Part shown: in pieces, positions 1 to 64,000 of the stretch
Layout: each line of letters starts with the position of its first letter
Numbering within the stretch: the first letter of the stretch is position 1
Notes under the pieces: model-generated
Told to the model about the DNA's origin: nothing
What the model saw: the letters and a program-made list of their open reading frames with translations, nothing else
Database searches by the model: none
DNA from: an uncultured Hungatella sp.
GTDB taxonomy: Bacteria > Bacillota > Clostridia > Lachnospirales > Lachnospiraceae
Direction: 5' to 3'
DNA: 64,000 nucleotides
Assembly: GCA_947089145.1 (NCBI GenBank)
Contig: CAMUJH010000020.1
Location: 1-64,000, forward strand
Translations under genes and position numbers: made by a program

Positions 1-57
1 CGGATTTAAAAATCCGGCCCAGCCGCCCTTCTTCATTTCTCTGCGCTCTTACGCAGG

Positions 58-492
58 TTAGCCTTCAATGGCAATGTAATGGTTCTCCTCCGTCTTAGGC
101 AGAGCTTCCTTCTTTGGAACCGACAGCTTCAGAATGCCGTTGTCGAACCGGGCTTTGATGTCCTCCTGGGTAATCTCCTTGCCCACATAGAATCTCCTCT
201 GGCAGGAACCGGAATACCGCTCCCTGCGGATATACCTTCCCCTGTCATCCTTCTCGTCCCGATCCTGGTTTGTCTGGGCCTGAATGGTCAAATATCCGTC
301 TTTCAGCTCCGCCTTAATATCTTCCTTCTTAAAGCCTGGCATCTCGATGTCCAGCTCATACCCCTGCTCCGTGTCCCGGATATCCGTCTTCATCAGGCTG
401 GCGAAACCAGAGTCGCTTCTGTAATTCCCAAAAGGAAATCCGTCCATAAAATTATCAAATAAATCTTCTCCGAAAATACTTGGCATTAACAT
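58..492 (-). CDS. Hsp20 family small heat shock protein
   Basis: ATP-independent holdase chaperone of the alpha-crystallin family. The central part (about residues 35-140) is a typical Hsp20 domain with an ELDIEMPGFKKEDI stretch and the conserved C-terminal GILKLSVPK strand motif (A-x-x-x-N/D-G-I-L family signature). Length of about 144 residues is normal. The ATG at 492 is preferred because AGGAG lies 8 nt upstream; the ATG at 498 would sit only 2 nt from it. Regulation is visible: a CIRCE-type operator overlaps the -35 box upstream, pointing to HrcA repression and heat induction. It appears monocistronic. Confidence 0.95.
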   Translation of the reverse strand: MLMPSIFGEDLFDNFMDGFPFGNYRSDSGFASLMKTDIRDTEQGYELDIEMPGFKKEDIKAELKDGYLTIQAQTNQDRDEKDDRGRYIRRERYSGSCQRRFYVGKEITQEDIKARFDNGILKLSVPKKEALPKTEENHYIAIEG

Positions 493-543
493 AATCATCT
501 CTCCTTTTCTATGAAAAACATTTGTTTTATTTGTTATATCTGT

Positions 544-572
544 AATATAACACTTATTTTTAGCACTGTCAA
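544..572 (-). promoter_or_regulatory. Sigma-A promoter of the Hsp20 gene
   Basis: On the minus strand TTGACA (567-572) is separated by 17 nt from TATATT (544-549). The -35 box sits inside the CIRCE inverted repeat, so a bound repressor would block RNA polymerase. Confidence 0.8.
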
Positions 573-586
573 GGGCTGAGTGCTAA
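560..586 (-). promoter_or_regulatory. CIRCE operator (HrcA binding site)
   Basis: On the plus strand TTAGCACTG, nine bases, then GAGTGCTAA. The consensus is TTAGCACTC-N9-GAGTGCTAA, so there is a single mismatch in 18 positions. It lies about 65 bp upstream of the Hsp20 start codon. HrcA repression through CIRCE is well established for groE and dnaK operons in Bacillota; its use on an hsp20 gene is less common. Confidence 0.92.
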
Positions 587-690
587 AAAATTGTGAAGTT
601 TTTGTGAACTACTTGAAAATACAGCATTTTAAGGATTAAGTATCCCTCTATAGCCTAATTTTGTACTTTTCCCACCTTTTTCTGAATATA

Positions 691-798
691 TACTCTCGGA
701 GTCTCTCCTGCACCTGCCTTTGTGGCTGATTTTCCGTCATATGCACATCTGCCCAAAAATCATCTCACCAAATCAGGCACAGAGAGACTCCGAGAGTA
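691..798. repeat. 108-bp segment bounded by a perfect 17-bp inverted repeat
   Basis: TACTCTCGGAGTCTCTC at 691-707 is repeated as its exact reverse complement at 782-798, with 74 bases between. The segment has no convincing coding potential. The layout resembles a very small MITE-like element or a long-range RNA hairpin. No clear target-site duplication is visible at the outer ends, so mobility is only a possibility. Confidence 0.6.
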
Positions 799-890
799 CA
801 TGAATCTGTGAAAAGTCAAGATCTGTGCAGGCATCCATAGTACCCCCATGCTGCTTTTTCGGCACCACCATAAACGAGAGGGGTTTACTA

Positions 891-980
891 TGAACCCGGC
901 GGGGGACGCACCACCACGCATGAAAGTCAGGCGGGCACACTTGGCATCCCAGAATGCATGCCGCCTAATCGGCGGCGGGA
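891..980 (-). repeat. Dispersed ~90-bp repeat, copy A
   Basis: Read on the minus strand this segment aligns without gaps to 22289-22378 on the plus strand, with about 73 of 90 positions identical. Conserved blocks include ATGCCAA, ACTTTCATGCG, GGTGCGTCCCC and GCCGGG. Both copies start with a small hairpin (CCGCC, 8-nt loop, GGCGG). A spurious ORF spans this copy. Together with the inverted repeat at 691-798 it fills the gene-free stretch between the Hsp20 promoter and 1110; nothing else was recognised there. Confidence 0.8.
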
Positions 981-1109
981 CTTTCATAGAAAACCCGATC
1001 TATTAGCATGTCCCATAATATACTGCAATACTTTAGGTTCCAGTCCCGGCTCTGCCAATCTGGCACATGCCGTTAAATTAGTTTTGTCAATACTTTTTAT
1101 AATAAGTTG

Positions 1110-1138
1110 TTGTTTATCAAAACTTTTATTGCTATAAT
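1110..1138 (+). promoter_or_regulatory. Promoter and candidate operator of the XRE/TA module
   Basis: TTGTTT (1110-1115), 17-nt spacer, TATAAT (1133-1138) with an extended TGC before the -10. TTTATCAA at 1113-1120 is repeated as its exact reverse complement at 1150-1157, flanking the promoter core. This is a plausible autoregulatory operator for the XRE protein. Confidence 0.6.
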
Positions 1139-1182
1139 GTATATAATTATTGATAAAGCAATACTATAAAGGAGGCCGCCTA

Positions 1183-1407
1183 ATGATATATAACAACAAT
1201 ATTGATAATCTGATGAAACAAATCAAACATATTATGATTGACAAAGATATTAAGCAGATTGAGCTAGCAGAAAAAACCGGGCAAAATAAAGCGACCATTT
1301 CAAATCTTTTAAATTGCAAAAGCAAAAATGTAACTCTTGATACTTTGCTAATGTTATGCAATGCTATTGATTGTCAACTTGAAATTGATATTAAGTCAAA
1401 AAATTAA
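1183..1407 (+). CDS. XRE-family helix-turn-helix protein
   Basis: A 74-residue protein that is essentially a single HTH_XRE domain: helices around residues 10-65 with the recognition segment QIELAEKTGQNKATISNLLN. It should be a cytoplasmic DNA-binding repressor. The ATG at 1183 is chosen because GGAGG (1171-1175) lies upstream. It is followed after 47 nt by a putative antitoxin and a YafQ-type toxin, so it may be the transcriptional regulator of a three-component module. The inverted repeat around its promoter fits autoregulation. Confidence 0.85.
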   Translation: MIYNNNIDNLMKQIKHIMIDKDIKQIELAEKTGQNKATISNLLNCKSKNVTLDTLLMLCNAIDCQLEIDIKSKN

Positions 1408-1454
1408 TCTTAGTATAATCCTCATCCAAACTATCAAAGAAAGGAAGGAATATT

Positions 1455-1700
1455 ATGAGTTATCAGGAAATAGCCAAAAGCATGATTGACCGCCTGCCAG
1501 AAGATAAAATGATTTTCGTTATCAATATTCTGGAAAACATAGGAGAAATGTCCGGGCTTAATTTATACCCGGATTTCAAACCAAATGCAGCAACAATAGC
1601 AGCGATGGCGGAAACCGATGAAATGATAAGGACTGGAGAAGGACAGCATTTCCAAGGGACTGCTGAAGAATTTACCGCTCTACTTCTGTCAGAGGATTAG
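1455..1700 (+). CDS. Putative type II antitoxin (partner of YafQ-like toxin)
   Basis: An 81-residue acidic protein directly before a YafQ-like toxin (2-nt gap). The C-terminal half, with AMAETDEMIRTGEG and an acidic tail, resembles the toxin-binding tail of RelB/DinJ and related antitoxins. The N-terminal half does not show the ribbon-helix-helix start of classical RelB/DinJ, so DNA binding may have been handed to the preceding XRE protein. An AAGGAAGG ribosome site precedes the ATG, and a TATAAT-like box (about 1413) suggests a second internal promoter. Function is inferred mainly from position and the C-terminal tail. Confidence 0.75.
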   Translation: MSYQEIAKSMIDRLPEDKMIFVINILENIGEMSGLNLYPDFKPNAATIAAMAETDEMIRTGEGQHFQGTAEEFTALLLSED

Positions 1701-1702
1701 CC

Positions 1703-1975
1703 ATGTTGACTTTAAACGCTTCTACGACATATAAGAAAGATTTGAAGTTATGCAGGAAACGAGGATATGATTTATCCCTTTTAAATGCTGTCATTAACAC
1801 ACTTCTTATCCCTGCACCATTGCCGCCGAAAAACAGAAATCACCAGCTTTCTGGAAACTATGCAGGAAAAAGCGAATGTCACATTCTGCCGGACTGGCTC
1901 CTTATCTACCAAATAAGAGGAAATGAATTATATCTTGTCCGTACTGGCACACATGCTGATTTATTTGGCATGTAA
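1703..1975 (+). CDS. YafQ-family mRNA interferase toxin
   Basis: A 90-residue RelE-superfamily toxin, expected to cleave mRNA on the ribosome. The sequence contains the YafQ hallmarks ECHILPDWLLIY and LVRTGTHADLFGM. His47, His60, Asp64, Trp65, Arg80, His84 and Phe88 match the E. coli YafQ active-site set with a constant offset of three residues, so the toxin looks intact. It is translationally close to the putative antitoxin upstream. Confidence 0.93.
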   Translation: MLTLNASTTYKKDLKLCRKRGYDLSLLNAVINTLLIPAPLPPKNRNHQLSGNYAGKSECHILPDWLLIYQIRGNELYLVRTGTHADLFGM

Positions 1976-1995
1976 ACGCAAATTAAGCTGCCAGA

Positions 1996-2036
1996 CAAAA
2001 AGAAAGCCCCGGTCAGCCGCATGGCCAGCCGGAGCT
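1996..2036 (-). terminator. Rho-independent terminator of the spore protein gene
   Basis: On the minus strand an AGCTCCGGCTGGCC arm (2036-2023) pairs imperfectly with GGCTGACCGGGGCT (2018-2005), followed by a T-rich TTTCTTTTT. It is 22 bp downstream of the stop codon. Confidence 0.75.
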
Positions 2037-2057
2037 CCCCTTTTTCATATTATCTTT

Positions 2058-2264
2058 TTACTTGCCGGCCATCTGTCTTTCCTGGGCCTCAATCATCTTC
2101 TTCACCATATAGCCGCCTACGGAACCGTTCTGGGCAGATGTCAGATTGCCGTTGTAGCCGTTGGTTAACGGTACTCCGATCTCTCCTGCAACTTCCATTT
2201 TAAATTTGTCCATTGCCTCTCTTGCCTCTGGTACATTGGTAGTGTTTGTAGATTTGCTAGACAT
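2058..2264 (-). CDS. Alpha/beta-type small acid-soluble spore protein
   Basis: A 68-residue SASP that coats and protects spore DNA. The family signatures are present: the N-terminal germination-protease-type region VAGEIGVPL and the C-terminal block GSVGGYMVKKMIE. The start at 2264 follows AAGGAGG (2271-2277); an in-frame upstream ATG at 2294 has no such site. It shows that the organism sporulates. Expression in the forespore (sigma-G) is expected. Confidence 0.93.
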   Translation of the reverse strand: MSSKSTNTTNVPEAREAMDKFKMEVAGEIGVPLTNGYNGNLTSAQNGSVGGYMVKKMIEAQERQMAGK

Positions 2265-2312
2265 AATAAACGCCTCCTTGTTTTTAAATTTCATGGTTAA
2301 TTGCTACACTCC

Positions 2313-2319
2313 TATTATG
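2313..2319 (-). promoter_or_regulatory. Candidate sigma-G -10 element
   Basis: CATAATA on the minus strand matches six of seven positions of the sigma-G -10 consensus CATACTA, about 50 nt upstream of the SASP start. The -35 match is poor, so this is tentative. Confidence 0.35.
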
Positions 2320-2399
2320 TGCCCGCTGAAAAATAATACACTAGAAGGTTCTGCGTAAAATGTCATTTTTTAACAGACCGGCTGCCTTTGGCTTTTATG

Positions 2400-4457
2400 C
2401 TACAGGTTTACCTTATCATAGCTGGCCTCCAGATACTCCAAAAGCCGCCTCTTTAAATCCTGGTGCTCTTCTTTTAAAAGCTCCTTGTCCTCTTTTAAAA
2501 GCTGGTTCACTTCTTCTGACACGGTTTTTAAAATATTGGCGTCTGTAAAGATATCCGCCAGCTTAAACTCCATATCCCCACTTTGCCGGATGCCGAAAAT
2601 GTCTCCCGGCCCCCGCAGCTTCAGGTCCTCTGAGGCAATATAAAAACCGTCATTGGAACGGTTTAAAATGTCCAGCCGTTCTGCCGTGCCTTCCTGATCC
2701 CCGCAGTTAACCATGATGCAGTAGGACTGATGCTCTCCCCGGCCTACCCGGCCCCGAAGCTGATGAAGCTGGGCCAGGCCGAACCGCTCCGCATTTTCGA
2801 TCATCATTACCGTGGCATTGGGCACATTGACCCCCACCTCAATCACTGTGGTGGACACCAGAATCTGTATCTCACCGCCGGCAAACCGTTCCATAATCTC
2901 ATTTTTCTCTTTCCCCTTCATCTTCCCATGAAGATATTCAATGGAAATCCCCGGCAAAGCCTCCCTCAAGGTTTTCGTGTAGTCCAGCACGTTTTCCGCC
3001 TCAAGCAGCTCGCTGTACTCCACCATGGGGCAGATAACGTATGCCTGCCTCCCTTGTTCCACCTGCTTCTTTATAAAAGAGTATGCATTCCGCCGGTAAC
3101 CAGTGCCCACCACGCAGTTTTTTATGGGCAGGCGGCCCCCGGGCAGCTCATCTACAATGGAGATATCCAGATCCCCATACAAAATAATAGCCAGAGTCCT
3201 GGGTATGGGAGTGGCGCTCATGACCATGACATGAGGCTCCTTCCCCTTATTTCCCAGCATCTCCCGCTGGCCTACGCCGAACCTATGCTGCTCGTCCGTA
3301 ATGACCAGAGCCAGGTTATCATAAACCACCTTGTCCTGAATCAGGGCATGGGTTCCCACAATAATGTCAGCTTCATGGCTCTTAATCTTTTCATAGGCAA
3401 TCCTCTTCTCCTTGGCGGTCATGGAACCTGTCACCAAAACCGGAACTTTGCGGATTCCATGGGACTCAAAAAGGCTGCACATTCCCTCATAGTGCTGTTT
3501 CGCCAAAACTTCCGTGGGAGCCATCATCGCCCCCTGGCAGCCGTTATACGCTGCCGTCAAAAGGGCAAGGACGGCAATGATGGTCTTTCCGGACCCTACA
3601 TCCCCCTGAACCAGGCGGTTCATCACCAGGCCGCCTCCAAGATCTGCAAGAACCTCGTCCAGAACTTTTTTCTGGGCTTTTGTCAGATCATATGGAAGAT
3701 TCCCGATCAGTTCTTCCACCTGCCCTGCCGGCTTCATGACCCATGCGCTTTTCCTGTCCTGCCTCTTTTCCTTCAGCTGCCGCACTGCCATGAGAAACAG
3801 GAAAAATTCGTCAAAGACCAGCCGCTTCCTTGCAAACAGAAGCTGCTGCTGATCCTCTGGAAAATGGATGTGCTCCAGGGCAAAATTATACTCGGAAAGT
3901 TCATATTTTTTTCTGATATAGGCCGGAAGATACTCCCGCTCCATCTGCCGCACGGCAAGAGCCTGGGCCACTGCCTTTGTGATGGCTTTGTTTCCCAGCC
4001 CTTTTGTCTGCCCGTAGATTGGCTGCATGTGCTCCATCATGGCCTTGTAGCCGTCCCTTGTAAATATCTCCGGCTGCTCCATGGTCAGGCGGTTATTCTT
4101 TTTAACCACCTTTCCGTAAAAAATATGGTAAGTGCCTGCCTGCAGCGTATTTTTCAGAAACGGCATATTAAACCATATCAGCTGCAGGGTTCCGGTGCCG
4201 TCTGCCAGTGATGCCGTAATCACCTTGGTATGCTGAAAGCTGCGGACAGATGCAGACTTCTGCAGAATCCCTGCCACCGCTCCTGTCATGTCCGCCTTCA
4301 GCTGGCCTACGGCAGCCGGAGCCTCGTAGGTATGGTATCCTCTGGGATAGTATCCCAGCAAATCGCCTACCGTATAGATCCCCAGCTTCTCAAACAGTTT
4401 TCCCGTTTTGTCCCCGATTCCTTTCAGGGTACGGATTGATTCCTGATTTTGTGCCAT
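2400..4457 (-). CDS. recG: ATP-dependent DNA helicase RecG
   Basis: Branch-migration helicase acting on Holliday junctions and stalled forks. The 685-residue length is typical. An N-terminal wedge/OB region (to about residue 200) is followed by a superfamily 2 motor: Walker A GDVGSGKT, a DEQH box, SATPIPRT motif III and the C-terminal QLRGRVGRG motif VI. ATG start at 4457. It lies 125 nt downstream of fakA on the same strand, an arrangement (asp23-fakA-recG) common in Bacillota. A strong hairpin in the gap may attenuate readthrough. Confidence 0.97.
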   Translation of the reverse strand: MAQNQESIRTLKGIGDKTGKLFEKLGIYTVGDLLGYYPRGYHTYEAPAAVGQLKADMTGAVAGILQKSASVRSFQHTKVITASLADGTGTLQLIWFNMPFLKNTLQAGTYHIFYGKVVKKNNRLTMEQPEIFTRDGYKAMMEHMQPIYGQTKGLGNKAITKAVAQALAVRQMEREYLPAYIRKKYELSEYNFALEHIHFPEDQQQLLFARKRLVFDEFFLFLMAVRQLKEKRQDRKSAWVMKPAGQVEELIGNLPYDLTKAQKKVLDEVLADLGGGLVMNRLVQGDVGSGKTIIAVLALLTAAYNGCQGAMMAPTEVLAKQHYEGMCSLFESHGIRKVPVLVTGSMTAKEKRIAYEKIKSHEADIIVGTHALIQDKVVYDNLALVITDEQHRFGVGQREMLGNKGKEPHVMVMSATPIPRTLAIILYGDLDISIVDELPGGRLPIKNCVVGTGYRRNAYSFIKKQVEQGRQAYVICPMVEYSELLEAENVLDYTKTLREALPGISIEYLHGKMKGKEKNEIMERFAGGEIQILVSTTVIEVGVNVPNATVMMIENAERFGLAQLHQLRGRVGRGEHQSYCIMVNCGDQEGTAERLDILNRSNDGFYIASEDLKLRGPGDIFGIRQSGDMEFKLADIFTDANILKTVSEEVNQLLKEDKELLKEEHQDLKRRLLEYLEASYDKVNL

Positions 4458-4521
4458 TGTGTCATTCTTTCCGCAGCCAAGCCAACCTTCCCGCAGAGAG
4501 TTGAAAGCTGCTTATACTGCA

Positions 4522-4558
4522 CAAGGGGCTGCCGCACGCTCTGTGTCACAGCCCCTTG
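4522..4558 (-). other. Strong hairpin between fakA and recG
   Basis: CAAGGGGCTG (4522-4531) and CAGCCCCTTG (4549-4558) form a perfect 10-bp stem with a 17-nt loop. On the transcribed strand no U-run follows, so it is not a standard intrinsic terminator. It may be an RNA processing or stability element that sets recG dosage. Confidence 0.6.
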
Positions 4559-4582
4559 CCCATATAGGTTTTCTTCAACTGC

Positions 4583-6319
4583 CTATTCCACTGAAATGAG
4601 ATAGTAGTAAATCGGCTGTCCGCCGCTGTGAAGCTCCACTTCACAGTCCGGGCAGGCTTCCTCCACCTTCTCCAGAAGCTTTTCTGCCGTGTCCTCTGTA
4701 ATATCCGCCCCATAATAGATGGTGATCAGTTCCGACTCCTCATCCACCATGGCTTTCAGCGTATCCAGGGCCGTGTCCATTACGGATTTGCCTACGCACA
4801 GAATTCCCGCGTCGCCGATACCCATAATGTCTCCTGCATGGATCTCCTTGTCATCGATCATGGTATCTCGCACCGCATAAGTAATCTGTCCTGTCTTTAC
4901 CCGGCTCATCTCCGCCATCATGGCCTTTTTATTCTCCTCCGGCGGCAGATCCGGCGCAAAGTTTATAACAGCCGTGATCCCCTGAGGCACGGTCTTAGAC
5001 GGAACCACCACAATGTTCTTTCCCTCCGCCAGAGAAGCCGCCTGCTCCGCCGCCAGGATAATATTGCTGTTGTTGGGAAGGATGTAGATGGTATCCGCAT
5101 TGACCCGGTCAATGGCATTCAGCATATCCTCTGTGCTGGGATTCATGGTCTGGCCGCCTTCGATCAGGTAGTCTGCGCCGATTCCCTCAAAAATCTCCCC
5201 GAAGCCTTTGCCGATGGAAACCGCAATAAAGCCGTACTCTTTTCTCGGCTCTCCCTTCGGGCTGCTGTCTTCCTTTTTCCCGTATTCCGGAAGGCTTCCT
5301 GAGCCTGCGGCCTGCTCCTGGGCTTTCTGCTCCCTGGCCTTTTTCTCCGAATCCATAATCAGCCGTTCCTGATGCTCTTCCCGCATATTGTCAATCTTCA
5401 TCCTGGAGAGGGAGCCGAAAGTCAGCGCTTTCTGAATGGCAAGGCCTGGATCATTGGTGTGGACATGAACCTTTACCACGTCGTCGTCAGACACCACCAC
5501 AATAGAGTCGCCGATGGATTCCAGGTAAGCCTTAAATTCCCGCTCTTCCCTGTCGCTGTACGTTTTCTCCACATTAATGATGAATTCCGTACAGTATCCG
5601 AATTTAATGTCTGCCTCTTCCAAGACGGACTTCTGCCCCTGGCCGGCTTTAGCCGCTTCCGGGATGGAAACCGCTCCCGGTTCCACGCTCAGATCCGTCT
5701 CCTTGCCCAGCAGGCCGTCCAGGCAGCCTTTCATCACCTGCATCAGTCCCTGGCCGCCGGAGTCCACCACGCCTGCCTGCTTTAATATGGGGAGCATCTC
5801 CGGCGTCTGGCTTAAGACGTAGTCTCCGTGCTCAATAACTTTCCTGGCAAACTCAATGATGTCCTCAGTCTCAGTCACCAGCTCCACGGCTTTGTCCGCC
5901 ATCCCTTTGGCCACGGTCAGGATCGTGCCCTCTTTTGGCTTCATAACCGCCTTGTAGGCAGTCTCCGTGGCGCGGACAAAGGCATTGGCCAGAGTCGTGG
6001 TGGTAATGTTCTCCAGAGGTTTAATCTCCTTGGTAAATCCCCGAAACAGCTGGGACAAAATTACGCCCGAGTTTCCTCTTGCCCCCCGAAGGGAGCCGGA
6101 TGAAATGGCCTTGGCCAGGTTTTCCATGGTAGGGTTTTCAATAGCCGCCACTTCCCTGGCTGCAGACATAATGGTCATAGTCATATTGGTACCTGTGTCA
6201 CCGTCAGGAACCGGGAACACATTCAGTTCATTAATCCATTCCTTCTTAGCTTCCAGCCCTTTGGCCCCTGCCAAAAATGCTTTCTGAAGAGTTTTTGCAT
6301 CAATCGTATTCATACTCAC
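4583..6319 (-). CDS. fakA: Fatty acid kinase catalytic subunit FakA-like (DAK2, YloV family)
   Basis: Likely phosphorylates fatty acids bound to a FakB carrier, feeding exogenous fatty acids into phospholipid synthesis. The N-terminal DAK2 kinase domain (about residues 10-200) has the metal/ATP motif PVPDGDTGTNMT and the glycine-rich SGSLRGARGNSG. The C-terminal half carries the domain found in full-length YloV proteins, ending GGQPIYYY. A GTG at 6319 is preferred because AAGGAGG is 8 nt upstream; ATG at 6313 or TTG at 6340 are alternatives. The upstream asp23 gene overlaps or abuts, showing co-transcription. Confidence 0.92.
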   Translation of the reverse strand: MSMNTIDAKTLQKAFLAGAKGLEAKKEWINELNVFPVPDGDTGTNMTMTIMSAAREVAAIENPTMENLAKAISSGSLRGARGNSGVILSQLFRGFTKEIKPLENITTTTLANAFVRATETAYKAVMKPKEGTILTVAKGMADKAVELVTETEDIIEFARKVIEHGDYVLSQTPEMLPILKQAGVVDSGGQGLMQVMKGCLDGLLGKETDLSVEPGAVSIPEAAKAGQGQKSVLEEADIKFGYCTEFIINVEKTYSDREEREFKAYLESIGDSIVVVSDDDVVKVHVHTNDPGLAIQKALTFGSLSRMKIDNMREEHQERLIMDSEKKAREQKAQEQAAGSGSLPEYGKKEDSSPKGEPRKEYGFIAVSIGKGFGEIFEGIGADYLIEGGQTMNPSTEDMLNAIDRVNADTIYILPNNSNIILAAEQAASLAEGKNIVVVPSKTVPQGITAVINFAPDLPPEENKKAMMAEMSRVKTGQITYAVRDTMIDDKEIHAGDIMGIGDAGILCVGKSVMDTALDTLKAMVDEESELITIYYGADITEDTAEKLLEKVEEACPDCEVELHSGGQPIYYYLISVE

Positions 6320-6332
6320 CAGCCGGTCCTCC

Positions 6333-6689
6333 TTAATCAATCACTCTGACGCCTTCGACATAGATGTTGATCTTGTCAACGGTCATCCCCGTGAATTCTT
6401 CCACTTTGTATTTTACATTTTCGATTAAATTGTCCGCAACCGCCGAAATGCTGATGCCGTAAGCCACAATCACATGGAAATCCAGTGAAATGCGGTTATC
6501 TTCAATATTAACATTAATCCCATGTGTCAGGCTTTCCTTCTTAAGCAGCTTCACAAGGCCGTCCTTCATGCTGATGGCCGCCATACCCACGATGCCGAAA
6601 CACTCCACCGCCGTCGTTCCTGCATAAATGGCAATTACTTCCGGATTGATCAAGATCTCACCTAATTTGTTGCTGATCCGCCCTTTCAT
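6333..6689 (-). CDS. Asp23/Gls24 family envelope stress protein
   Basis: A 118-residue Asp23-family protein (YloU-like). The core FHVIVAYGISISAVADNL followed by VKYKVEEFTGMTVDKINIYVEGV is diagnostic. It is usually found next to the fakA homologue, as here, and has no catalytic motif. ATG at 6689 follows GGGAGG at 8 nt. The promoter upstream contains a perfect palindrome, so the asp23-fakA(-recG) unit is probably under a dedicated repressor. Confidence 0.92.
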   Translation of the reverse strand: MKGRISNKLGEILINPEVIAIYAGTTAVECFGIVGMAAISMKDGLVKLLKKESLTHGINVNIEDNRISLDFHVIVAYGISISAVADNLIENVKYKVEEFTGMTVDKINIYVEGVRVID

Positions 6690-6798
6690 GAACAAAACCT
6701 CCCATCTTTCCTATACTTTGTCCGCTTTTCTAATTCTATTCTGCCCAGGCTGTTTCCCTGTTATACTTTTCCAATCATCCTGTCAGGCATATAAATAA

Positions 6799-6827
6799 AG
6801 TATACCACACACAACATGTTGTGTCCA
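6799..6827 (-). promoter_or_regulatory. Promoter of the asp23-fakA unit with palindromic operator
   Basis: Minus strand: TGGACA (6827-6822), 17-nt spacer, TATACT (6804-6799). The spacer contains ACACAACATGTTGTGT (6809-6824), a perfect 16-bp palindrome that reaches into the -35 box. This is classic steric-block operator geometry. The regulator is unknown. Confidence 0.75.
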
Positions 6828-6851
6828 TTACAAAGATTTTTTAAATTTCGC

Positions 6852-6880
6852 TTGCAAATTGTGGCATAATCTGCTATTAT
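6852..6880 (+). promoter_or_regulatory. Promoter of rpmB
   Basis: TTGCAA (6852-6857), 17-nt spacer, TATTAT (6875-6880), about 58 bp before the rpmB start, divergent from the asp23 promoter. Confidence 0.7.
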
Positions 6881-6938
6881 ACATATTGTTGTGGGTTCCG
6901 TTTATTGGAAGCCAAGTAGCTGTTAAGGAGGTGCGATC

Positions 6939-7124
6939 ATGGCTAAATGTTCAATTTGCGGCAAGGGCGTTCACTTTGGTAATGCAGTGAGCCATTCCCA
7001 TAGAAGATCCAACAAGATGTGGAAACCTAACGTAAAATCCGTTAAAGTAAAAGTGAACGGCGGCGCTAAAAAGATGTATGTATGTACTTCTTGCCTGCGT
7101 TCCGGCTTAGTTGAAAGAGCTTAA
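6939..7124 (+). CDS. rpmB: 50S ribosomal protein L28
   Basis: A 61-residue L28. The zinc-ribbon-type cysteine pairs CSICGKG near the N-terminus and CTSCLRSG near the C-terminus are both present, with the SHSHRRSNKMWKPN core. An AAGGAGG ribosome site precedes the ATG. It is a single gene with its own promoter and terminator, divergent from asp23-fakA. Confidence 0.98.
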   Translation: MAKCSICGKGVHFGNAVSHSHRRSNKMWKPNVKSVKVKVNGGAKKMYVCTSCLRSGLVERA

Positions 7125-7138
7125 TTTAAGACATTTTT

Positions 7139-7171
7139 AAACTCCAGAGTTTTGGGCTCTGGAGTTTTTTT
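7139..7171 (+). terminator. Rho-independent terminator of rpmB
   Basis: ACTCCAGAG (7141-7149), 7-nt loop, CTCTGGAGT (7157-7165) and a run of T. The stem is extended by AA/TT pairs, so it can also work for the convergent gene ending at 7176. Confidence 0.92.
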
Positions 7172-7175
7172 GATC

Positions 7176-8942
7176 TCATTTACCATTTTTTTCGATACTG
7201 TCCCTCTGCCTTTTTAAAAGGGCGAAAAAGTCATCCTCCGGCATGGGTCTGGCGTAATAATACCCCTGTACCTGATCGCAGCCAATGCTGTTAAGCAGAT
7301 CAATCTGCCCCTTGGTTTCCACGCCTTCCGCCAAAAGCCCCAGATCCAGCTTGGCGGCCATGGAAACCACCTGTTCCAGAATAAGCCTTCCCTTGTCTGA
7401 TACCATCATGTTCTCAATAAACTTTTTGTCCAGCTTTATAACGTCAAAGGGCGTTTCCAAAAGGATATTCAGGGAGGAATAGCCGCTTCCGAAATCATCC
7501 ATCAGCAGAGTGAACCCTTCTTCCTTCAGTTCCAGGGCCTTCTTGCTTATCTGCTGATCATCCGCAGTCTCCGTTATCTCCAGTTCCAGAAGCTCCTTGG
7601 GGATGTCATTGTCTTTCACCATGTCCAGAAGCATCCCTACGCACTCGTCATTGCGCAGATGTATTCTGGAAACGTTGACAGAAACAGGGCACGGTTCAAT
7701 CCCCGCCTCCTGGCATCTCTTAATAAAGCGGCACGCCTCCGCCCATATGAAGTAGTCCACATTCTTGATAAATCCGTTCTCCTCAATTACGGGGATAAAC
7801 TGATCCGGGTAGATCATGCCCCTGGTAGGATGTTTCCACCTTACCAGCGCCTCCGCGCCGATGATCTCATTCTTGCTGATACTGTATTTGGGCTGAAGGT
7901 ACATCATAATCTGCCGGCCGGCAATGGCTGCCTGCATATTTTCTTCGATGAATTTCCGGTTGTAAAGAGTTTCCTTAAACTGCTCCTTATAAAACACCAC
8001 GTTGGTCAGCAGATTGCCTTTGGCTGCCTTTCTGGCCATGGCCGCACGGTCCTCCATCTGCCGAAGCTCCACTGTCTTATCCTCCATGGTGTACACGCCG
8101 TAAGCCAGCTGTATCTTAGCCTGGTCAAAGCTTCTGATCCTTTCGTCCAGCACATGGATAAAGTCCACCAGCTCCTGTTCTTTGTCATACTCCATGACAA
8201 CCATAAACACATCGCTGCGCAGGTTCACAAAAAACTGCCCTGTTTGACATGTTTCTTTAATCTGCTGGGTAATAAAGCTTAAAATCTGGTTGCCGAATCT
8301 CTCTCCGTACAGATCATTAATAATCTTAAACTTATTAATGTCAAACTGGATGGCCCCGATCTTCCTAGGGGAAGAATACATCAGATGGTTTACATCCCTC
8401 CGGAAATGATGAAGCTTAACCATCTCCCCGATCAGGCTGTCAATCTCATCACTCTGGGGAATGTCATCCAGGCTGATGCTGCTCTCTGTTATATCTTTCA
8501 GATAGTCTTCCAGCATGTCCTCCAGGATCTCAATGCATACGCTGATCGCCCTGGGACATTCTTTTAAAATCAGTCCCTCCCTGCGGATATCCGCCATGCC
8601 CTCAGGACTGGATATGTCTTTCCCTAAAATCTCCCGGCAGTTAAACTTGCCGCCCATCTTTTCCGTAAACGCTTTTATAAACTCTCCAGTCTTCCGGTTG
8701 CCGTACAGCTCCAGATCTCTGTCCTGGGCATCGTAGAACCCCAATGCCATCCCCAGGACCATCAGCCCTGCAGTTATGCAGCCGCACACCGCCCCCTGGC
8801 GCATCCCCCCGCCAAAGCATGTGCTGATCTTTAAAGCCGTCCTCAGATCCAGCCCGAAGTCTTCCGCAAATGCCCCAAACAGCGCCTGGGAACAGTGATA
8901 CTGCTGATGCAGAAGCTGTTCTGCTTTTTCTTTATGTGTCAT
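7176..8942 (-). CDS. Cys-rich C_GCAxxG_C_C-type domain fused to degenerate GGDEF and EAL domains
   Basis: Probable cyclic-di-GMP phosphodiesterase with a redox- or metal-sensing input. Residues 1-145 resemble the C_GCAxxG_C_C family with Cys17, 42, 53, 55, 102, 129 and 136. Residues 195-320 are a GGDEF fold whose signature is replaced by RSDVF, so cyclase activity is unlikely. Residues 335-580 form an EAL domain with the catalytic set intact: EAL E364, N423, E455, D482-D483, K503, E539 and Q559. No membrane segment is seen. The start at 8942 fits the family N-terminus; ATGs at 8957 and 8984 are possible and none has a strong ribosome site. The fusion is unusual. Confidence 0.88.
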   Translation of the reverse strand: MTHKEKAEQLLHQQYHCSQALFGAFAEDFGLDLRTALKISTCFGGGMRQGAVCGCITAGLMVLGMALGFYDAQDRDLELYGNRKTGEFIKAFTEKMGGKFNCREILGKDISSPEGMADIRREGLILKECPRAISVCIEILEDMLEDYLKDITESSISLDDIPQSDEIDSLIGEMVKLHHFRRDVNHLMYSSPRKIGAIQFDINKFKIINDLYGERFGNQILSFITQQIKETCQTGQFFVNLRSDVFMVVMEYDKEQELVDFIHVLDERIRSFDQAKIQLAYGVYTMEDKTVELRQMEDRAAMARKAAKGNLLTNVVFYKEQFKETLYNRKFIEENMQAAIAGRQIMMYLQPKYSISKNEIIGAEALVRWKHPTRGMIYPDQFIPVIEENGFIKNVDYFIWAEACRFIKRCQEAGIEPCPVSVNVSRIHLRNDECVGMLLDMVKDNDIPKELLELEITETADDQQISKKALELKEEGFTLLMDDFGSGYSSLNILLETPFDVIKLDKKFIENMMVSDKGRLILEQVVSMAAKLDLGLLAEGVETKGQIDLLNSIGCDQVQGYYYARPMPEDDFFALLKRQRDSIEKNGK

Positions 8943-9069
8943 ATGCCTATACCCCATTTCTCTACCGTGCCTGCTTATGTGCATCTGGTCTATTTGTATA
9001 TTTTAACAAATAATTCCTGATTTGTGAAGTGTAATACGGCGTTTTAAACAGTATATTTACTCTATTTCT

Positions 9070-9117
9070 AAAAAATCCCGGTACAGGCATTGTCTCACAT
9101 GCCCATACCGGGATTTT
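9070..9117 (-). terminator. Rho-independent terminator of the lipoprotein gene
   Basis: Stem ATCCCGGTA (9075-9083) / TACCGGGAT (9106-9114) with inner pairing GGCAT/ATGCC, followed on the minus strand by six T. Confidence 0.85.
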
Positions 9118-9175
9118 CCCTATTTCTTATTCAGGTTTCCTATTTAGGCCGCAGCTGTTCTGCCAGGCCATAGAG

Positions 9176-10324
9176 TTATTCTGCATTCTCTATCGCTTTT
9201 ACCGCTGCTGTCTGATAGCCGCCGATTGAAACCGTAACTCCGGCCGCCAAATCCGCATCCGCAGGTTTCTGGGATTCATCCACCGCAATCCCCGCTACTT
9301 CCTCAGCCGTCTTGCCAACCAGATAATCCTCCATGGCGGCTGCCTGCTCAAACCACTCTTTTCCGATCCCCGAGGCGGCTTTCATGCCGTAATCATCCCC
9401 CAGCTGTCTTTTCGTCTTTACGCCGCCGGTGAGATCAGAGGTAATCTTGCCCTCTGCGTCAAACTTTACAGTTCCCTGGGTAGAGTCGATGATGCAGGCC
9501 GTAATCTTTCCGTCCCCATCTGTGGCAACTGCCACATAGGTGGAATATGCCTGGCACTGCCCATCAGCATCTGCCTGGGCGTCCTTGGACTTGTCCATAT
9601 TGGTAATAATTCCCAGCCCCAGCTTATCACCTTCCTGAACGCCCTGGGCACTGGCATTCTCAGCCGCCTCTGCAATGGCTTCCTTATAGCTTCCGATTTT
9701 AATTGTAACCCCTGCCAGCAAGTCTGCATCCGTTGCCTTGGTGGATTCATCCACTGCAATCCCTTTTACCTCCTGGGCAGTTTTTCCGATTACATACTCT
9801 TCCATGGCCTTTGCCTGCTCATACCACTCCTTGCCGATGCCGGAGGCAGCCTTCATGCCATACTTCTCCCCCAGTTCTTTCTTAGTCTGGAAGTCCTGGC
9901 TCATAACTGCTTTGCCCTCTGCAGTAAATCCCATCTTAGTCTGTGCCGTATCCAGCTTACAGCTTACGATCTTTCCATCCTTGTCTATTATTACTGCAGC
10001 CGCCACGGAATCCACCTGGGCAACGCCGTCTCCCTCACCTGCGTCTTTGGAGCTTCCCATGGAGGATACCACTGCCATGCCCATTCTGCAGCCGCCTTCT
10101 TCTGCTGCAGGATCGTCTTTCTCTTCCTCTGTTTCAGCCGCAGCTTCCTGGGCGGAAGTTTCCTCTGCCTTAGTCTCTTCTTTCGTCTCAGCCTCCGTCT
10201 CCGGCTGGGCTGCCGTCGTCTCTGCCTGCACGGCTGCCGGCTGGCCCTCTTCCTTCTGTCCGCATCCTGTAAACAATGCTACTGCCATCATAGAAGCCGC
10301 TAACATACACACCTGTTTTTTCAT
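9176..10324 (-). CDS. Lipoprotein with two tandem copies of an unnamed domain
   Basis: A 382-residue exported lipoprotein. The signal peptide ends in the lipobox LFTGC, then a Glu/Ala/Thr-rich linker (to about residue 75) holds the rest off the membrane. Two homologous units follow (about 80-220 and 235-380). Each has a central GMKAASGIGKEW block and a terminal GIAVDES stretch, so the gene arose by internal duplication. Family assignment is uncertain; each unit somewhat resembles periplasmic FMN-binding-like repeats, but no flavinylation motif was identified. ATG 10324 follows GGAGG. It is divergent from the two-component pair at 10553. Confidence 0.8.
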   Translation of the reverse strand: MKKQVCMLAASMMAVALFTGCGQKEEGQPAAVQAETTAAQPETEAETKEETKAEETSAQEAAAETEEEKDDPAAEEGGCRMGMAVVSSMGSSKDAGEGDGVAQVDSVAAAVIIDKDGKIVSCKLDTAQTKMGFTAEGKAVMSQDFQTKKELGEKYGMKAASGIGKEWYEQAKAMEEYVIGKTAQEVKGIAVDESTKATDADLLAGVTIKIGSYKEAIAEAAENASAQGVQEGDKLGLGIITNMDKSKDAQADADGQCQAYSTYVAVATDGDGKITACIIDSTQGTVKFDAEGKITSDLTGGVKTKRQLGDDYGMKAASGIGKEWFEQAAAMEDYLVGKTAEEVAGIAVDESQKPADADLAAGVTVSIGGYQTAAVKAIENAE

Positions 10325-10460
10325 AAATAATATCCTCCGTCTGTTTTTATCCATCCCGGGATCTTCCTGAACTTCCTTGCCGCTGCCGACATTTCAGGAA
10401 TATCCTTCCGTTTCCTTTATCATACTGGCAATTTGTATCAAAAATATGTTTTTATCAGTT

Positions 10461-10500
10461 CGATTTTGTGATAAAATACAGGCACAAAGGCACAAAATCG
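10461..10500. promoter_or_regulatory. Inverted and direct repeats upstream of the response regulator gene
   Basis: CGATTTTGTG (10461-10470) and its exact reverse complement CACAAAATCG (10491-10500) lie 30 bp apart, about three helical turns. GCACAAA also occurs twice in tandem (10482-10497). It is a candidate binding site for the adjacent OmpR-type regulator and would serve both divergent genes. Confidence 0.5.
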
Positions 10501-10552
10501 ACATGTTTTTCCGATATACTATTTGTGAGATTTTTGCGGAAGGGAGTGCACT

Positions 10553-11245
10553 ATGGACAAAATCCTCATTGCAGACGATAATATTCAGATAACGAAGATC
10601 CTCAGCGAATTTGCCAAAAAAGAAGGCTTTGAACCCATAGCCGCTTATGACGGCGACCAGGCCCTGGAATTGTTTCGGCTTAACACGTTTTCAATCATCC
10701 TTTTGGATGTCATGATGCCTAAACAGGACGGTTTCGAAGTATGCCGCAAGATCCGCCAAGTCTCCGCCATTCCCATTATTATGATAACTGCCCGGGGAGA
10801 AGACTTTGAACGCATTATGGGGCTGGATATTGGGGCCGACGATTATATTGTCAAACCGTTTTCCGGCGGCGAAGTTATGGCCAGAATCCGGGCCGTCCTG
10901 CGGCGCATTGACAGCTCCGGCAAATCCGGGACGCCTTTATGCCTCACCTGGGATAATCTTTCTGTTTCCCTGGACAAAGCCATTGTGGCCATTGACGGCC
11001 AAAATATTGCCCTGACCAAAAAGGAGCTGGAGATCTTATGGACCCTGCTGTCCAATCCCGGAAAGATTTTTTCCAGGGACAACCTGTTAAGCACCCTGTG
11101 GGGATATGACTATCTTGGCGACAGCCGCACAGTTGACAATCACATCAAAAGGCTGCGGGCAAAGCTGGACAAATTCCCTCACCCGGCATGGCAGATTAAA
11201 ACCATCTGGGGCATGGGATATAAGTTTGAGGGCAACCCGGCATGA
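10553..11245 (+). CDS. OmpR/PhoB-type response regulator
   Basis: 230 residues: an N-terminal receiver domain with acidic pocket DD (residues 8-9), phospho-acceptor Asp52 (LLDVMMPKQDG) and switch residues in ITARGEDF and VKPF, then a C-terminal winged-helix DNA-binding domain (GYDYLGDSRTVDNHIKRLR). Cytoplasmic transcription factor phosphorylated by the kinase encoded next. ATG start overlaps no gene and follows a GGAAGGGAG ribosome site. The stop overlaps the kinase start by 4 bp (ATGA), showing translational coupling. Confidence 0.95.
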   Translation: MDKILIADDNIQITKILSEFAKKEGFEPIAAYDGDQALELFRLNTFSIILLDVMMPKQDGFEVCRKIRQVSAIPIIMITARGEDFERIMGLDIGADDYIVKPFSGGEVMARIRAVLRRIDSSGKSGTPLCLTWDNLSVSLDKAIVAIDGQNIALTKKELEILWTLLSNPGKIFSRDNLLSTLWGYDYLGDSRTVDNHIKRLRAKLDKFPHPAWQIKTIWGMGYKFEGNPA

Positions 11246-12720
11246 AATATAAGATCACACACCGCCTTGAAGGATATTTTTCCGCCGTACTCCTTCTTTT
11301 TTCCATAACCGTCGGCATTCTGTTTGCCGCCCAGTTTGCCTATCACACTGCCAGAACCCATGAGCTGGAGCTAAAAAAACAGGCAGTCTCCATGGCAGGC
11401 ACCATCTCCCAGTTTCAGCAGAAGATAGCCTGCCGGCCCGGATCTCAACGGGGATACGGCGCCTACCTGCAGTTCATCAGCGACATTTCTTTAGGGGAGG
11501 TATGGCTGGTGGATGAGCATGCCCAGACCATTGAGCTGGATACCGGCAGCTACTCCCTGTCCTACGCCAAGTTGCCTGAGGGGACCGAAGATCTGATTGA
11601 CCAGGTATTTAAGGGGCAGGTGGCATCCAATAAAGCATTCTCCCCTATGCTGGATGTCTCTTCCATTACAGTAGGAGCCCCTGTATATGACAGCGAAGGC
11701 AATATTATTGCCGCCTTCCTGATCCACAGCCCGGTCAACGGAATCCATGACGCCCGGCGTCACAGCACCGCCATACTCATTGCCTGCATTCTCACTGCCC
11801 TGCTTCTCACCTTTGCCCTTTCCGTGGCCCTGACCCGCCATTTTATCCGTCCTCTTCAGGAAATCGGCCAGGCGGCAGAAAAGGTTATGGCAGGCGATTA
11901 CTCCGCCAGGGCCCAGGTGGATCAGGATGACGAGATAGGCGCGCTGGCATCCAACATCAACAACCTTTTTGCCCAGCTGTCTGACATAGAGTCCCAGCGC
12001 CATAACCTGGACAAGATTCAGCAGGATTTCGTGTCCAATGTCTCCCATGAACTGCGCACCCCCATTACGGTCATCAAAGGCTCCCTGGAAGTTCTGGAGC
12101 AGGGGCTTGTTACGGATCAGGGAGAAATGCAGGATTACTTCCGCCAGATGCTGTCTGACACCCTTCACCTTGAACGCCTGGTAAATGATCTTCTGGAGCT
12201 TTCCAGGCTTCAGAACAGCAATTTTGAGATTTCGAAAGCCAGGCTGGACCTGGCAGATGTGCTGACGGATTCCGTCCGCTCCATACAGAGAATATCCGAC
12301 AAGAAACAGGTGGATATCCGGTTTGAAAACACTGCCGGGACTGTCCTTTTCTGCGGTGATTACGGACGGCTGCGGCAGATGTTTCTCATTGTCCTTGACA
12401 ATGCGGTGAAATTTTCCCCGCCCCGCTCCACCGTGTCTGTAACCATGCAGTATGACCGGCAAAAAAACCAGTGTGCCATCGCAGTCTCGGACTGCGGCTG
12501 CGGCATACAGCCGGAAGATATCCCCTACATTTTTAACCGGTTCTATAAAAACCGCTCTGAGTCCAACTACAGCGGCAGCGGCCTGGGCCTGCCTATTGCA
12601 AAGCAGATCGCCAGCCGCCACCAGATCTCCATTACCTGCAAAAGCAATTTCTGTGACAGGACCACATTTACGTTTCTGCTGACGCCAAATCCGGACACTT
12701 CCTTCTCATGTCTGGAGTGA
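11242..12720 (+). CDS. Membrane sensor histidine kinase
   Basis: 492 residues. Transmembrane helix 1 (about 12-32), an extracytoplasmic sensor domain (33-174), helix 2 (about 175-197), HAMP (199-250), HisKA with phospho-acceptor His269 in SNVSHELRTP, and a HATPase domain with N box LDNAVKFS and glycine box GSGLGLPIAKQI. It forms a two-component system with the preceding regulator (4-bp overlap). The ligand cannot be told from the sequence. The neighbouring divergent lipoprotein is a possible target or partner. Confidence 0.95.
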   Translation: MKYKITHRLEGYFSAVLLLFSITVGILFAAQFAYHTARTHELELKKQAVSMAGTISQFQQKIACRPGSQRGYGAYLQFISDISLGEVWLVDEHAQTIELDTGSYSLSYAKLPEGTEDLIDQVFKGQVASNKAFSPMLDVSSITVGAPVYDSEGNIIAAFLIHSPVNGIHDARRHSTAILIACILTALLLTFALSVALTRHFIRPLQEIGQAAEKVMAGDYSARAQVDQDDEIGALASNINNLFAQLSDIESQRHNLDKIQQDFVSNVSHELRTPITVIKGSLEVLEQGLVTDQGEMQDYFRQMLSDTLHLERLVNDLLELSRLQNSNFEISKARLDLADVLTDSVRSIQRISDKKQVDIRFENTAGTVLFCGDYGRLRQMFLIVLDNAVKFSPPRSTVSVTMQYDRQKNQCAIAVSDCGCGIQPEDIPYIFNRFYKNRSESNYSGSGLGLPIAKQIASRHQISITCKSNFCDRTTFTFLLTPNPDTSFSCLE

Positions 12721-12754
12721 AATCATCCGCCGTGGCGGTATCCGCAAAACGCAG

Positions 12755-12800
12755 CATGGGGATGCAAAATCCGGCGATTTATGCATCCCCATGTTCTCTT
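12755..12800. terminator. Bidirectional terminator between convergent genes
   Basis: CATGGGGATGCA (12755-12766) and TGCATCCCCATG (12782-12793) form a perfect 12-bp stem with a 15-nt loop. A T-rich tail follows on the plus strand. It lies between the ends of the sensor kinase and of the hybrid kinase. Confidence 0.7.
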
Positions 12801-12805
12801 TTAGC

Positions 12806-15319
12806 CTACTGCATCCTGTTGGAAGTCAAAACCTCCCTTAAAGCCTGTTTCAGCCTTCCAACCTCAATAGGCTTGCCCAGATGGCCGTTCATCCCCTCGC
12901 TGATGGCGCGCTTTTTGTCCTCCTCAAGCGCATTCGCTGTCATGGCAAGAATCGGGATGGAGGCCAGGCCGGGGTCATCCAGCCTCCGTATCCTTCTGGC
13001 AGCCTCATACCCGTCCATAATAGGCATCTGGATATCCATTAAAATCATGTCATACGTTCCCGGTGCCGATATGGCTAATTTCTCCACGCAGACAGCCCCG
13101 TTATCCGCCACATCCACCTGGAATCCTGCCTCTTCCAAAATGGTGGCCGCAATCTCCTGGTTCAGCTCATTATCCTCTGCCAGAAGAATCCTTTTTCCCT
13201 GAAACAACTCTTCCGCCAATTCCCACTGGGAACTGCCCTCATCCTCCCCTTTTGTCTGCTGTATCAGCGTACTGCGCAGCTCTGATAAAAACAGAGGTTT
13301 GGAACAAAACGCCGTAACCCCTGCCTCCCTTGCCTCGTCCTCAATATCTGACCAGTCATAGGCCGTAAGGATGATGATCTGCTTGCCCTCCCCGATGATC
13401 TTCCGAATCCTGCGGACCGTCTCGATGCCGTTCATATCCGGCATAATCCAGTCAATAATAAACACCTGAAACTCATCATTTTGCTCCATGGCAAGCCGGG
13501 TGCGCAGAACAGCTTCCTTTCCCGACGTGGTCCACTCCGATCGCATTCCAATGCTTCCCAGCATCTTGGTAACGCTGACACAGGTATTGAAGTCGTCGTC
13601 AGCAACCAAAACCCGAAGTCCCGCCAGCTCCGGAATCTGCTCCGCCGTACATGGTTTCCCTGCCAGCCGGAAATGAAAGGAGATAGTAAATTGGCTGCCT
13701 TTGCCCACCTCGCTCTCCACGGAAATGGTTCCGTTCATCATATCCACAATGTTTTTCGTAATGGCCATTCCCAGGCCTGTTCCCTGGATTCCGCTGACTG
13801 TGGATGTCCGCTCCCGCTCAAAAGGCTCAAAAATGTGCTGTAAAAATTCCCGGCTCATTCCAATGCCTGTATCCCGGATCTGGAACTCGTAAGCGCCGTA
13901 CCCTTCCGGCGCACAGGGCTTTTCCACCACCCGGACGCTGATAATGCCTCGGGGACGGGTAAACTTCAGGGCATTTGACACAATGTTCAAAAGAACCTGG
14001 TTCAGTCTCAGCTTGTCGCAGATAATGTTTTCATTTACCACGTCCAGAGTATCAATATAGAATTCCATCTGCTTAGAGCGGATATCTGCCTGGACAATGG
14101 TCTTCAAGTCATGCATAATATCCGAAAGGCTGCACTCGGCTTCCTCAATCCGCACCTTTCCGCTTTCAATACGGCTCATGTCCAGGACATCATTGATCAG
14201 GGACAGGAGATGGTTGCTGCTGGTCATGATCTTGGACAGGTAATCCTTTACCAGGTCTTTATTGTCAATATGGGTCATGGCAAGCACCGTAAACCCGATA
14301 ATGGCATTCATGGGAGTCCTTATATCATGAGACATATTGTTAAGGAAATCCGTCTTCGCTTTGTCCGAATGCTGCGCCTGCCTCAGGGCGTCTTCCAGAA
14401 GCTTCCGCTGCCTGGCCAGCTGTTCGTCCAGTTCTTTTCTGACCGTAACATCCACCACCAGACCCACATAGGTAACCGACAGGCCGTCGCTTCGCCTGAA
14501 AGGCTTTCCTATGGCGTGGTGCCACCGGTACCCCTTCTCCCTGGTCAGAATCCGGTATTCCGCATCAAAAACCTTTTTCATGCTGCGGCCTGCAATGGTA
14601 TCGTAGAAATCTCCCATAACCCGCTCTCTGTCATCTTCATGAATAAGGTCTGACCACGCATCAAGCACATTGGGAAAATCCGATTCATCTGTATAATCCA
14701 GCATCCTTCGGAACTCGTCGCTCCAGGATACGCTTTCCAATTTTCCTCTGAAATCAAACTCCATGGTCCACATGCTGGAGTCCAGCATCTCGTAGACCGT
14801 ATTCAAAGTGTTTGTCTTGTGTTCCAGCTTCTCCAGAGCCCTTATTTTCTCCTCAACCAGGGCCCTGTTCTCCTCCGCTCTCTGCCTCTCCAGGTGCCGT
14901 TCTGTCACATCCTCCACAAACACGTAGAAAACATCTCCGTAGACTTTTGTATGTACAAAGTGGCCGTAATCCTCAATGTACCGGATTCTGCCGTCTCTGC
15001 GGCGAATCCGGTAGCTTACATGGTCTAAGTTGTCTTCCCTCTCCTGAATCTGACGCATAATCTTATTGTTAACTTTCTCCAGATCGTCAGGATGTACAAG
15101 CCCGGAAAACTTATACCCTGTATGTTCCCTGAACTCCTCCTCGCTGCTGCATCCGTAGATTTCCATAAGCGCTCTGTTTGCATAAATCAGCCGTCCGTCC
15201 TCATCAGCGTAATAGATAAAAAATCCCCCCGGCATGCCTGCCATAATCTGTTCCATAACAGGAAATACCGCTTCATTGAAAACCAGCGCTGAGTTGTCTC
15301 TTTTTTCGCTTTCACCCAT
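12806..15319 (-). CDS. PAS-PAS hybrid sensor histidine kinase with two receiver domains
   Basis: 837 residues, no transmembrane segment, so a cytoplasmic sensor. Order: PAS (about 15-140), PAS with PAC-like tail (175-295), HisKA with His331 in NNMSHDIRTPMN, HATPase (NIVSNALKFT, DTGIGM, GTGLGMAI), receiver 1 (VADDD, FIIDWIMPD) and receiver 2 (LAEDNELNQE, MILMDIQMP). No HPt domain or DNA-binding output is present, so the phosphorelay partner must be elsewhere. It appears monocistronic, with about 60 bp to polC downstream of it on the same strand. Confidence 0.95.
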   Translation of the reverse strand: MGESEKRDNSALVFNEAVFPVMEQIMAGMPGGFFIYYADEDGRLIYANRALMEIYGCSSEEEFREHTGYKFSGLVHPDDLEKVNNKIMRQIQEREDNLDHVSYRIRRRDGRIRYIEDYGHFVHTKVYGDVFYVFVEDVTERHLERQRAEENRALVEEKIRALEKLEHKTNTLNTVYEMLDSSMWTMEFDFRGKLESVSWSDEFRRMLDYTDESDFPNVLDAWSDLIHEDDRERVMGDFYDTIAGRSMKKVFDAEYRILTREKGYRWHHAIGKPFRRSDGLSVTYVGLVVDVTVRKELDEQLARQRKLLEDALRQAQHSDKAKTDFLNNMSHDIRTPMNAIIGFTVLAMTHIDNKDLVKDYLSKIMTSSNHLLSLINDVLDMSRIESGKVRIEEAECSLSDIMHDLKTIVQADIRSKQMEFYIDTLDVVNENIICDKLRLNQVLLNIVSNALKFTRPRGIISVRVVEKPCAPEGYGAYEFQIRDTGIGMSREFLQHIFEPFERERTSTVSGIQGTGLGMAITKNIVDMMNGTISVESEVGKGSQFTISFHFRLAGKPCTAEQIPELAGLRVLVADDDFNTCVSVTKMLGSIGMRSEWTTSGKEAVLRTRLAMEQNDEFQVFIIDWIMPDMNGIETVRRIRKIIGEGKQIIILTAYDWSDIEDEAREAGVTAFCSKPLFLSELRSTLIQQTKGEDEGSSQWELAEELFQGKRILLAEDNELNQEIAATILEEAGFQVDVADNGAVCVEKLAISAPGTYDMILMDIQMPIMDGYEAARRIRRLDDPGLASIPILAMTANALEEDKKRAISEGMNGHLGKPIEVGRLKQALREVLTSNRMQ

Positions 15320-15383
15320 GACCCCTCTACATCACTTTCTTATATTTGGTTTTTATTCCCAAAAAATCATTTGCCATACCCTG

Positions 15384-18300
15384 TCACGCAAAATCAAACA
15401 GTGACAGCTGATTGGATTCCGGCAGATCTCCAAACAGCCCCAGATCACTCATTAAGTCACAGATGGTCTTGCTGACCTTTGTCCTGTTCCTGAAATCTTC
15501 CTTGGATAAAAATATCCCGTCCTTCACTGCGTCCACCACGCCGTCCGCCGCCTTGTCCCCCAGGCCGTCAATGCTGGCAAAGGAGGGCATCAGCTTTCCT
15601 CCCACGATCTGGAAATCCCTGGCCTTGGCCTTATAGATGTCGATAGGTTCAAACTCAAACCCTCTGGCATACATCTCCTGGACTACCCGCATGTCCCTCA
15701 TGGAATCCTGCTCTTTCTTGGACAGGGAATCCCACCGCTTCTTATAGTCTGCAATATAGTGCTCCAGCTTATCCCTTCCCTGGCACATAATCTCATAGCT
15801 GAAGGCGCTGGCCCGGATGCTGAAAAACGCCGCATAGTAGGCCAATGGGTAAAACACTTTGCAGTAGGCAATGCGCCATGCCATCATTACATATGCCGCC
15901 GCATGGGCCTTGGGGAACATGTATTTAATCTTCAGGCATGAATCAATGTACCATTGAGGCACGTCGTGGGCCAGCATGGCTTCGATCCAGTCGTCTTTCA
16001 GTCCCTTGCCCTTGCGCACTGACTCCATAATGGTAAAAGAAAGTCCTTCCTCCATTCCCTTCTGAATCAGGTACACCATAATATCGTCACGGCAGCAAAT
16101 GGCTGTCTGAATGGTAGCCTGGCCGCTTAAGATCAGATCCTTTGCATTGCCCAGCCACACGTCTGTCCCGTGTGCCAGGCCGGCAATCCGCACCAGATCC
16201 GAAAAGTACTTGGGCTTTGCGTCCAAGAGCATCTGCATGGCAAAATCTGTTCCGAATTCCGGTACTCCCAGGGCCCCCAGAGGACACCCGCCAATATCCT
16301 CCGGCGTGATCCCCAGAGCCGACGTGTTCTGGAACAGGGACATAACTTCCTTGCTGTCCAGCGGAATGTCTTTTACCGGGTCCAGCCCGGTCAGATCCTG
16401 CAGCATGCGGATCATGGTCGGATCATCGTGTCCCAGTATATCCAGCTTTAAAAGATTGTGATCAATGGAGTGGTAATCAAAATGGGTGGTTACGGTGGTG
16501 GTTTCCATATCATTGGCCGGCCGCTGAACCGGAGTGAACGAATAGATCTCCTCGCCTACCGGAAGAACCACGATTCCCCCGGGGTGCTGCCCCGTGGTGC
16601 GCCGCACCCCCACGCAGCCCTGGACAATGCGGTTGATCTCGCAGTTCCGTTTCCTGTCGCCCCGCTCCTCATAGTAGTTCTTTACATACCCGTAAGCCGT
16701 CTTGTCCGCCAGGGTGCCGATGGTCCCGGCCCTAAATGTCTGTCCCTTCCCGAAAATAACCTCTGTATAATCATGGGCGTGGCTTTGGTATTCTCCTGAA
16801 AAGTTCAGATCAATATCCGGCTCCTTATCGCCCTTAAATCCCAGAAATGTTTCAAACGGAATGTCATGGCCGTCCTTTTTCATAAGGGTTTTGCATTTGG
16901 GGCACTCCTTGTCCGGCATGTCACACCCGGACATGCCGGCAAACTTCTTTACGTCTTCCGAATCAAACTCTGAATAGTGGCATTTTGGACAGTAGTAGTG
17001 GGGGCTTAAGGGATTAACTTCCGTGATCCCTGACATGGTAGCCACCAGGGAAGAACCTACAGAGCCTCTGGACCCTACCAGGTATCCGTCCTCATTGGAC
17101 TTCCAAACCAGCTTCTGGGCAATGATGTACATGACTGCAAACCCGTTGGAAATAATAGAATTTAACTCTCTCTCCAGCCGCTCCACCACGATTTCAGGCA
17201 GATCTTCCCCGTAAAGCTCCCGGGCCCTGTTATAGCAGATGGATCTTAGGGTTTCGTCGGAATTTTCGATAACAGGGGGGCATTTGTCCGGCCGTACCGG
17301 GGCGATCCTCTCGCACTGATCGGCTATGCGCCTGGTGTTTAAAATCACCACCTCCTCCGCCTTGTCCGGTCCCAGATACGCAAACTCCTCCAGCATCTCC
17401 TGGGTGGTGCGCAGATATAAAGGCGCCTGATCATCGCTGTCCTTAAATTTCCGGTGAGACATGATGATCCTGCGGTAAATCTCGTCCTCCGGGTCCAGAA
17501 AATGCACGTCGCAGGTAGCGCACACCGGCTTATGAAACTGCTCGCCCAGGAGGACAATTTTCCGGTTAATGTCTTTTAGATCCTCCTCGCTTTTTATGGA
17601 ACTGTCCTCATCCCGCAGCATGAAGTCATTGTTTCCCAGAGGCTGAATCTCCAGATAGTCATAAAAATCAACGATTTTTCCCAGTTCCTTGTCAGACACT
17701 CCCCGGAGCACTGCCTGGTAAAGCTCCCCTGCCTCGCAGGCGGAACCGATGATCAGCCCCTCCCGGTATTTTTTCAGCAGGCTTTTGGGGATTCTGGGTC
17801 TTTTATGGAAGTAATCAATATGGGACCAGGACACCAGACGGTACAGGTTGGTTCGTCCCAGGTCATTTTTTGCCAGGATGATCACATGGTAGGAGGGCAG
17901 CTTTTTTACCATGTCCTCACTGGTGTTCCCAAGGGTCATAAGCTCCTGCAGCGTGGACATGCCCCGGGACTTCAGCATACTTAAAAATGTCACGAAGATC
18001 TCTGCCGTAGCTAATGCGTCGTCCACTGCCCGGTGATGGTTTTCCAGGGAAATATTCAGGGCCTTTGCAACTGTGTCCAGCTTGTAGCGGCTGATCTGCG
18101 GCACCAGTATCCTGGCAAGAGCCACTGTATCCAGCACGGTGGGATCAAAGTCCAGCCCCATGCGGGCCGCATTCCTGCTGATAAAGCTGATGTCAAAGGA
18201 GGCGTTGTGAGCCACCAGGGCCGCTCCCTGGCAGAAACTCAAAAATTGGGGCAGAACCTTGTCTATTTTAGGCGCCTCTAAGACCATGGCGTCATTGATC

Positions 18301-19985
18301 CCGGTCAGCTGCTCAATCCTAAAGGGAATGGGCTCGTCGGGATTTACAAACGTGCTGAACTTCTCCACGATCTTCCCCTGCTCTACCCGCACTGCGCCGA
18401 TCTCGATGATCCGGTTGGTAATGGGGGAAAATCCTGTGGTTTCAATGTCAAATACCACATAGGGGTCATCAAAGCTCTGGCCTCTTTCGTTCTCCACCAG
18501 CTGCTTCTCATCGTCCACAAGATAACCTTCCACCCCGTAGATGATCTTAAAATCATCCCCCTTGTCCAGGGCATGGCTGGCGTCAGGGAAAGCCTGGACG
18601 CATCCGTGATCCGTAATGGCAATGGCCGGCATCCCCCACTTCTTGGCCCGCTTTACAATGTCCTTTACATCGCTGACTCCGTCCATATCGCTCATCTTGG
18701 TATGGCAGTGCAGTTCCACCCGCTTCACCAGGCTGTTGTCCGTCCTCTGGTCAGAAAAATCTTCGCATTTTTTCATGCCCGTCACGGAGCCGATGGTCAG
18801 TTCTCCGTCAAACTTGTCAATGGTAGTCATGCCTTTCAGCTTGAGAAACCGCCCGTTTTCCACTGCGCTGTTAATATCCTCCAAAGCATCCTCTCGGACA
18901 AACAGTTTTACCGTGATGGTATCTGTAAAGTCTGTCATGTCGAAAATCACAATGGTCTTTCCGCTTTTTAAAAGCCTGCTGTCTTTTGCAATGATCTTTC
19001 CCCGGATGGTCACCTCCCCCATCTCGCCGCCGATATCCCTGATATGTATAAATTCGTCATCAAAATCCCGGCCATAGAGCACATCCGGGTTGTCGCTTTT
19101 CCTCTGATAGCTGCCGAATCTCTTTCCGTCTTTGGAAAAAGATTTCCTCCACTGGCCCTGTTTCCCGGCAAAGTCCTTCCCGCCTTCCGCCGGCTGCTGA
19201 CTGCCGGAAAATCCTCCCGCTTTGAAATCTTTCTGAGGGCTTTGCCCTGATGTCTGGGAAAGAGAAACCTCCGCCCCTCCTTTTTCCCGGCCCTTGGGCA
19301 TGGGGCTGTCCGCCTTCTTTCTCTTTGCGGCCGCAGCGCCGTCCAAGTCCCCTGCTGCCTGCAGCCTTTGGCCTTCCTGTTCCCCGCCTGCTCCTTTTGC
19401 AAACATGGGGTGGTTTAGTATTTTCTCCTCAATCTCTCTCTGGACCTGGGCCTCCCGCTGCTTCAGCAGCGAGCTTTCCGGCGCCTCCACAAACTCATAT
19501 TCCACATCAACCGGAATGCCGCACCGCTCATAAAACACCTTTTCCAGGATTCGTTTCAGGTCGCCTGTTTTTTCCCGGAAAACTTCGTTGTCCTCCACGG
19601 TAAGCCTCATCAGCTTTTCCTGGGGAAACGCGCACTCGGCCCTCCTCAGGATATTATATTCTACAATGCTGTAGCCTTTCAGTTCGTAAAGCAGGCTTTC
19701 TCTGTAAACCTGAAAAAGTTTCTGCGGATTATACTGGCCGGAAAGGCTGTATTTTTCCATAATCTTTATGGCAAGCCTTTTCCCTGGAAACAGCTGTTCC
19801 CGGATGCCGCTTTCCAGGGCATGAATATTTCTTTTGTCGATCAGCCTTGGGCTGTTAATGTAGACGCGAAGGCTGCTTCTGTCCCTGGCGGCAGACACCC
19901 GCTCGACGCTGACCAGTTTTAAAAGCTCCTCCATCTCTGCCGTCACGTGTAAGTCAGGAAATACTTCCAGAAATGTTTTTTCCAT
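15384..19985 (-). CDS. polC: DNA polymerase III alpha subunit, PolC type
   Basis: Main replicative polymerase of low-GC Gram-positives. Order: N-terminal domain, a variable linker rich in Gln/Gly/Ala/Lys (about 200-300), OB fold, PHP segment (ELHCHTKMSDMDGV), inserted DEDDh proofreading exonuclease (VVFDIETTGF, then HNASFDISF), second PHP segment, palm with PDIDLNFSGEYQ, and the C-terminal helix-hairpin region. At 1533 residues it is somewhat longer than the usual ~1440, which the linker explains. AGGAG precedes the ATG. It is the last gene of the pyrH-to-polC string. Confidence 0.98.
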   Translation of the reverse strand: MEKTFLEVFPDLHVTAEMEELLKLVSVERVSAARDRSSLRVYINSPRLIDKRNIHALESGIREQLFPGKRLAIKIMEKYSLSGQYNPQKLFQVYRESLLYELKGYSIVEYNILRRAECAFPQEKLMRLTVEDNEVFREKTGDLKRILEKVFYERCGIPVDVEYEFVEAPESSLLKQREAQVQREIEEKILNHPMFAKGAGGEQEGQRLQAAGDLDGAAAAKRKKADSPMPKGREKGGAEVSLSQTSGQSPQKDFKAGGFSGSQQPAEGGKDFAGKQGQWRKSFSKDGKRFGSYQRKSDNPDVLYGRDFDDEFIHIRDIGGEMGEVTIRGKIIAKDSRLLKSGKTIVIFDMTDFTDTITVKLFVREDALEDINSAVENGRFLKLKGMTTIDKFDGELTIGSVTGMKKCEDFSDQRTDNSLVKRVELHCHTKMSDMDGVSDVKDIVKRAKKWGMPAIAITDHGCVQAFPDASHALDKGDDFKIIYGVEGYLVDDEKQLVENERGQSFDDPYVVFDIETTGFSPITNRIIEIGAVRVEQGKIVEKFSTFVNPDEPIPFRIEQLTGINDAMVLEAPKIDKVLPQFLSFCQGAALVAHNASFDISFISRNAARMGLDFDPTVLDTVALARILVPQISRYKLDTVAKALNISLENHHRAVDDALATAEIFVTFLSMLKSRGMSTLQELMTLGNTSEDMVKKLPSYHVIILAKNDLGRTNLYRLVSWSHIDYFHKRPRIPKSLLKKYREGLIIGSACEAGELYQAVLRGVSDKELGKIVDFYDYLEIQPLGNNDFMLRDEDSSIKSEEDLKDINRKIVLLGEQFHKPVCATCDVHFLDPEDEIYRRIIMSHRKFKDSDDQAPLYLRTTQEMLEEFAYLGPDKAEEVVILNTRRIADQCERIAPVRPDKCPPVIENSDETLRSICYNRARELYGEDLPEIVVERLERELNSIISNGFAVMYIIAQKLVWKSNEDGYLVGSRGSVGSSLVATMSGITEVNPLSPHYYCPKCHYSEFDSEDVKKFAGMSGCDMPDKECPKCKTLMKKDGHDIPFETFLGFKGDKEPDIDLNFSGEYQSHAHDYTEVIFGKGQTFRAGTIGTLADKTAYGYVKNYYEERGDRKRNCEINRIVQGCVGVRRTTGQHPGGIVVLPVGEEIYSFTPVQRPANDMETTTVTTHFDYHSIDHNLLKLDILGHDDPTMIRMLQDLTGLDPVKDIPLDSKEVMSLFQNTSALGITPEDIGGCPLGALGVPEFGTDFAMQMLLDAKPKYFSDLVRIAGLAHGTDVWLGNAKDLILSGQATIQTAICCRDDIMVYLIQKGMEEGLSFTIMESVRKGKGLKDDWIEAMLAHDVPQWYIDSCLKIKYMFPKAHAAAYVMMAWRIAYCKVFYPLAYYAAFFSIRASAFSYEIMCQGRDKLEHYIADYKKRWDSLSKKEQDSMRDMRVVQEMYARGFEFEPIDIYKAKARDFQIVGGKLMPSFASIDGLGDKAADGVVDAVKDGIFLSKEDFRNRTKVSKTICDLMSDLGLFGDLPESNQLSLFDFA

Positions 19986-20004
19986 TTTTTCACTCCTGCT
20001 GCTT

Positions 20005-21153
20005 TTATATCAGCGCCATTAACAGGATTCCCACCGCAGAGGCCAGGTTTTTTTCATGAATCTCGTTCATAAGTACGTCCCGGAAACTTAACGTATGCTC
20101 CAGGATTCTGCTGAGCGTACAGATTATGTACACATATTCCTCATGGTCCAAACTTCCTCTCTTTGCAAAAGCAGCCAAGGCAATGGTCTGAAACAGCGCA
20201 AACTCAATGGCAATGTAGCTGAACTTTTCTTTTGATTTCTCATAATCAGGAACTGAAAGCGTATCCGCAAAAATACGGTATACCCAGTAATTGGTATAGA
20301 AATCAGGATAAGCATCCAGGCAGGCTTTTTTGAACTCCTGTGCATCTGACAAATACTGCCTGCTGTCATGTTCTTCAAAATACACCATGGCCTGCCGGAT
20401 TAATTGGGATAAACGCTCATATCGTCTGTAGCTGCCTGCTATTTTAAGAAGATGCTGTACAAAACGATACTGGCTGTCCCCATTGACAGCCTGAGGCAGC
20501 TGGATCTCCAGACTTCTAAGGACGCTTTCCTGAGCATAAAAACACACTTCTCTTTCAAGCTTTCCGGCGTCAGGCTGATTCTCCTGATGCATGCGGATGC
20601 CTTCTTCTAAAATCGTAAATGCAGTAAATAAACGGGTATTCAGCGTAATCCGGGGCATGTCCTGAAGGATGCTGATGATGGATGCCCGTACGGCGCATTC
20701 AAACAAATACAGCTGGGTATGCGGATACTCCGGCGCCGGACTCTGATCCTGGCTCGCGTCAAATTCGATGGTATGTTTCTCCATTAGTTTCATAATGACT
20801 TCCGGGCAGGATATATGCAAATGCCTTTCTATGGTATCTCCATACGAGACATATGCCCGCGGATATGCGGTGCAGACGCTGCTTAAATATTCCGGCCCCA
20901 GTTTCATCACTACACTGCACAAATTATTATTTGTCAGCAAAGGACACCTTTCATGATCCATCTTGATGAAAATAGCCCCCTCACTATCTTCCAGCCATTC
21001 TTTGGCAGGAATTCCCAGCTGCTCTTCTTTCTCAGCCATCTTCTTGTACGTGTCTTTATCGATATAAACTTCCCAGCCCACGCAGCAGGTGTTGGGGCAA
21101 GCATCGGCAATACATTTAAATTCCCGGTATAAGTCCACATCCAGATAATTCAT
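20005..21153 (-). CDS. FliB-like lysine-N-methylase (Cys-cluster family)
   Basis: 382 residues with the FliB N-terminus: CIADACPNTCCVGW, then CPLL, LCSV, VCTAYPR and CPEV, a cysteine set thought to bind a metal cluster. In Salmonella FliB methylates flagellin lysines. No flagellar gene is present in this window, and FliB-like proteins occur in Clostridia where the substrate is unknown, so the name is by homology only. AGGAG precedes the ATG at 21153. It lies between ispG and polC, 18 bp from ispG, hence in the same operon. Confidence 0.85.
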   Translation of the reverse strand: MNYLDVDLYREFKCIADACPNTCCVGWEVYIDKDTYKKMAEKEEQLGIPAKEWLEDSEGAIFIKMDHERCPLLTNNNLCSVVMKLGPEYLSSVCTAYPRAYVSYGDTIERHLHISCPEVIMKLMEKHTIEFDASQDQSPAPEYPHTQLYLFECAVRASIISILQDMPRITLNTRLFTAFTILEEGIRMHQENQPDAGKLEREVCFYAQESVLRSLEIQLPQAVNGDSQYRFVQHLLKIAGSYRRYERLSQLIRQAMVYFEEHDSRQYLSDAQEFKKACLDAYPDFYTNYWVYRIFADTLSVPDYEKSKEKFSYIAIEFALFQTIALAAFAKRGSLDHEEYVYIICTLSRILEHTLSFRDVLMNEIHEKNLASAVGILLMALI

Positions 21154-21171
21154 ACTTTACTATCTCCTTTT

Positions 21172-22254
21172 TCATTCCCTTTTCTGATGTAAGGCTTCGT
21201 TCCGCAGTTTCAGCAATTCTTCCCGAAGAGCAGGCAGAAGTTCCTCCTCCGGCAGTTTCTTAACCACCTCTCCCTTCCGGATAAGCAGTCCTTCCCCAAT
21301 GCCTCCGGCAATTCCCAGATCCGCCTCCCTGGCTTCCCCGGGCCCGTTGACTACGCAGCCCATAACCGCCACCTTCACATCCAGGTCGTCAAATTCCGCT
21401 GCCATTGTCTCTACTTTTCCCGCCAGGCCAATCAGATCGATCCGGGTTCTTCCGCAGGTGGGACAGGATACCACTGTTACGCCGCCTTTTCTTAGGCCCA
21501 GGGTCTTCAGGATCAGCTTTGCCGATTTGACTTCTTCCACCGGAGCTCCTGTAAGGGAAACCCTTATGGTATCCCCGATTCCCTGATGCAAAATAAGGCC
21601 AAGTCCAACGGCGGACTTTATATTTCCCGCAGTCAGCGTTCCCGCCTCGGTGATCCCCACATGAAGAGGATACTTTGTCTTTCTGGCAATCTGTTCATGG
21701 GCCTGCACGCACATAAGCACGTCCGAGGATTTGATGCTGATAACCAGGTTATCATACCCCATGTCCTCAATCATGCGCACCTTATCCAGGGCGCTTTCCA
21801 CGATCCCCTCCGCCGTGACGCCGCCGTACTTCTCAATCAGGTTCTTCTCCAATGATCCGCTGTTAACCCCTACCCGGATGGGCACTGACAGCTGCTTTGC
21901 CTTTTCCACCACTGCCTTAACTCTGTCAGCAGACCCGATATTTCCAGGATTGATCCGGATTTTATCCGCCCCGTGCTCCATGGCCATGACGGCCAGCCGG
22001 TAATCAAAATGGATATCAGCCACCAGAGGAATATGGATATGCTTTTTTATTTTCTCCAGGCTTTCCGCCGCTTCGGCGGAGGGCACTGCAACCCGGATAA
22101 TGTCGCATCCGGCCTGCTCCAGTTCCAGAATCTGGGCGATTGTGGCCTCTGCATCTTCTGTTTTTGTGTTGCACATGGACTGAATCAAAACCGGATTGCC
22201 GCCGCCTATGACGCGGCTACCAATCCGCACTGCCTTGGTTTCATTTCTGTTCAT
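21172..22254 (-). CDS. ispG: 4-hydroxy-3-methylbut-2-enyl diphosphate synthase
   Basis: Penultimate iron-sulfur step of the MEP isoprenoid pathway. 360 residues: N-terminal TIM barrel and C-terminal cluster domain with the ligands in SCPTCGRTRIDL and GCVVNGPGEA. GGGAG precedes the ATG. It sits with dxr and uppS in the same string, so three isoprenoid steps are co-transcribed. The 131-bp gap to rseP holds repeat copy B. Confidence 0.98.
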   Translation of the reverse strand: MNRNETKAVRIGSRVIGGGNPVLIQSMCNTKTEDAEATIAQILELEQAGCDIIRVAVPSAEAAESLEKIKKHIHIPLVADIHFDYRLAVMAMEHGADKIRINPGNIGSADRVKAVVEKAKQLSVPIRVGVNSGSLEKNLIEKYGGVTAEGIVESALDKVRMIEDMGYDNLVISIKSSDVLMCVQAHEQIARKTKYPLHVGITEAGTLTAGNIKSAVGLGLILHQGIGDTIRVSLTGAPVEEVKSAKLILKTLGLRKGGVTVVSCPTCGRTRIDLIGLAGKVETMAAEFDDLDVKVAVMGCVVNGPGEAREADLGIAGGIGEGLLIRKGEVVKKLPEEELLPALREELLKLRNEALHQKRE

Positions 22255-22288
22255 CTCTTATCTCCCTGTTCGCTCCGATTATTAAAAG

Positions 22289-22378
22289 TCCCGCCGTCAA
22301 ACAGGCGGCTTGAATTTTGGTATGCCAAATGTGCCAGCCGTACTTTCATGCGCGGCGGTGCGTCCCCAGCCGGGCCCA
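22289..22378 (+). repeat. Dispersed ~90-bp repeat, copy B
   Basis: Gap-free match (about 73/90) to the reverse complement of 891-980. It fills most of the space between ispG and rseP inside an otherwise tight operon, so it is transcribed there in antisense relative to the copy drawn here. The hairpin CCGCC-N8-GGCGG is conserved although its loop differs between the copies. Confidence 0.8.
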
Positions 22379-22385
22379 TGGAGGC

Positions 22386-23441
22386 TTATTTAAAAAACAG
22401 CATGGCAATATCGTTAAACAGTACAAACACCATAAGCCCCATTAAAAGGGCCATGCCAGCCATGTGGACCATGCCCTCTTTTTCCTTGTCAACCGGCTTG
22501 CCCCGCAGCGCCTCCACAAGAAGAAACACCAGGCGTCCTCCGTCCAGAGCCGGTATAGGAAGCAGGTTCATAACCCCCAGGTTGGCGCTCAGCATGACGC
22601 AAAGATTGGCCAAGGTTAAAAGCACGGTTTCCAGCCCGTACTGTTTCGTCTCCTCCACAGTTTCGTCAATCATGCTTACCAGGCGAACGGGCCCGGCCAT
22701 GTCCTGGGCTCCCACTTGCCCCCGAAACATCATGCCAATGCTTTTCACCACTGTCTTCATCCAGTAGATTACCTCATAGGCCCCGTACTTTACGGTTTCG
22801 CCCAGACCTCCCGCTGCCTGCCTGTATCCCCTTGTCTGAATCCCCAGCATATAGCCGCCGTGTTCCTGGGAGTATTTAGGGGTCAGCAGAACCGTCTGCA
22901 CCTGGACGGTTCCATCGTCCAGGGTTCTTTTGTATTCTACATTTACCGGTTCTGACGGGTGGAGATACATGTACATGGTCACATCCCGGTATACAATCAC
23001 CCGCTCCCGGTTCAGCCTCGTGATCACGTCTCCTGCCTGCATCCCCTGCTCCTGGGCGGAAAATCCGTCTAAAACCCCTGTAAGTTCCGCCGGATCATAT
23101 CCTGCCACATGGATGATCACCAGAGCCAATACAAAAGCCAGAATAAAATTAAACACAGGGCCAGCGGCAATGACTGCAATTCTGGACCATACCGGCTTAT
23201 TATGGAATGCTTTTGGATTGGCGTTGTCCTCATCCTCCCCCAGCATCATGCACGATCCGCCAAAAGGCAGCGCTTTTATCGAATATCTGGTTTCACCTCT
23301 TACGAAACTGCACAGCCGCGGCCCCATTCCCATGGAAAACTCCACCACGCCGATGCCGCATTTCTTTGCCACAATGAAGTGCCCGAACTCATGGATCAGA
23401 ATGATGATTCCGAACACAAGAATTGCCACAATCATGCTCAT
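22386..23441 (-). CDS. rseP: RIP metalloprotease RseP (site-2 protease)
   Basis: Membrane-embedded zinc protease that cleaves transmembrane anti-sigma factors and signal-peptide remnants. 351 residues: the zinc motif HEFGH (about 17-21) in the first transmembrane helix, a central PDZ domain (about 115-200), and the C-terminal NLLPIPALDGG motif that completes the active site. Placement between dxr and ispG is usual for Clostridia. Confidence 0.97.
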   Translation of the reverse strand: MSMIVAILVFGIIILIHEFGHFIVAKKCGIGVVEFSMGMGPRLCSFVRGETRYSIKALPFGGSCMMLGEDEDNANPKAFHNKPVWSRIAVIAAGPVFNFILAFVLALVIIHVAGYDPAELTGVLDGFSAQEQGMQAGDVITRLNRERVIVYRDVTMYMYLHPSEPVNVEYKRTLDDGTVQVQTVLLTPKYSQEHGGYMLGIQTRGYRQAAGGLGETVKYGAYEVIYWMKTVVKSIGMMFRGQVGAQDMAGPVRLVSMIDETVEETKQYGLETVLLTLANLCVMLSANLGVMNLLPIPALDGGRLVFLLVEALRGKPVDKEKEGMVHMAGMALLMGLMVFVLFNDIAMLFFK

Positions 23442-23528
23442 ACTTTTATTCCCTGCTTTCTATAAATGAATGTTAATGTTATGGGCCAGCCCTGCCGGCT
23501 TAAGCATCACGGCGTTTTGGCTCTTCTG

Positions 23529-24662
23529 TCATGATAAGAAATCGTAAGTCCATGCTTCTGCTTCCAGAATCTCCTCCACGGTTGGATGATCCGCCGTCTT
23601 ATGCTCATCCATGGCACGCTCAATCATATCCGTGATATCCAAATACGAAATACGCCGGTTCAAAAACTCTCTTACCGCAAATTCATTTGCCGCATTAAAT
23701 ACAGCGGGAAGGCTTCCTCCCCGCTTTCCTGCCCTGTAGGCAAGGGAAAGTCCCCTGAAGGTTTCAAAATCCGGTTTTTCAAAGGCAATCTGGTTCAAAG
23801 CCCAAAAATCCAGCCTGTCTCCCGGAAGGAATCTCCGCTCCGGATAATAAAGGGCATACTGAATCGGCAGCTTCATATCCGGCGTTCCAAGCTGCGCCAT
23901 GACGGCGCCGTCCTCAAACTCCACCATGGAATGGATAATGCTTTTAGGCTGGATTACCACCTGAACCTGATCCATCTCTACCCCGAACAGCCATTTTGCC
24001 TCCATGACTTCCAGCCCTTTATTTACCATGGTAGAAGAATCAATGGTAATCTTCTGTCCCATTGACCAGTTAGGATGTTTAAGCGCATCTTCCACCTGGA
24101 CGCTCTGCAGCTGCCTTCTGGTCCTTCCCCGGAAGGGCCCGCCGGAAGCCGTTAGGAGGATCTTATGGATTTTGCTTTTGCGCTCTCCGTTCAGGCACTG
24201 AAATATAGCGCTGTGTTCGCTGTCCACCGGCAGAATCCTGACGCCTTTTTCCTTGGCAAGGGGCATAATAATATGTCCTGCCGTTACCAGCGTCTCCTTG
24301 TTGGCCAGGGCAATGTCTTTTCCTGCCTCAATGGCGGCAATGGTAGGACGTATGCCGATCATGCCTACGACAGCGGTAACTGTGATCTCTGCCTTTGTAC
24401 CGGCCGCCGCCTCCAAAAGCCCATCCATCCCCCAAACTACCTTTACCGGCACATCCGCCACTTTCGTTTTCAGCTCTTTTGCCTTTTCCTCGTCCCAGAC
24501 GCATGCCAGCTCAGGCAGGAACTCCCGGATCTGTCTCTCCAAAAGGGATATATTCCGCCCTGCTGCCAGGGCCGTCACCTGAATATCCCCGTTATTTCTC
24601 ACTACGTCCAATGTCTGAGTCCCTATGGAGCCTGTGGAACCCAGAACCGATATGTTCTTCAT
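23529..24662 (-). CDS. dxr: 1-deoxy-D-xylulose 5-phosphate reductoisomerase
   Basis: Second step of the MEP pathway (DXP to MEP, NADPH-dependent). 377 residues from ATG 24662. The N-terminus has the Rossmann motif GSTGSIGTQTLDV; the substrate/metal region contains PVDSEHSAIFQCL and ASGGPF. An in-frame ATG at 24740 would add 26 non-conserved residues and is not preferred; GAGAGGG lies just before 24662. Confidence 0.97.
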   Translation of the reverse strand: MKNISVLGSTGSIGTQTLDVVRNNGDIQVTALAAGRNISLLERQIREFLPELACVWDEEKAKELKTKVADVPVKVVWGMDGLLEAAAGTKAEITVTAVVGMIGIRPTIAAIEAGKDIALANKETLVTAGHIIMPLAKEKGVRILPVDSEHSAIFQCLNGERKSKIHKILLTASGGPFRGRTRRQLQSVQVEDALKHPNWSMGQKITIDSSTMVNKGLEVMEAKWLFGVEMDQVQVVIQPKSIIHSMVEFEDGAVMAQLGTPDMKLPIQYALYYPERRFLPGDRLDFWALNQIAFEKPDFETFRGLSLAYRAGKRGGSLPAVFNAANEFAVREFLNRRISYLDITDMIERAMDEHKTADHPTVEEILEAEAWTYDFLS

Positions 24663-24745
24663 TCTATCCCTCTCTCTTAAGCGCCGTCCTCCATGCTTTG
24701 CCACAGTCTGTTTTTCAACAGGCATCTGCGGCGGATGCATGGAAT

Positions 24746-25546
24746 CTATCTTACCAGCGTAATCACCAAATAAATAGCCGGAGCCGTGAAAATCATGCTG
24801 TCAAACCGATCCAGGATTCCGCCGTGCCCGGGAATCAAATGGCCGTAATCTTTTACCTGGTGGTTCCTCTTAATGGCTGACGCCGCCAGATCCCCGATCT
24901 GAGAAATCAGCGCCGCCACTGCGCAGGCCAGGGCGCAGGCCATGCAGGGATTGTTCAGTTCCAGCATCCTATGCTCCAGAAGCATAGCATAGACATACCC
25001 CAGAACCGCAGACCCTGCCATGCCGCCGATTGCCCCCTCAATGGTCTTTTTAGGGCTTAAGATCGGCGTCATCTTATGCTTCCCAAACAATTTTCCCGCA
25101 CAGTAGGCACAGGTATCGCATCCCCAGGAGCTGAAAAATATAAGCCACACCAGGTAAAGCCCTCCCGGCATCTGCCGCACCTGATACAGGTAGGACAGCA
25201 TAACCGCCACATAAAACACGCCGAAAAAAGCCGCCGTCACTTCCTCTGTCTTGTACTTTGGAAATGTAAATACATAGAAGCTCATAAGGCACATCAAAAC
25301 CGCAATGGCCATAAGCGTCACATATTCATGGCCGTCAAACCAAATCAGGCCGTAGTAAGCGGCGCAGGCCAGATAGCCGATGACGGCAAGAGGCGTTTTC
25401 TCGATTTTTAATACCCGATACAGTTCAAACAGCCCCACCATGGAAATGGCGCCGTTTACCGCAAACAGTATGCTTCCGCCGGCTCCCACGATCAGGAGCG
25501 CCAGAACCACCAGAATAATTCCGCTGATCAGCCGGGTCGTAAACAT
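24746..25546 (-). CDS. cdsA: Phosphatidate cytidylyltransferase
   Basis: Makes CDP-diacylglycerol from phosphatidic acid and CTP. An integral membrane protein of about 266 residues with some eight hydrophobic segments and the C-terminal CDP-alcohol signature SAIKRNHQVKDYG followed by GHGGILDRFDS. The ATG at 25546 is chosen because an upstream start at 25609 would run into uppS; a GGGGGTGG precedes it. Confidence 0.96.
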   Translation of the reverse strand: MFTTRLISGIILVVLALLIVGAGGSILFAVNGAISMVGLFELYRVLKIEKTPLAVIGYLACAAYYGLIWFDGHEYVTLMAIAVLMCLMSFYVFTFPKYKTEEVTAAFFGVFYVAVMLSYLYQVRQMPGGLYLVWLIFFSSWGCDTCAYCAGKLFGKHKMTPILSPKKTIEGAIGGMAGSAVLGYVYAMLLEHRMLELNNPCMACALACAVAALISQIGDLAASAIKRNHQVKDYGHLIPGHGGILDRFDSMIFTAPAIYLVITLVR

Positions 25547-25562
25547 TTGACCACCCCCATCT

Positions 25563-26279
25563 TTAAATCCTGCCGCCAAATCTGCGCTCTCTCTTATTAT
25601 ACGCAGCAATGGCTTTTTCTAATTCTTCCTTATTAAAATCCGGCCACAGGCAGTCTGCAACATAGAGTTCCGAATATGCCAGCTGCCACAAAAGATAATT
25701 GGACAGCCGCAGCTCGCCGCTGGTCCGTATCATCAGATCCGGGTCCGGAATCCCCGCCGTATCCAGATACGATGCAAATTCCGCCTCATCAATGGAGTCC
25801 GCCGTTTTTCCTGACTGCTGGTAAGCCTTTGTCAGCTTTCTCGCCGCCCGGACAATCTCGTCCCTGCCGCCGTAATTGATGGCTATGACAAAAGTCATGC
25901 CTGTGTTATCCCTGGTGCCTTCCACCAGGTTGTCAATGCCTTTAATAATGTCCGGCGCAAACCGCCCCTTGTCGCCAATCATCTTCACCCGGACATTGTT
26001 TGCCGACGCAATCTTTAAGAGGCGCACCATATAAAAGCGGAACAGCTGCATCAAAGCTCCCACTTCCTCTTCGGACCGCTTCCAGTTCTCCGTGGAAAAC
26101 CCGTACACCGTAAAGTATTCAAGGCCGGTATCAGAAGCCGTCCGAACCATCTTTTCCAGAGTTTCGCACCCTGCCTTGTGGCCCATGGCCCTGGGAACCC
26201 CGTGCTGTTTGGCCCACCGGCCGTTGCCGTCCAGAATCACGGCTACGTGTTTTGGTATTACCATATTGTCTAAATTCAT
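25563..26279 (-). CDS. uppS: Isoprenyl (undecaprenyl diphosphate) synthase
   Basis: cis-Prenyltransferase that makes the C55 lipid carrier used for peptidoglycan and for the polysaccharide genes further along. 238 residues with catalytic LDGNGRWAKQ, YGFSTENWKR and the C-terminal DLMIRTSGELRLSNYLLW motifs. GGGAG precedes the ATG. About 170 bp separate it from frr; no feature was recognised in that gap. Confidence 0.98.
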   Translation of the reverse strand: MNLDNMVIPKHVAVILDGNGRWAKQHGVPRAMGHKAGCETLEKMVRTASDTGLEYFTVYGFSTENWKRSEEEVGALMQLFRFYMVRLLKIASANNVRVKMIGDKGRFAPDIIKGIDNLVEGTRDNTGMTFVIAINYGGRDEIVRAARKLTKAYQQSGKTADSIDEAEFASYLDTAGIPDPDLMIRTSGELRLSNYLLWQLAYSELYVADCLWPDFNKEELEKAIAAYNKRERRFGGRI

Positions 26280-26450
26280 AAAGTTCTCCCTGTTGCTTTA
26301 CAAGGTGTAGAGCGCTGATGCGCTCGCAGGTCGTCGATTCCTCCGGAATCCACGACAAATAATGCACAAAGGGCAGGTCTTAGTTCCCGCCCCCTGTATT
26401 GCTTCCCTTTCTTTCCCCTTGCAGCATGCTCTTCCTGAATCCGCAGCAAA

Positions 26451-27005
26451 TTACACGGTAAGGATTTCCTTGGTTTTCGCCTCAACAGCCTTATCTACCT
26501 TCTCGGTCATTTTGTCGATCATCTTCTGAATCTTGTCTCCGGCCAGCTCCAAATCGTCCTCAGACATCTCCCCGGATTTTTCCATCTTTTTGAAGGTGTC
26601 ATTGGCATCCCGGCGGATGTTCCGCATAGCTACCTTGGCCGCTTCCCCCTTCTTCTTCACGTCCTTGGCCAGCTGCTTTCTGCGCTCCTCCGTAAGCTCC
26701 GGAAATACCAGGCGGATCACGGTGCCGTCATTAGTAGGGTTGATTCCCAGATCAGAGGTAAGTATGGCTTTCTCAATAACCTTCAGAAGGTTCTTCTCCC
26801 ATGGCTGGATCACGATCATACGCGCTTCCGGCACCGAGATGTTGCCTACCTGCTGAAGGGGCGTGGGCGTACCGTAATAGTCCACCTTAATCCTGTCCAG
26901 CACATGGGGGTTGGCTCTTCCTGCACGGATGGTTCCATACTCGCTCTGGAGCACTTCCAGAGTCTTGTTCATTTTTTCCTCATAAGTCTTTAATAATTCC
27001 TGCAT
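26451..27005 (-). CDS. frr: Ribosome recycling factor
   Basis: Splits post-termination ribosomes together with EF-G. 184 residues, normal length, with [24 protein letters not shown]-type [13 protein letters not shown] and the C-terminal helix. AGGAGGAG precedes the ATG. It lies 13 bp downstream of pyrH, as is common. Confidence 0.98.
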
Positions 27006-27018
27006 GTTCTCCTCCTGA

Positions 27019-27720
27019 TTATACGGTCACTATGGTACCGTTTATTTTCCCCTGCATGGCGCCGGCAATGCTGTCAGGCTCATTTAAATCAAATACCGCC
27101 ATGCCAATCTTATGCTCCATGCACATAATGGACGCCGTCAGATCCACCACTGCCAGTTTCTTCTCTATCACTTCCTCAATGGTGATGGTGTCATATTTTT
27201 TCGCATCAGCATTCACCGCCGGGTCACTGTCATAGACCCCGTCAATGGACTTGGCCAAAAGTATAACGTCCGCATCCATCTCCACCGCCCTTAGGGCAAT
27301 GCCTGTATCCGTAGAAAAATAGGGATGTCCTGTTCCGCCGGCAAAAAATACCACCTTTCCCTGGCTGAAAAACTCATTGGCCAGATCCTTGGAAAAAAGC
27401 TTCGTCATGGTTCCGCAGGCAAACGGCGTCAGGATCTCCGTCTTCATCCCGGCTCCCCGAAACATCTCCGAGACATAGATGCAGTTCATCACAGTGGCCA
27501 GCATGCCGATCTGATCCGCCTTGGTGCGGTCCATATCATTGCTGGTGCGCCCCCGCCAGAAGTTTCCTCCGCCGATGACGATCCCCACTTCCACTCCCGC
27601 ATCTGCCGACAATTTTACCTGTCTGGCCACTTCTTTCACAGTAGCCTCATCAAATCCCGTCTTTTTCGGACCAGCCAGGGCCTCTCCGCTTAATTTTAAC
27701 AACACACGCTTCCATCTCAT
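27019..27720 (-). CDS. pyrH: UMP kinase
   Basis: Phosphorylates UMP to UDP. 233 residues of the amino-acid kinase fold with N-terminal [10 protein letters not shown], the GGGNFWRG loop and TADKMGMLAT-equivalent [14 protein letters not shown]. First gene of the pyrH-frr-uppS-cdsA-dxr-rseP-ispG-fliB-polC string. rpsB and tsf, often upstream, are absent here; a promoter lies directly upstream instead. Confidence 0.98.
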
Positions 27721-27848
27721 GGTTTAAGTCTCCTTTATTTAACCTTTCCCCATTATGCTGTGCCGGCAGCCGGCAAATACGCCCCGTCTATTCTGTTATG
27801 CCTTTTGCCGCCTGGCTGCACCTGCGTTATGCACAACGCACTGCCTTG

Positions 27849-27877
27849 ATTATAGCATAGATCAGGAAGCTTGGAAA
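27849..27877 (-). promoter_or_regulatory. Promoter of the pyrH string
   Basis: Minus strand: TTTCCA (27877-27872), 17-nt spacer, TATAAT (27854-27849) preceded by TGC, an extended -10. The 5' leader to pyrH is about 120 nt. Confidence 0.7.
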
Positions 27878-27904
27878 GAAGTTCTTTTTAAAACCAGCTT
27901 CTGC

Positions 27905-27949
27905 GAAAAAACGGCTTTTGCAGACATATTTTCCGTCCGCAAAAGCCGT
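27905..27949 (-). terminator. Rho-independent terminator of the symporter gene
   Basis: Near-perfect 15-bp stem: ACGGCTTTTGCGGAC pairs with GTCTGCAAAAGCCGT across a 9-nt loop, followed on the minus strand by a T-run. Confidence 0.93.
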
Positions 27950-27991
27950 CTTGCCCGGGTCACCCCGGCTTTCTTCTTATTTTATCTGTGT

Positions 27992-29509
27992 TCAGCCATT
28001 CCCGGCCCTCACTGCCTCCTCGTGGGCCTTCTGAATGTCCGGGAAATGGGAAAGCATATATTTCATGTCCTTCCCTGGCGTTTTCTCCTTAAACGTCCTT
28101 TCGCAGTAATTATTGGTAATGGCAACCACGGTTCCTGACAGCGTAAGGACCCCGATAAGGTTGGGAATAGCCATGAGCCCGTTAAAAGTATCCGACAAAT
28201 CAATAACCAGATCTGCGCTGATGGTGGAACCGACAAACACAACTGCCAGAAAAATCACTTTATAGACCACGGTAGCCTTTGTTCCGAACAAATACTCCCA
28301 CGCCTTGGTTCCGTAATAGCTCCACCCAAGCACCGTAGAAAATGCGAACAGCGTAACCGCAATGGCAATAAAGATTCCGCCGAACGTGCCGAATGCCGCC
28401 GTAAACGCTTCTGTGGCCAGTCCCAGCTTAGTAGCCCCGCTTAAGGAAGCCCCTGTCTCCAGATCCACAATCCCGGAAGTCAGGATCAGCAGCGCTGTCA
28501 TGGTGCAGACAATAATGGTATCAAAGAATACCTCAAAAATTCCCCACAGTCCCTGGGTTACAGGTTCCTTCACGTTAGATGCAGAATGAACCATAACCGA
28601 GGAGCCAAGTCCTGCCTCATTGGAAAATACGCCTCTCTTAAATCCCCATGTAACGGCCTGCTTGATCACGGCTCCGCCGATGCCTCCTGCGGCTGCCTTC
28701 ATGCTGAATGCGCCCTTAAAGATGGCTCCAAACGCCGGGACCACCATCCCTGCATTCCGCAGAATAATGGCCAGCGATCCGACAATGTAAAACACTGCCA
28801 TAAAAGGAACAATCCGCTCATTGGCGCTTGCGATCCTGCTGATGCCGCCGATGATAACCAGGGCTGCCACTGCCGCAATAACCCCGCCGATAATCAGGCT
28901 GTCCCAAGTGTCGTTGCCAGTAAAACGCACCACGTTGAGGACGCTTTCCTTGATTGATGCCACCTGTCCCATATTGCCGATTCCAAAAGAGGCGAATACG
29001 GCAAAAAACGAAAACAAAACCGCCAGGGCCTTTCCGATTCCCTCGCACCCTTTTTTGGAGCCAAGTCCGTCCCGAAGGTAATACATGGCGCCTCCGCACC
29101 ACTCTCCCCGCTCATTTTTCCTCCGAAAATAGATGCCCAGCACATTTTCCGAGTAATTGGTCATCATGCCCACAATGGCTGCCACCCACATCCAGAACAC
29201 TGCTCCCGGGCCGCCCATGGTAATGGCGTATGCGATGCCGGAAATATTTCCTGTGCCGATAGTGGCTGACAGCGCGGTGCACAAAGCCTGAAACTGGGAG
29301 ATGGAGTGGGCATCCTCTGTCTTTAAAATATCCTTTTTCTTAAACAGGCTTCCCACTGTCTCTTTCATGGAATGCCCGAAATGGGTAAACTGGAAAAATT
29401 TCGTCAGAACCGTCATCAGAATCCCGGTTCCAATCAGCAGCGTGAGAGCCGGAACACCCCACACGATGTTGTTTACCGCGCTGTTAACCTGTGTCACTTT
29501 CTCAATCAT
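27992..29509 (-). CDS. Sodium:alanine/glycine symporter (AGCS family)
   Basis: A 505-residue membrane transporter with about ten to eleven hydrophobic helices and AGCS signatures such as CTALSATIGTGNISGIA, GGPGAVFWMW and KRGVFSNEAGLGS. It probably imports glycine or alanine with sodium. AAGGAG precedes the ATG at 29509. The leader holds a tandem glycine riboswitch, which makes glycine the likely substrate. Gene has its own terminator. Confidence 0.95.
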   Translation of the reverse strand: MIEKVTQVNSAVNNIVWGVPALTLLIGTGILMTVLTKFFQFTHFGHSMKETVGSLFKKKDILKTEDAHSISQFQALCTALSATIGTGNISGIAYAITMGGPGAVFWMWVAAIVGMMTNYSENVLGIYFRRKNERGEWCGGAMYYLRDGLGSKKGCEGIGKALAVLFSFFAVFASFGIGNMGQVASIKESVLNVVRFTGNDTWDSLIIGGVIAAVAALVIIGGISRIASANERIVPFMAVFYIVGSLAIILRNAGMVVPAFGAIFKGAFSMKAAAGGIGGAVIKQAVTWGFKRGVFSNEAGLGSSVMVHSASNVKEPVTQGLWGIFEVFFDTIIVCTMTALLILTSGIVDLETGASLSGATKLGLATEAFTAAFGTFGGIFIAIAVTLFAFSTVLGWSYYGTKAWEYLFGTKATVVYKVIFLAVVFVGSTISADLVIDLSDTFNGLMAIPNLIGVLTLSGTVVAITNNYCERTFKEKTPGKDMKYMLSHFPDIQKAHEEAVRAGNG

Positions 29510-29517
29510 AATCTTAT

Positions 29518-29735
29518 TCTCCTTCCGTCCTTTTGCCTGAGAGATTCAGTCGAAACTGTTGCACCTTCGGCCCCCTGTCCGCCAGGGCTTCTCCGGAATG
29601 CCGTCCATTGACAGTCTTAGGCCGGGCTGCCATGCCCGGGCCACCTGAGAGTGTTACTCCTTCGGATGACTTAAAAACAGTCTGTTTCCTGCCAACTTCT
29701 TACAGCATCATTTCACACGGGTAACATTTTAACGC
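29518..29735 (-). promoter_or_regulatory. Tandem glycine riboswitch
   Basis: Two aptamers read on the minus strand. The upstream one contains CCGAAGGAGT and CTCTCAGGTG; the downstream one contains CCGAAGGTGC and CTCTCAGGCAAAAGGACGG. These match the two conserved core blocks of the gcvT-type glycine riboswitch twice, in the usual order. It ends just before the symporter's ribosome site. Whether glycine turns the gene on or off cannot be read with confidence; no clear terminator separates the second aptamer from the start codon. Confidence 0.92.
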
Positions 29736-29774
29736 AGTGAATTATATCTGTCAATCTATTTTTCCCGCTTCCCA

Positions 29775-30386
29775 TTAAACCGGGCTTTTGCTTTCCTTAT
29801 CGCCCTCCTGTCCCATGGCCTTTTTCCATTCCTCATTTTCCTTTGTCACATACTCGCTGACCTGTTCCATCAGCCCCTTGATCAGAGGGCACTGATATTC
29901 CCCATAGGTGCCTGTCTCGCATCGGCATCCGCAGGCTGTCTCTTTCCCTGCGTTTCTCGCCTGGCATTCTTTCATCTTAATCACATACTGAGACAGGCTC
30001 TCTTTCAGCACCTCCGCAGACTTTCTGTAGCGCATCCAATTATCCTTGTTGCGCCCCAGATTGTTGATTCCCAGGGCACAGCTGGCAATGGCTGCCAAAA
30101 CCGTCGTCACCAGCTGGGTATCATATGGGATCGCCATGGCTTCTATAACGCCTCCTGCCGCATTGGCGATCAGAATCAAAAGGTTTGCCGCCATGGCGGT
30201 AATGCTTAACGCATAGTATACATGTTTATAGTAGATTGCCTTGTCAATATACCACAAAATCAGGTTGCTTAAGCGGAATCTAAGGGCATCCTCCTCAACC
30301 ATGTCCAACATATAGATGACAAATTCCCGTTCCCGCTGGGGAATTACATTCCGCCTTTCATACTGTTCCCATTTTCCTTTTTTCAT
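29775..30386 (-). CDS. SLATT/DUF4231-like two-helix membrane protein
   Basis: 203 residues. Two hydrophobic helices (about 57-80 and 88-108) are followed by the DNWMRYRKSAEVLKESL segment typical of SLATT-type proteins and a cysteine-containing C-terminal tail (CGCRCETGTYGEYQC). SLATT proteins were proposed as membrane effectors in nucleotide-signalled conflict systems. Here it is the last gene of the five-gene operon, 16 bp after the receiver-phosphoesterase gene. AGGAGG precedes the ATG. Effector role is inference from family and position. Confidence 0.72.
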   Translation of the reverse strand: MKKGKWEQYERRNVIPQREREFVIYMLDMVEEDALRFRLSNLILWYIDKAIYYKHVYYALSITAMAANLLILIANAAGGVIEAMAIPYDTQLVTTVLAAIASCALGINNLGRNKDNWMRYRKSAEVLKESLSQYVIKMKECQARNAGKETACGCRCETGTYGEYQCPLIKGLMEQVSEYVTKENEEWKKAMGQEGDKESKSPV

Positions 30387-30402
30387 GTCTTCATGCCTCC
30401 TG

Positions 30403-31803
30403 TTATGAAATATGCAGAGCCAGGCCGTATCCCTGTCTCTTTTCCCAATTGCCGTCTGTCAGTTTAAGGCTGTAGGGCTGACACCGCATATGGGAAATAT
30501 TGCCGCTTAAGTCTATCTGGTATGATAAGTAATTTACGGTCAGTCTCGGCTCCAAAGGGGTAATGCCTTTCTCGCTGAACAGTCCCGCTGACAAAATGTG
30601 AACCGGCTTTCCCTCCCCGTAATCGTGAGAAACCATGGAGAATGACGAGGACACATGGGAATGTCCAACCATCAAAAGATTCACCTGGTTTTCAAAACAT
30701 TTTTTCAAAACCAGCCCCTGATTCTTAACCGGCGGTATCCATCCTATGTGGTCCCCTTTATTATAGTGGTCAAAATAATAGGGGGGTTCAAATACATTGT
30801 GGTGGAACGTGCCTATGACAAGGTAATTGGGATAATTTTCTTTTATCTTCTTTAGCTTTGTTTCAGCCTGCCGCAGCTGTTCCGCCGTAATTTCCCCGTA
30901 ATCATAGCCGAACTTCTCGTCCTCCATGCATGTGGCCGAATTCAGTCCGCATACAATGGTGCGCAGATTGGGAAATACGCTGACCGTGTTAAGATAATCT
31001 CCATAGTTATCCACATCAGGGTAATGGTAGGACTCCCCCTCATCAAAGCCGTCACCGTACTCTTCCTCCATGGCTCTGCGGAAATGCACAAAATTTGAAA
31101 AAGCCTTTTTTACAGGAGTGTTCCGCACAATGTCGTGGTTTCCAGGCACATATACGCTTCTTCTGATGCCAAGATCCCTGCATAAGCCGCCAAGAAGCTG
31201 CTTGGCTTTTTCAAATTCTTCTCTCTTTCCCCGATCCGAAATATCCCCGCTGAATATCAGAAGATCCGCCCTCTCCTCAAACGCCTCGGCAAATCCAGAA
31301 AGAATCTGCCCGCTTCTGTCATCCATGCTCATATGCATATCCGAAAAATGCAGGATTCCCACATTTCTCGCTGTTACGGTGCGGATCAATTCCCGGCACC
31401 AGTTCTCGTGATTTCCGGTTTCATAGAATCCGACAATCTTTCCCTCGTCCTTGTATTCCTGCAGCTTGTCACGGTACAGCAGGTCGTAAATCTTGCCTGA
31501 TAATACGAATATTTTTGTATGAGGCGAATGTCTTCTGATCATATTGATGGCATTTACTCCGTTAAGGGCCTCTTTATCCAAAAGCTCAATATCTAAAAGC
31601 AGAATATCGTACACGCTGCTCTCATCCTTTGATTTCATGATCTCTGTAAATATTTCGTGGCAATATGCCACATTTTTAATTTCCGGTTCCGGCAAAGTTT
31701 CTCTCTCAAAAACTTTCAGGATGCTTTTTTTGCATGATTCGAACACATCCCGGTTATCCTCTGCATGAAGTATATTCAATCGTTTCGACGCTAATCTTGA
31801 CAT
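30403..31803 (-). CDS. Receiver domain fused to calcineurin-like metallophosphoesterase
   Basis: 466 residues. Residues 8-145 look like a response-regulator receiver: acidic Glu15/Asp16, LLLDIELLD with candidate phospho-acceptor Asp71, and Ser102. Residues 147-420 are a calcineurin-type phosphoesterase with every metal motif: D155/H157, GDISDRG (D187), GNHD (N222-D224), H334 and GHSH (H381, H383). So a phosphodiesterase or phosphatase may be switched by phosphorylation. The ATG at 31803 has AGGAGG 7 nt upstream and is preferred to the ATG at 31851. The histidine-kinase-like gene of the same operon is the obvious partner. Confidence 0.85.
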   Translation of the reverse strand: MSRLASKRLNILHAEDNRDVFESCKKSILKVFERETLPEPEIKNVAYCHEIFTEIMKSKDESSVYDILLLDIELLDKEALNGVNAINMIRRHSPHTKIFVLSGKIYDLLYRDKLQEYKDEGKIVGFYETGNHENWCRELIRTVTARNVGILHFSDMHMSMDDRSGQILSGFAEAFEERADLLIFSGDISDRGKREEFEKAKQLLGGLCRDLGIRRSVYVPGNHDIVRNTPVKKAFSNFVHFRRAMEEEYGDGFDEGESYHYPDVDNYGDYLNTVSVFPNLRTIVCGLNSATCMEDEKFGYDYGEITAEQLRQAETKLKKIKENYPNYLVIGTFHHNVFEPPYYFDHYNKGDHIGWIPPVKNQGLVLKKCFENQVNLLMVGHSHVSSSFSMVSHDYGEGKPVHILSAGLFSEKGITPLEPRLTVNYLSYQIDLSGNISHMRCQPYSLKLTDGNWEKRQGYGLALHIS

Positions 31804-31874
31804 ACAGTTTCCTCCTTTAGTAAAATGCAGCAGCAGGTTTCTTTGCATCATCTGTAAGACGGCTGGAGCCCTCC

Positions 31875-32420
31875 CTATGTTTGGAACAAATACTTTTTTC
31901 CCTCCTCAGCCGTCAGCCGGCGGACAGCTCCTCCGTGATAAAACCGCTCTATTATCTGGGACTCGTCCAGTATTTTTGAAAACAACCTGCAGATAATTTT
32001 CTCTTCATCTATATGTTCCAATATTCCTCCTTCCATAGGTGCATCCACGGCGTAAACCGTTGTATTTCTATCTGCGGCCAGCTTATGAATTAAAAATAAA
32101 AACCGCTCATCCCACTCCTGCAAAAATGCATCTGCATTATAATATCTTTGAAACAGCACATAGTATGACAGATTGTCAATCATCACATATCTGTAATCCC
32201 TATAGGGAAAAGCCCCAATCTCCCGGACGGACATCTCAAACAATTCTATACAGTCCCAAAATCCCGGGCGCCGCTTCTGATGTGTGGCGATCACTTCTTC
32301 ATATATGCTTAAATTAGGCAGCGTAGCAACATACAGCGTGCTCACTGCTTTCTTCTTTATCTGCTCCTCAGCAAATACAGACTTTCCTGACTTCCGTTCT
32401 CCCAATATACATCTGAGCAT
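31875..32420 (-). CDS. CobU-like P-loop NTPase
   Basis: 181 residues with a Walker A at residues 7-14 (GERKSGKS), followed by LYVATLPNLSIYEE and HQKRRPGFWDCIE, which follow the layout of adenosylcobinamide kinase (CobU): P-loop, YIAT strand, R-H-RRP-W. No cobalamin gene is nearby and the operon is of signalling type, so it is probably a repurposed nucleotide-binding member. AGGAG precedes the ATG. It is 20 bp downstream of the unknown protein gene and 71 bp upstream of the receiver-phosphoesterase gene. Confidence 0.7.
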   Translation of the reverse strand: MLRCILGERKSGKSVFAEEQIKKKAVSTLYVATLPNLSIYEEVIATHQKRRPGFWDCIELFEMSVREIGAFPYRDYRYVMIDNLSYYVLFQRYYNADAFLQEWDERFLFLIHKLAADRNTTVYAVDAPMEGGILEHIDEEKIICRLFSKILDESQIIERFYHGGAVRRLTAEEGKKYLFQT

Positions 32421-32440
32421 ACCTACTCCTTACAAGGGCT

Positions 32441-33553
32441 TTATGAATTATAATAACTGTAATAGTCTACCTTTCCCTTTATTTTCAGTTCCGGAAGAAT
32501 CAAGGGCCTGCTTCCTGAGTTAGGCAGAACCCGTATTTCCCGTCCGCACAGGCAGTATATTTCTCCTGTATGCCCATTAATCGTAAGGTCCCTCGGAATA
32601 TATCCGTTTGTCTCATCAAGCCTGATGATTTTCCATATCTTATCATTATTCTTTAAAAACAAATCCTCCATTAGCTTTATCTTAAATAACGGTCCATCTT
32701 CCATGCAGACCAGCACTTCCTTATATTTGTCCCGCACAAATGCATCCAGTTTCATCTCCTGGTTTACTCCCCGCGCAATTGCCTTCAGCTGATTCTTTTC
32801 CTTCTGCGAAAAAAAATCATAGGGATAATAAAAATACATTCTTCTTATTTTATTTTTCGTAACCCAGGTTTTAAACATCATCTCCAAAAACCGTGAATCT
32901 CCCTCACCGAAATCATTATTTTCGAAAAATACCTGAGCGTTTCTGTCATAACAGATAAAAGATTTCCTCACCTCATCCAATGCCAGAATAATATCCTCTG
33001 AACCGCCCTCTCTGTCATCCGGAGCCATGTTTATGCATATCACCTTGTCGATTGTCTGTTCCCCGTTGGTCTTATAATCAAAATATCGCTCCAGCAGGTC
33101 AAAATTCATGTATCTTCCGTCCTCTAAAGGCCCCAGCAGACATCGGTATATCATTCCTGCCTCATTGTGTTCCCACACTGTCAGGTAGAAATCTTCCTTT
33201 AATCTTAATTCTTTCTTTGAAAACCGAAACGTCCTCTTATGATACAATTGCTGCTTTCTGGAAAGGAAAAAAACATCCATAACAAGATTCTGCCTGTCAA
33301 TGCAGAATATCTTTTTGTCGTAAACTTCCACCTGCTGATACTGCCTTTCGCCGTGGATATCCATCTCCGCTATGATTTTGGTATCCAGATCCAGACGCAT
33401 AAATATCTGTTTGCTTTGAGAAAAAAGCAGCAGTGAGCCGTGATCGTCTTTCTCGCTGTCCTGAAAAAAAATCCTGTCAAAATCCGAAAAGTCTCCTTTT
33501 ATATCTATCGCTCCAAACTTGGATCTGCTGTTTCCGCTCTCTTTATCACTCAT
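32441..33553 (-). CDS. Unrecognised protein of the five-gene signalling operon
   Basis: 370 residues without signal peptide or transmembrane helix and without a motif I recognise. Recurrent short beta-strand-like segments with aromatic and charged residues, such as KQIFMRLDLDTKIIAEMDIHG and later GHTGEIYCLCG, suggest a beta-propeller-like repeat fold; this is a guess. Its start overlaps the end of the TPR-ATPase gene by 8 bp, so the two are translationally coupled. The ATG at 33553 is preferred (AAGGAAG 9 nt upstream). Confidence 0.7.
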   Translation of the reverse strand: MSDKESGNSRSKFGAIDIKGDFSDFDRIFFQDSEKDDHGSLLLFSQSKQIFMRLDLDTKIIAEMDIHGERQYQQVEVYDKKIFCIDRQNLVMDVFFLSRKQQLYHKRTFRFSKKELRLKEDFYLTVWEHNEAGMIYRCLLGPLEDGRYMNFDLLERYFDYKTNGEQTIDKVICINMAPDDREGGSEDIILALDEVRKSFICYDRNAQVFFENNDFGEGDSRFLEMMFKTWVTKNKIRRMYFYYPYDFFSQKEKNQLKAIARGVNQEMKLDAFVRDKYKEVLVCMEDGPLFKIKLMEDLFLKNNDKIWKIIRLDETNGYIPRDLTINGHTGEIYCLCGREIRVLPNSGSRPLILPELKIKGKVDYYSYYNS

Positions 33554-35777
33554 ATGTTTCATCTTCCTTTCTAATCTTCAGTGTAACTAAATCAATAGGC
33601 AGTCCAATACTGATTCCCGTTTTACAGCCATCCTGCAGGACTTGTATCTGTCCCCCCATAAGATCTTCAAACAAAAGCTTCATGGAATAAAATCCATATT
33701 TGCTCCCTTCCTTTTTGGTAGACTTACCGTGTTCCAACCCATCCCTTATGGAAATCTCTGCTTTCTTTGCCGCCGCTTTATCCCAATATATGGAATAGCA
33801 GTCTAATATGACCGTTCTTTCTTCTACGGCCTTCACATCAAGCATAAATCGAAACTTGCTTTCCATCTCTTCGTTCATCCGCAGGGCTTCCATATAGTCA
33901 AATGCATTGTTTACGATTTCCGACACCGTGGTCTCAAAAAGCGTGCTCTGAACTATAATCATGATGTTCTGTTCCTCATTGACATATTGTATCATCTGCT
34001 TATACTGCGGTCTGTAGCAGACAAAATTGTCTATTCCCGTTCTTATAAGCTGGTCCAGAGAACGCCATTGCTTTTCAGATCTGGATTCAACCAAAGTCTG
34101 GGTCACCGCTTCCTTAATATGGGCCACCACGTTGGCAAAGGTTTCCAGACGCCGGTTGACTTCAGACAGTATTTCCCGCCCCTCCTGCTGGTTAACCTGT
34201 ATGTTTTCACATAACAGCCTTAAGCGGTCTATGGTATCCTGATCCGGAAGATCATTTTTAAATTTATGTAAAATACTTTTATAAGTAAAGCCTTGTATTT
34301 CCGTTTTTAAATATGCGGTATATTTCCCGTTGATCTTTTCAATCTCGGCATTAAAAATATCTATGATCCCGCTTAATTCGCCTGAAATCTGTTCAAAATC
34401 ATTCAGAACGATCCCGTACATGGCTATGATTCTGTCCTGGGAAAAGGAAACCCCCTTTCGGACAATGTCAATACTCTGCTTGGAAAACTCAATCAGTTTT
34501 TTATAAATATCTTTGCGGCGTTTAATCAGTCCTATCTTCGTGGCACTATCCACAATATCAGGCATAACATTGGACCACTCAACCACTTCTTTTATAATTT
34601 CGTTTTCCAATACCAGCTGGTTTCCGCTCGATGCAAGTTCAATGGCCTTTTTGCTGGTTTCAATATATTTGCCGTAATTTTTTTCCCGTTTAAAAAAGTC
34701 CGCTTCGGCCATATAAGAACGGATGACCGTCTTTATGTCATTATATTTATATGCTACGCTGCGTCCCCTGGCAAGCTCCCTAAATGCCTCCTCCCGAGTT
34801 CTTGTGCGATCCAAAAACTTAAGACGGCTAAGCTGTACGGATCGTATTCCGGCTCCCACTTCTTCCATGGGGTTCTTTTCCAGATCCTCTATGACATTTT
34901 TCAAAAATTCTATGTCTCTTGGCAGGCCGGAATCCGCATATTCATGATTATCCTGATACTTCATGAGCAGCTCATGAATGTAGGCCCTTCCGCCCATTCC
35001 TCCAAATGTCTCCTTAGACTCAACAAAAAAGCTCTCTGCTTTCTCGTAGTCCTGCTGGTCTCTGTAAATCTGTCCTAAAGTATCACAGCAGATAAACGCA
35101 TATTTTTTCTCTTCCACTGATTTGTATGGACAATGCTCATGTATAATTGCATAGGCTTCCTCCACATAAAACTTCGCAAATTCAATCTGCTTAAGATAAT
35201 TTCGGTATACTTTCCCAATCTTCAGAAGCAGTTCTACTCTTTGGAGCCAATCGTCTGGGCCATTAAGTTCCAGACATTCATAATATACACGCAGAGCGTT
35301 CCTGAAATCTCCCGTGTTGCGGTAGGACTTTGCCGCCTCTTTCATAAGAGGCATCTGTTTTTCAGGGCCCAGCCTTGTCCACAGGCTGCTTTCTCTCAGG
35401 ATTTCATATTGATTTGTGCAATCCTGAAACGCTCCCACAACCCGGTAGCTGAAAAAGCATTCTCTAATAATCTTTATGGAATCTTCCAGCTCATCTGTAT
35501 CTTCAGCCAGTTTATCAATGGTTTCTCTGGAAAGATAACACCAGCAAAGATACTGATGCACCAAAAACAGATCCACCAGCTTCTGTCTGTCATTATGTTC
35601 TTCATCGAGAAGCAGGCAGTCACACAGATACTGATAAGCCTCCACATAGCTGTCGGAAGTATCGTATTCCTGCTCTTTGTTTAAGTCAAGCCTTATGTCT
35701 TTTAAAGCGTATGTTCCGCCGTCGTCGATCTTCGTCTCTACGATCTGGTCGAAGATATCGTTAATGCTCACTTTCAT
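33546..35777 (-). CDS. TPR-repeat protein with C-terminal histidine-kinase-like ATPase
   Basis: 743 residues, cytoplasmic. Residues 40-400 are alpha-helical with TPR-like pairs (for example YRNTGDFRNALRVYYECLE and IYRDQQDYEKAESFF). A helical segment at 495-560 contains LHKFKNDL, where His504 could be a DHp phospho-acceptor (H-x-x-x-N). Residues 590-730 form a GHKL ATPase with N box SEIVNNAFDYME and a glycine region EGSKYGFYSMKLLFEDL, then GISIGLPI. It is therefore a probable TPR-regulated histidine kinase. It is first in an operon that also encodes a receiver-phosphoesterase. The kinase role is inferred. Confidence 0.78.
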   Translation of the reverse strand: MKVSINDIFDQIVETKIDDGGTYALKDIRLDLNKEQEYDTSDSYVEAYQYLCDCLLLDEEHNDRQKLVDLFLVHQYLCWCYLSRETIDKLAEDTDELEDSIKIIRECFFSYRVVGAFQDCTNQYEILRESSLWTRLGPEKQMPLMKEAAKSYRNTGDFRNALRVYYECLELNGPDDWLQRVELLLKIGKVYRNYLKQIEFAKFYVEEAYAIIHEHCPYKSVEEKKYAFICCDTLGQIYRDQQDYEKAESFFVESKETFGGMGGRAYIHELLMKYQDNHEYADSGLPRDIEFLKNVIEDLEKNPMEEVGAGIRSVQLSRLKFLDRTRTREEAFRELARGRSVAYKYNDIKTVIRSYMAEADFFKREKNYGKYIETSKKAIELASSGNQLVLENEIIKEVVEWSNVMPDIVDSATKIGLIKRRKDIYKKLIEFSKQSIDIVRKGVSFSQDRIIAMYGIVLNDFEQISGELSGIIDIFNAEIEKINGKYTAYLKTEIQGFTYKSILHKFKNDLPDQDTIDRLRLLCENIQVNQQEGREILSEVNRRLETFANVVAHIKEAVTQTLVESRSEKQWRSLDQLIRTGIDNFVCYRPQYKQMIQYVNEEQNIMIIVQSTLFETTVSEIVNNAFDYMEALRMNEEMESKFRFMLDVKAVEERTVILDCYSIYWDKAAAKKAEISIRDGLEHGKSTKKEGSKYGFYSMKLLFEDLMGGQIQVLQDGCKTGISIGLPIDLVTLKIRKEDETYE

Positions 35778-35923
35778 TGCAATTATCCCCCAAGTATTTC
35801 TGACAGTACTGCTGGAAGCTCTATGCGCCTGGATTTAAGAGACGAACTATGTCAAAAATACGCATTTAAAATGTATGAAAAATTCCACAAATATCTGCCA
35901 GCAAAATGCATAAATTTTTTAAT

Positions 35924-35951
35924 ATTATAATAAATCTGGCAGATGCGTCAA
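35924..35951 (-). promoter_or_regulatory. Promoter and inverted repeat of the five-gene operon
   Basis: Minus strand: TTGACG (35951-35946), 16-nt spacer, TATAAT (35929-35924). A 9-bp inverted repeat, CTGGCAGAT (35936-35944) in the spacer and ATCTGCCAG (35893-35901) downstream, brackets the -10 and start region, so it may be an operator. The 5' leader is about 140 nt. The remainder of the 343-bp divergent gap (35778-36120) is AT-rich with no ORF recognised; the LytTR gene's ribosome site AGGAGG is at its right edge. Confidence 0.7.
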
Positions 35952-36120
35952 CCCTATGAGCACAAACCGGCATAAATCGACATAAAACTCTGCAAATTGT
36001 GAAATCCAAAGGCCGTCTCGCTTTGTTCGGTTTCTCTTTTAAACTATTTATATGGATATGGAAAATGAGTATAGAAACGATTATACTTATGATAACAGTT
36101 AAGAATCAGGAGGACAGATA

Positions 36121-36861
36121 ATGACATTACAGACCATTAATGTGGGAATTTGTGATGATGAAGCCTTTGACCGGAACCGAATAAAGGAAGCCGTTGAAAA
36201 CCATGCCGCTGTCCTGACAAAAGATGTCCGGTTTCATATCCGTCTCTTCCCCAGCGCACAGGCTCTGACTGAAGCGAATCTTGTATCGGCTTTTGACCTG
36301 GTCTTTCTTGACATCGTGATGCCCGGGGAAGACGGATTCCAGCTGGCGAGGCATTTATGCGCCGGAAAGGTTCTGCCGCGGATCATATTCGTCTCAAACC
36401 ACGATAATCTGATCTTTGATTCCCAGGAATACCTGCCCTTCTGGTTCGTAAGGAAAGGCCAGCTGGAAAGGGACATTCGCCTGGCCCTGGCAAAGTATCT
36501 GGAACTGGTGTCTGTCAGGAAAATCAGCTATAAACTTAAAAACGGGTTCGGATATCGGGAGATTCTGCTGGCTGATATGGTATACATTGAATGCAGCGGA
36601 CATGAACTTACTGTAAAGATGAAGGACGGAAGCTGCTACCAGATATACGGCAGCCTGAAATCCATGGAAGACGAGCTGAGTCCCTTAGGGTTTATACGGG
36701 TACACCGCAACTTTCTCGTCAACCAGGCATACGTGGCGGACGTGGCCCAAAGAGATATTCTCCTGCTGGACGGGATCGAAATCCCTGTTGGAAAAGACCG
36801 GAAAAAGGCTGTTGCGGAAGCCATGGTTCTGTATAGAAGACGGCTCCATGGCATTCCGTGA
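36121..36861 (+). CDS. LytTR-family response regulator
   Basis: 246 residues: receiver domain (acidic DDE near residue 13, phospho-acceptor in VFLDIVMPGEDGF) and a C-terminal LytTR DNA-binding domain (VYIECSGHELTV, then FIRVHRNFLVN). AgrA/VirR-type regulators normally pair with a histidine kinase, but none is adjacent. It faces away from the five-gene operon and towards the polysaccharide operon, so it may control either; that is inference. AGGAGG precedes the ATG. Confidence 0.93.
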   Translation: MTLQTINVGICDDEAFDRNRIKEAVENHAAVLTKDVRFHIRLFPSAQALTEANLVSAFDLVFLDIVMPGEDGFQLARHLCAGKVLPRIIFVSNHDNLIFDSQEYLPFWFVRKGQLERDIRLALAKYLELVSVRKISYKLKNGFGYREILLADMVYIECSGHELTVKMKDGSCYQIYGSLKSMEDELSPLGFIRVHRNFLVNQAYVADVAQRDILLLDGIEIPVGKDRKKAVAEAMVLYRRRLHGIP

Positions 36862-36888
36862 GTACGTAGGGGGGTATCGCTTACACTT

Positions 36889-38388
36889 TTACAAAGAATC
36901 TTTCCGCAGCATTCTCACTGCTGATGCAATGACAAAGTATGTGACTATTGCCAATGGCAGTCCCGTAATATAACAAAGTGAGCGAACCGCTTTAGCACCG
37001 CCTACCTGTACCAAAGCAAAAGCAACTGCGGCAGCAACTGCAGCCCAGACAATACGCAGCCATCTGGGCGCAAGGCTCTGACCGCCATTTTGTTTTGCCG
37101 TCATCTCTGCGGCAGAAAACGCACTTGAATCCATTGTAGTGGCCAAAAATACAAAAGAAATAATAAGCAGAATGATCATCATGACCTTTGGAATTGGCAT
37201 AGTTTGAAGAATCGCAAGAATGGCTCCCCCTTCATCGCCATTTGCAAGAAACTCTGCAATATTCAATTTTTCAGTTACTTGCAGATTCATGCTGTAGTTT
37301 CCAAAGGTAGCCATTGCAACCCAACATCCAAGCGTGCAGAGAACCATCTGTCCAATAACAATTTCTTTCAGTCTTCTGCCCTTGGAGATTCTTGCATTAA
37401 AAACACCCATCAGCGGCATATAGACAAAATAGCAGGCCCAATAGCCAATTGTCCATCCCTTTACAAACGTCCCGTTTCCAAAGGGATCGGTATATGTACC
37501 CATCCGTATATAATTGCTTATGAACAAGCCTATTGTGTTAATTTCCGCAGACAGTGATTTAAAAATTCCAGATCCGATGCCAAAAATAAACATAAAGATA
37601 AAGGCCATGGCGATATTTATATTGCTAAGTTTCTTGATTCCTTTCTGTAATCCAATATATACGCTAGTACCAAAAATCAATACCCAGATTAGAAGGATTG
37701 CTGCCTGGATATATGAACGGTAGATATCGGGAACTCCAAAAATATTTTCGACAAGAGCCACAAGCAGCGGCATGCCTGTTCCGATGGATACAACCGGAGC
37801 AATTACGGCGCCAAGTACAGAAAGCATATCTGCCATGTATCCTATAGCCTTGCTTCCTTTCCACTTAAAATCTGCAGTAATCGCTTCACTTATTGCACTG
37901 CGTTCTGCATTCCGATTATAGAGAACATAGCCAATTGCTATAGTGACTGGAACATATATGCACCACGCATTTGGGCCCCAGTGGAAATGGGCATACATCT
38001 GTCCATATTCATACGCCTGAGTAGTCAACGGCTCAATCTGATAAGGCGCCTGTGCCGCACAGTAAACCGGCTCAAGAAAACCATAGACAACCAGCCATGC
38101 GCCACAGCTTGTTGTGAACATCATCCCAGCCCAGGATGCCGTGTTAAACGCAGGTTTGCAATTCTCCCCTCCCAGCCGTATATCCTTGTAAGGGCCAAAC
38201 AGAATCCAAAGGGAAAATAGGAGACAGCAAATATCAGTTAAGACAAAAATCCATCCAAATTTTCCAATGCAAAAATCATATGCGGCATCAACAGACTGCT
38301 GAACCTTGGATAAATTCGTTGCCACAAGGAAGATGACGGCAATTATAATTATTAGAACTGGATAAAATAACTTTTTCTCGAGTTTCAT
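36889..38388 (-). CDS. BCCT-family (choline/carnitine/betaine-type) transporter
   Basis: About 499 residues with twelve hydrophobic segments. BCCT features include the helix-3/4 segment GFLEPVYCAAQAP, the HFHWGPNAW region and the SFVFLATTMDSSAFSAAE region. It probably imports a quaternary ammonium compound. As the last gene of the polysaccharide operon, next to LicD- and cytidylyltransferase-type genes, it may supply choline or a similar headgroup, as LicB does elsewhere. ATG 38388 follows AAGGGG; the ATG at 38412 overlaps the previous stop. Confidence 0.88.
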   Translation of the reverse strand: MKLEKKLFYPVLIIIIAVIFLVATNLSKVQQSVDAAYDFCIGKFGWIFVLTDICCLLFSLWILFGPYKDIRLGGENCKPAFNTASWAGMMFTTSCGAWLVVYGFLEPVYCAAQAPYQIEPLTTQAYEYGQMYAHFHWGPNAWCIYVPVTIAIGYVLYNRNAERSAISEAITADFKWKGSKAIGYMADMLSVLGAVIAPVVSIGTGMPLLVALVENIFGVPDIYRSYIQAAILLIWVLIFGTSVYIGLQKGIKKLSNINIAMAFIFMFIFGIGSGIFKSLSAEINTIGLFISNYIRMGTYTDPFGNGTFVKGWTIGYWACYFVYMPLMGVFNARISKGRRLKEIVIGQMVLCTLGCWVAMATFGNYSMNLQVTEKLNIAEFLANGDEGGAILAILQTMPIPKVMMIILLIISFVFLATTMDSSAFSAAEMTAKQNGGQSLAPRWLRIVWAAVAAAVAFALVQVGGAKAVRSLCYITGLPLAIVTYFVIASAVRMLRKDSL

Positions 38389-38411
38389 TTTTCGTATTCC
38401 CCTTATTACCA

Positions 38412-39608
38412 TTATGCTTCAACTATAAAGTCTATCATTGCTAAAGCCGTCTCTGCCGCTTTTACTGCTGCTTCTGCAGTATCCATTTGAGCAATCACAT
38501 ATCCTAACCTATCGGAACTTTTTCTTAACGGAGTTGCTTCCATGCCTATGCCTTTCAAAATACCAACTTCTTGGATTCCTTCGACTTTTTTCGCACGATC
38601 CAAGCCGATAATATTCTTTATTTTTCCAACTCTTTCTCTCATAAAATATCTTACACAAGATCCCTTATTAAAACTGGGAGTCACGTCAATGGGTTCGCCA
38701 AGAGCAATCTTCACAACATTTCCCGGCATATCAACTCCAGTAGACAGAGGTACCATCCGAGTCGTCATAAAGTCGCCGGCCAGCCTTACTCCAATCTCTA
38801 CTACTTTTGGGCCTTCTGATGTTACAATCATCTCTGTACATGAAGAACCTTGGTAGTTTTCTACAGCCATATTTGCATTAATAGCAATTTTATATATTTC
38901 CTCCTGCATATCCCTATTGAGTATAGATGGCTGGCTATATCCACAATCGGTAAAATACGGAGGTTCCTTGTGCATCTGATCTGTAATTTGAATAGGATGG
39001 CAGATTCCACTAGAGTTCAAAGTTTCGACGCAAATTTCTAATCCCTTCATGCATTCCTCTATGAGTAACTGGCCAGTTCCGGAAAACCCAATGCAGTAAT
39101 CATATGCGAAGTCAATTTCTTCAGCATTTTTCAAATCTTTCAGCATATAAATGCCACGGCTCCCAGAACTATCCGCTGCTTTTACGACACACCTGTTCTC
39201 AAAATTCAACAAAGCTTCCGTATACGCATCCTTTGATTTTACAATATAGAATTCCGGAACCGGTACTCCTCGTTCTTTTAGCCTCAATCTCATTGCCGCC
39301 TTGTTTGTCCCCATAAAGGCCGCCTCTTCACTAATCCCAGGAAGATTCATCTTTGTTGAAACATATGCAGTCGACCGCACCCCGGCGTCAACTGAAGCAA
39401 GAATGCCGTTTATTTGATATTTTTGAGCCAGTTCAAGAATCTTTTCTTTGTCCGCAATGCTGCTATATTCTTTAATTACCCCCCCTATAGTGAATCCTGG
39501 AGAGTGTTTGTCTTGATCAACAACTACTGCCTTATGGCCCATTGCAATAGCACTCTGAATTACTGGAATTTCAGACATGCCTGCGCCAAGGATCATTACT
39601 GATTTCAT
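38412..39608 (-). CDS. ATP-grasp ligase, contains an in-frame G7 tract
   Basis: 398 residues of the ATP-grasp superfamily (biotin-carboxylase / carbamoyl-phosphate-like ligases): N-terminal Rossmann-like region (GAGMSEIPVIQSAIAMGHK), ATP-binding central domain with CVVKAADSSGSRGIY and the metal-binding VVEIGVRLAGDF. It should join a carboxylate to an amine or thiol; substrate unknown. The codons for IGGV near residue 41 contain G7 (39479-39485) followed by TA. In the window the frame is open, but one slipped base would truncate the protein early. Confidence 0.85.
   Translation of the reverse strand: MKSVMILGAGMSEIPVIQSAIAMGHKAVVVDQDKHSPGFTIGGVIKEYSSIADKEKILELAQKYQINGILASVDAGVRSTAYVSTKMNLPGISEEAAFMGTNKAAMRLRLKERGVPVPEFYIVKSKDAYTEALLNFENRCVVKAADSSGSRGIYMLKDLKNAEEIDFAYDYCIGFSGTGQLLIEECMKGLEICVETLNSSGICHPIQITDQMHKEPPYFTDCGYSQPSILNRDMQEEIYKIAINANMAVENYQGSSCTEMIVTSEGPKVVEIGVRLAGDFMTTRMVPLSTGVDMPGNVVKIALGEPIDVTPSFNKGSCVRYFMRERVGKIKNIIGLDRAKKVEGIQEVGILKGIGMEATPLRKSSDRLGYVIAQMDTAEAAVKAAETALAMIDFIVEA
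39479..39485 (-). repeat. Poly-G tract G7 in ATP-grasp gene (frame open)
   Basis: Seven G on the coding strand, read ATA GGG GGG GTA. Early position in the gene means that any +1 or -1 slip removes nearly the whole enzyme. Confidence 0.9.
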
Positions 39609-39649
39609 GCTCTTTTGCTCCTCTCGATTCCATTCTGTTTATACCACAA

Positions 39650-40966
39650 TCACGCCCTTTTTGAAAAGCATTCTTCCATAGCCCTTGTTATACCCTTAGT
39701 AACCTGACGGCTTATGAAAAAGTCAGGCTTTCCGTTCCGTACAGCATTTGCCAGTTCTACAAGTTCATGCCGGATGCCTTCACCTTCCAGCTGGTAAAAA
39801 TATCTTTTATTATCGGCTGGATTTTCATAGCGTATCTCAAAATAATCCGTTTTCCACCATGGCGCAGGGACATAAACATAACCTTTGGTTCCTGATACTA
39901 TCAACTCTCCTTCGGATTTAACTCCTGTACCTGCCTTGATTGTTGCTACTGCTTCCGGATAAGCAAAATCCAGTTTCGTATAAATGTCACTTGACATTTC
40001 CCCTTTCAACCAGAAAACATTCATCCTATCATATTCGGTTCCCAATATCTGGAATACTGGAAGAAGCGCTGTAGGCCCCCATGCCTCCAGCGCTCCCCAC
40101 TTCTTACTGCCGATGACGTTTTCTTCTGAAGTCAGGCTTGTGCAAGTAGCGTCTACAGATACTATCTTTCCAATTTTTCCGCCTTTCAGGAGAAGAAGCA
40201 TTCTGGAAAAAGCCGTTATGTATGCTGTTCTGATTGCCTCCATAAAAATACACTTGTTTTCTTTAGCTGTATAGATTAAATCCTCATATTCAGCTACGGT
40301 CATTGCAACAGGGCTTTCGCACAAAACATGCTTACCTTTCATAAGAGCCTTTTTACATTCTTTGAAGTGGGTGTGAGGATGTGAATGTAAATAGACAGCA
40401 TCCACGCTTTCAAGCAATACATCGTATTCGTCTGTATAGAGTTCTACTTCTTTTCTTAGTCCCACAACAGTTTCTAAAGATGGCGCACACACGCCTACAA
40501 CCCTGACAGTATTTACATATTTTGACTCATGGTAAAATTTCTTTAGGAAAGGCGCATAGCCAACAAGCCCCAGACGTAATGCTGACATTTTACTTCTTAT
40601 TTCTGTACTTGACACTCCTTCAGTCCGAGGAAGATAAACAACCTTACAGTATTCATTGAGATAGTCAAAATATCCAACCCAGTCAGAACCTACCGTAAAG
40701 ATATCAACATCATATCTTTTAATGTCGTCTATTTTCTGCCCTTCATATTCTTCTACGATAATTTTATCGGCCAAGCCAGTTGCCCTGACAGCCGCAATTC
40801 TGTCCTCCAGATGTTGCTGAACATTTATTTTTCCTCGGGTCTTATCAAAGTCTTCAGCCGTTACTCCAACAATAAGATAGTCCCCTAATTTTTTTGCCCT
40901 CTCTAAGAGTTTAATATGGCCATGATGGAACAGATCATACGTTCCATAAGTAATAACCTTTACCAT
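39650..40966 (-). CDS. Cytidylyltransferase fused to Gfo/Idh/MocA-type oxidoreductase
   Basis: 438 residues in two parts. Residues 1-130 are a TagD-like nucleotidyltransferase: GTYDLFHHGHIKLLERA (HxGH motif) and SSTEIRSKM. Residues 132-438 form a Gfo/Idh/MocA oxidoreductase: Rossmann start LRLGLVGYAP, CESPVAMTVAEYEDL (the EKP-like motif is altered) and C-terminal sheet. A CTP-activating and an NAD(P)-dependent step are thus joined, suggesting CDP-activation of a small polyol or amino-alcohol made by the second domain. It is 18 bp from the aminotransferase gene. Confidence 0.88.
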   Translation of the reverse strand: MVKVITYGTYDLFHHGHIKLLERAKKLGDYLIVGVTAEDFDKTRGKINVQQHLEDRIAAVRATGLADKIIVEEYEGQKIDDIKRYDVDIFTVGSDWVGYFDYLNEYCKVVYLPRTEGVSSTEIRSKMSALRLGLVGYAPFLKKFYHESKYVNTVRVVGVCAPSLETVVGLRKEVELYTDEYDVLLESVDAVYLHSHPHTHFKECKKALMKGKHVLCESPVAMTVAEYEDLIYTAKENKCIFMEAIRTAYITAFSRMLLLLKGGKIGKIVSVDATCTSLTSEENVIGSKKWGALEAWGPTALLPVFQILGTEYDRMNVFWLKGEMSSDIYTKLDFAYPEAVATIKAGTGVKSEGELIVSGTKGYVYVPAPWWKTDYFEIRYENPADNKRYFYQLEGEGIRHELVELANAVRNGKPDFFISRQVTKGITRAMEECFSKRA

Positions 40967-40984
40967 GATAATTTCCCCATTTAT

Positions 40985-42067
40985 TTAGAGTAGTCCCCGG
41001 CTTCGCATATCCCTCATAGCTTTAATTAATATATCGAAATCACTCTCGGCAAGAGCACCAATATGCCCTACCCTGAAAACGTTTTCTTTAAGCTCTCCGC
41101 CGTTTGGACAGATCCAAATTCCATATTCATTCTTCAATATTGTAAAAATATCATAAGCCGATCTTCCGTTTACAGGTCTAAGAGGAGTTATAGCATTGGA
41201 AAGGGAATCCGATATGATTTCAAAAGGAAATTTTTCCTCTTTAATCCGTTTTCTAAAATACTCAGCCAATCTGCCAATCCGATTAATTTCAGATTGTACG
41301 CCGCCAGCCAAGTCAATTTCTTTTAGCCTTGCATTAATCTGGCGCAATATCCCAACTGCGCAAGTAAACGGTGTTTGGCCACGCTCTCCGTTCTTTAATG
41401 CCAGCTTTAAGTCTAAATACAGTGCCTTTGGCTTATTGGAATACACCCGTTCAACTGCTGCGGAGGACATTGCAATCACTGAAATTCCCGGAGGACAGGC
41501 AAGCGCCTTCTGGGAACCAGTTATCATTGCCTGTACATTCAATTCTTCCATATTAAAAGGATCACAAAGAAAGGAACTAATAGAGTCTACAACCAGGAAG
41601 ATATCATTCCGTCTGCAAAAATCACTAATAAGATTAATATCATAGAGAACTCCTACACTGGTTTCATTCAAATTTACAAGGAACCCAGTAAAGCCTTGGC
41701 CATCGAATTCCGCAAGCTGTTCCGCTGTTATATTATGACCGAATTCCGGCTTAATTACCGCATGCGGGACTTCGTGAATCTCTAGTATCTCTACAAAACG
41801 ATGTCCAAAGCTTCCGCCGTCTATAACGAGCACTTTGTCTTTCGCTGTAAAAAAATTAATCACGGCAGCTTCCATAGATGCCGTGCCAGATCCAGTCATA
41901 AAGACCACTCTTCCATCATTACCCGCTTTTGCAAATTTTTTAATGAGATACTCATTTTCAATCATTACTTCTGAAAACTCAGGAGTTCTGAAATATGGTA
42001 CCTGCTCTGCTCCAACTGCACAAACAGTTTCACTGGACATAACCGGTCCAACTGTAAAATTAAGCAT
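40985..42067 (-). CDS. Class V aminotransferase, PhnW-like
   Basis: 360 residues, PLP-dependent fold type I of the serine-glyoxylate / 2-aminoethylphosphonate-pyruvate aminotransferase group. Features: N-terminal LNFTVGPVMSSE, FMTGSGTASMEAAV, and the PLP lysine in GSQKALACPPG with the preceding VDSISSF aspartate. PEP mutase and phosphonopyruvate decarboxylase are not in the window, so aminoethylphosphonate cannot be asserted. In this locus it may add the amino group of the headgroup transferred by LicD. Confidence 0.85.
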   Translation of the reverse strand: MLNFTVGPVMSSETVCAVGAEQVPYFRTPEFSEVMIENEYLIKKFAKAGNDGRVVFMTGSGTASMEAAVINFFTAKDKVLVIDGGSFGHRFVEILEIHEVPHAVIKPEFGHNITAEQLAEFDGQGFTGFLVNLNETSVGVLYDINLISDFCRRNDIFLVVDSISSFLCDPFNMEELNVQAMITGSQKALACPPGISVIAMSSAAVERVYSNKPKALYLDLKLALKNGERGQTPFTCAVGILRQINARLKEIDLAGGVQSEINRIGRLAEYFRKRIKEEKFPFEIISDSLSNAITPLRPVNGRSAYDIFTILKNEYGIWICPNGGELKENVFRVGHIGALAESDFDILIKAMRDMRSRGLL

Positions 42068-42139
42068 AATAAACCCTCTTTCGTTTGTCTATAACGATTT
42101 CTATGCAAATCCCAGAATGCATTCCGGTTTGATATCTGG

Positions 42140-42955
42140 TCATGCATCTTTATAATAAGCCTTTATGCTATGCCGAATCTGCTTTTCCTTGGGAGGAATT
42201 TGCATATAATCGCCATAATTTAACCTGAGCCATTCGTCATATCTGGAAGGTGCAGGATACTCACCGTCTTCGAATTTAATATTAATCAAGTCATCAAAAA
42301 AATCAGCGTCCAAGAAAAAATCATTCCCACCATATGGATAAAGAAAATCTCCGATTTTTCCTGTATTCACATTTTTATATCTTTTTGCATTGCTTAAAAT
42401 TTTCATCGTAATTGCCTTTACCGAAACAGGTAACAATAGAACTTTAATCCCCAATACTCTAAGCCTTTTTAAAGAGATCCTTCCCTTTCCCATCATCTTT
42501 ACCCTTCGCAGCTTACCTAAAAAATCTCGATAGTGAAGCATTTTGTAATACTTGCTCTTATCCGATGGCGCATTATCATATGCAAACACATCAATATATA
42601 CACCAATCTCGATCTGCTTCCCCGCCTGTTCATACAATACTGTTTTTGTATCTATAATCTTTCCGAAGGGATAATAATAATTATTTCCTATTTCTGGCGC
42701 AATCATTTGAAATCGGCCCATTTTGTTTTTTTCAGACCAATCATTAAACTTTTCTATTGCCTTTTCGTAGTCCTGCCTAAGCATTGACACATCAATATCA
42801 TCATCCCAAGGAATATACCCACCATGCCTTACGGCTCCCAGCAAAGTTCCTGAATCAATCCACCATTTCAGTTTGTTTGTCAGGCAGAATTCCTGAAATG
42901 TATTAAGAATTTTAATTTGGGTTGCCCGTAAATCCTCTGTCTTTATTTCTCTCAT
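42140..42955 (-). CDS. LicD family phosphotransferase (copy 1)
   Basis: 271 residues. LicD enzymes transfer phosphocholine or another phospho-headgroup from a CDP carrier to a glycan. The core motif WIDSGTLLGAVRHGG followed by IPWDDDIDV is intact (about residues 32-57). The C-terminus LRLNYGDYMQIPP is also typical. A second LicD lies at 55787-56692, so two positions of the glycan, or two headgroups, may be decorated. A 15-bp palindrome lies in the leader upstream. Confidence 0.93.
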   Translation of the reverse strand: MREIKTEDLRATQIKILNTFQEFCLTNKLKWWIDSGTLLGAVRHGGYIPWDDDIDVSMLRQDYEKAIEKFNDWSEKNKMGRFQMIAPEIGNNYYYPFGKIIDTKTVLYEQAGKQIEIGVYIDVFAYDNAPSDKSKYYKMLHYRDFLGKLRRVKMMGKGRISLKRLRVLGIKVLLLPVSVKAITMKILSNAKRYKNVNTGKIGDFLYPYGGNDFFLDADFFDDLINIKFEDGEYPAPSRYDEWLRLNYGDYMQIPPKEKQIRHSIKAYYKDA

Positions 42956-42997
42956 CGTTTTATTTCCTTATGTCATTATGTCGTTGATTTATTAACA

Positions 42998-43012
42998 GTA
43001 TAAACTTTATAC
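42998..43012. promoter_or_regulatory. Palindrome GTATAAACTTTATAC upstream of licD copy 1
   Basis: Perfect 7-bp half-sites around one central base, about 45 bp upstream of the LicD start in the longest intergenic gap (189 bp) of the operon. Possible operator or internal promoter region; TATAAT is also present nearby (minus strand), but no good -35 was found. Confidence 0.35.
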
Positions 43013-43107
43013 GTATGGATTAAATTATACTCATCCTTTCTGTCAATTATTTCATCCACAGAACTTATTTAGGGATAGATACTATCTGCCGTCCCTCTAC
43101 TCAAAAT

Positions 43108-43137
43108 CCTCCTGTCAATGCCGCCATGTCAAGGAGG
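43108..43137 (-). terminator. Weak hairpin, possible partial terminator
   Basis: CCTCCT (43108-43113) and AGGAGG (43132-43137) can form a short stem 8 bp downstream of the glycosyltransferase stop, followed on the minus strand by ATTTTG. Too weak for a firm terminator call. Confidence 0.3.
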
Positions 43138-43144
43138 GTTCTTG

Positions 43145-44014
43145 TCATATGCGAAAGAAATCCCTGTTATTGGCGAAAGTCTCATTATTGAACAATTTAT
43201 GTTGTTTCTTTTTGAAATATCTTGATTTGCACACTCTGTTCTCAAGAATTTTCATTCCTTCCTCTTTAGATGCACCCACATCAATTGAAAATATTTTATC
43301 CGCTATATTCAGACAGCCGATTTCTTCATTGTTGTAAACGCTTTCGAGAATAGGATAATGAATCTTTCCTGATTCCCAATAATTTATCCAGCTATAAATC
43401 GGATTCGAGATAAAATTGCCAAAATGCACAAACCAGCAGCCTTCGACATAAAACGAGCCGACATTAATCTCCTTTTTGTCTCTTAAATAAGTAAAAAACC
43501 AATCCAGGTTAAAAATCTCCTCTATATCATTATAGGAACCCATCCAAGCCCGGGAACCAATATTATCAAATATCTCCGTATAGTCCACCCTGCCAGCATC
43601 CACATAAGTTACTCCAAACGACCAATGCCGGCCACATGTGCGGCTCAGCCACATATCAAGAGATATAATGTCCATGCGGCTGTCAAGCGCATAATTTTGT
43701 GCATATTTCAAAGCCAAGGCCGTCCGATCAGCATTCATCAAAAAGAACGTATCATCCGCATCTATGCTCCAGAAGTTCTCATACCCATTCTGTTTTGCAT
43801 GATAGAAAGGCGTCAAATGCGCATATGTAGCATTTTTCCAATTTCCGGTATAGAGATTTTCAGCATTATGGATTCTATTCTTTCCAAATGAAGAAATAAA
43901 CTTAATATCACGGTTTGGAAAAAAACAAGACTTTAGAACCTTGTGCTCCAGCCATTTATTATCACATACAAAATAATAATCAGCGCCAATGGCTTTAATT
44001 ACGTCAAGCCACAT
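43145..44014 (-). CDS. GT-A-like glycosyltransferase, 3' part separated by G8 frameshift
   Basis: 289 codons from an internal ATG. It contains an NFWSIDADDTFF segment whose DADD is a plausible GT-A metal-binding motif, and a tail rich in aromatic and Asn residues. The real start of the gene is the fragment at 44043-44252: with seven instead of eight G at 44082-44089 the two parts read as one 368-residue protein from 44252 to 43145. In the window the intact enzyme would not be made. Family assignment is moderate. Confidence 0.75.
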   Translation of the reverse strand: MWLDVIKAIGADYYFVCDNKWLEHKVLKSCFFPNRDIKFISSFGKNRIHNAENLYTGNWKNATYAHLTPFYHAKQNGYENFWSIDADDTFFLMNADRTALALKYAQNYALDSRMDIISLDMWLSRTCGRHWSFGVTYVDAGRVDYTEIFDNIGSRAWMGSYNDIEEIFNLDWFFTYLRDKKEINVGSFYVEGCWFVHFGNFISNPIYSWINYWESGKIHYPILESVYNNEEIGCLNIADKIFSIDVGASKEEGMKILENRVCKSRYFKKKQHKLFNNETFANNRDFFRI

Positions 44015-44042
44015 CTGGATACATTCAATAGTATATGGGGCA

Positions 44043-44252
44043 TCACGGTTTATCTTTAAATAGAATACGGGCTGCTTTATACCCCCCCCGATTTACATAG
44101 GCCATCTGTTTCCAATAGCCAATGCCAAGAAAACGAGTTTGATTGAAGCTGCCATTTTCAGTTTTAATCACTATCTTCCCTGTATCCATGATTCTCCATA
44201 TTAGTTTCCTAATTAGAGAAGCTAAATTTTTTATAAAAGACTTCACTTCCAT
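44043..44252 (-). CDS. GT-A-like glycosyltransferase, 5' fragment ending at the G8 frameshift
   Basis: 69 codons beginning one base after the flippase stop, ending in a stop 30 bp past the poly-G tract. The in-frame continuation with one G fewer reads GGIKQPVFYLKINRDAP and joins the downstream fragment without a stop. The position, immediately behind the flippase gene, shows that this is the true gene start. Confidence 0.8.
   Translation of the reverse strand: MEVKSFIKNLASLIRKLIWRIMDTGKIVIKTENGSFNQTRFLGIGYWKQMAYVNRGGYKAARILFKDKP
44082..44089 (-). repeat. Poly-G tract G8 (frame closed) in glycosyltransferase gene
   Basis: Eight G on the coding strand followed by TA. G8 gives a 69-residue stub; G7 gives 368 residues. 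1107 coding bases after removal of one G is divisible by three. Confidence 0.92.
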
Positions 44253-44253
44253 A

Positions 44254-45720
44254 CTATCTCTTCCTTCTTAATTTCCCTTTAAAAACCATTATAGCTTTTA
44301 ATGCAGTTCCCTTCACAAACTGATTCCCTATAAGGTATTCAATGCAGAAATAACCTGCCCCAGCCAAAAACATGCTGGAAAACAAAGCTATCAGCCCTTC
44401 ATGAACCCATTGCTTAAATGCAAATGAAACTGCAGCGACAAATATTCCTCCTATAAATGACTGGGCAATAACTTTGATTCCAGAATCTATTTTCACTAAC
44501 TTTCTTCCCACGCTCCAAGCCAGCAGTGCGGTAACCGCTTCACTCAGCAAAGTTGTAAAAGCTGCAGCATCCTGCTTAAAATTAGGGATTAAAATAAAAT
44601 TTCCAATCAGATTAATAACGGCACTTGCCGCGGTAATATAAAGCAGTGTTTTTTCCCGCCCTGACGCAACAAGAACACATTGCCCCCAGAATACAGCCAT
44701 GACATAGCCGAACAAGCCAAGAATGAGAATAATTAAGGAATGGACAGCTTCTACGTACTCGACTCCGCCAAACAGCAAGATAATCTCATGGGCAAAGATT
44801 GCACCGCCTGCAACAAAAGGAAAAGCCAGTGTAACAATTATTGAAAAAATGTGGGAGGCCGATCGGTTATAGGACTCCATTTCGTTGTTTCCTATAAAGT
44901 TGGTCAGTGTTGTCACACCTACAATTGATGCAGATGTCAAAATGGAGCAAAGAACATGATAGACTTTTACTGCTGTTCCATACAAACCAACGTTATAGTC
45001 TCCACACATGAATCCCAGCATCGTTTGATCCGTGTTTGCGTAGATTGTTATCATCATGGCATTTGCAAAAAACACTAAAGCCTTGGGCAAATGCTTCTTA
45101 AAATTGCATTTAAATGTAAAGGCGATATTACAGTACTTTCTTGAATGTACAAAGTTAAATATATTTCCTCCGGCTGATGCAATAATTGAAATAATAGAAT
45201 ACATTATCAAATCATCTGAATCATGTACCAGTAAAAACAGCAATGCCATTGAGATAATTTGCATCGCAATTTGCCTGGCAGTGATATATATATAATCTTC
45301 ATAGATGTTATATATCCACTCCACTCCAAAAACCGTCAGGAACATTGACAGCGATAATACTAATGCGAGAATATACTCGTTTTGTAGTTTCCTAATTAAA
45401 AAAATGCAGCTGACAAGAATGATATACGATATGACAGTAAGTATTATGTTACACGAGAATACCTCAGAGGCAAATCGAGACAGTTTTTTCCTGTCATTTC
45501 TTATAATTGCGCCGTCACGTCTGGCATAACTAGCTATCCCCAAAGAGCCAAGGAGCAGAAAATATCCAATAATTGAATTAATAAAATTGTACCTCCCCAT
45601 GTTCTCCACACCCAGAATGCGCAGGGCATATGGGTACGTAATCAATGGGAATAGCACTGTTAATATGCTTTTTACTGAAAAAATAAAGCTGTTAAGTGAA
45701 ATGCTTTTCCGTTTCATCAC
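44254..45720 (-). CDS. Oligosaccharide flippase (Wzx / MATE-like)
   Basis: 488 residues with about 14 hydrophobic helices, N-terminus SLNSFIFSVKSILTVLFPLI, PYALRILGVENMGRYNF and NFIGNNEMESYNRSASH motifs of Wzx/RfbX proteins. It flips undecaprenyl-linked repeat units to the outer face for polymerisation by the Wzy-like protein (49223-50467). It overlaps the HAD gene upstream by 4 bp. Confidence 0.93.
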   Translation of the reverse strand: MMKRKSISLNSFIFSVKSILTVLFPLITYPYALRILGVENMGRYNFINSIIGYFLLLGSLGIASYARRDGAIIRNDRKKLSRFASEVFSCNIILTVISYIILVSCIFLIRKLQNEYILALVLSLSMFLTVFGVEWIYNIYEDYIYITARQIAMQIISMALLFLLVHDSDDLIMYSIISIIASAGGNIFNFVHSRKYCNIAFTFKCNFKKHLPKALVFFANAMMITIYANTDQTMLGFMCGDYNVGLYGTAVKVYHVLCSILTSASIVGVTTLTNFIGNNEMESYNRSASHIFSIIVTLAFPFVAGGAIFAHEIILLFGGVEYVEAVHSLIILILGLFGYVMAVFWGQCVLVASGREKTLLYITAASAVINLIGNFILIPNFKQDAAAFTTLLSEAVTALLAWSVGRKLVKIDSGIKVIAQSFIGGIFVAAVSFAFKQWVHEGLIALFSSMFLAGAGYFCIEYLIGNQFVKGTALKAIMVFKGKLRRKR

Positions 45721-46091
45721 AGATTTCCATCAATCCTTATATCTATTTTGATTGGTTCATCACGCCCTACTGAAAGAGCATTAGCCATTGCCAGTCCGCT
45801 GGGCTTATTGTCATTAACCAGGATGCGTTCGCCATACGGGGCATTATAGATAATATAATTATATCTAACACCATGATTCCTAAGAAACAGTTCAGTCATC
45901 TCCTGGTATTCATCCGTCCTGGACGTAATGAGCACAATCATGTCAGTTTGAGGAATATTCTCCAGGAAAGCCCTGGCACCAGGCAGAAATGAGTCATATC
46001 CATCCAGCTTATAACCATTGTGTTTAACAATCGTCCCGTCAAGATCCAAAATCCATGTATGGCCAAGGTTTGATAATACTAATTCACTCAT
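45717..46091 (-). CDS. Small HAD-family phosphatase
   Basis: 124 residues of the haloacid dehalogenase superfamily: motif I WILDLDGTIVKHNG, motif II VLITSRTDEY, and VNDNKPSG as motif III/IV. No cap domain, as in KdsC/GmhB-type sugar phosphatases. It overlaps the nucleotidyltransferase-kinase-SIS gene by 8 bp. An isomerase, kinase, nucleotidyltransferase and HAD phosphatase together resemble heptose or Kdo activation sets, though the substrate here is unknown. Confidence 0.85.
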   Translation of the reverse strand: MSELVLSNLGHTWILDLDGTIVKHNGYKLDGYDSFLPGARAFLENIPQTDMIVLITSRTDEYQEMTELFLRNHGVRYNYIIYNAPYGERILVNDNKPSGLAMANALSVGRDEPIKIDIRIDGNL

Positions 46092-48186
46092 TCTGCAGCC
46101 TCTCTCCTATGGCTCCGCCAGGATGGTTAGGCCTGAACATATTCAATGTGATATTCATCCTCCTTGCCAGCTGCATAGCCAGAGTCTGAAGAACAATCAG
46201 AAACAGTGTAGTTGAGTTATTTGGCACGATGTTCCAGGAATCTCCTTCATGCTGCAGCGGGACGATAAGTGTGTTTTCCATGCATTCAGTTAAAATACTG
46301 TGTTCATTGCAGCTCATAAGCCATAATTTCACCCCATCCCGTTTTTTCAAAAGATCGACAAGGTACACAGACTCCGACGTGCTGCCGCTTTTAGTAAGGA
46401 TAATCAATACGTCTCCCGATTTTACCATTCCCATGTCTCCATGAACTGCCGAATTCGTATGAAGAAACTGCGCATCCAGTCCAAGAGATATCATGGTTCC
46501 CTCAAATTTCTCACAGATAGGCACATTCTTTCCAAGCCCGGATGCTATAACTTTATGACCTGATTTCAAGGCATTTTCGCAGTCCGATATCAGTTTGTCC
46601 ATGTCACTCATTGACACACCTTTAAGTGCGTCATTAAGCAGCTCCATGTTCTTGCCAAAATAACTGTAAGCGCTTTCCATCTCAAGCGCCTCTTCAAGAT
46701 AATAAAGACCATTATAGAAGGCGCCGCAGATAGAATCATAGTCTTCCCATACATATGTAGTAAGACTAAGCCAAATGATCGCCAAAAGGAGCTTCATTTG
46801 ACGGCGGGTCACTTCTCCCTCAAGCAATTCAAAAAAAGTTTCCTCCATGTCTTCCCAGTTATTAGACTCGATTTCAAGTCTGACATCGTTTTCTCCGATA
46901 TCCAGACTAAAGCGTTTCAGATTAAACTGATCATAATTGCTGAAGAGACTGTAATACAATTTCACCCAATCATATGCCGCATCGCCATAAAATTTTGTCT
47001 TTCCAAAGTAACCGCGGGGATCAATGAGCACAGGGTCTATATCATGCCTAAGTATCGTGTTGCTGAATGTGCAATCACCGTGCAGAAGCACAAACTCCCT
47101 TGGGGCATACTGCATAATAAGTTTTTCAACCTCTTCCTGGTGATAAAAGATATTTCTGCATGTCTTGCCATTCACAGTAACCGTCAAATCATTGGCAAAT
47201 GGCACAAGATTTCTCACCTTCTTCAGTCTGTCATATGTCTTGTCCAAATAGGCATCACGATAGCTGATTTCGTCATAAGGAGCGGATTCCAAATTATGTA
47301 CTTTTCTGAGGCAATCGATAATCTTTTCCAAGACATATTTTTTCTGTTCACATGAAAGATAGGTGTACTCATAAATGTTCTTGCCATCAATCAATTCCAT
47401 GGAAAGCGGATCATAGGAATAGATTTCCGGTATTGCGTCAAAAGATCTTCCTTGAAGTTTCTTATACCATGCCACCTCTCTAATGGCTAATTTCTGTCCC
47501 TGAGCATCAATTCCTTCCTTAATGATCTTATCGCCTTGGATTGTAATCTTATTGAAAGATCGGCAACGCATTTTGGGCAGTTTATCCCAATCGGCATATA
47601 GGCCATATTCCTTTGTCCTATACAGAGGCTGCTCTGTAAACTCTATGCCGCTGTCACGCAGCCAGCGAACGAACTCTCCCTGCTCAGGGACTCCTGCAAC
47701 AACAGACTTGTCCCTAAAAATAAAGCACCCTGCCACACCATCTTCCCGACTGCGTTCTTCCTTAAACCTGCCATCCTTCCACATCCAGCGACACGAAAAA
47801 TCCTTTGAAATACCGATAATATTGGAGCCGCTTTCAGGAATTTCATAATCGTCCGGAAGCACGAGATCACACCAAATAAGCATGAACCGTTTGTGGGCAG
47901 GTATAAGAGACAATGCTTCCTGAAGTCCGGCGCAGGTACCTTCATGCCCCGCCCCGCATATCATCTTATAATCTACCTCAGCAAATTCATGAAGATACCG
48001 TTCAAGTACATCATATTTATAGTCGCCAATCACAATGAATTTCTTGTCAGGATATTTCTTAAACAAATGAAAGAGCATTGGAAGATTGTCCACCGGAACA
48101 AGCGCTTTAGGCTTATTCCTCGTAAGCATCTGCATGCGTGTTCCTTTACCCCCTGCCTGCACAATGATGTAATTCAAATCATCCAT
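46084..48186 (-). CDS. Three-domain fusion: nucleotidyltransferase, APH/choline-kinase-like, SIS isomerase
   Basis: 700 residues. Residues 1-225: LicC/HddC-like nucleotidyltransferase (VQAGGKGTRMQ, then KPKALVPVDNLPML). Residues 235-500: aminoglycoside/choline kinase fold with catalytic loop LLHGDCTFSNT and LIDPRGYFG. Residues 530-700: KpsF/KdsD-like SIS domain (ASGLGKNVPICEKFEGT, HGDMGMV, LTKSGSTSE, PNHPGGAIGERL) without CBS domains. It could phosphorylate and CDP-activate one compound, or activate an isomerised sugar phosphate. The ATG at 48186 has AGGAGG 6 nt upstream; an upstream ATG at 48270 is unlikely. Confidence 0.88.
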   Translation of the reverse strand: MDDLNYIIVQAGGKGTRMQMLTRNKPKALVPVDNLPMLFHLFKKYPDKKFIVIGDYKYDVLERYLHEFAEVDYKMICGAGHEGTCAGLQEALSLIPAHKRFMLIWCDLVLPDDYEIPESGSNIIGISKDFSCRWMWKDGRFKEERSREDGVAGCFIFRDKSVVAGVPEQGEFVRWLRDSGIEFTEQPLYRTKEYGLYADWDKLPKMRCRSFNKITIQGDKIIKEGIDAQGQKLAIREVAWYKKLQGRSFDAIPEIYSYDPLSMELIDGKNIYEYTYLSCEQKKYVLEKIIDCLRKVHNLESAPYDEISYRDAYLDKTYDRLKKVRNLVPFANDLTVTVNGKTCRNIFYHQEEVEKLIMQYAPREFVLLHGDCTFSNTILRHDIDPVLIDPRGYFGKTKFYGDAAYDWVKLYYSLFSNYDQFNLKRFSLDIGENDVRLEIESNNWEDMEETFFELLEGEVTRRQMKLLLAIIWLSLTTYVWEDYDSICGAFYNGLYYLEEALEMESAYSYFGKNMELLNDALKGVSMSDMDKLISDCENALKSGHKVIASGLGKNVPICEKFEGTMISLGLDAQFLHTNSAVHGDMGMVKSGDVLIILTKSGSTSESVYLVDLLKKRDGVKLWLMSCNEHSILTECMENTLIVPLQHEGDSWNIVPNNSTTLFLIVLQTLAMQLARRMNITLNMFRPNHPGGAIGERLQNE

Positions 48187-48266
48187 AATTGTCCTCCTGA
48201 TTTCAATAAATTTTCTGTATTTATCAGTATAAAAAGAATTAAACTTTTCCATAACTGACACAGCAT

Positions 48267-49202
48267 TCATTTACCCCACTTACTTATCATTGATACGGCA
48301 AAATCAATAAGTTTTTCTTCATCATATGAGCCGTATCTTACTGTGACTATATGTTCATTCTGCGGCCAGCATTTTTCCAATCTAAACAATTCCGAATGTG
48401 GATAGAGGATACTGTCAACACAAACAATCCCGGCCTGTGAAAATGAAATTAAATCCATAAATCCGCTTCGCTGTCCAATTACAAATCCACATTTATTACA
48501 AAAATCAACCGCTTCAATTAATTTAAAATCAATTCCCTTAGTTCCATCCAACGGTCTTTGAGATCCTATTGTAGAAGTAATTGTCACAAACCCACACGTT
48601 CTAAGCTTATCGGATATTTTCTGAAAAAAGCAGCTCGGAACTTCACCGCAGCTATTTGCATAAGGATTTATGATAACAGTTCTGCCGCTAATTAACTCTC
48701 CTGTTTCAAACAGAGCCATAAGTTCAGATGATATATTGTATACGTTAATTTTAGAAGCTGCTGTTGATAATGGGAGCTTAAATATAGTCTTTATAACATC
48801 CGAATAATAAAACAGTTCTGAATAGTTAAAAAAGTCAGATCTCATATATGCATCAGCAGAAATTGATAGCAATTCAGGATGTCTGTGCCTAAAGGAAAAT
48901 CCCCAATCCGATGTATAAAAAGCATTTAAACTGAGCATTCTTTTCTTTGGCAAAAAGATGAGATTCTCCTTTTCAATTCCAAAATATTTATAAACAGCGT
49001 TTTCAGGCGCTGCAGATACTATTTTGTATTTAGAAATCTTATCTCTGATAAGATAGCTTTTTAGATAAGCAAGTACAAATACCCTGTCTCCAACACCCGA
49101 ATAGATTGATATGATTTTATATCCCTTGTATCTTTTTATAATCTTACATGCTACAGCATGTCCATAAAAAAGATCATAGATCTTGTTAATCCTCCGTACC
49201 AA
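48267..49202 (-). CDS. Putative glycosyltransferase (GT-B / GT9-like)
   Basis: 311 residues. SIYSGVGDRVFVLAYLK near the N-terminus and VIINPYANSCGEVP followed by NKCGFVIGQRSGFMDLIS resemble the heptosyltransferase-like donor-binding half of GT-B enzymes. Assignment is tentative. No ATG is available in frame; a TTG at 49202 follows GGAGG at 7 nt and is taken as the start. It lies between the polymerase gene and the three-domain fusion. Confidence 0.65.
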   Translation of the reverse strand: MVRRINKIYDLFYGHAVACKIIKRYKGYKIISIYSGVGDRVFVLAYLKSYLIRDKISKYKIVSAAPENAVYKYFGIEKENLIFLPKKRMLSLNAFYTSDWGFSFRHRHPELLSISADAYMRSDFFNYSELFYYSDVIKTIFKLPLSTAASKINVYNISSELMALFETGELISGRTVIINPYANSCGEVPSCFFQKISDKLRTCGFVTITSTIGSQRPLDGTKGIDFKLIEAVDFCNKCGFVIGQRSGFMDLISFSQAGIVCVDSILYPHSELFRLEKCWPQNEHIVTVRYGSYDEEKLIDFAVSMISKWGK

Positions 49203-49222
49203 ACCCTGCCCTCCAAACCGAA

Positions 49223-50467
49223 CTATTCGGTCATATCTTTTCTTTTCATTGCAAAATACAAGAACGGAATATACTTAGATAGTGTTAAAGCATTAAGACA
49301 AGACGTTCCAATAAAGAATGGAACAAACAAAATTAATATTATCATAGGAAGCCGGTCGCCATATCTTTTTGCCCTTAAGAACATGAAAATGTATAGAATG
49401 CCGAAAATCGCCATCCCTGCAATGCCTTGGCAGTACAACATTTCTATGATTCCTGTCATATAATACTGTGTCTTATCTGTTCCATACACTGGTATATTTT
49501 TATAGCCCATACCAAATAGCGAATCCATGCCTGACAGGTTCTTCAAAAATGAACGCGACCATAATCGTCCTTCAAATCCGGAGTTATATCCGTTTGAAGC
49601 CACAAATACCCTAATCACTGCACTTCGAAATGAATATGACACTGTAAATGCAAGAGCAAAGACTGCTGCTGCAAGCATAATTCCAGAAAAAATCCTCAAA
49701 AGCGTTTCCCTGGTAAAGCCATCTCCATTGATAAATAAAGAAACCCCCCATAAAGCAAACACACACGCTATGCCTATACCAGAAGTGCTCAATATTATTC
49801 CTACCGACACAAATATTGCTTTTTTATTTAACAATCTCTTATTTTCCAATAACAGACAGGCTAAACCGATGCTACAAAATTGCGACAGATGTGCTGGCTC
49901 CAGAAAAAAAGCCGATGGCCTGAATATGCCATTCGACACCATTTTCGAAACTTGAATATACTCTTGCACGCCCTTTGTCATTAAATTGGGGAAAGGAAAT
50001 AAAAAAGATCTGTCATGCGACACAGAACTTCCGAAGACATAATACAACATACATTGGAGCATTACAATAGCTGCTGACACAATCGCAATGTCCTCCATAT
50101 ATTTTATATAGTATTTTCTTATCTCCTCATTAGTTTTAAATGTAAAAATACATATTATTAAAAACAAAAACATACTGATTATACTTGCTAAATTCGTTTT
50201 AGATGTATTGTAAATAGTCGCATAGCTATTTACAAGTTGATTACACAATACATAAATTGACATTGTAATAACAATAGGCTGTAAATATGACGAATCATGT
50301 AGTTTAACCGGTTTTTTCATTGTCAACACCAAATATAATAAAGAAATAAGCATTAATGGAAAATATCCGGCATTCAAATTTAAGCCAGGCAATATATATA
50401 GTTCGAGAAAATAAGATATTGCATACAAAAAAGCCACTAATTTATCTTTATTTATTCTAATTACCAT
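49223..50467 (-). CDS. O-antigen polymerase / ligase-like protein (Wzy)
   Basis: 414 residues with about eleven hydrophobic helices and a large extracytoplasmic loop before the last helices (SRSFLKNLSGMDSLFGMGYKN), the usual Wzy layout. It should join repeat units on the outer face of the membrane. A G6 run (49744-49749) encodes LWGV in frame but lacks the trailing TA of the phase-variable set. Confidence 0.85.
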   Translation of the reverse strand: MVIRINKDKLVAFLYAISYFLELYILPGLNLNAGYFPLMLISLLYLVLTMKKPVKLHDSSYLQPIVITMSIYVLCNQLVNSYATIYNTSKTNLASIISMFLFLIICIFTFKTNEEIRKYYIKYMEDIAIVSAAIVMLQCMLYYVFGSSVSHDRSFLFPFPNLMTKGVQEYIQVSKMVSNGIFRPSAFFLEPAHLSQFCSIGLACLLLENKRLLNKKAIFVSVGIILSTSGIGIACVFALWGVSLFINGDGFTRETLLRIFSGIMLAAAVFALAFTVSYSFRSAVIRVFVASNGYNSGFEGRLWSRSFLKNLSGMDSLFGMGYKNIPVYGTDKTQYYMTGIIEMLYCQGIAGMAIFGILYIFMFLRAKRYGDRLPMIILILFVPFFIGTSCLNALTLSKYIPFLYFAMKRKDMTE

Positions 50468-50498
50468 AATCAGTATTTCCTATCTAATAAAAATAATC

Positions 50499-51566
50499 CT
50501 AATTCAAATGGATGCAGTTGGAACAGCATAATTCTTTCATAAAATCTTCTCTTGAGTTTGACAAAGAGAATCTTTTCGCAGATTGTACGGCTTCATATGA
50601 AATAGAATATAATAGCATCTCTTCTTCAAACAACCTAATCACGTTTTCTGCCATTTTCATATAGTCTCTGACTGGAGATATTAACGCATTATGTTCGTTT
50701 ATTGCATACTCCCTTGCGCCTGCGTAGTCAGTGGTTACCAGTGCACATCCGCACGCCATTGCCTCTAGACCTGGCAATCCAAATCCCTCCTCAATGCTTG
50801 TGCTCATAAATACCCTTATTCTATTGTTAATATCTGCAACTTCCTTTTCAGTTATATTCTTATAGTAACGGCATTTCCCCTTAAGGCTTTCAGGACAATC
50901 CACATTGCCAATAACATACACTTCTAAATCCGGGTATTTATCCCGCAAATAGTCAATAGTCTTTACCGCGTATTCGCATCCCTTAAGGACTGCATTTCTA
51001 TAATGAAATGCAAGACTATGTTTTTCTCTCTGTTCAATAGGAACCGTCGGTTTAAAAACAGACAAATCGATGCCGTTTGGTATATATACCGGTATTTCTC
51101 CTGTTTGACTATGCACAATCTCCTTTAACCATTTAGATATAACTATTTTTCTTAGTTGCAGCCGATAAGACTGAAAGACCTCTTCTTCATTGGTATAAAA
51201 TGTTTCAAATCCTTGTATGAAATAGTACTTTACGGCATGACACAGAAGACTATTCACAAATACAGCAGTCATTACCGCAGTAGCTATTATTACATCATGA
51301 TGATCTTTTATATCACTTTTATCAAAAGCAGCTTTTCGGATAATATTCTTATTTAGCTCATACCAGTCAGGACAATGCCTTGAGTATATATGGCCTATTC
51401 TTTTTCTGACTGCATCTGGCAGCCTGCCCTTTAGAAACCTGTCAGTCATGTAATATATTGTCACCACATTTCCCTTTATGGCCAAGTAGTCTGCATACTG
51501 AAAAACCATTTTTGCACCGCCTCCGGGATTTCGTGGTATGTTCGGTAAAACAAAAGCCACATCCAT
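50499..51566 (-). CDS. Glycosyltransferase family 4-like
   Basis: 355 residues, GT-B fold. The C-terminal donor site has MSTSIEEGFGLPGLEAMACG, with the E-x7-E motif. N-terminal LPNIPRNPGGGAKMVFQYAD is a glycine-rich acceptor-side loop. The ATG at 51566 is preferred because GAGGG lies 8 nt upstream; the ATG at 51581 has no ribosome site. Cytoplasmic, membrane-associated assembly of the repeat unit. Confidence 0.88.
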   Translation of the reverse strand: MDVAFVLPNIPRNPGGGAKMVFQYADYLAIKGNVVTIYYMTDRFLKGRLPDAVRKRIGHIYSRHCPDWYELNKNIIRKAAFDKSDIKDHHDVIIATAVMTAVFVNSLLCHAVKYYFIQGFETFYTNEEEVFQSYRLQLRKIVISKWLKEIVHSQTGEIPVYIPNGIDLSVFKPTVPIEQREKHSLAFHYRNAVLKGCEYAVKTIDYLRDKYPDLEVYVIGNVDCPESLKGKCRYYKNITEKEVADINNRIRVFMSTSIEEGFGLPGLEAMACGCALVTTDYAGAREYAINEHNALISPVRDYMKMAENVIRLFEEEMLLYSISYEAVQSAKRFSLSNSREDFMKELCCSNCIHLN

Positions 51567-51737
51567 ATAAAGCACCCTCATATAGCGAACTTAATCCGGA
51601 TGTCTTTGTGATATTGGGAACAACCGTTCTACAAAAGCATTTTATATAAGCTATATATTTCTTTCATTTGCCTTTGGACAGAAAAATGTCCCATAGCATA
51701 TTCACGGGCATTTGATGATAGTTCGCTAATCACTTGA

Positions 51738-52775
51738 TCATTCAATAAATAAAGAAGGGAACTGATAAAGTGTTCTACCCCCCCCAAACTTATATACCGC
51801 ACCTGTTACTCTATCTTTCACTAATTCTACATTAGCTCCCTTATTAGAAACTAAAGGACACACTGAATTCATCATCGCCTCAGCTGTTGATAGGCCAAAT
51901 CCTTCTCCCTCTGATGCATTTATTAAAATATCGTAAGCCGGAAGAATGCTACTGGCATTTTCTATATATCCTCTAAATTTAACCCTGCTTTCCAAACCAT
52001 TCATTTTAATCTTGTCCTTTAGTATCTTTATATATTTCTGGTTGCCATTACCAACAATATCCAATGAAACTTTCATACGTTCTTCAGAAGAAAGCCTTGA
52101 AATTGCATCGATTACAAACTCTTGGCCTTTCGAATGTGTGATCTCAGCTATCATAATCAATTTAAACACTTTATGCCGATTAGATATTCTGATAAAATCA
52201 TTGTTCACGCCGTTTAAAACTGTATGGCATTTTTCTTTGTTGATTCCATGTCTTATCCAATCATTTAAAACAGTATTAGAAATTCCTATAAATATATCCG
52301 CATTCCTGTTCATATATTGAATCTGATCATTTATAAGAAAATTCAGTTTATAATGAGAGTTAACCATTTCTTGTATATGCCAAATATGCGGGACTTTATA
52401 TTTGCGAGATATCTTTGCACCCAAAAAATTACGGCTCAAATTAGTGTGAACTATATCAATCTCCGAAAAGTCAATATTTCTTTCCAGCTTCTTAAGCGCA
52501 GCTGCATCATCGATCATAGCTCTCAACAACAGTATATTTTTCTTCAAAAAATCAATTATCGGATTACTGGGCTTTGCATAAACATATTGCCTTAATTTGA
52601 CAACATAATACTCTATATTATGCTTTTCGCACAATTCGCTAATAACTCCTTTTGCATTTATTACCACGGTGTAATGAACATTATAATCCCGCGATAGATT
52701 TTCAATGAGATTAGAAGCTACAACCTCTGCTCCGTATTTTACCCCCTTGCCGCCAATTATGTATAAAATGTTCAC
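51738..52775 (-). CDS. Glycosyltransferase family 4, C-terminus lost at G8 frameshift
   Basis: As it stands 345 residues ending in an unrelated tail (RTLYQFPSLFIE) after the poly-G tract. GT-B features are present: IGGKGVKYGAEVVAS at the start and NASEGEGFGLSTAEAMM (E-x7-E) in the donor domain. With G7 instead of G8 at 51778-51785 the frame continues VEHFISSLLYLLND and ends at 51629, giving 381 residues and the normal last helix of GT4 enzymes. The donor site is complete but the C-terminal helix is not, so the window version is probably inactive. Confidence 0.9.
   Translation of the reverse strand: MNILYIIGGKGVKYGAEVVASNLIENLSRDYNVHYTVVINAKGVISELCEKHNIEYYVVKLRQYVYAKPSNPIIDFLKKNILLLRAMIDDAAALKKLERNIDFSEIDIVHTNLSRNFLGAKISRKYKVPHIWHIQEMVNSHYKLNFLINDQIQYMNRNADIFIGISNTVLNDWIRHGINKEKCHTVLNGVNNDFIRISNRHKVFKLIMIAEITHSKGQEFVIDAISRLSSEERMKVSLDIVGNGNQKYIKILKDKIKMNGLESRVKFRGYIENASSILPAYDILINASEGEGFGLSTAEAMMNSVCPLVSNKGANVELVKDRVTGAVYKFGGGRTLYQFPSLFIE
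51778..51785 (-). repeat. Poly-G tract G8 (frame closed) in GT4 gene
   Basis: Eight G after TTT and before TA on the coding strand. G7 reads TTT GGG GGG GTA and opens the full frame to 51629. Confidence 0.93.
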
Positions 52776-52778
52776 TCT

Positions 52779-53936
52779 TCATATCCTCCCTGACAGGTAG
52801 GCATCTAATGCTTCCTTCACAGCTTCTAAATATCCGTATCCATTCTTTGTATCCGGTTCCAAATAAGTACCCTCGCTCCACTCATTCCACGCATTAATGA
52901 ACACCATGTCATAATTGCTTTCCTGTTCCGCTTTTCTGAATAATTGAATCATATATTTTTTAAATTTCTGCGGAGTAGCTCCGCTAAAAATTCTAGCCCC
53001 TCTATTTCTTCTCCTAGGGGAATTATCCCAATCACAAAATGCACCTAGAATAAGGTTGTCGGAATCAAGTTTCCTGTCCAATATATGTTTCCAAAAAACA
53101 TCGTAATCAAAAAATGTTGTTCTGATCTTGGGATTCTCTGACTTTATTAAAGAACCAACCGCAGACTTTAGTTTCTGACCCTCCACATTACAAAACAGCT
53201 TAGAATTCATAATAAAATCTTTGAAAAGATTAGTTCTGAACACACTAAACTCAGCTTGTGTATGTCCGGGTTCATATAAAATGTAAGCATCCACTTTGTT
53301 ACTCGTATTTTTAGTTGTACCATAGGTTGAGCCTTGCGACACAATATATATTCCTTCTAAGCATTCTTTCTTTGCAAGCTTGTTCCAACAGTCGATCATT
53401 GCATCAAGTTCTTTAATTAATTCGGGACGGTATATTATAAGCATAGGTTTATTGTCATGATAAATATATCTATTATCCTGAAAAAAGGGCAATAAATAGT
53501 AAAAGTGTTTTTCCCACTCTTCTTTATCTCCATATTCTTGAGGCATTATGATTTCTTTAGCTTTGCCGCTCCATGTCCGCGTCCAAGGCTCATTGGCCCA
53601 GCAGATACAGAAATTAATGTTTTTTGTTTTATCAGCTAAAAATTTTTCTACAGGCCTTTCAAGGATTTTCTTTCCATTTTTAAACCAGTAATGATAAAAG
53701 CAGAATCCATGCACTCCATATTTATGTGCTAAAGATATCTGCCAATCAACCGTCCTGTCAAAATCCAGGTCTAAGTCATAGTAGTTATCATCTAACGGCA
53801 TTCTTGGTTGATTATGACCTTTAAATAACGGTTTAGAGCTTTTAACATTTGTCCATTCAGTAAATCCTTCTCCCCACCACCTATCATTTTCCTTTGTCCT
53901 ATGAAACTGTGGAAGATAAAATGCTATGACTTTCAT
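52779..53936 (-). CDS. WbsX-like (GH99-like domain) polysaccharide protein
   Basis: 385 residues. The start KVIAFYLPQFHRTKENDRWWG and GFTEWTNVKSSKPLF, then GFCFYHYWFKNGKKIL and NEPWTRTWSG, are diagnostic of WbsX proteins of O-antigen and capsule loci. They have a GH99-like fold and are often annotated as glycosyltransferase, but activity is not well established. It ends 3 bp before the GT4 gene. Confidence 0.9.
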   Translation of the reverse strand: MKVIAFYLPQFHRTKENDRWWGEGFTEWTNVKSSKPLFKGHNQPRMPLDDNYYDLDLDFDRTVDWQISLAHKYGVHGFCFYHYWFKNGKKILERPVEKFLADKTKNINFCICWANEPWTRTWSGKAKEIIMPQEYGDKEEWEKHFYYLLPFFQDNRYIYHDNKPMLIIYRPELIKELDAMIDCWNKLAKKECLEGIYIVSQGSTYGTTKNTSNKVDAYILYEPGHTQAEFSVFRTNLFKDFIMNSKLFCNVEGQKLKSAVGSLIKSENPKIRTTFFDYDVFWKHILDRKLDSDNLILGAFCDWDNSPRRRNRGARIFSGATPQKFKKYMIQLFRKAEQESNYDMVFINAWNEWSEGTYLEPDTKNGYGYLEAVKEALDAYLSGRI

Positions 53937-53962
53937 TAACTTAGACTCCTCAAATAATTAAT

Positions 53963-55036
53963 TTATGATACAGTCCCGTCTATCATCCTTTGATACATTT
54001 CACTTATGGAATACCCCCCCTGAGGCTCCCAACCAAGCTGCTTCAACGCGTTTGTATCAAGATTCATATACAACGTCTGCGGGAATCCGTTAACCGCCTC
54101 ATTTTGGATGTCATATTCAACTTGAATCCCCCCATCAGCAGCTATTCTTTCTGCCATTTCAGCAATAGAACAGTATGTATTCTCATCCGCTGCATTATAC
54201 GCATTGCCCGAAATTCCCTTCAGCAAAATCATCAGTATCGCCGTCACCGCATCTGTAGTATACAGATAGCACCTTTCCGTCTCTCCTTTTGTCTTCAGAA
54301 CAATGTTCTTCTTCTCATTGATACAACGCCCAAAATAGGCAAAGATACGTGCATCATTACAGTTGACTCCCGGACCGAATGTCTGTGTTAATCTGCAGAT
54401 CGTAGCTGGAACTCCATATTCCTTGGCAAAAGCACAGCACATAGATTCACATATTATCTTACTAATTGGATAACTATTGCGGAGATCCAATGGAGTCATG
54501 GAGCCGATTTCATCCTCGGTTACCTTATGGCCACGTTCTGGATATCCATATACTTCCATACTGGACAAGTATACGAATCCCTTTACCGATTTCTCCTTTG
54601 CCAGTTTAAGAAGATTGAATGTTCCAAACACAGATGTCTCTATTGTTTCAACTGCATGCCGGATAAATTCCTTACTCGCCGTTTGGCTCGCTCCATGGAT
54701 GATAAAATCAATGGGTCCATCCACTTCCGGCAGTTTCTCCACCGTCCCTTCAGTTAATCTAAGCATCCCGTCATCAAGAATATCTTTAAAATGCTTTTTC
54801 GCCTTCTTCTCATCCCTTACCAATGCAATTATTTTTAGGTTTAGAGTCTTAGTTTTATTGGCATGGTTCAGCGAATGAATCATTGTTGTTCCAATCAGCC
54901 CTGTTGCACCAGTAATCAAAATCGCAGCGCCTTTCATCTTATCCCACGGAATGAATTCCGCATTTGATACACATTCAATGTCTTCCCTTATAATATTCCT
55001 ATTTACAGCCACTATGCTTCTCCGTTTCCGATACAT
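53963..55036 (-). CDS. NAD-dependent epimerase/dehydratase (extended SDR), contains an in-frame G7 tract
   Basis: 357 residues: Rossmann motif GATGLIGTTMIHSL, SSMEVYG and the catalytic YPISK. It probably modifies a nucleotide sugar, or reduces the precursor of the polyol activated by the TarI-like enzyme encoded just upstream (24 bp). Two G-runs occur: G6 (54128-54133, DGGI) and G7 (54014-54020, PQGGY). The G7 run is followed by TA and is in frame; slippage would replace the last 18 residues. Confidence 0.88.
   Translation of the reverse strand: MYRKRRSIVAVNRNIIREDIECVSNAEFIPWDKMKGAAILITGATGLIGTTMIHSLNHANKTKTLNLKIIALVRDEKKAKKHFKDILDDGMLRLTEGTVEKLPEVDGPIDFIIHGASQTASKEFIRHAVETIETSVFGTFNLLKLAKEKSVKGFVYLSSMEVYGYPERGHKVTEDEIGSMTPLDLRNSYPISKIICESMCCAFAKEYGVPATICRLTQTFGPGVNCNDARIFAYFGRCINEKKNIVLKTKGETERCYLYTTDAVTAILMILLKGISGNAYNAADENTYCSIAEMAERIAADGGIQVEYDIQNEAVNGFPQTLYMNLDTNALKQLGWEPQGGYSISEMYQRMIDGTVS
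54014..54020 (-). repeat. Poly-G tract G7 (frame open) in SDR gene
   Basis: Read CAG GGG GGG TAT on the coding strand; the C-terminal SISEMYQRMIDG is family-like, so G7 is the functional state. Confidence 0.88.
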
Positions 55037-55060
55037 TCCGTCAGTTCACTTTCCCGGACT

Positions 55061-55780
55061 CTATAAACCAAATATCTGCGAATTCTCCCTGGCATCAACA
55101 ATAGCTCTGAAAATATAAAAATCTCCTGGTGTGGTTATTTTTATATTTTCCGCTGGTCCCTGAACTGTGTACAGCTTATGACCATAAAACTGCATTAGTG
55201 ATGCGGAGTCTATGAAATCACAGTATCCGACACTCCTTGCTTTCAGATGCATCTCATAAAATTCTCCTAAATTAAAGCATTGCGGTGCCTTTGCAAGCTG
55301 ACATTCACTACGCGGCAAGATCTCTCCCACGCTCTCCTGTTCGCCCATCAAAGCGATAGTTTCTGTTGCTGGCGACACTGTAATCGCATTACCGTATTTC
55401 TTAACGCAATTAATGCAATTTTCAATAGTATTAACATCTACCAATGGTCTTACACCATCATGGACGAGCACTACGCTATCATCCGGATACAGTTCATGAG
55501 CCTTTTCTACTCCTTTAAATATAGATTCCTGCCCTGTCTCTCCACCAGGAATAACAGACTTTACTTTTGTAATTCGATATTCTTCAATCAAATCAAGGCT
55601 ATAGGAAATCCAGCCTTCAAGCATTGCAACCACAATGCCGTCTATGGACGGCGCCTGCTGAAACAGCTCTAGTGTATAGATTAATATTGGTTTGCCGTGC
55701 AATTTCAAAAACTGCTTCGGTTTTGATTTTGTATTCATTCTTTTACCGGCACCGCCGGCAAATATAACTGCCACATTCAT
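55061..55780 (-). CDS. TarI/IspD-like cytidylyltransferase
   Basis: 239 residues, IspD/TarI fold: FAGGAGKRMNTKSKPKQFL, then VLVHDGVRPLVD and the C-terminal ITTPGDFYI. Because the MEP-pathway genes lie elsewhere and this gene is inside the polysaccharide operon next to an SDR, ribitol-5-phosphate (or a related polyol phosphate) activation as in TarI/TarJ is more likely than IspD activity. The pair would supply CDP-ribitol-like donor. Confidence 0.87.
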   Translation of the reverse strand: MNVAVIFAGGAGKRMNTKSKPKQFLKLHGKPILIYTLELFQQAPSIDGIVVAMLEGWISYSLDLIEEYRITKVKSVIPGGETGQESIFKGVEKAHELYPDDSVVLVHDGVRPLVDVNTIENCINCVKKYGNAITVSPATETIALMGEQESVGEILPRSECQLAKAPQCFNLGEFYEMHLKARSVGYCDFIDSASLMQFYGHKLYTVQGPAENIKITTPGDFYIFRAIVDARENSQIFGL

Positions 55781-55786
55781 TAATTC

Positions 55787-56692
55787 TCACTTTCTTGCCC
55801 TGTTAAAATCAAGCTGAAGGCATAGATGTTTTTCTCTGTCCTTTATATCGGGAATCTTCATATAATCACCATATAAGCCCTTTAGATATGTATTTTCATC
55901 ATTATAAATATATATTTGCCTGTCCTCAAAAGGTACTTTTTTCAGAGGAAAAAATGTGGTGTATTCATAAATCTCCCCGCAGTATTTCTTTCTTCCCGCT
56001 GCAACAGTCACATAGCTGCTCTTCTTACCTCTAATAAATCTATCAAATGTAGCGAACCACTTCTCCGCTGTTCTAAACGAAAGCACTGTCCCAATTGCAA
56101 TTCTGAGTTTATAATAGCTTTTTCCTTCCGAGTGAATCATGAAATCTTTCAGGCTCTTGCTCCTGTACTGCTTCCAGTAAACGCTATACGAACCAAACCG
56201 AAGGACATCTGCGATCTTCCCTTTGAAGTTTTGTGCCATCTTTGACTTCGGCGCAAAATCAATGGGGGTGATATCTATATATATTCCGGTCGGGTATGGC
56301 GATGCTTCATCAATCATATTTAAAAATGTGGTGTTTTTCTTTAAAACACGCATCAGAAAGCAAGCTGCTCCCTTATCATATCCGGGAGCAAGCAGATCAT
56401 ACTTATCTCCAAGATCTCTATTGAAGAATTCAATGAACTTTTGATAATCAGTTCTGGTAAGATTTAAATCCATATCATCATCCCAAGGGATAAAGCCCTT
56501 ATGCCGAATTGCGCCAAGTGCTGTTCCGCCGCCAGCTATCAGCTTTAAACTGTGTTTTTCGCAATATGCCCACAGATCATCATAAATCTCCAGAAGGATC
56601 TTATGCATTTTCTTAATATCATCTTCTGTCAGTTCATATAGATTGCTGGCACCGCTTTTAAGTGATGCATAATTTTTCTTTAGCATAATCAC
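55787..56692 (-). CDS. LicD family phosphotransferase (copy 2)
   Basis: 301 residues with LIAGGGTALGAIRHKG followed by IPWDDDMDLN, the LicD core, and LKGLYGDYMKIP near the C-terminus. It probably transfers a phosphate-linked substituent from a CDP donor to a sugar; the adjacent TarI-like gene (6 bp) suggests a polyol phosphate rather than choline for this copy. That is inference. Confidence 0.92.
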   Translation of the reverse strand: MIMLKKNYASLKSGASNLYELTEDDIKKMHKILLEIYDDLWAYCEKHSLKLIAGGGTALGAIRHKGFIPWDDDMDLNLTRTDYQKFIEFFNRDLGDKYDLLAPGYDKGAACFLMRVLKKNTTFLNMIDEASPYPTGIYIDITPIDFAPKSKMAQNFKGKIADVLRFGSYSVYWKQYRSKSLKDFMIHSEGKSYYKLRIAIGTVLSFRTAEKWFATFDRFIRGKKSSYVTVAAGRKKYCGEIYEYTTFFPLKKVPFEDRQIYIYNDENTYLKGLYGDYMKIPDIKDREKHLCLQLDFNRARK

Positions 56693-56718
56693 TGCCGTAT
56701 TTCCATCCTTTTAAGATA

Positions 56719-57111
56719 TTATCCTTCCACAATCTCCATCAATCCAAAGCCAAGACTCATCAGAAAAATTACTCGCTTACCACCAAATGCAACTGCCTCC
56801 CGTGGTCCAATAATCACCTTAAAGCCACTTATCTTCAGATGTTCAATATCTTTATCAAAATCTAAGCTTTTATAGCAAATGTGATAAGGTGTCGGGCCTA
56901 CTGAACTTAAATATTGGTCAACTGGAGACTTCAAGTTCCTTTCTAACGGACATACAAGTTCGATCCGGCATCCATCCATCTCGCCAAAGACAACCCTGAT
57001 GTTCCTGTCTTTATCGTCAATTTGAGGTTCAAAGACATAACCAAGACTGTGGAAAGCATCTATTGCCTTATCTATTTTTTTTACCGCATATCCAATGTGA
57101 TCGATCTCCAT
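56719..57111 (-). CDS. VOC-superfamily protein (glyoxalase/epimerase-like)
   Basis: 130 residues with two beta-alpha-beta-beta-beta units. Metal-ligand candidates are His5 (DHIGYAV), Glu51-type CRIELVCP, His (TPYHICYK) and the final LMEIVEG glutamate, as in methylmalonyl-CoA epimerase. Coupled to the FkbH gene (5-bp gap), so it may act on an acyl-ACP or acyl-CoA. Confidence 0.82.
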   Translation of the reverse strand: MEIDHIGYAVKKIDKAIDAFHSLGYVFEPQIDDKDRNIRVVFGEMDGCRIELVCPLERNLKSPVDQYLSSVGPTPYHICYKSLDFDKDIEHLKISGFKVIIGPREAVAFGGKRVIFLMSLGFGLMEIVEG

Positions 57112-57116
57112 CTGTT

Positions 57117-58769
57117 TTATCCCTCAGTCTTGATTTCTTTATAATAAGCGAACAATTGCTTCTGATAGTTTCCTGCATCCATCTCATATATCTTATGGCC
57201 GTTAATATCAGAAACTATATGAAATCCTAATCTATCATACAAATCTTTTACTGGTATATTCTTCGCAGTGGGAATGAACTCAGCTATTATCTTTCCATCA
57301 AATTTCGAAGCCAGCTCATTGATAATCACATTTTCCAGCTTCCGTCCCATTACCCGGCAGGACATTAGGAAACTGTCTATTTTCATATCCGTATCAGAAT
57401 TTTTAAGGATAATCACACTAATCAGGCCGCTATCTCCATACTTATCAGAACTGTAGGCCACATAGACCGCATTCCTAAAATCCGCAGCAATCTTTTCAAT
57501 TTCGTCTTGTGTATATCTTTTAGTAGTTACATTGAACTGATTCGTCTTATTGATCAGTTGAGTAACGCGCCCTATCTCTTCCGGACGCATCCTGTGAATA
57601 TCAACCATAATCTCAAGTTTCTTTATGTAATCATCCAGATTGATGCTTTCACTCATTTCTTGACTGCGTTTTGCCTCGTTCTGGTACATCTGAGTCTTAT
57701 TCAGATCATGGCCAAGAACTCGTAATGGCATGCAATAGTCAAACCAGATATCTTCAGCAAAACCTAGCAGTTCTGTCGTATCGGCCGGAAAGTCAGGAAC
57801 AAGTATTTCCAGGCATTCAGCTTTTACCGTCTCCCGTTCAATCGGGTTATCATCAATAAAGATGAAGCTGCCTTCTGTAAGATTCAGTTCACTCTCCATT
57901 TCTTTGAGATTGGCTACCTTACTCTTCCAGTTGATCTTCCTGCTTACAAAATCATCATTTTTTAAAAGCATTGCCGGATGAAACCTAATCGCCTTATCTG
58001 CATCCTGTTCATTATTTTTACTATTTATCGCCAGAATAATGCCTCTGTTCTTCATCTCCAGAAGCTGCCGCTGGAAATCGTAATAACGCTGCCCCTCTTT
58101 GTGATCAGATATCTCAATGCCTTCAATGCCATCTTCACTGATAACTCCGCCCCAAAGAGTATTATCAAGATCTACTGCTATGATTTTCTTGCGGAGGCTG
58201 AATGCAGCACTGAGCGCTCTGTCAAGCTCCATGCATACAGCATCAAGGCCATCTTTGGAATATGGCATACTGCTCAGATACCACATCTTGTTCGAATAGA
58301 ATTGTTTTCGCCCTATTTCAGCAATGGTATCCGCAAGATCTAACGTGTATACCTTGCTCTTGCTCTCTGCAAGGCTCTGTATATGCTGATACCAGTCATT
58401 CTCCATCTCATATCTGGCTTTCCGCTCTGAAGGAGATTTGATTCTGTTTTCACGGATATCAATAGTTGAAATAAAGATGGGGATTGTTATGGTATAGTTT
58501 GTTAGCGCTGTTATGGCCTGCTTCCAGAGCGTTATCCTTTCCTTTCCCTCTTCATCGCTTTTCCAAGAACGAGCTTCTGTACCATCCAGCAAAACAAATA
58601 CAGCATCTACATTCCTGTTATAAAGTCCTGATGCGGGATTTATCGCTTCCTGCACCCAGGTATCAAATCCTTCAGGTGTATAAAAATCATACTTGTGTCT
58701 CAGCTTGCTCACGATCAGATCTACAGTAATATTTGAAAGCAGTGCTATTATTTTCTTCGACTCGGCCAT
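57117..58769 (-). CDS. FkbH-like HAD-IIIC acyl-loading enzyme
   Basis: 550 residues: N-terminal SGNH-like part (to about 185), HAD domain with IIAVDLDNTLWGGVI (DxDxT nucleophile) and FIDDNPIERE, and a C-terminal GNAT-like part (from about 390). FkbH proteins load a glyceryl group from 1,3-bisphosphoglycerate onto an ACP. The ACP gene lies 54 bp upstream, so a glycerate-derived unit may be attached to the polysaccharide. Confidence 0.9.
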   Translation of the reverse strand: MAESKKIIALLSNITVDLIVSKLRHKYDFYTPEGFDTWVQEAINPASGLYNRNVDAVFVLLDGTEARSWKSDEEGKERITLWKQAITALTNYTITIPIFISTIDIRENRIKSPSERKARYEMENDWYQHIQSLAESKSKVYTLDLADTIAEIGRKQFYSNKMWYLSSMPYSKDGLDAVCMELDRALSAAFSLRKKIIAVDLDNTLWGGVISEDGIEGIEISDHKEGQRYYDFQRQLLEMKNRGIILAINSKNNEQDADKAIRFHPAMLLKNDDFVSRKINWKSKVANLKEMESELNLTEGSFIFIDDNPIERETVKAECLEILVPDFPADTTELLGFAEDIWFDYCMPLRVLGHDLNKTQMYQNEAKRSQEMSESINLDDYIKKLEIMVDIHRMRPEEIGRVTQLINKTNQFNVTTKRYTQDEIEKIAADFRNAVYVAYSSDKYGDSGLISVIILKNSDTDMKIDSFLMSCRVMGRKLENVIINELASKFDGKIIAEFIPTAKNIPVKDLYDRLGFHIVSDINGHKIYEMDAGNYQKQLFAYYKEIKTEG

Positions 58770-58823
58770 TATCAGTAAAGCTCCCTTTTTGAATATAATC
58801 CTCTTTATTTACTGAAGGATAGT

Positions 58824-59027
58824 CTATTTTATAATCTCATACAAATCTTCTAATGTCTTCACATTATCAAGGCTCTCCATTGGGATAGTTTTTCCGTATT
58901 CCGCTTCCAATTCCATAACAAGCTTGAGCATCATCAGGGAATCCCATTTCCCTTCTTTGTAAGTCATATCCATAGTAACCTTGTCTTTTTCCATTATTTC
59001 AGCAACAAACTCTAAGAACTTTTCCAT
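58824..59027 (-). CDS. Acyl carrier protein
   Basis: 67 residues. KWDSLMMLKLVMELE holds the phosphopantetheine serine in a D-S-L motif, and the helical pattern is that of a stand-alone ACP. It differs from fatty-acid ACPs and is dedicated to this locus, being placed between FkbH and acyltransferase genes. Confidence 0.92.
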   Translation of the reverse strand: MEKFLEFVAEIMEKDKVTMDMTYKEGKWDSLMMLKLVMELEAEYGKTIPMESLDNVKTLEDLYEIIK

Positions 59028-59078
59028 TTCACCTATCTCCTTGATTTCTTATTGCTTTGCTCTAAAACAGAAAGAAAT

Positions 59079-59714
59079 TTAAAATTTCACATTCTTTGCC
59101 GGATTTCCGAACATTTTCATATTGTCTTTTACCCTGGTCATAACTGTACTTCCAGCACAAAGGTAAGCATCATCTCCAATCTTTGTTGCAGGAACCATAT
59201 TTGATGTTGTTCCCATGAACACCCGATTACCAAGCTTGCACATGCCTGTTACATCACAATGTGCGCTAATCGTGCAATACTCTCCCAAAACCGAATCATG
59301 GGCTATGGATGAGTACATATTGATGATGCATCCATCACCTATTACTGCGTTATCTGAAATCAGTGCATATGGATAGATGATAACGCCCTCACCAACCGTA
59401 CAGCTATCCGCAATTACAGCGGACGGATGGATGATCGTAATAAACACTGCTCCTTTAGCCTTCAGTTTCTCTACGACCATGCTGCGGATTTTTCCATTTC
59501 CGATGCAGCAGGTGAATTCATCTTCAGGTTCTATGGCATATTCATCAATCTTAGACAGAACCGTTGCACTGCACTTTTTTCCTTCTAATGCATTCAAGTC
59601 ATCATCTAAAAAACCTTTAATATTCCATCTGTTTTCAGCTTCATTAATATCCTTAGCCCACTGCAGGACTTCACGTCCGCATCCGCCAGCTCCGATAATA
59701 AGCAGGTTTTTCAT
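59079..59714 (-). CDS. NeuD/PglD-like sugar O-acyltransferase
   Basis: 211 residues: N-terminal Rossmann-like GAGGCGREVLQWAKD and a left-handed beta helix of hexapeptide repeats (about 95-205, for example VIIYPYALISDNAVIGDG). It probably transfers an acetyl or other acyl group to a sugar amine or hydroxyl. Its ATG overlaps the stop of the preceding acyltransferase (ATGA) only when that gene's G-tract is G7, which argues that G7 is the native frame. Confidence 0.9.
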   Translation of the reverse strand: MKNLLIIGAGGCGREVLQWAKDINEAENRWNIKGFLDDDLNALEGKKCSATVLSKIDEYAIEPEDEFTCCIGNGKIRSMVVEKLKAKGAVFITIIHPSAVIADSCTVGEGVIIYPYALISDNAVIGDGCIINMYSSIAHDSVLGEYCTISAHCDVTGMCKLGNRVFMGTTSNMVPATKIGDDAYLCAGSTVMTRVKDNMKMFGNPAKNVKF

Positions 59715-59852
59715 TGGCTCTTCTCCATTTCCTTAAACCGTTTCCAACATGCTGCTACTGTCTCTTCTGACAGGCCGCATTTGCCATAAGTAATTTTTAT
59801 ATGAGGCATATTCTTTCGTTTTTCTATGAAATCATCAAACGAACCTATATAC

Positions 59853-59858
59853 TTTACT
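59853..59858 (-). repeat. Poly-G tract G6 (frame closed) in acyltransferase gene
   Basis: Six G between TAT and TA on the coding strand. G6 meets a stop two codons later; G7 opens 46 further codons to 59711. Confidence 0.9.
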
Positions 59859-60270
59859 GGTACCCCCCATAAACTCCATTACCAGGTATGCTTTTATTTA
59901 CCAATGTCCCGGCTGCTATAACAGTATTCGATCCAATCATAACATTCGGTAATATGGTGGAATTGGAGCCTATAAATACATTGTCCTTTATATGAATGCA
60001 GCCAAGATTTTCCTGGAAATCACTTTCTTCAAATTTGTTGTTCAGCATTCTATGGATGACATCATGGGGAATGAAACTAACCTGAGAGGCAATCCAAACG
60101 TTATCCCCTATTGAAATTAATTTAGGATACAAAGGTATCTTCCGGAACATCGTCATGCAGTTATCTCCAATATAATAAAGAATGTCATTTTTTTTCAGAT
60201 ATTCTGCTCTCTTAATTGCAGTTGGGCATAAATACATGCCTATCGTATGTTTTATCCTATACCAATCCAT
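59854..60270 (-). CDS. Hexapeptide-repeat acyltransferase, truncated at G6 tract
   Basis: 138 residues as encoded, ending GVYGGYQ. Left-handed beta-helix repeats (IGDNVWIASQVSFIP, VFIGSNSTILPNVMIGS) mark a CapG/WcaF-type O-acetyltransferase. With one more G at 59853-59858 the reading continues GGVPVKYIGSFDDFIEKR, the usual GxPAK-like end of these enzymes, for 186 residues in all, ending at 59711 in an overlap with the next gene. GGAGG precedes the ATG. The present form loses the C-terminal segment and is likely impaired. Confidence 0.9.
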   Translation of the reverse strand: MDWYRIKHTIGMYLCPTAIKRAEYLKKNDILYYIGDNCMTMFRKIPLYPKLISIGDNVWIASQVSFIPHDVIHRMLNNKFEESDFQENLGCIHIKDNVFIGSNSTILPNVMIGSNTVIAAGTLVNKSIPGNGVYGGYQ

Positions 60271-60290
60271 TTATCCTCCATGACGTCACC

Positions 60291-60971
60291 TTATCCAGAA
60301 ACCTCTCCGCTACAAATTTCCCGAAGAAGAATAAACGCTTCTGCCGCCTGCATATTCATAGATGCTCCTCTATATATTGCCAACGCTCTTATTGCTTCAG
60401 CAGAACGGGGATTAGGATAGTCTGCAATCTGCGTCGTAAATCTCTTTATGGCATCTATCTTAAGATCCAAATATCCATTTATATCGTTATAACTCATTGG
60501 CATGAATTCATTTGCTGTATTCGGAACATCCCACCCTGTCTCAGATAAGGTTTCATAAGCATATATTTTCTTGACTATATGCTGATATTTGGGCCTTAAG
60601 GCTACCATTGCCGCATCAGCAACAATCTTGTGATCCAAATGCATATCTCCGCAGTGCGGAATGTACGCCACATCTGGCTTAATTCTCTGTACGACTTTTA
60701 TTAAGGCATCGTTTAATTCATATCGGGATACGGTTTCCAGCATTGCGGCGGGAAAATTCAAAAATAACGTTTCTTTAACTCCTAATAATTTATCAGCCTC
60801 AATACATTCATTTTTAATTTTCGCATCCAGCAAAGGGGTACACACCGGCTCTACTCCATGGGTCAATATGCAGACAAATACTGAATCGCCCAAATAAGAA
60901 TGCTTTGCAATTGTTCCTCCAACGCCAATTACTTCATCATCTCTGTGCGGTGCTATAACCAAAACGTTCAT
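60291..60971 (-). CDS. PIG-L family deacetylase
   Basis: 226 residues with the zinc motif VIAPHRDDEVIGVGG and HCGDMHLDHKIVADA, hallmarks of GlcNAc-PI de-N-acetylase-like enzymes. It would free an amine on an amino sugar, which neighbouring acyltransferases could then re-acylate. Its start overlaps the sugar transferase stop by 4 bp. Confidence 0.93.
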   Translation of the reverse strand: MNVLVIAPHRDDEVIGVGGTIAKHSYLGDSVFVCILTHGVEPVCTPLLDAKIKNECIEADKLLGVKETLFLNFPAAMLETVSRYELNDALIKVVQRIKPDVAYIPHCGDMHLDHKIVADAAMVALRPKYQHIVKKIYAYETLSETGWDVPNTANEFMPMSYNDINGYLDLKIDAIKRFTTQIADYPNPRSAEAIRALAIYRGASMNMQAAEAFILLREICSGEVSG

Positions 60972-61624
60972 ACATTCTCCTTTGCATCGATATACAGATT
61001 CTTTCCGTTAAACTCAGTCCTTGTATCATCGACTCTATACTTGGCTCCGGAAGCAGCCTCCCGTAACACGGCGAATATCATTTTTGCATCTACTAAGAAA
61101 CTGCAGTTTTCGATATACCATATATCATTTTCAAATTGATCGTTCCAACACCACGTTTTTACAGGCTTTAATGGAACACAGGCGAATCCTGGCCTTACTT
61201 CATGCCGCATCATATGTCGCTTAGTATATAATGGCAGATACTTAACCAACAACGGCCTTGGGCCAATTATGCTCATCTTGCCAGTAAAAATGCAGAATAG
61301 TTCTGGCAGTTCATCCAAAGAGAAGCGTCTGATAAACCGGCCAAACGGTGTTAATCTATCCTCACTTTGCAGCAGCCTTCCATTCATGTCCTTTTCATCC
61401 GTCATTGAACGAAACTTATAGATCTTGAATATCTTCCCATGAAGCCCTGGCCGTTCTTGTGAATACAGAATTGGCCTCCCATGAAAACACAATTCTAAGA
61501 TAACTAAGATAAAAAATAATGGACATAAGATAACAATTGCCATACCACTCAGAATTACATCCAATATCCGCTTAACAGCCATGGTATAAATAGTTTTTCT
61601 AACCTTTGGCATTTTGTCTGTCAT
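60968..61624 (-). CDS. Initiating phosphoglycosyl transferase (PglC/WcaJ type)
   Basis: 218 residues: one N-terminal hydrophobic helix (re-entrant type) and the catalytic core with RPGLHGKIFKIYKFRSM, SLDELPELF (DE dyad) and GPRPLL. It transfers the first sugar phosphate to undecaprenyl phosphate and so starts the repeat unit. First membrane step encoded in the operon. Confidence 0.95.
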   Translation of the reverse strand: MTDKMPKVRKTIYTMAVKRILDVILSGMAIVILCPLFFILVILELCFHGRPILYSQERPGLHGKIFKIYKFRSMTDEKDMNGRLLQSEDRLTPFGRFIRRFSLDELPELFCIFTGKMSIIGPRPLLVKYLPLYTKRHMMRHEVRPGFACVPLKPVKTWCWNDQFENDIWYIENCSFLVDAKMIFAVLREAASGAKYRVDDTRTEFNGKNLYIDAKENV

Positions 61625-61636
61625 ATCCGCCTCACA

Positions 61637-62521
61637 TCACTTTGCAGGATTACCCATAACTACGGCTCTGTCCCCAACATTCCGAACCACTACGGAACCC
61701 ATTCCAACAATCGCCTTCTCACCGATGTGTTTTCCATTGCGGATCGTGCTATTGCCGGAGATAAACGCCTGGCTGCCTGTAGAAGAGCTGCCAAACATAA
61801 TGGTTTCGCCCACAACGAAAGTGTCTTCTCCAAGAGTAACATTGTGAGAAATAAATGTACTGTTATCTACTTTAACTCCACGCCTAAGAAGCGTATTGTC
61901 AATCGCTCCACGTGCAATCACAGTAAGAGCTCCGATCTGCACATCATCTTCAATGACCACGCCGCCAAACTGCGGCATAGTAAGCGCCCGTCCGTTTTCG
62001 CTGCGATCTGTAGATAATCCATCAGCGCCTATTACAGAGTTTTCCCGAATTACAACGTTGTTTCCAATATGAATTTCCCCTATCAGACGCGCTCCAGTAC
62101 CTACATAACAGTTATCACCAAGCTCAACCTCTCCGCCAATATATGCTCCAGGAAGAATGCGGCAGTTATATCCAACTTTTGCAGTCTTGGCGATGAAAGC
62201 TCCGTTTACAAGTTCAACATTCTCAATAGGAGGATAATATACAATGTTGTTATCACGAAAGAATCCGCAATAACCGTTCCTTGAATTCTTGACTTCATAT
62301 ACCGCATGTCTGTTCCTAATATCATTAGGGACATCTTCACTATTGGGCCAGAAGATAAGACAGCTGCTGCATCTCCTAAATGCGTCAACTTGTCCCATAT
62401 GGCCATCTGATATGAACATTACGGCATTATCCTTGGGATTGTCCAGAGATGCAGGTCTGACAACATCAAAGTCTTTTCCAGCCACATACTTTAATACGTT
62501 TATTCTGAAATACTCTTTCAT
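61637..62521 (-). CDS. LpxD-like hexapeptide acyltransferase
   Basis: 294 residues. N-terminal domain (1-100) of LpxD-like type, followed by a long left-handed beta helix ([20 protein letters not shown] and further) and a short C-terminus. Gram-positives do not make lipid A, so it more likely N- or O-acylates a capsule sugar. It overlaps the thiolase by 4 bp, linking it to a hydroxyacyl supply. Confidence 0.85.
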
Positions 62522-63783
62522 TCCTCTGCTCCAATCACAAACACATAGTTTGTCGTAGCACTGCCGCCGATATTTAGCATTATGCCATTCCTTGCGCCAT
62601 TAACCTGATACTCCCCCGCTGTTTTGGTAACCTGTTTATAAAGATCTAAAAGCATCCTTGCTCCGGATGCCCCTACCGGATGCCCACAGCCAATAAGACC
62701 GCCGCCAGGATTGATGGGTTTGGAGCCAGTAAATGAGATCAAACCGCTCTCTACCGCCTCATATTCTTTACCGGGTTTCGTCAGACCAAATGCTGAAATC
62801 GCTGCATACTCAGAAGAAGTAAAGCAATCATGAGTCTCAAACACATCAATATCATCAACTGTCAGACCGGATCTTCTATATGAATCCAACACTGTCTGAC
62901 GAGTCCAAGGGAGAATATATTCTGAGCCTTGGTTATCACCCATTTTCTTCTCAAATAATAATGGTGCGGTTCTGTGGCCATAGCCTTTAATAATTGGTCT
63001 TTCTTTTATCCCTCTTTCGGCAATAAACTTCTCACTGCACAGCACTACAACCGCAGCACCGTCTGTTACTTGTGAACAGTCAGAAACAGCCAGCCGTCCA
63101 CCGACCAGCGGATTCGTTTCCGTGCCCCTTGTTCTTGCCTGTCTGTAACTCATAAACCATTTACGAGTCTGCGCCAGCGGATTTCGCTTCGCATTTTCAT
63201 AGTTGATTGCGCTAATTTTTGCCAATGCATCCATATAGCGCTTCTCATCAAGCTCTGGATATTTCATCAGCGTCTCGTCAGCGAGCCTGCCAAACAACTT
63301 GGGAAACGGCAGATTGATGCCTTTACCTTCTCTCTCATAGTAGGCAGCACGGCCAAGGTAGTCTCCGCCGACTCTGGTTTCCACAGTCTTCATCAGTTCC
63401 CAGCCTATCACGATTGCAACATCATAATCACCAGAGCGAACCTTAGTGGCTGCGGTATCAATAGCAACTGAACTTGAAGCACAGGCTGCCTCATATCTTG
63501 CAGAAGGGACACCATAAAATGCCGAATCTACCTCGGTTAAAAACGCCCCAAGATGACCTTGATCAACATACTTTTCTGCAATAAAGTTTCCGACAAAACA
63601 TGCAACCCGATTTTCCTGATTCAGTTCTTTCACATCATCAAAGGTTAATTCCGCACCTTCCAGTCCGTCGGTCATCGCTTCTTTAAGAAGCGCTATCATC
63701 CCTTTTCCTTCCTTTTTCCAGTTGCGCTCAAAATCAGTCTGAGCGCCACCAAGTATATAAACCTTACTCATGCCTTCACTCAT
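62518..63783 (-). CDS. Thiolase-family enzyme
   Basis: 421 residues: nucleophilic Cys in [23 protein letters not shown] and [20 protein letters not shown], the SCP2/thiolase signature. It would condense or cleave acyl-CoA. With the following (upstream) dehydrogenase fragment and the LpxD-like acyltransferase it may provide a short 3-hydroxyacyl group for sugar acylation; a purely catabolic role is the alternative. Confidence 0.9.
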
Positions 63784-63788
63784 CCCTC

Positions 63789-64000
63789 TTAACCTCCAGA
63801 TTTGAAATAGACCCTAAAATCGTATTTTGAAGACCGCGCTTCTGCCAGATATCGCTCCACATCTATCTGCTGGCAGATTTCCGGAAAACGTTTCTTTATT
63901 AAAACGGGGACGTCAGCAACATAAGACATTGCCTGATACATAGCTAAAGGCGGACACCAATTGAACCCTGCCGCCATCACATCGTCAGCAGCTTCCATTG
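63789..64000 (-). CDS. Probable 3-hydroxyacyl-CoA dehydrogenase, C-terminal part (cut by window edge)
   Basis: Only the last ~70 residues are in the window. [17 protein letters not shown] resembles the C-terminal domain of 3-hydroxyacyl-CoA dehydrogenases (xxAGFNWAPP type). The ATG at 63998 is internal; the gene continues beyond 64000. It is 5 bp upstream of the thiolase gene. Confidence 0.6.

Follow-up and report, generated by a model that had tools for sequence, protein, structure and literature searches.

Results

Genes and tracts of the locus

The window, a 64-kb stretch of a draft genome that is 87% complete, carries a same-strand run of genes that we read as a surface-polysaccharide operon and that probably forms a single transcript (Table 1). 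Genes up to position 60971 were named by Pfam, and the three at 60968-63783 from their sequence; a tRNA scan gave no matches. Five poly-G tracts lie on the coding strand of this run, appearing as C7, C8, C8, C7 and C6 on the + strand, and each has TA directly behind it, as described in an earlier note on this DNA. Four of the positions given there are exact, whereas the fifth tract lies at 59863-59868 and not, 10 bases off, at 59853-59858. The tracts of the window are short (G6-G8).

Table 1. Features of the polysaccharide locus, in positions of the 64-kb window.
Feature	Position	Strand	Remarks
Surface-polysaccharide operon (as read)	36889..63783	-	ORF list and Pfam; flippase, glycosyltransferases, two LicD, IspD-epimerase pair, acetyltransferases, BCCT transporter
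ATP-grasp / L-amino-acid-ligase-like gene, tract 1 near its start	38412..39608	-	Pfam LAL_C2, ATP-grasp
Tract 1	39479..39485	-	G7 + TA; within a single open frame (L024, 408 codons)
Tract-2 gene, downstream part	43145..44014	-	289 aa, no Pfam match; sugar-transfer role by context only
Tract-2 gene, upstream part	44043..44252	-	69 codons, then TGA; read by hand
Tract 2	44082..44089	-	G8 + TA; frame shifts here
Tract-3 gene, downstream part, other frame	51629..51777	-	Read by hand
GT4 glycosyltransferase up to early stop just past tract 3	51738..52775	-	Pfam Glycos_transf_1
Tract 3	51778..51785	-	G8 + TA; frame shifts here
NAD-dependent epimerase/dehydratase, tract 4 near its end	53963..55036	-	Pfam Epimerase
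Tract 4	54014..54020	-	G7 + TA; within a single open frame; G7-G10 at the same place in relatives
Tract-5 gene, downstream part, other frame	59711..59862	-	Aligned to L017 and L043 proteins
Hexapeptide acetyltransferase up to early stop at tract 5	59854..60270	-	Pfam Hexapep; PDB acetyltransferases
Tract 5	59863..59868	-	G6 + TA; frame shifts here

Four G/C runs of at least seven were found in the window, and all four fall within the polysaccharide cluster, in agreement with the earlier note. In the 21.9 kb of the cluster, four G7+ runs compare with about 0.19 expected (Poisson 4e-5, post hoc); in a weaker test, by shuffling of synonymous codons, the three runs in listed ORFs stood against a mean of 0.58 and were reached by 40 of 2000 shuffles. 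The genome contains 43 distinct G7+ runs, including one contig-end run of 17. Tract 5, with six G, falls short of our working cut-off of seven G/C inside a reading frame, which the other four reach, and is the weakest member of the five.

Reading frames at the tracts

Tracts 1 and 4 each lie within one open frame, and tracts 2, 3 and 5 each divide their gene into an upstream and a downstream part read in different frames, which bears out the open and closed states assigned previously. The accompanying claim, that seven G would give a full-length, family-like protein in every case, is consistent with the frames as read by hand, but "family-like" is not supported for tract 2, where the downstream part lacks a Pfam match. 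At tract 3, the Glycos_transf_1 profile is matched over positions 12-141 of 172 and the match to PDB 4xso reaches residue 334 of 345; the downstream part is too short for a homology match. At tract 5, two paralogues from the same genome (L017 and L043) align with both parts of the gene, in one frame upstream and in another downstream, the change falling at the tract.

Homologues of the tract genes

The epimerase tract recurs at the same place, as G7-G10 followed by TA, in six of the eight genomes with a homologue of 59-66% identity (L059, G10; L060 and L061, G9; L062, L063 and L065, G7), and is missing from L066 and L067. Since the L060 and L061 genes have an open frame with G9, the idea that such genes function at exactly G7 is not supported as a rule. 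Several tracts may share a locus in relatives, with three each in L059 and L060.

Among more distant epimerases (41-53% identity), a G7 run was absent from the locus in 17 of 17. Gly-Gly was absent from the site in the 11 whose residues were read (nine in one comparison and two more in another), the other six being judged by the absence of a G7 run in the locus. We read these homologues as indicating that the protein can do without the tract, and do not take them as absence of a switch. Relatives with non-repetitive codons in place of the tract, which the earlier note had named as evidence against phase variation, are seen at this distance.

For tracts 1-3, no tract-bearing homologue was found in our searches. 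For the tract-1 gene, the three homologues obtained (34-38% identity; 200 genomes, E up to 1e-60) had no G7 run, the tract-2 downstream part gave no match in a scan of genome contigs, and a DNA search with the tract-3 gene within the genus (26 genomes) returned the window itself only.

Tracts across the family

Judging from the named relatives, the family that bears the tracts appears to be Lachnospiraceae-like. In 396 of its genomes, GGGGGGGGTA (G8TA) occurred 681 times against 178 for the reversed control (more often in 176 genomes, less often in 35), compared with 436 to 350 outside the family; genome G170 was left out of the family total as an outlier, and its inclusion gives 796 to 222. 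The presence of G8TA alone does not distinguish the family, being seen in 206 of its 397 genomes and in 175 of 295 outside, and the difference lies in the excess over the control only. The single-contig genome G405 has six G8+ tracts within 12 kb, of which two are followed by TA.

Tract length sets the reading frame not only at tracts 2, 3 and 5 but also in relatives, where, with a 30-codon threshold, the frame changes at 23 of 48 decidable TA tracts; the counts for comparison are 33 of 330 for G5-G6 runs and 839 of 4608 for random points (Fisher 2e-9). Stricter thresholds gave 15 of 34 at 40 codons and 15 of 29 at 60. Non-TA tracts also change frame (10 of 13 decidable); 21 of 69 TA tracts and 10 of 23 others were undecidable in this test.

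Among the products of the tract genes are acyltransferases, glycosyltransferases, epimerases and surface-repeat proteins. In 54 TA-tract ORFs, Pfam assigned Acyl_transf_3 (10), Epimerase (4), Hexapep (4) and Glycos_transf_1 (3), together with LRR_5, SLH, YfhO, GtrII and MBOAT, and also ABC_tran (2), which we counted against the phase-variation reading, among the families listed (25 of 59). In the window genome, seven further G7TA genes encode an Acyl_transf_3 protein, four Hexapep proteins, a methyltransferase and one protein without a match, while the 27 ORFs at non-TA G7+ runs are mostly housekeeping among the families listed (25 of 53). Surface genes made up 7 of 11 TA genes versus 3 of 27 (Fisher 0.002; names sorted by hand from the families listed only, the window's four tracts included). 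Against this non-TA control, the tract genes are by Pfam those that make or decorate the surface, with the exception of G170, whose runs lie in frame in housekeeping-like genes and are not explained by phase variation.

The TA preference

TA follows 2-8% of G1-G6 runs and 44 of 92 long runs, in counts that are complete within each of four genomes selected for many G8TA matches; the G8+ figures of 19/21 and 73/94 are drawn partly from loci chosen for TA. It is a preference and not a law, as 16 of 44 in G405 and 1 of 5 in G256 illustrate. Beyond TA, only weak flanking preferences were seen (116 tracts, 92 with TA). A role of TA as a stop-codon seed was rejected, the next base being T or C in 73% of the 92 TA tracts and G in 8%. 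A codon effect was likewise rejected, because TA occurs in all three codon phases.

Length differences within one assembly

Two contigs of genome G716 (L063 and L064) are identical over 83,015 bases apart from two of the three G7+ tracts they carry, which read G9/G7 and G8/G9, and all 30 A/T runs of at least seven are equal (Fisher 0.006, post hoc). Tract length varies at a fixed site both between genomes, at the epimerase, and between these contigs. The latter difference could be an assembly error at G runs. Extended to all the tracts, this would make them consensus artefacts of sequencing or assembly, an explanation favoured by the draft state of the source genome, by contig ends of G17 and G23 that resemble poly-G artefacts and by the odd runs of G170. 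Errors, however, are not expected to favour surface-glycan genes or to recur at one position of a homologous gene in six genomes; the tracts are also present in megabase-contig assemblies (G405, one contig; G173, a 3.5-Mb contig), and the G716 contigs differ at G tracts only, with A/T runs and every other base alike. We therefore consider a general artefact unlikely, although it is the strongest of the alternatives.

Discussion

We propose, with a probability of about 0.84, that the tracts are contingency loci, at which slipped-strand phase variation acts on surface genes and which are widespread in a Lachnospiraceae-like family, the TA preference being left unexplained. A poly-G run on the coding strand would gain or lose one G in replication through slipped-strand mispairing, and the change in length would bring the downstream part of the gene into or out of frame. 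As a result, the surface polysaccharide would carry different sugars, acetyl groups or other decorations from one cell lineage to the next. Tracts of the same kind (G7-G12, with a strong TA preference) are present in many family members, in genes for surface glycans and surface proteins. Reversible slippage in living cells, an effect on the glycan and a reason for TA are what we infer from the sequences.

For the polysaccharide cluster itself, multi-gene poly-G phase variation appears well supported through relatives, because tract position is conserved while length varies, frames change at the tracts, the genes concerned are surface genes and contigs of one assembly differ only at tracts. The system envisaged in the earlier note is retained to this extent, with the G6 tract as its weakest part and without the G7 rule. 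That the set is coordinated is unsupported, because nothing was found that links the five tracts, and independent slippage is the default.

Slightly less probable than sequencing error is that the runs merely encode Gly-Gly motifs under codon or mutation bias. Each run does encode Gly-Gly, and in the fetched stretches of G170, in housekeeping-like genes, GGGGGG makes up 17 of 106 Gly-Gly pairs against 3.5 expected. The distant epimerases that lack both the run and, where read, the Gly-Gly argue against it, as do the occurrence of TA in every codon phase and three paralogous acetyltransferases of the window genome that bear the tract at two different places. Pseudogene decay, whereby three cluster genes were simply lost at G runs acting as mutational hot spots, would account for the three of five tract genes that are frame-broken at present, but we find it improbable: the tract-5 gene keeps an open, homologous stretch downstream of its break, the epimerase tract is kept in place with varying length, and 25 of 48 decidable TA tracts in the fetched loci lie in one frame, which fits switching better than one-way loss. 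Slippage programmed at the transcriptional or ribosomal level, with two products made from the same DNA sequence, would look identical within a single genome, but is very improbable given that DNA lengths vary from contig to contig within one assembly and also among relatives, and that 116 tracts revealed no strongly conserved flank apart from TA.

Contingency loci thus remain our preferred reading. A bolder version, which we offer tentatively and would not bet on, is that a G7-G12 run and the TA behind it form a dedicated switch module at the DNA level, through which the family as a whole operates a shared, sequence-tuned phase variation of surface glycans and adhesins despite intact mismatch-repair genes; TA would be either a requirement or a leftover of the process by which tracts become or stay slippery. 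A mismatch-repair-deficient, hypermutable genome was considered as a source of the tracts and rejected: in all 30 genomes checked, 15 with tracts and 15 without G8TA, both MutS1 and MutL exceeded the family cut-off, which also sets the Lachnospiraceae-like genomes apart from the Campylobacter phasome.

That phasome, as presented in the part of the PhasomeIt report available to us (PMC6321876), likewise consists of many intragenic poly-G/C runs per genome that switch frames, with a cut-off of 7, below which our tract 5 falls, and a peak at 9-10; Campylobacter belongs to a different phylum, however, and a TA preference is not mentioned in that part. Truncation of a glycosyltransferase through a change in poly-G length is also described, in the portion seen, for Campylobacter cgtB, although this is a lipooligosaccharide gene of an unrelated bacterium (PMC6437147). 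Closer in habitat, the sortase-pilus switch of the gut commensal Bifidobacterium breve uses an intragenic G10-G11 tract whose length mixture was measured in a population, but, according to the excerpt available, in one or two pilus clusters per genome, unlike the polysaccharide clusters with several tracts seen here (PMC9187656). Inverton promoters of gut bacteria are similarly reported to create surface-gene heterogeneity, but through DNA inversion instead of tract length (PMC11892184). No description of poly-G phase variation in Lachnospiraceae was found in the full-text literature searched, and the tracts in surface genes of many relatives point to an on/off switching system undescribed for the family in that literature.

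Lachnospiraceae are abundant gut bacteria. If our reading is true, a single strain would be a mixture of surface types, and surface genes that are switched off would appear broken in consensus genomes. This would bear on immune recognition, phage resistance, strain tracking and live-bacterial products, and the TA preference provides a testable clue to how slippage may be tuned.

Results

The window covers bases 1-64000 of contig C20; its source genome is a 4.46 Mb draft of 127 contigs, 87% complete. The minus-strand gene set tabulated below was read as a surface-polysaccharide operon, and on sequence and context an FkbH-like protein and a polymerase were read as further members. The nucleotidyltransferase-kinase-SIS fusion and its neighbours perhaps point to phosphocholine or a similar glycan decoration.

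Features of the polysaccharide cluster and the window
Feature	Position	Strand	Content or basis
Gene cluster	36889-63783	-	Pfam: PIG-L deacetylase, hexapeptide acetyltransferase, PglD-like protein, LicD, IspD, epimerase, WbsX, two GT4, flippase, fused nucleotidyltransferase-kinase-SIS protein, second LicD, class-V aminotransferase, ATP-grasp ligase, BCCT transporter
Thiolase, hexapeptide transferase, sugar transferase	60968-63783	-	Named from sequence and context
Tract 1	39479-39485	-	G7; ATP-grasp ligase
Tract 2	44082-44089	-	G8; downstream part of the gene without Pfam match
Tract 3	51778-51785	-	G8; GT4
Tract 4	54014-54020	-	G7; epimerase
Tract 5	59863-59868	-	G6; hexapeptide acetyltransferase
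Fusion protein	46084-48270		Single protein, nucleotidyltransferase, kinase-like (APH) and SIS domains; neighbours two LicD genes and BCCT transporter
Glycine riboswitch	29515-29606		Rfam RF00504, 61.4 bits

All five poly-G runs described in the earlier note are present, the fifth at a position other than the one it gave. Tracts 1 and 4 each lie within a single open frame, and at tracts 2, 3 and 5 the frame differs between the two sides of the run. For tract 5, the same-genome paralogues L017 (193 aa) and L043 (208 aa) align with the part before the run in one frame and with the part behind it in a second frame, the shift falling at the tract. For tract 3, a match to PDB 4xso extends to residue 334, i.e., the tract position, and the Pfam profile match ends at 141 of 172. 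Among the sequences compared, tract 2 had no homologue against which to check the frame. The window runs are short, with the G6 tract under the poly-G/C cut-off of 7 that PMC6321876 applies for Campylobacter.

The whole genome contains 43 distinct runs of at least seven G, one being a contig-end run of 17. TA follows 11 of the remaining 42 (binomial 5e-5 vs 6.4%, the TA share after G4 in loci of the family, Lachnospiraceae-like as judged from named relatives), and the cluster holds four of these 11, including both G8TA runs. Among the seven G7TA genes elsewhere, four encode hexapeptide transferases, one an Acyl_transf_3 protein and one a methyltransferase; the seventh, an 82-residue piece, had no match. 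As a control, the 31 non-TA runs yielded 27 ORFs of at least 100 codons; among 25 of 53 families listed, most had housekeeping names (solute-binding proteins, Rho, ATP-synthase type, aldehyde dehydrogenase) and LicD, WcbI and Glyphos_transf were surface-type.

Across 396 family genomes (outlier G170 left out), the motif GGGGGGGGTA occurred 681 times vs 178 for its reversed control ATGGGGGGGG, exceeding it in 176 genomes and falling below it in 35; the excess was concentrated in some genomes. In 295 genomes of the same phylum outside the family the counts were 436 vs 350. Because at least one G8TA was as common outside the family (175/295) as inside (206/397), the family signal is the excess over control.

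Within genomes chosen for many G8TA, TA stood behind 10/19, 8/13 and 10/16 of the G9+ runs in G297, G173 and G391 and, in G405 with its single contig, behind 16/44 G8+ runs (pooled, 44/92 long runs). In G343 and G256, the figures were 3/4 and 1/5. After runs of one to six G in family loci, the TA share was 8.2, 7.4, 6.7, 6.4, 4.5 and 2.1%, and since these values (2.1-8.2%) stand against 44/92, long runs behave as a separate class, not the tail of short runs. A codon effect was ruled out, TA occurring in all three phases, as was a stop-codon effect once the bases behind TA tracts were examined.

In G405, G8+ runs lie mostly on the plus strand until about 1.6 Mb and mostly on the minus strand beyond 1.87 Mb, a layout resembling co-orientation with replication, and they group in four clusters, each with four to six runs. 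The outlier G170 (family genome, 1.6 Mb draft; loci L188-L191) had 115 G8TA vs 44 control motifs. In the 53 kb fetched, TA followed 10/17 G7+ runs, and G8-G9 runs fell at Gly-Gly motifs in open frames of housekeeping-like genes (named by eye); these runs may reflect codon bias, an artefact or another cause, and they make G170 a case of such runs in housekeeping-like genes too.

The 54 ORFs (at least 100 codons) at TA tracts were led by Acyl_transf_3 (10), Epimerase (4), Hexapep (4) and Glycos_transf_1 (3), with LRR_5, SLH, Big_2, YfhO, GtrII, MBOAT and ABC_tran in ones and twos (25 of 59 families listed). The frame changed at 23/48 decidable TA tracts vs 33/330 G5-G6 runs. As it also changed at 10/13 decidable tracts without TA, switching is not bound to TA.

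In G173, loci L137, L140 and L141 carry ATACA-G9/G10-TA tracts in long ORFs, mostly near the ORF start; the first L137 ORF and L140, scanned singly, match SLH, Big_2, GLUG or repeat domains, and the tract-bearing ORFs resemble phase-variable surface proteins. The G9-G10 runs of L123, L132, L136, L142 and L153 lie outside ORFs of 100 codons and are possibly promoter-spacing switches. The contig ends of L053 and L159 consist of G17 and G23, which are either poly-G artefacts or places where assembly broke off at long tracts.

Searching genome contigs with the epimerase of tract 4 gave 11 loci in 10 genomes (L063 and L064 being one genome). A G run plus TA occupies the same place in six of the eight genomes with a 59-66% identical epimerase (G10, G9, G9, G7, G7, G7) and is absent there from L066 and L067; the remaining two loci, more distant at 43% and 25%, lack a G7 run. 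Nor do the loci of 17 homologues with 41-53% identity contain any run of seven (15 belong to other family genomes and two to that of the window), so the protein can do without it. The IspD-epimerase pair is common to the window and its relatives' loci, the remaining genes of which match the window's in part. By label, three of the six tract-bearing genomes are Lachnospiraceae and the others are Eisenbergiella, Gastranaerophilales and Oscillospiraceae; the last two labels may reflect misbinning or mark transfer. The pair seen on Lachnospiraceae contigs also occurs on L059 (Gastranaerophilales), L061 (Oscillospiraceae) and L066 (Akkermansia), misbinned or transferred.

Tract length also differed inside a single assembly, that of the roe-deer gut genome G716, to which both L063 and L064 belong. 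Of these two contigs, C33 (83,015 bases) is contained entirely in C50. Their only differences are two poly-G tracts, G9/G7 (then TG) and G8/G9 (then TA); the epimerase carries the third G7+ tract, which has equal length in both, and no difference occurs at 30 A/T runs of at least seven, six of them of at least eight. Assembly error at G runs is possible; the pattern is also what a phase-variable population would give.

Discussion

We read the poly-G tracts as slipped-strand phase variation of surface genes. Slipped-strand mispairing is described as the established mechanism for tracts of this kind in PMC9187656, PMC6321876 and PMC6437147, and mismatch-repair genes were found in 30/30 genomes checked. 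As a guess, weak stacking of the TA step behind a run may facilitate slippage. The coordination of the five tracts proposed earlier finds no sign here; every tract would switch independently, and five such switches would allow up to 32 combinations.
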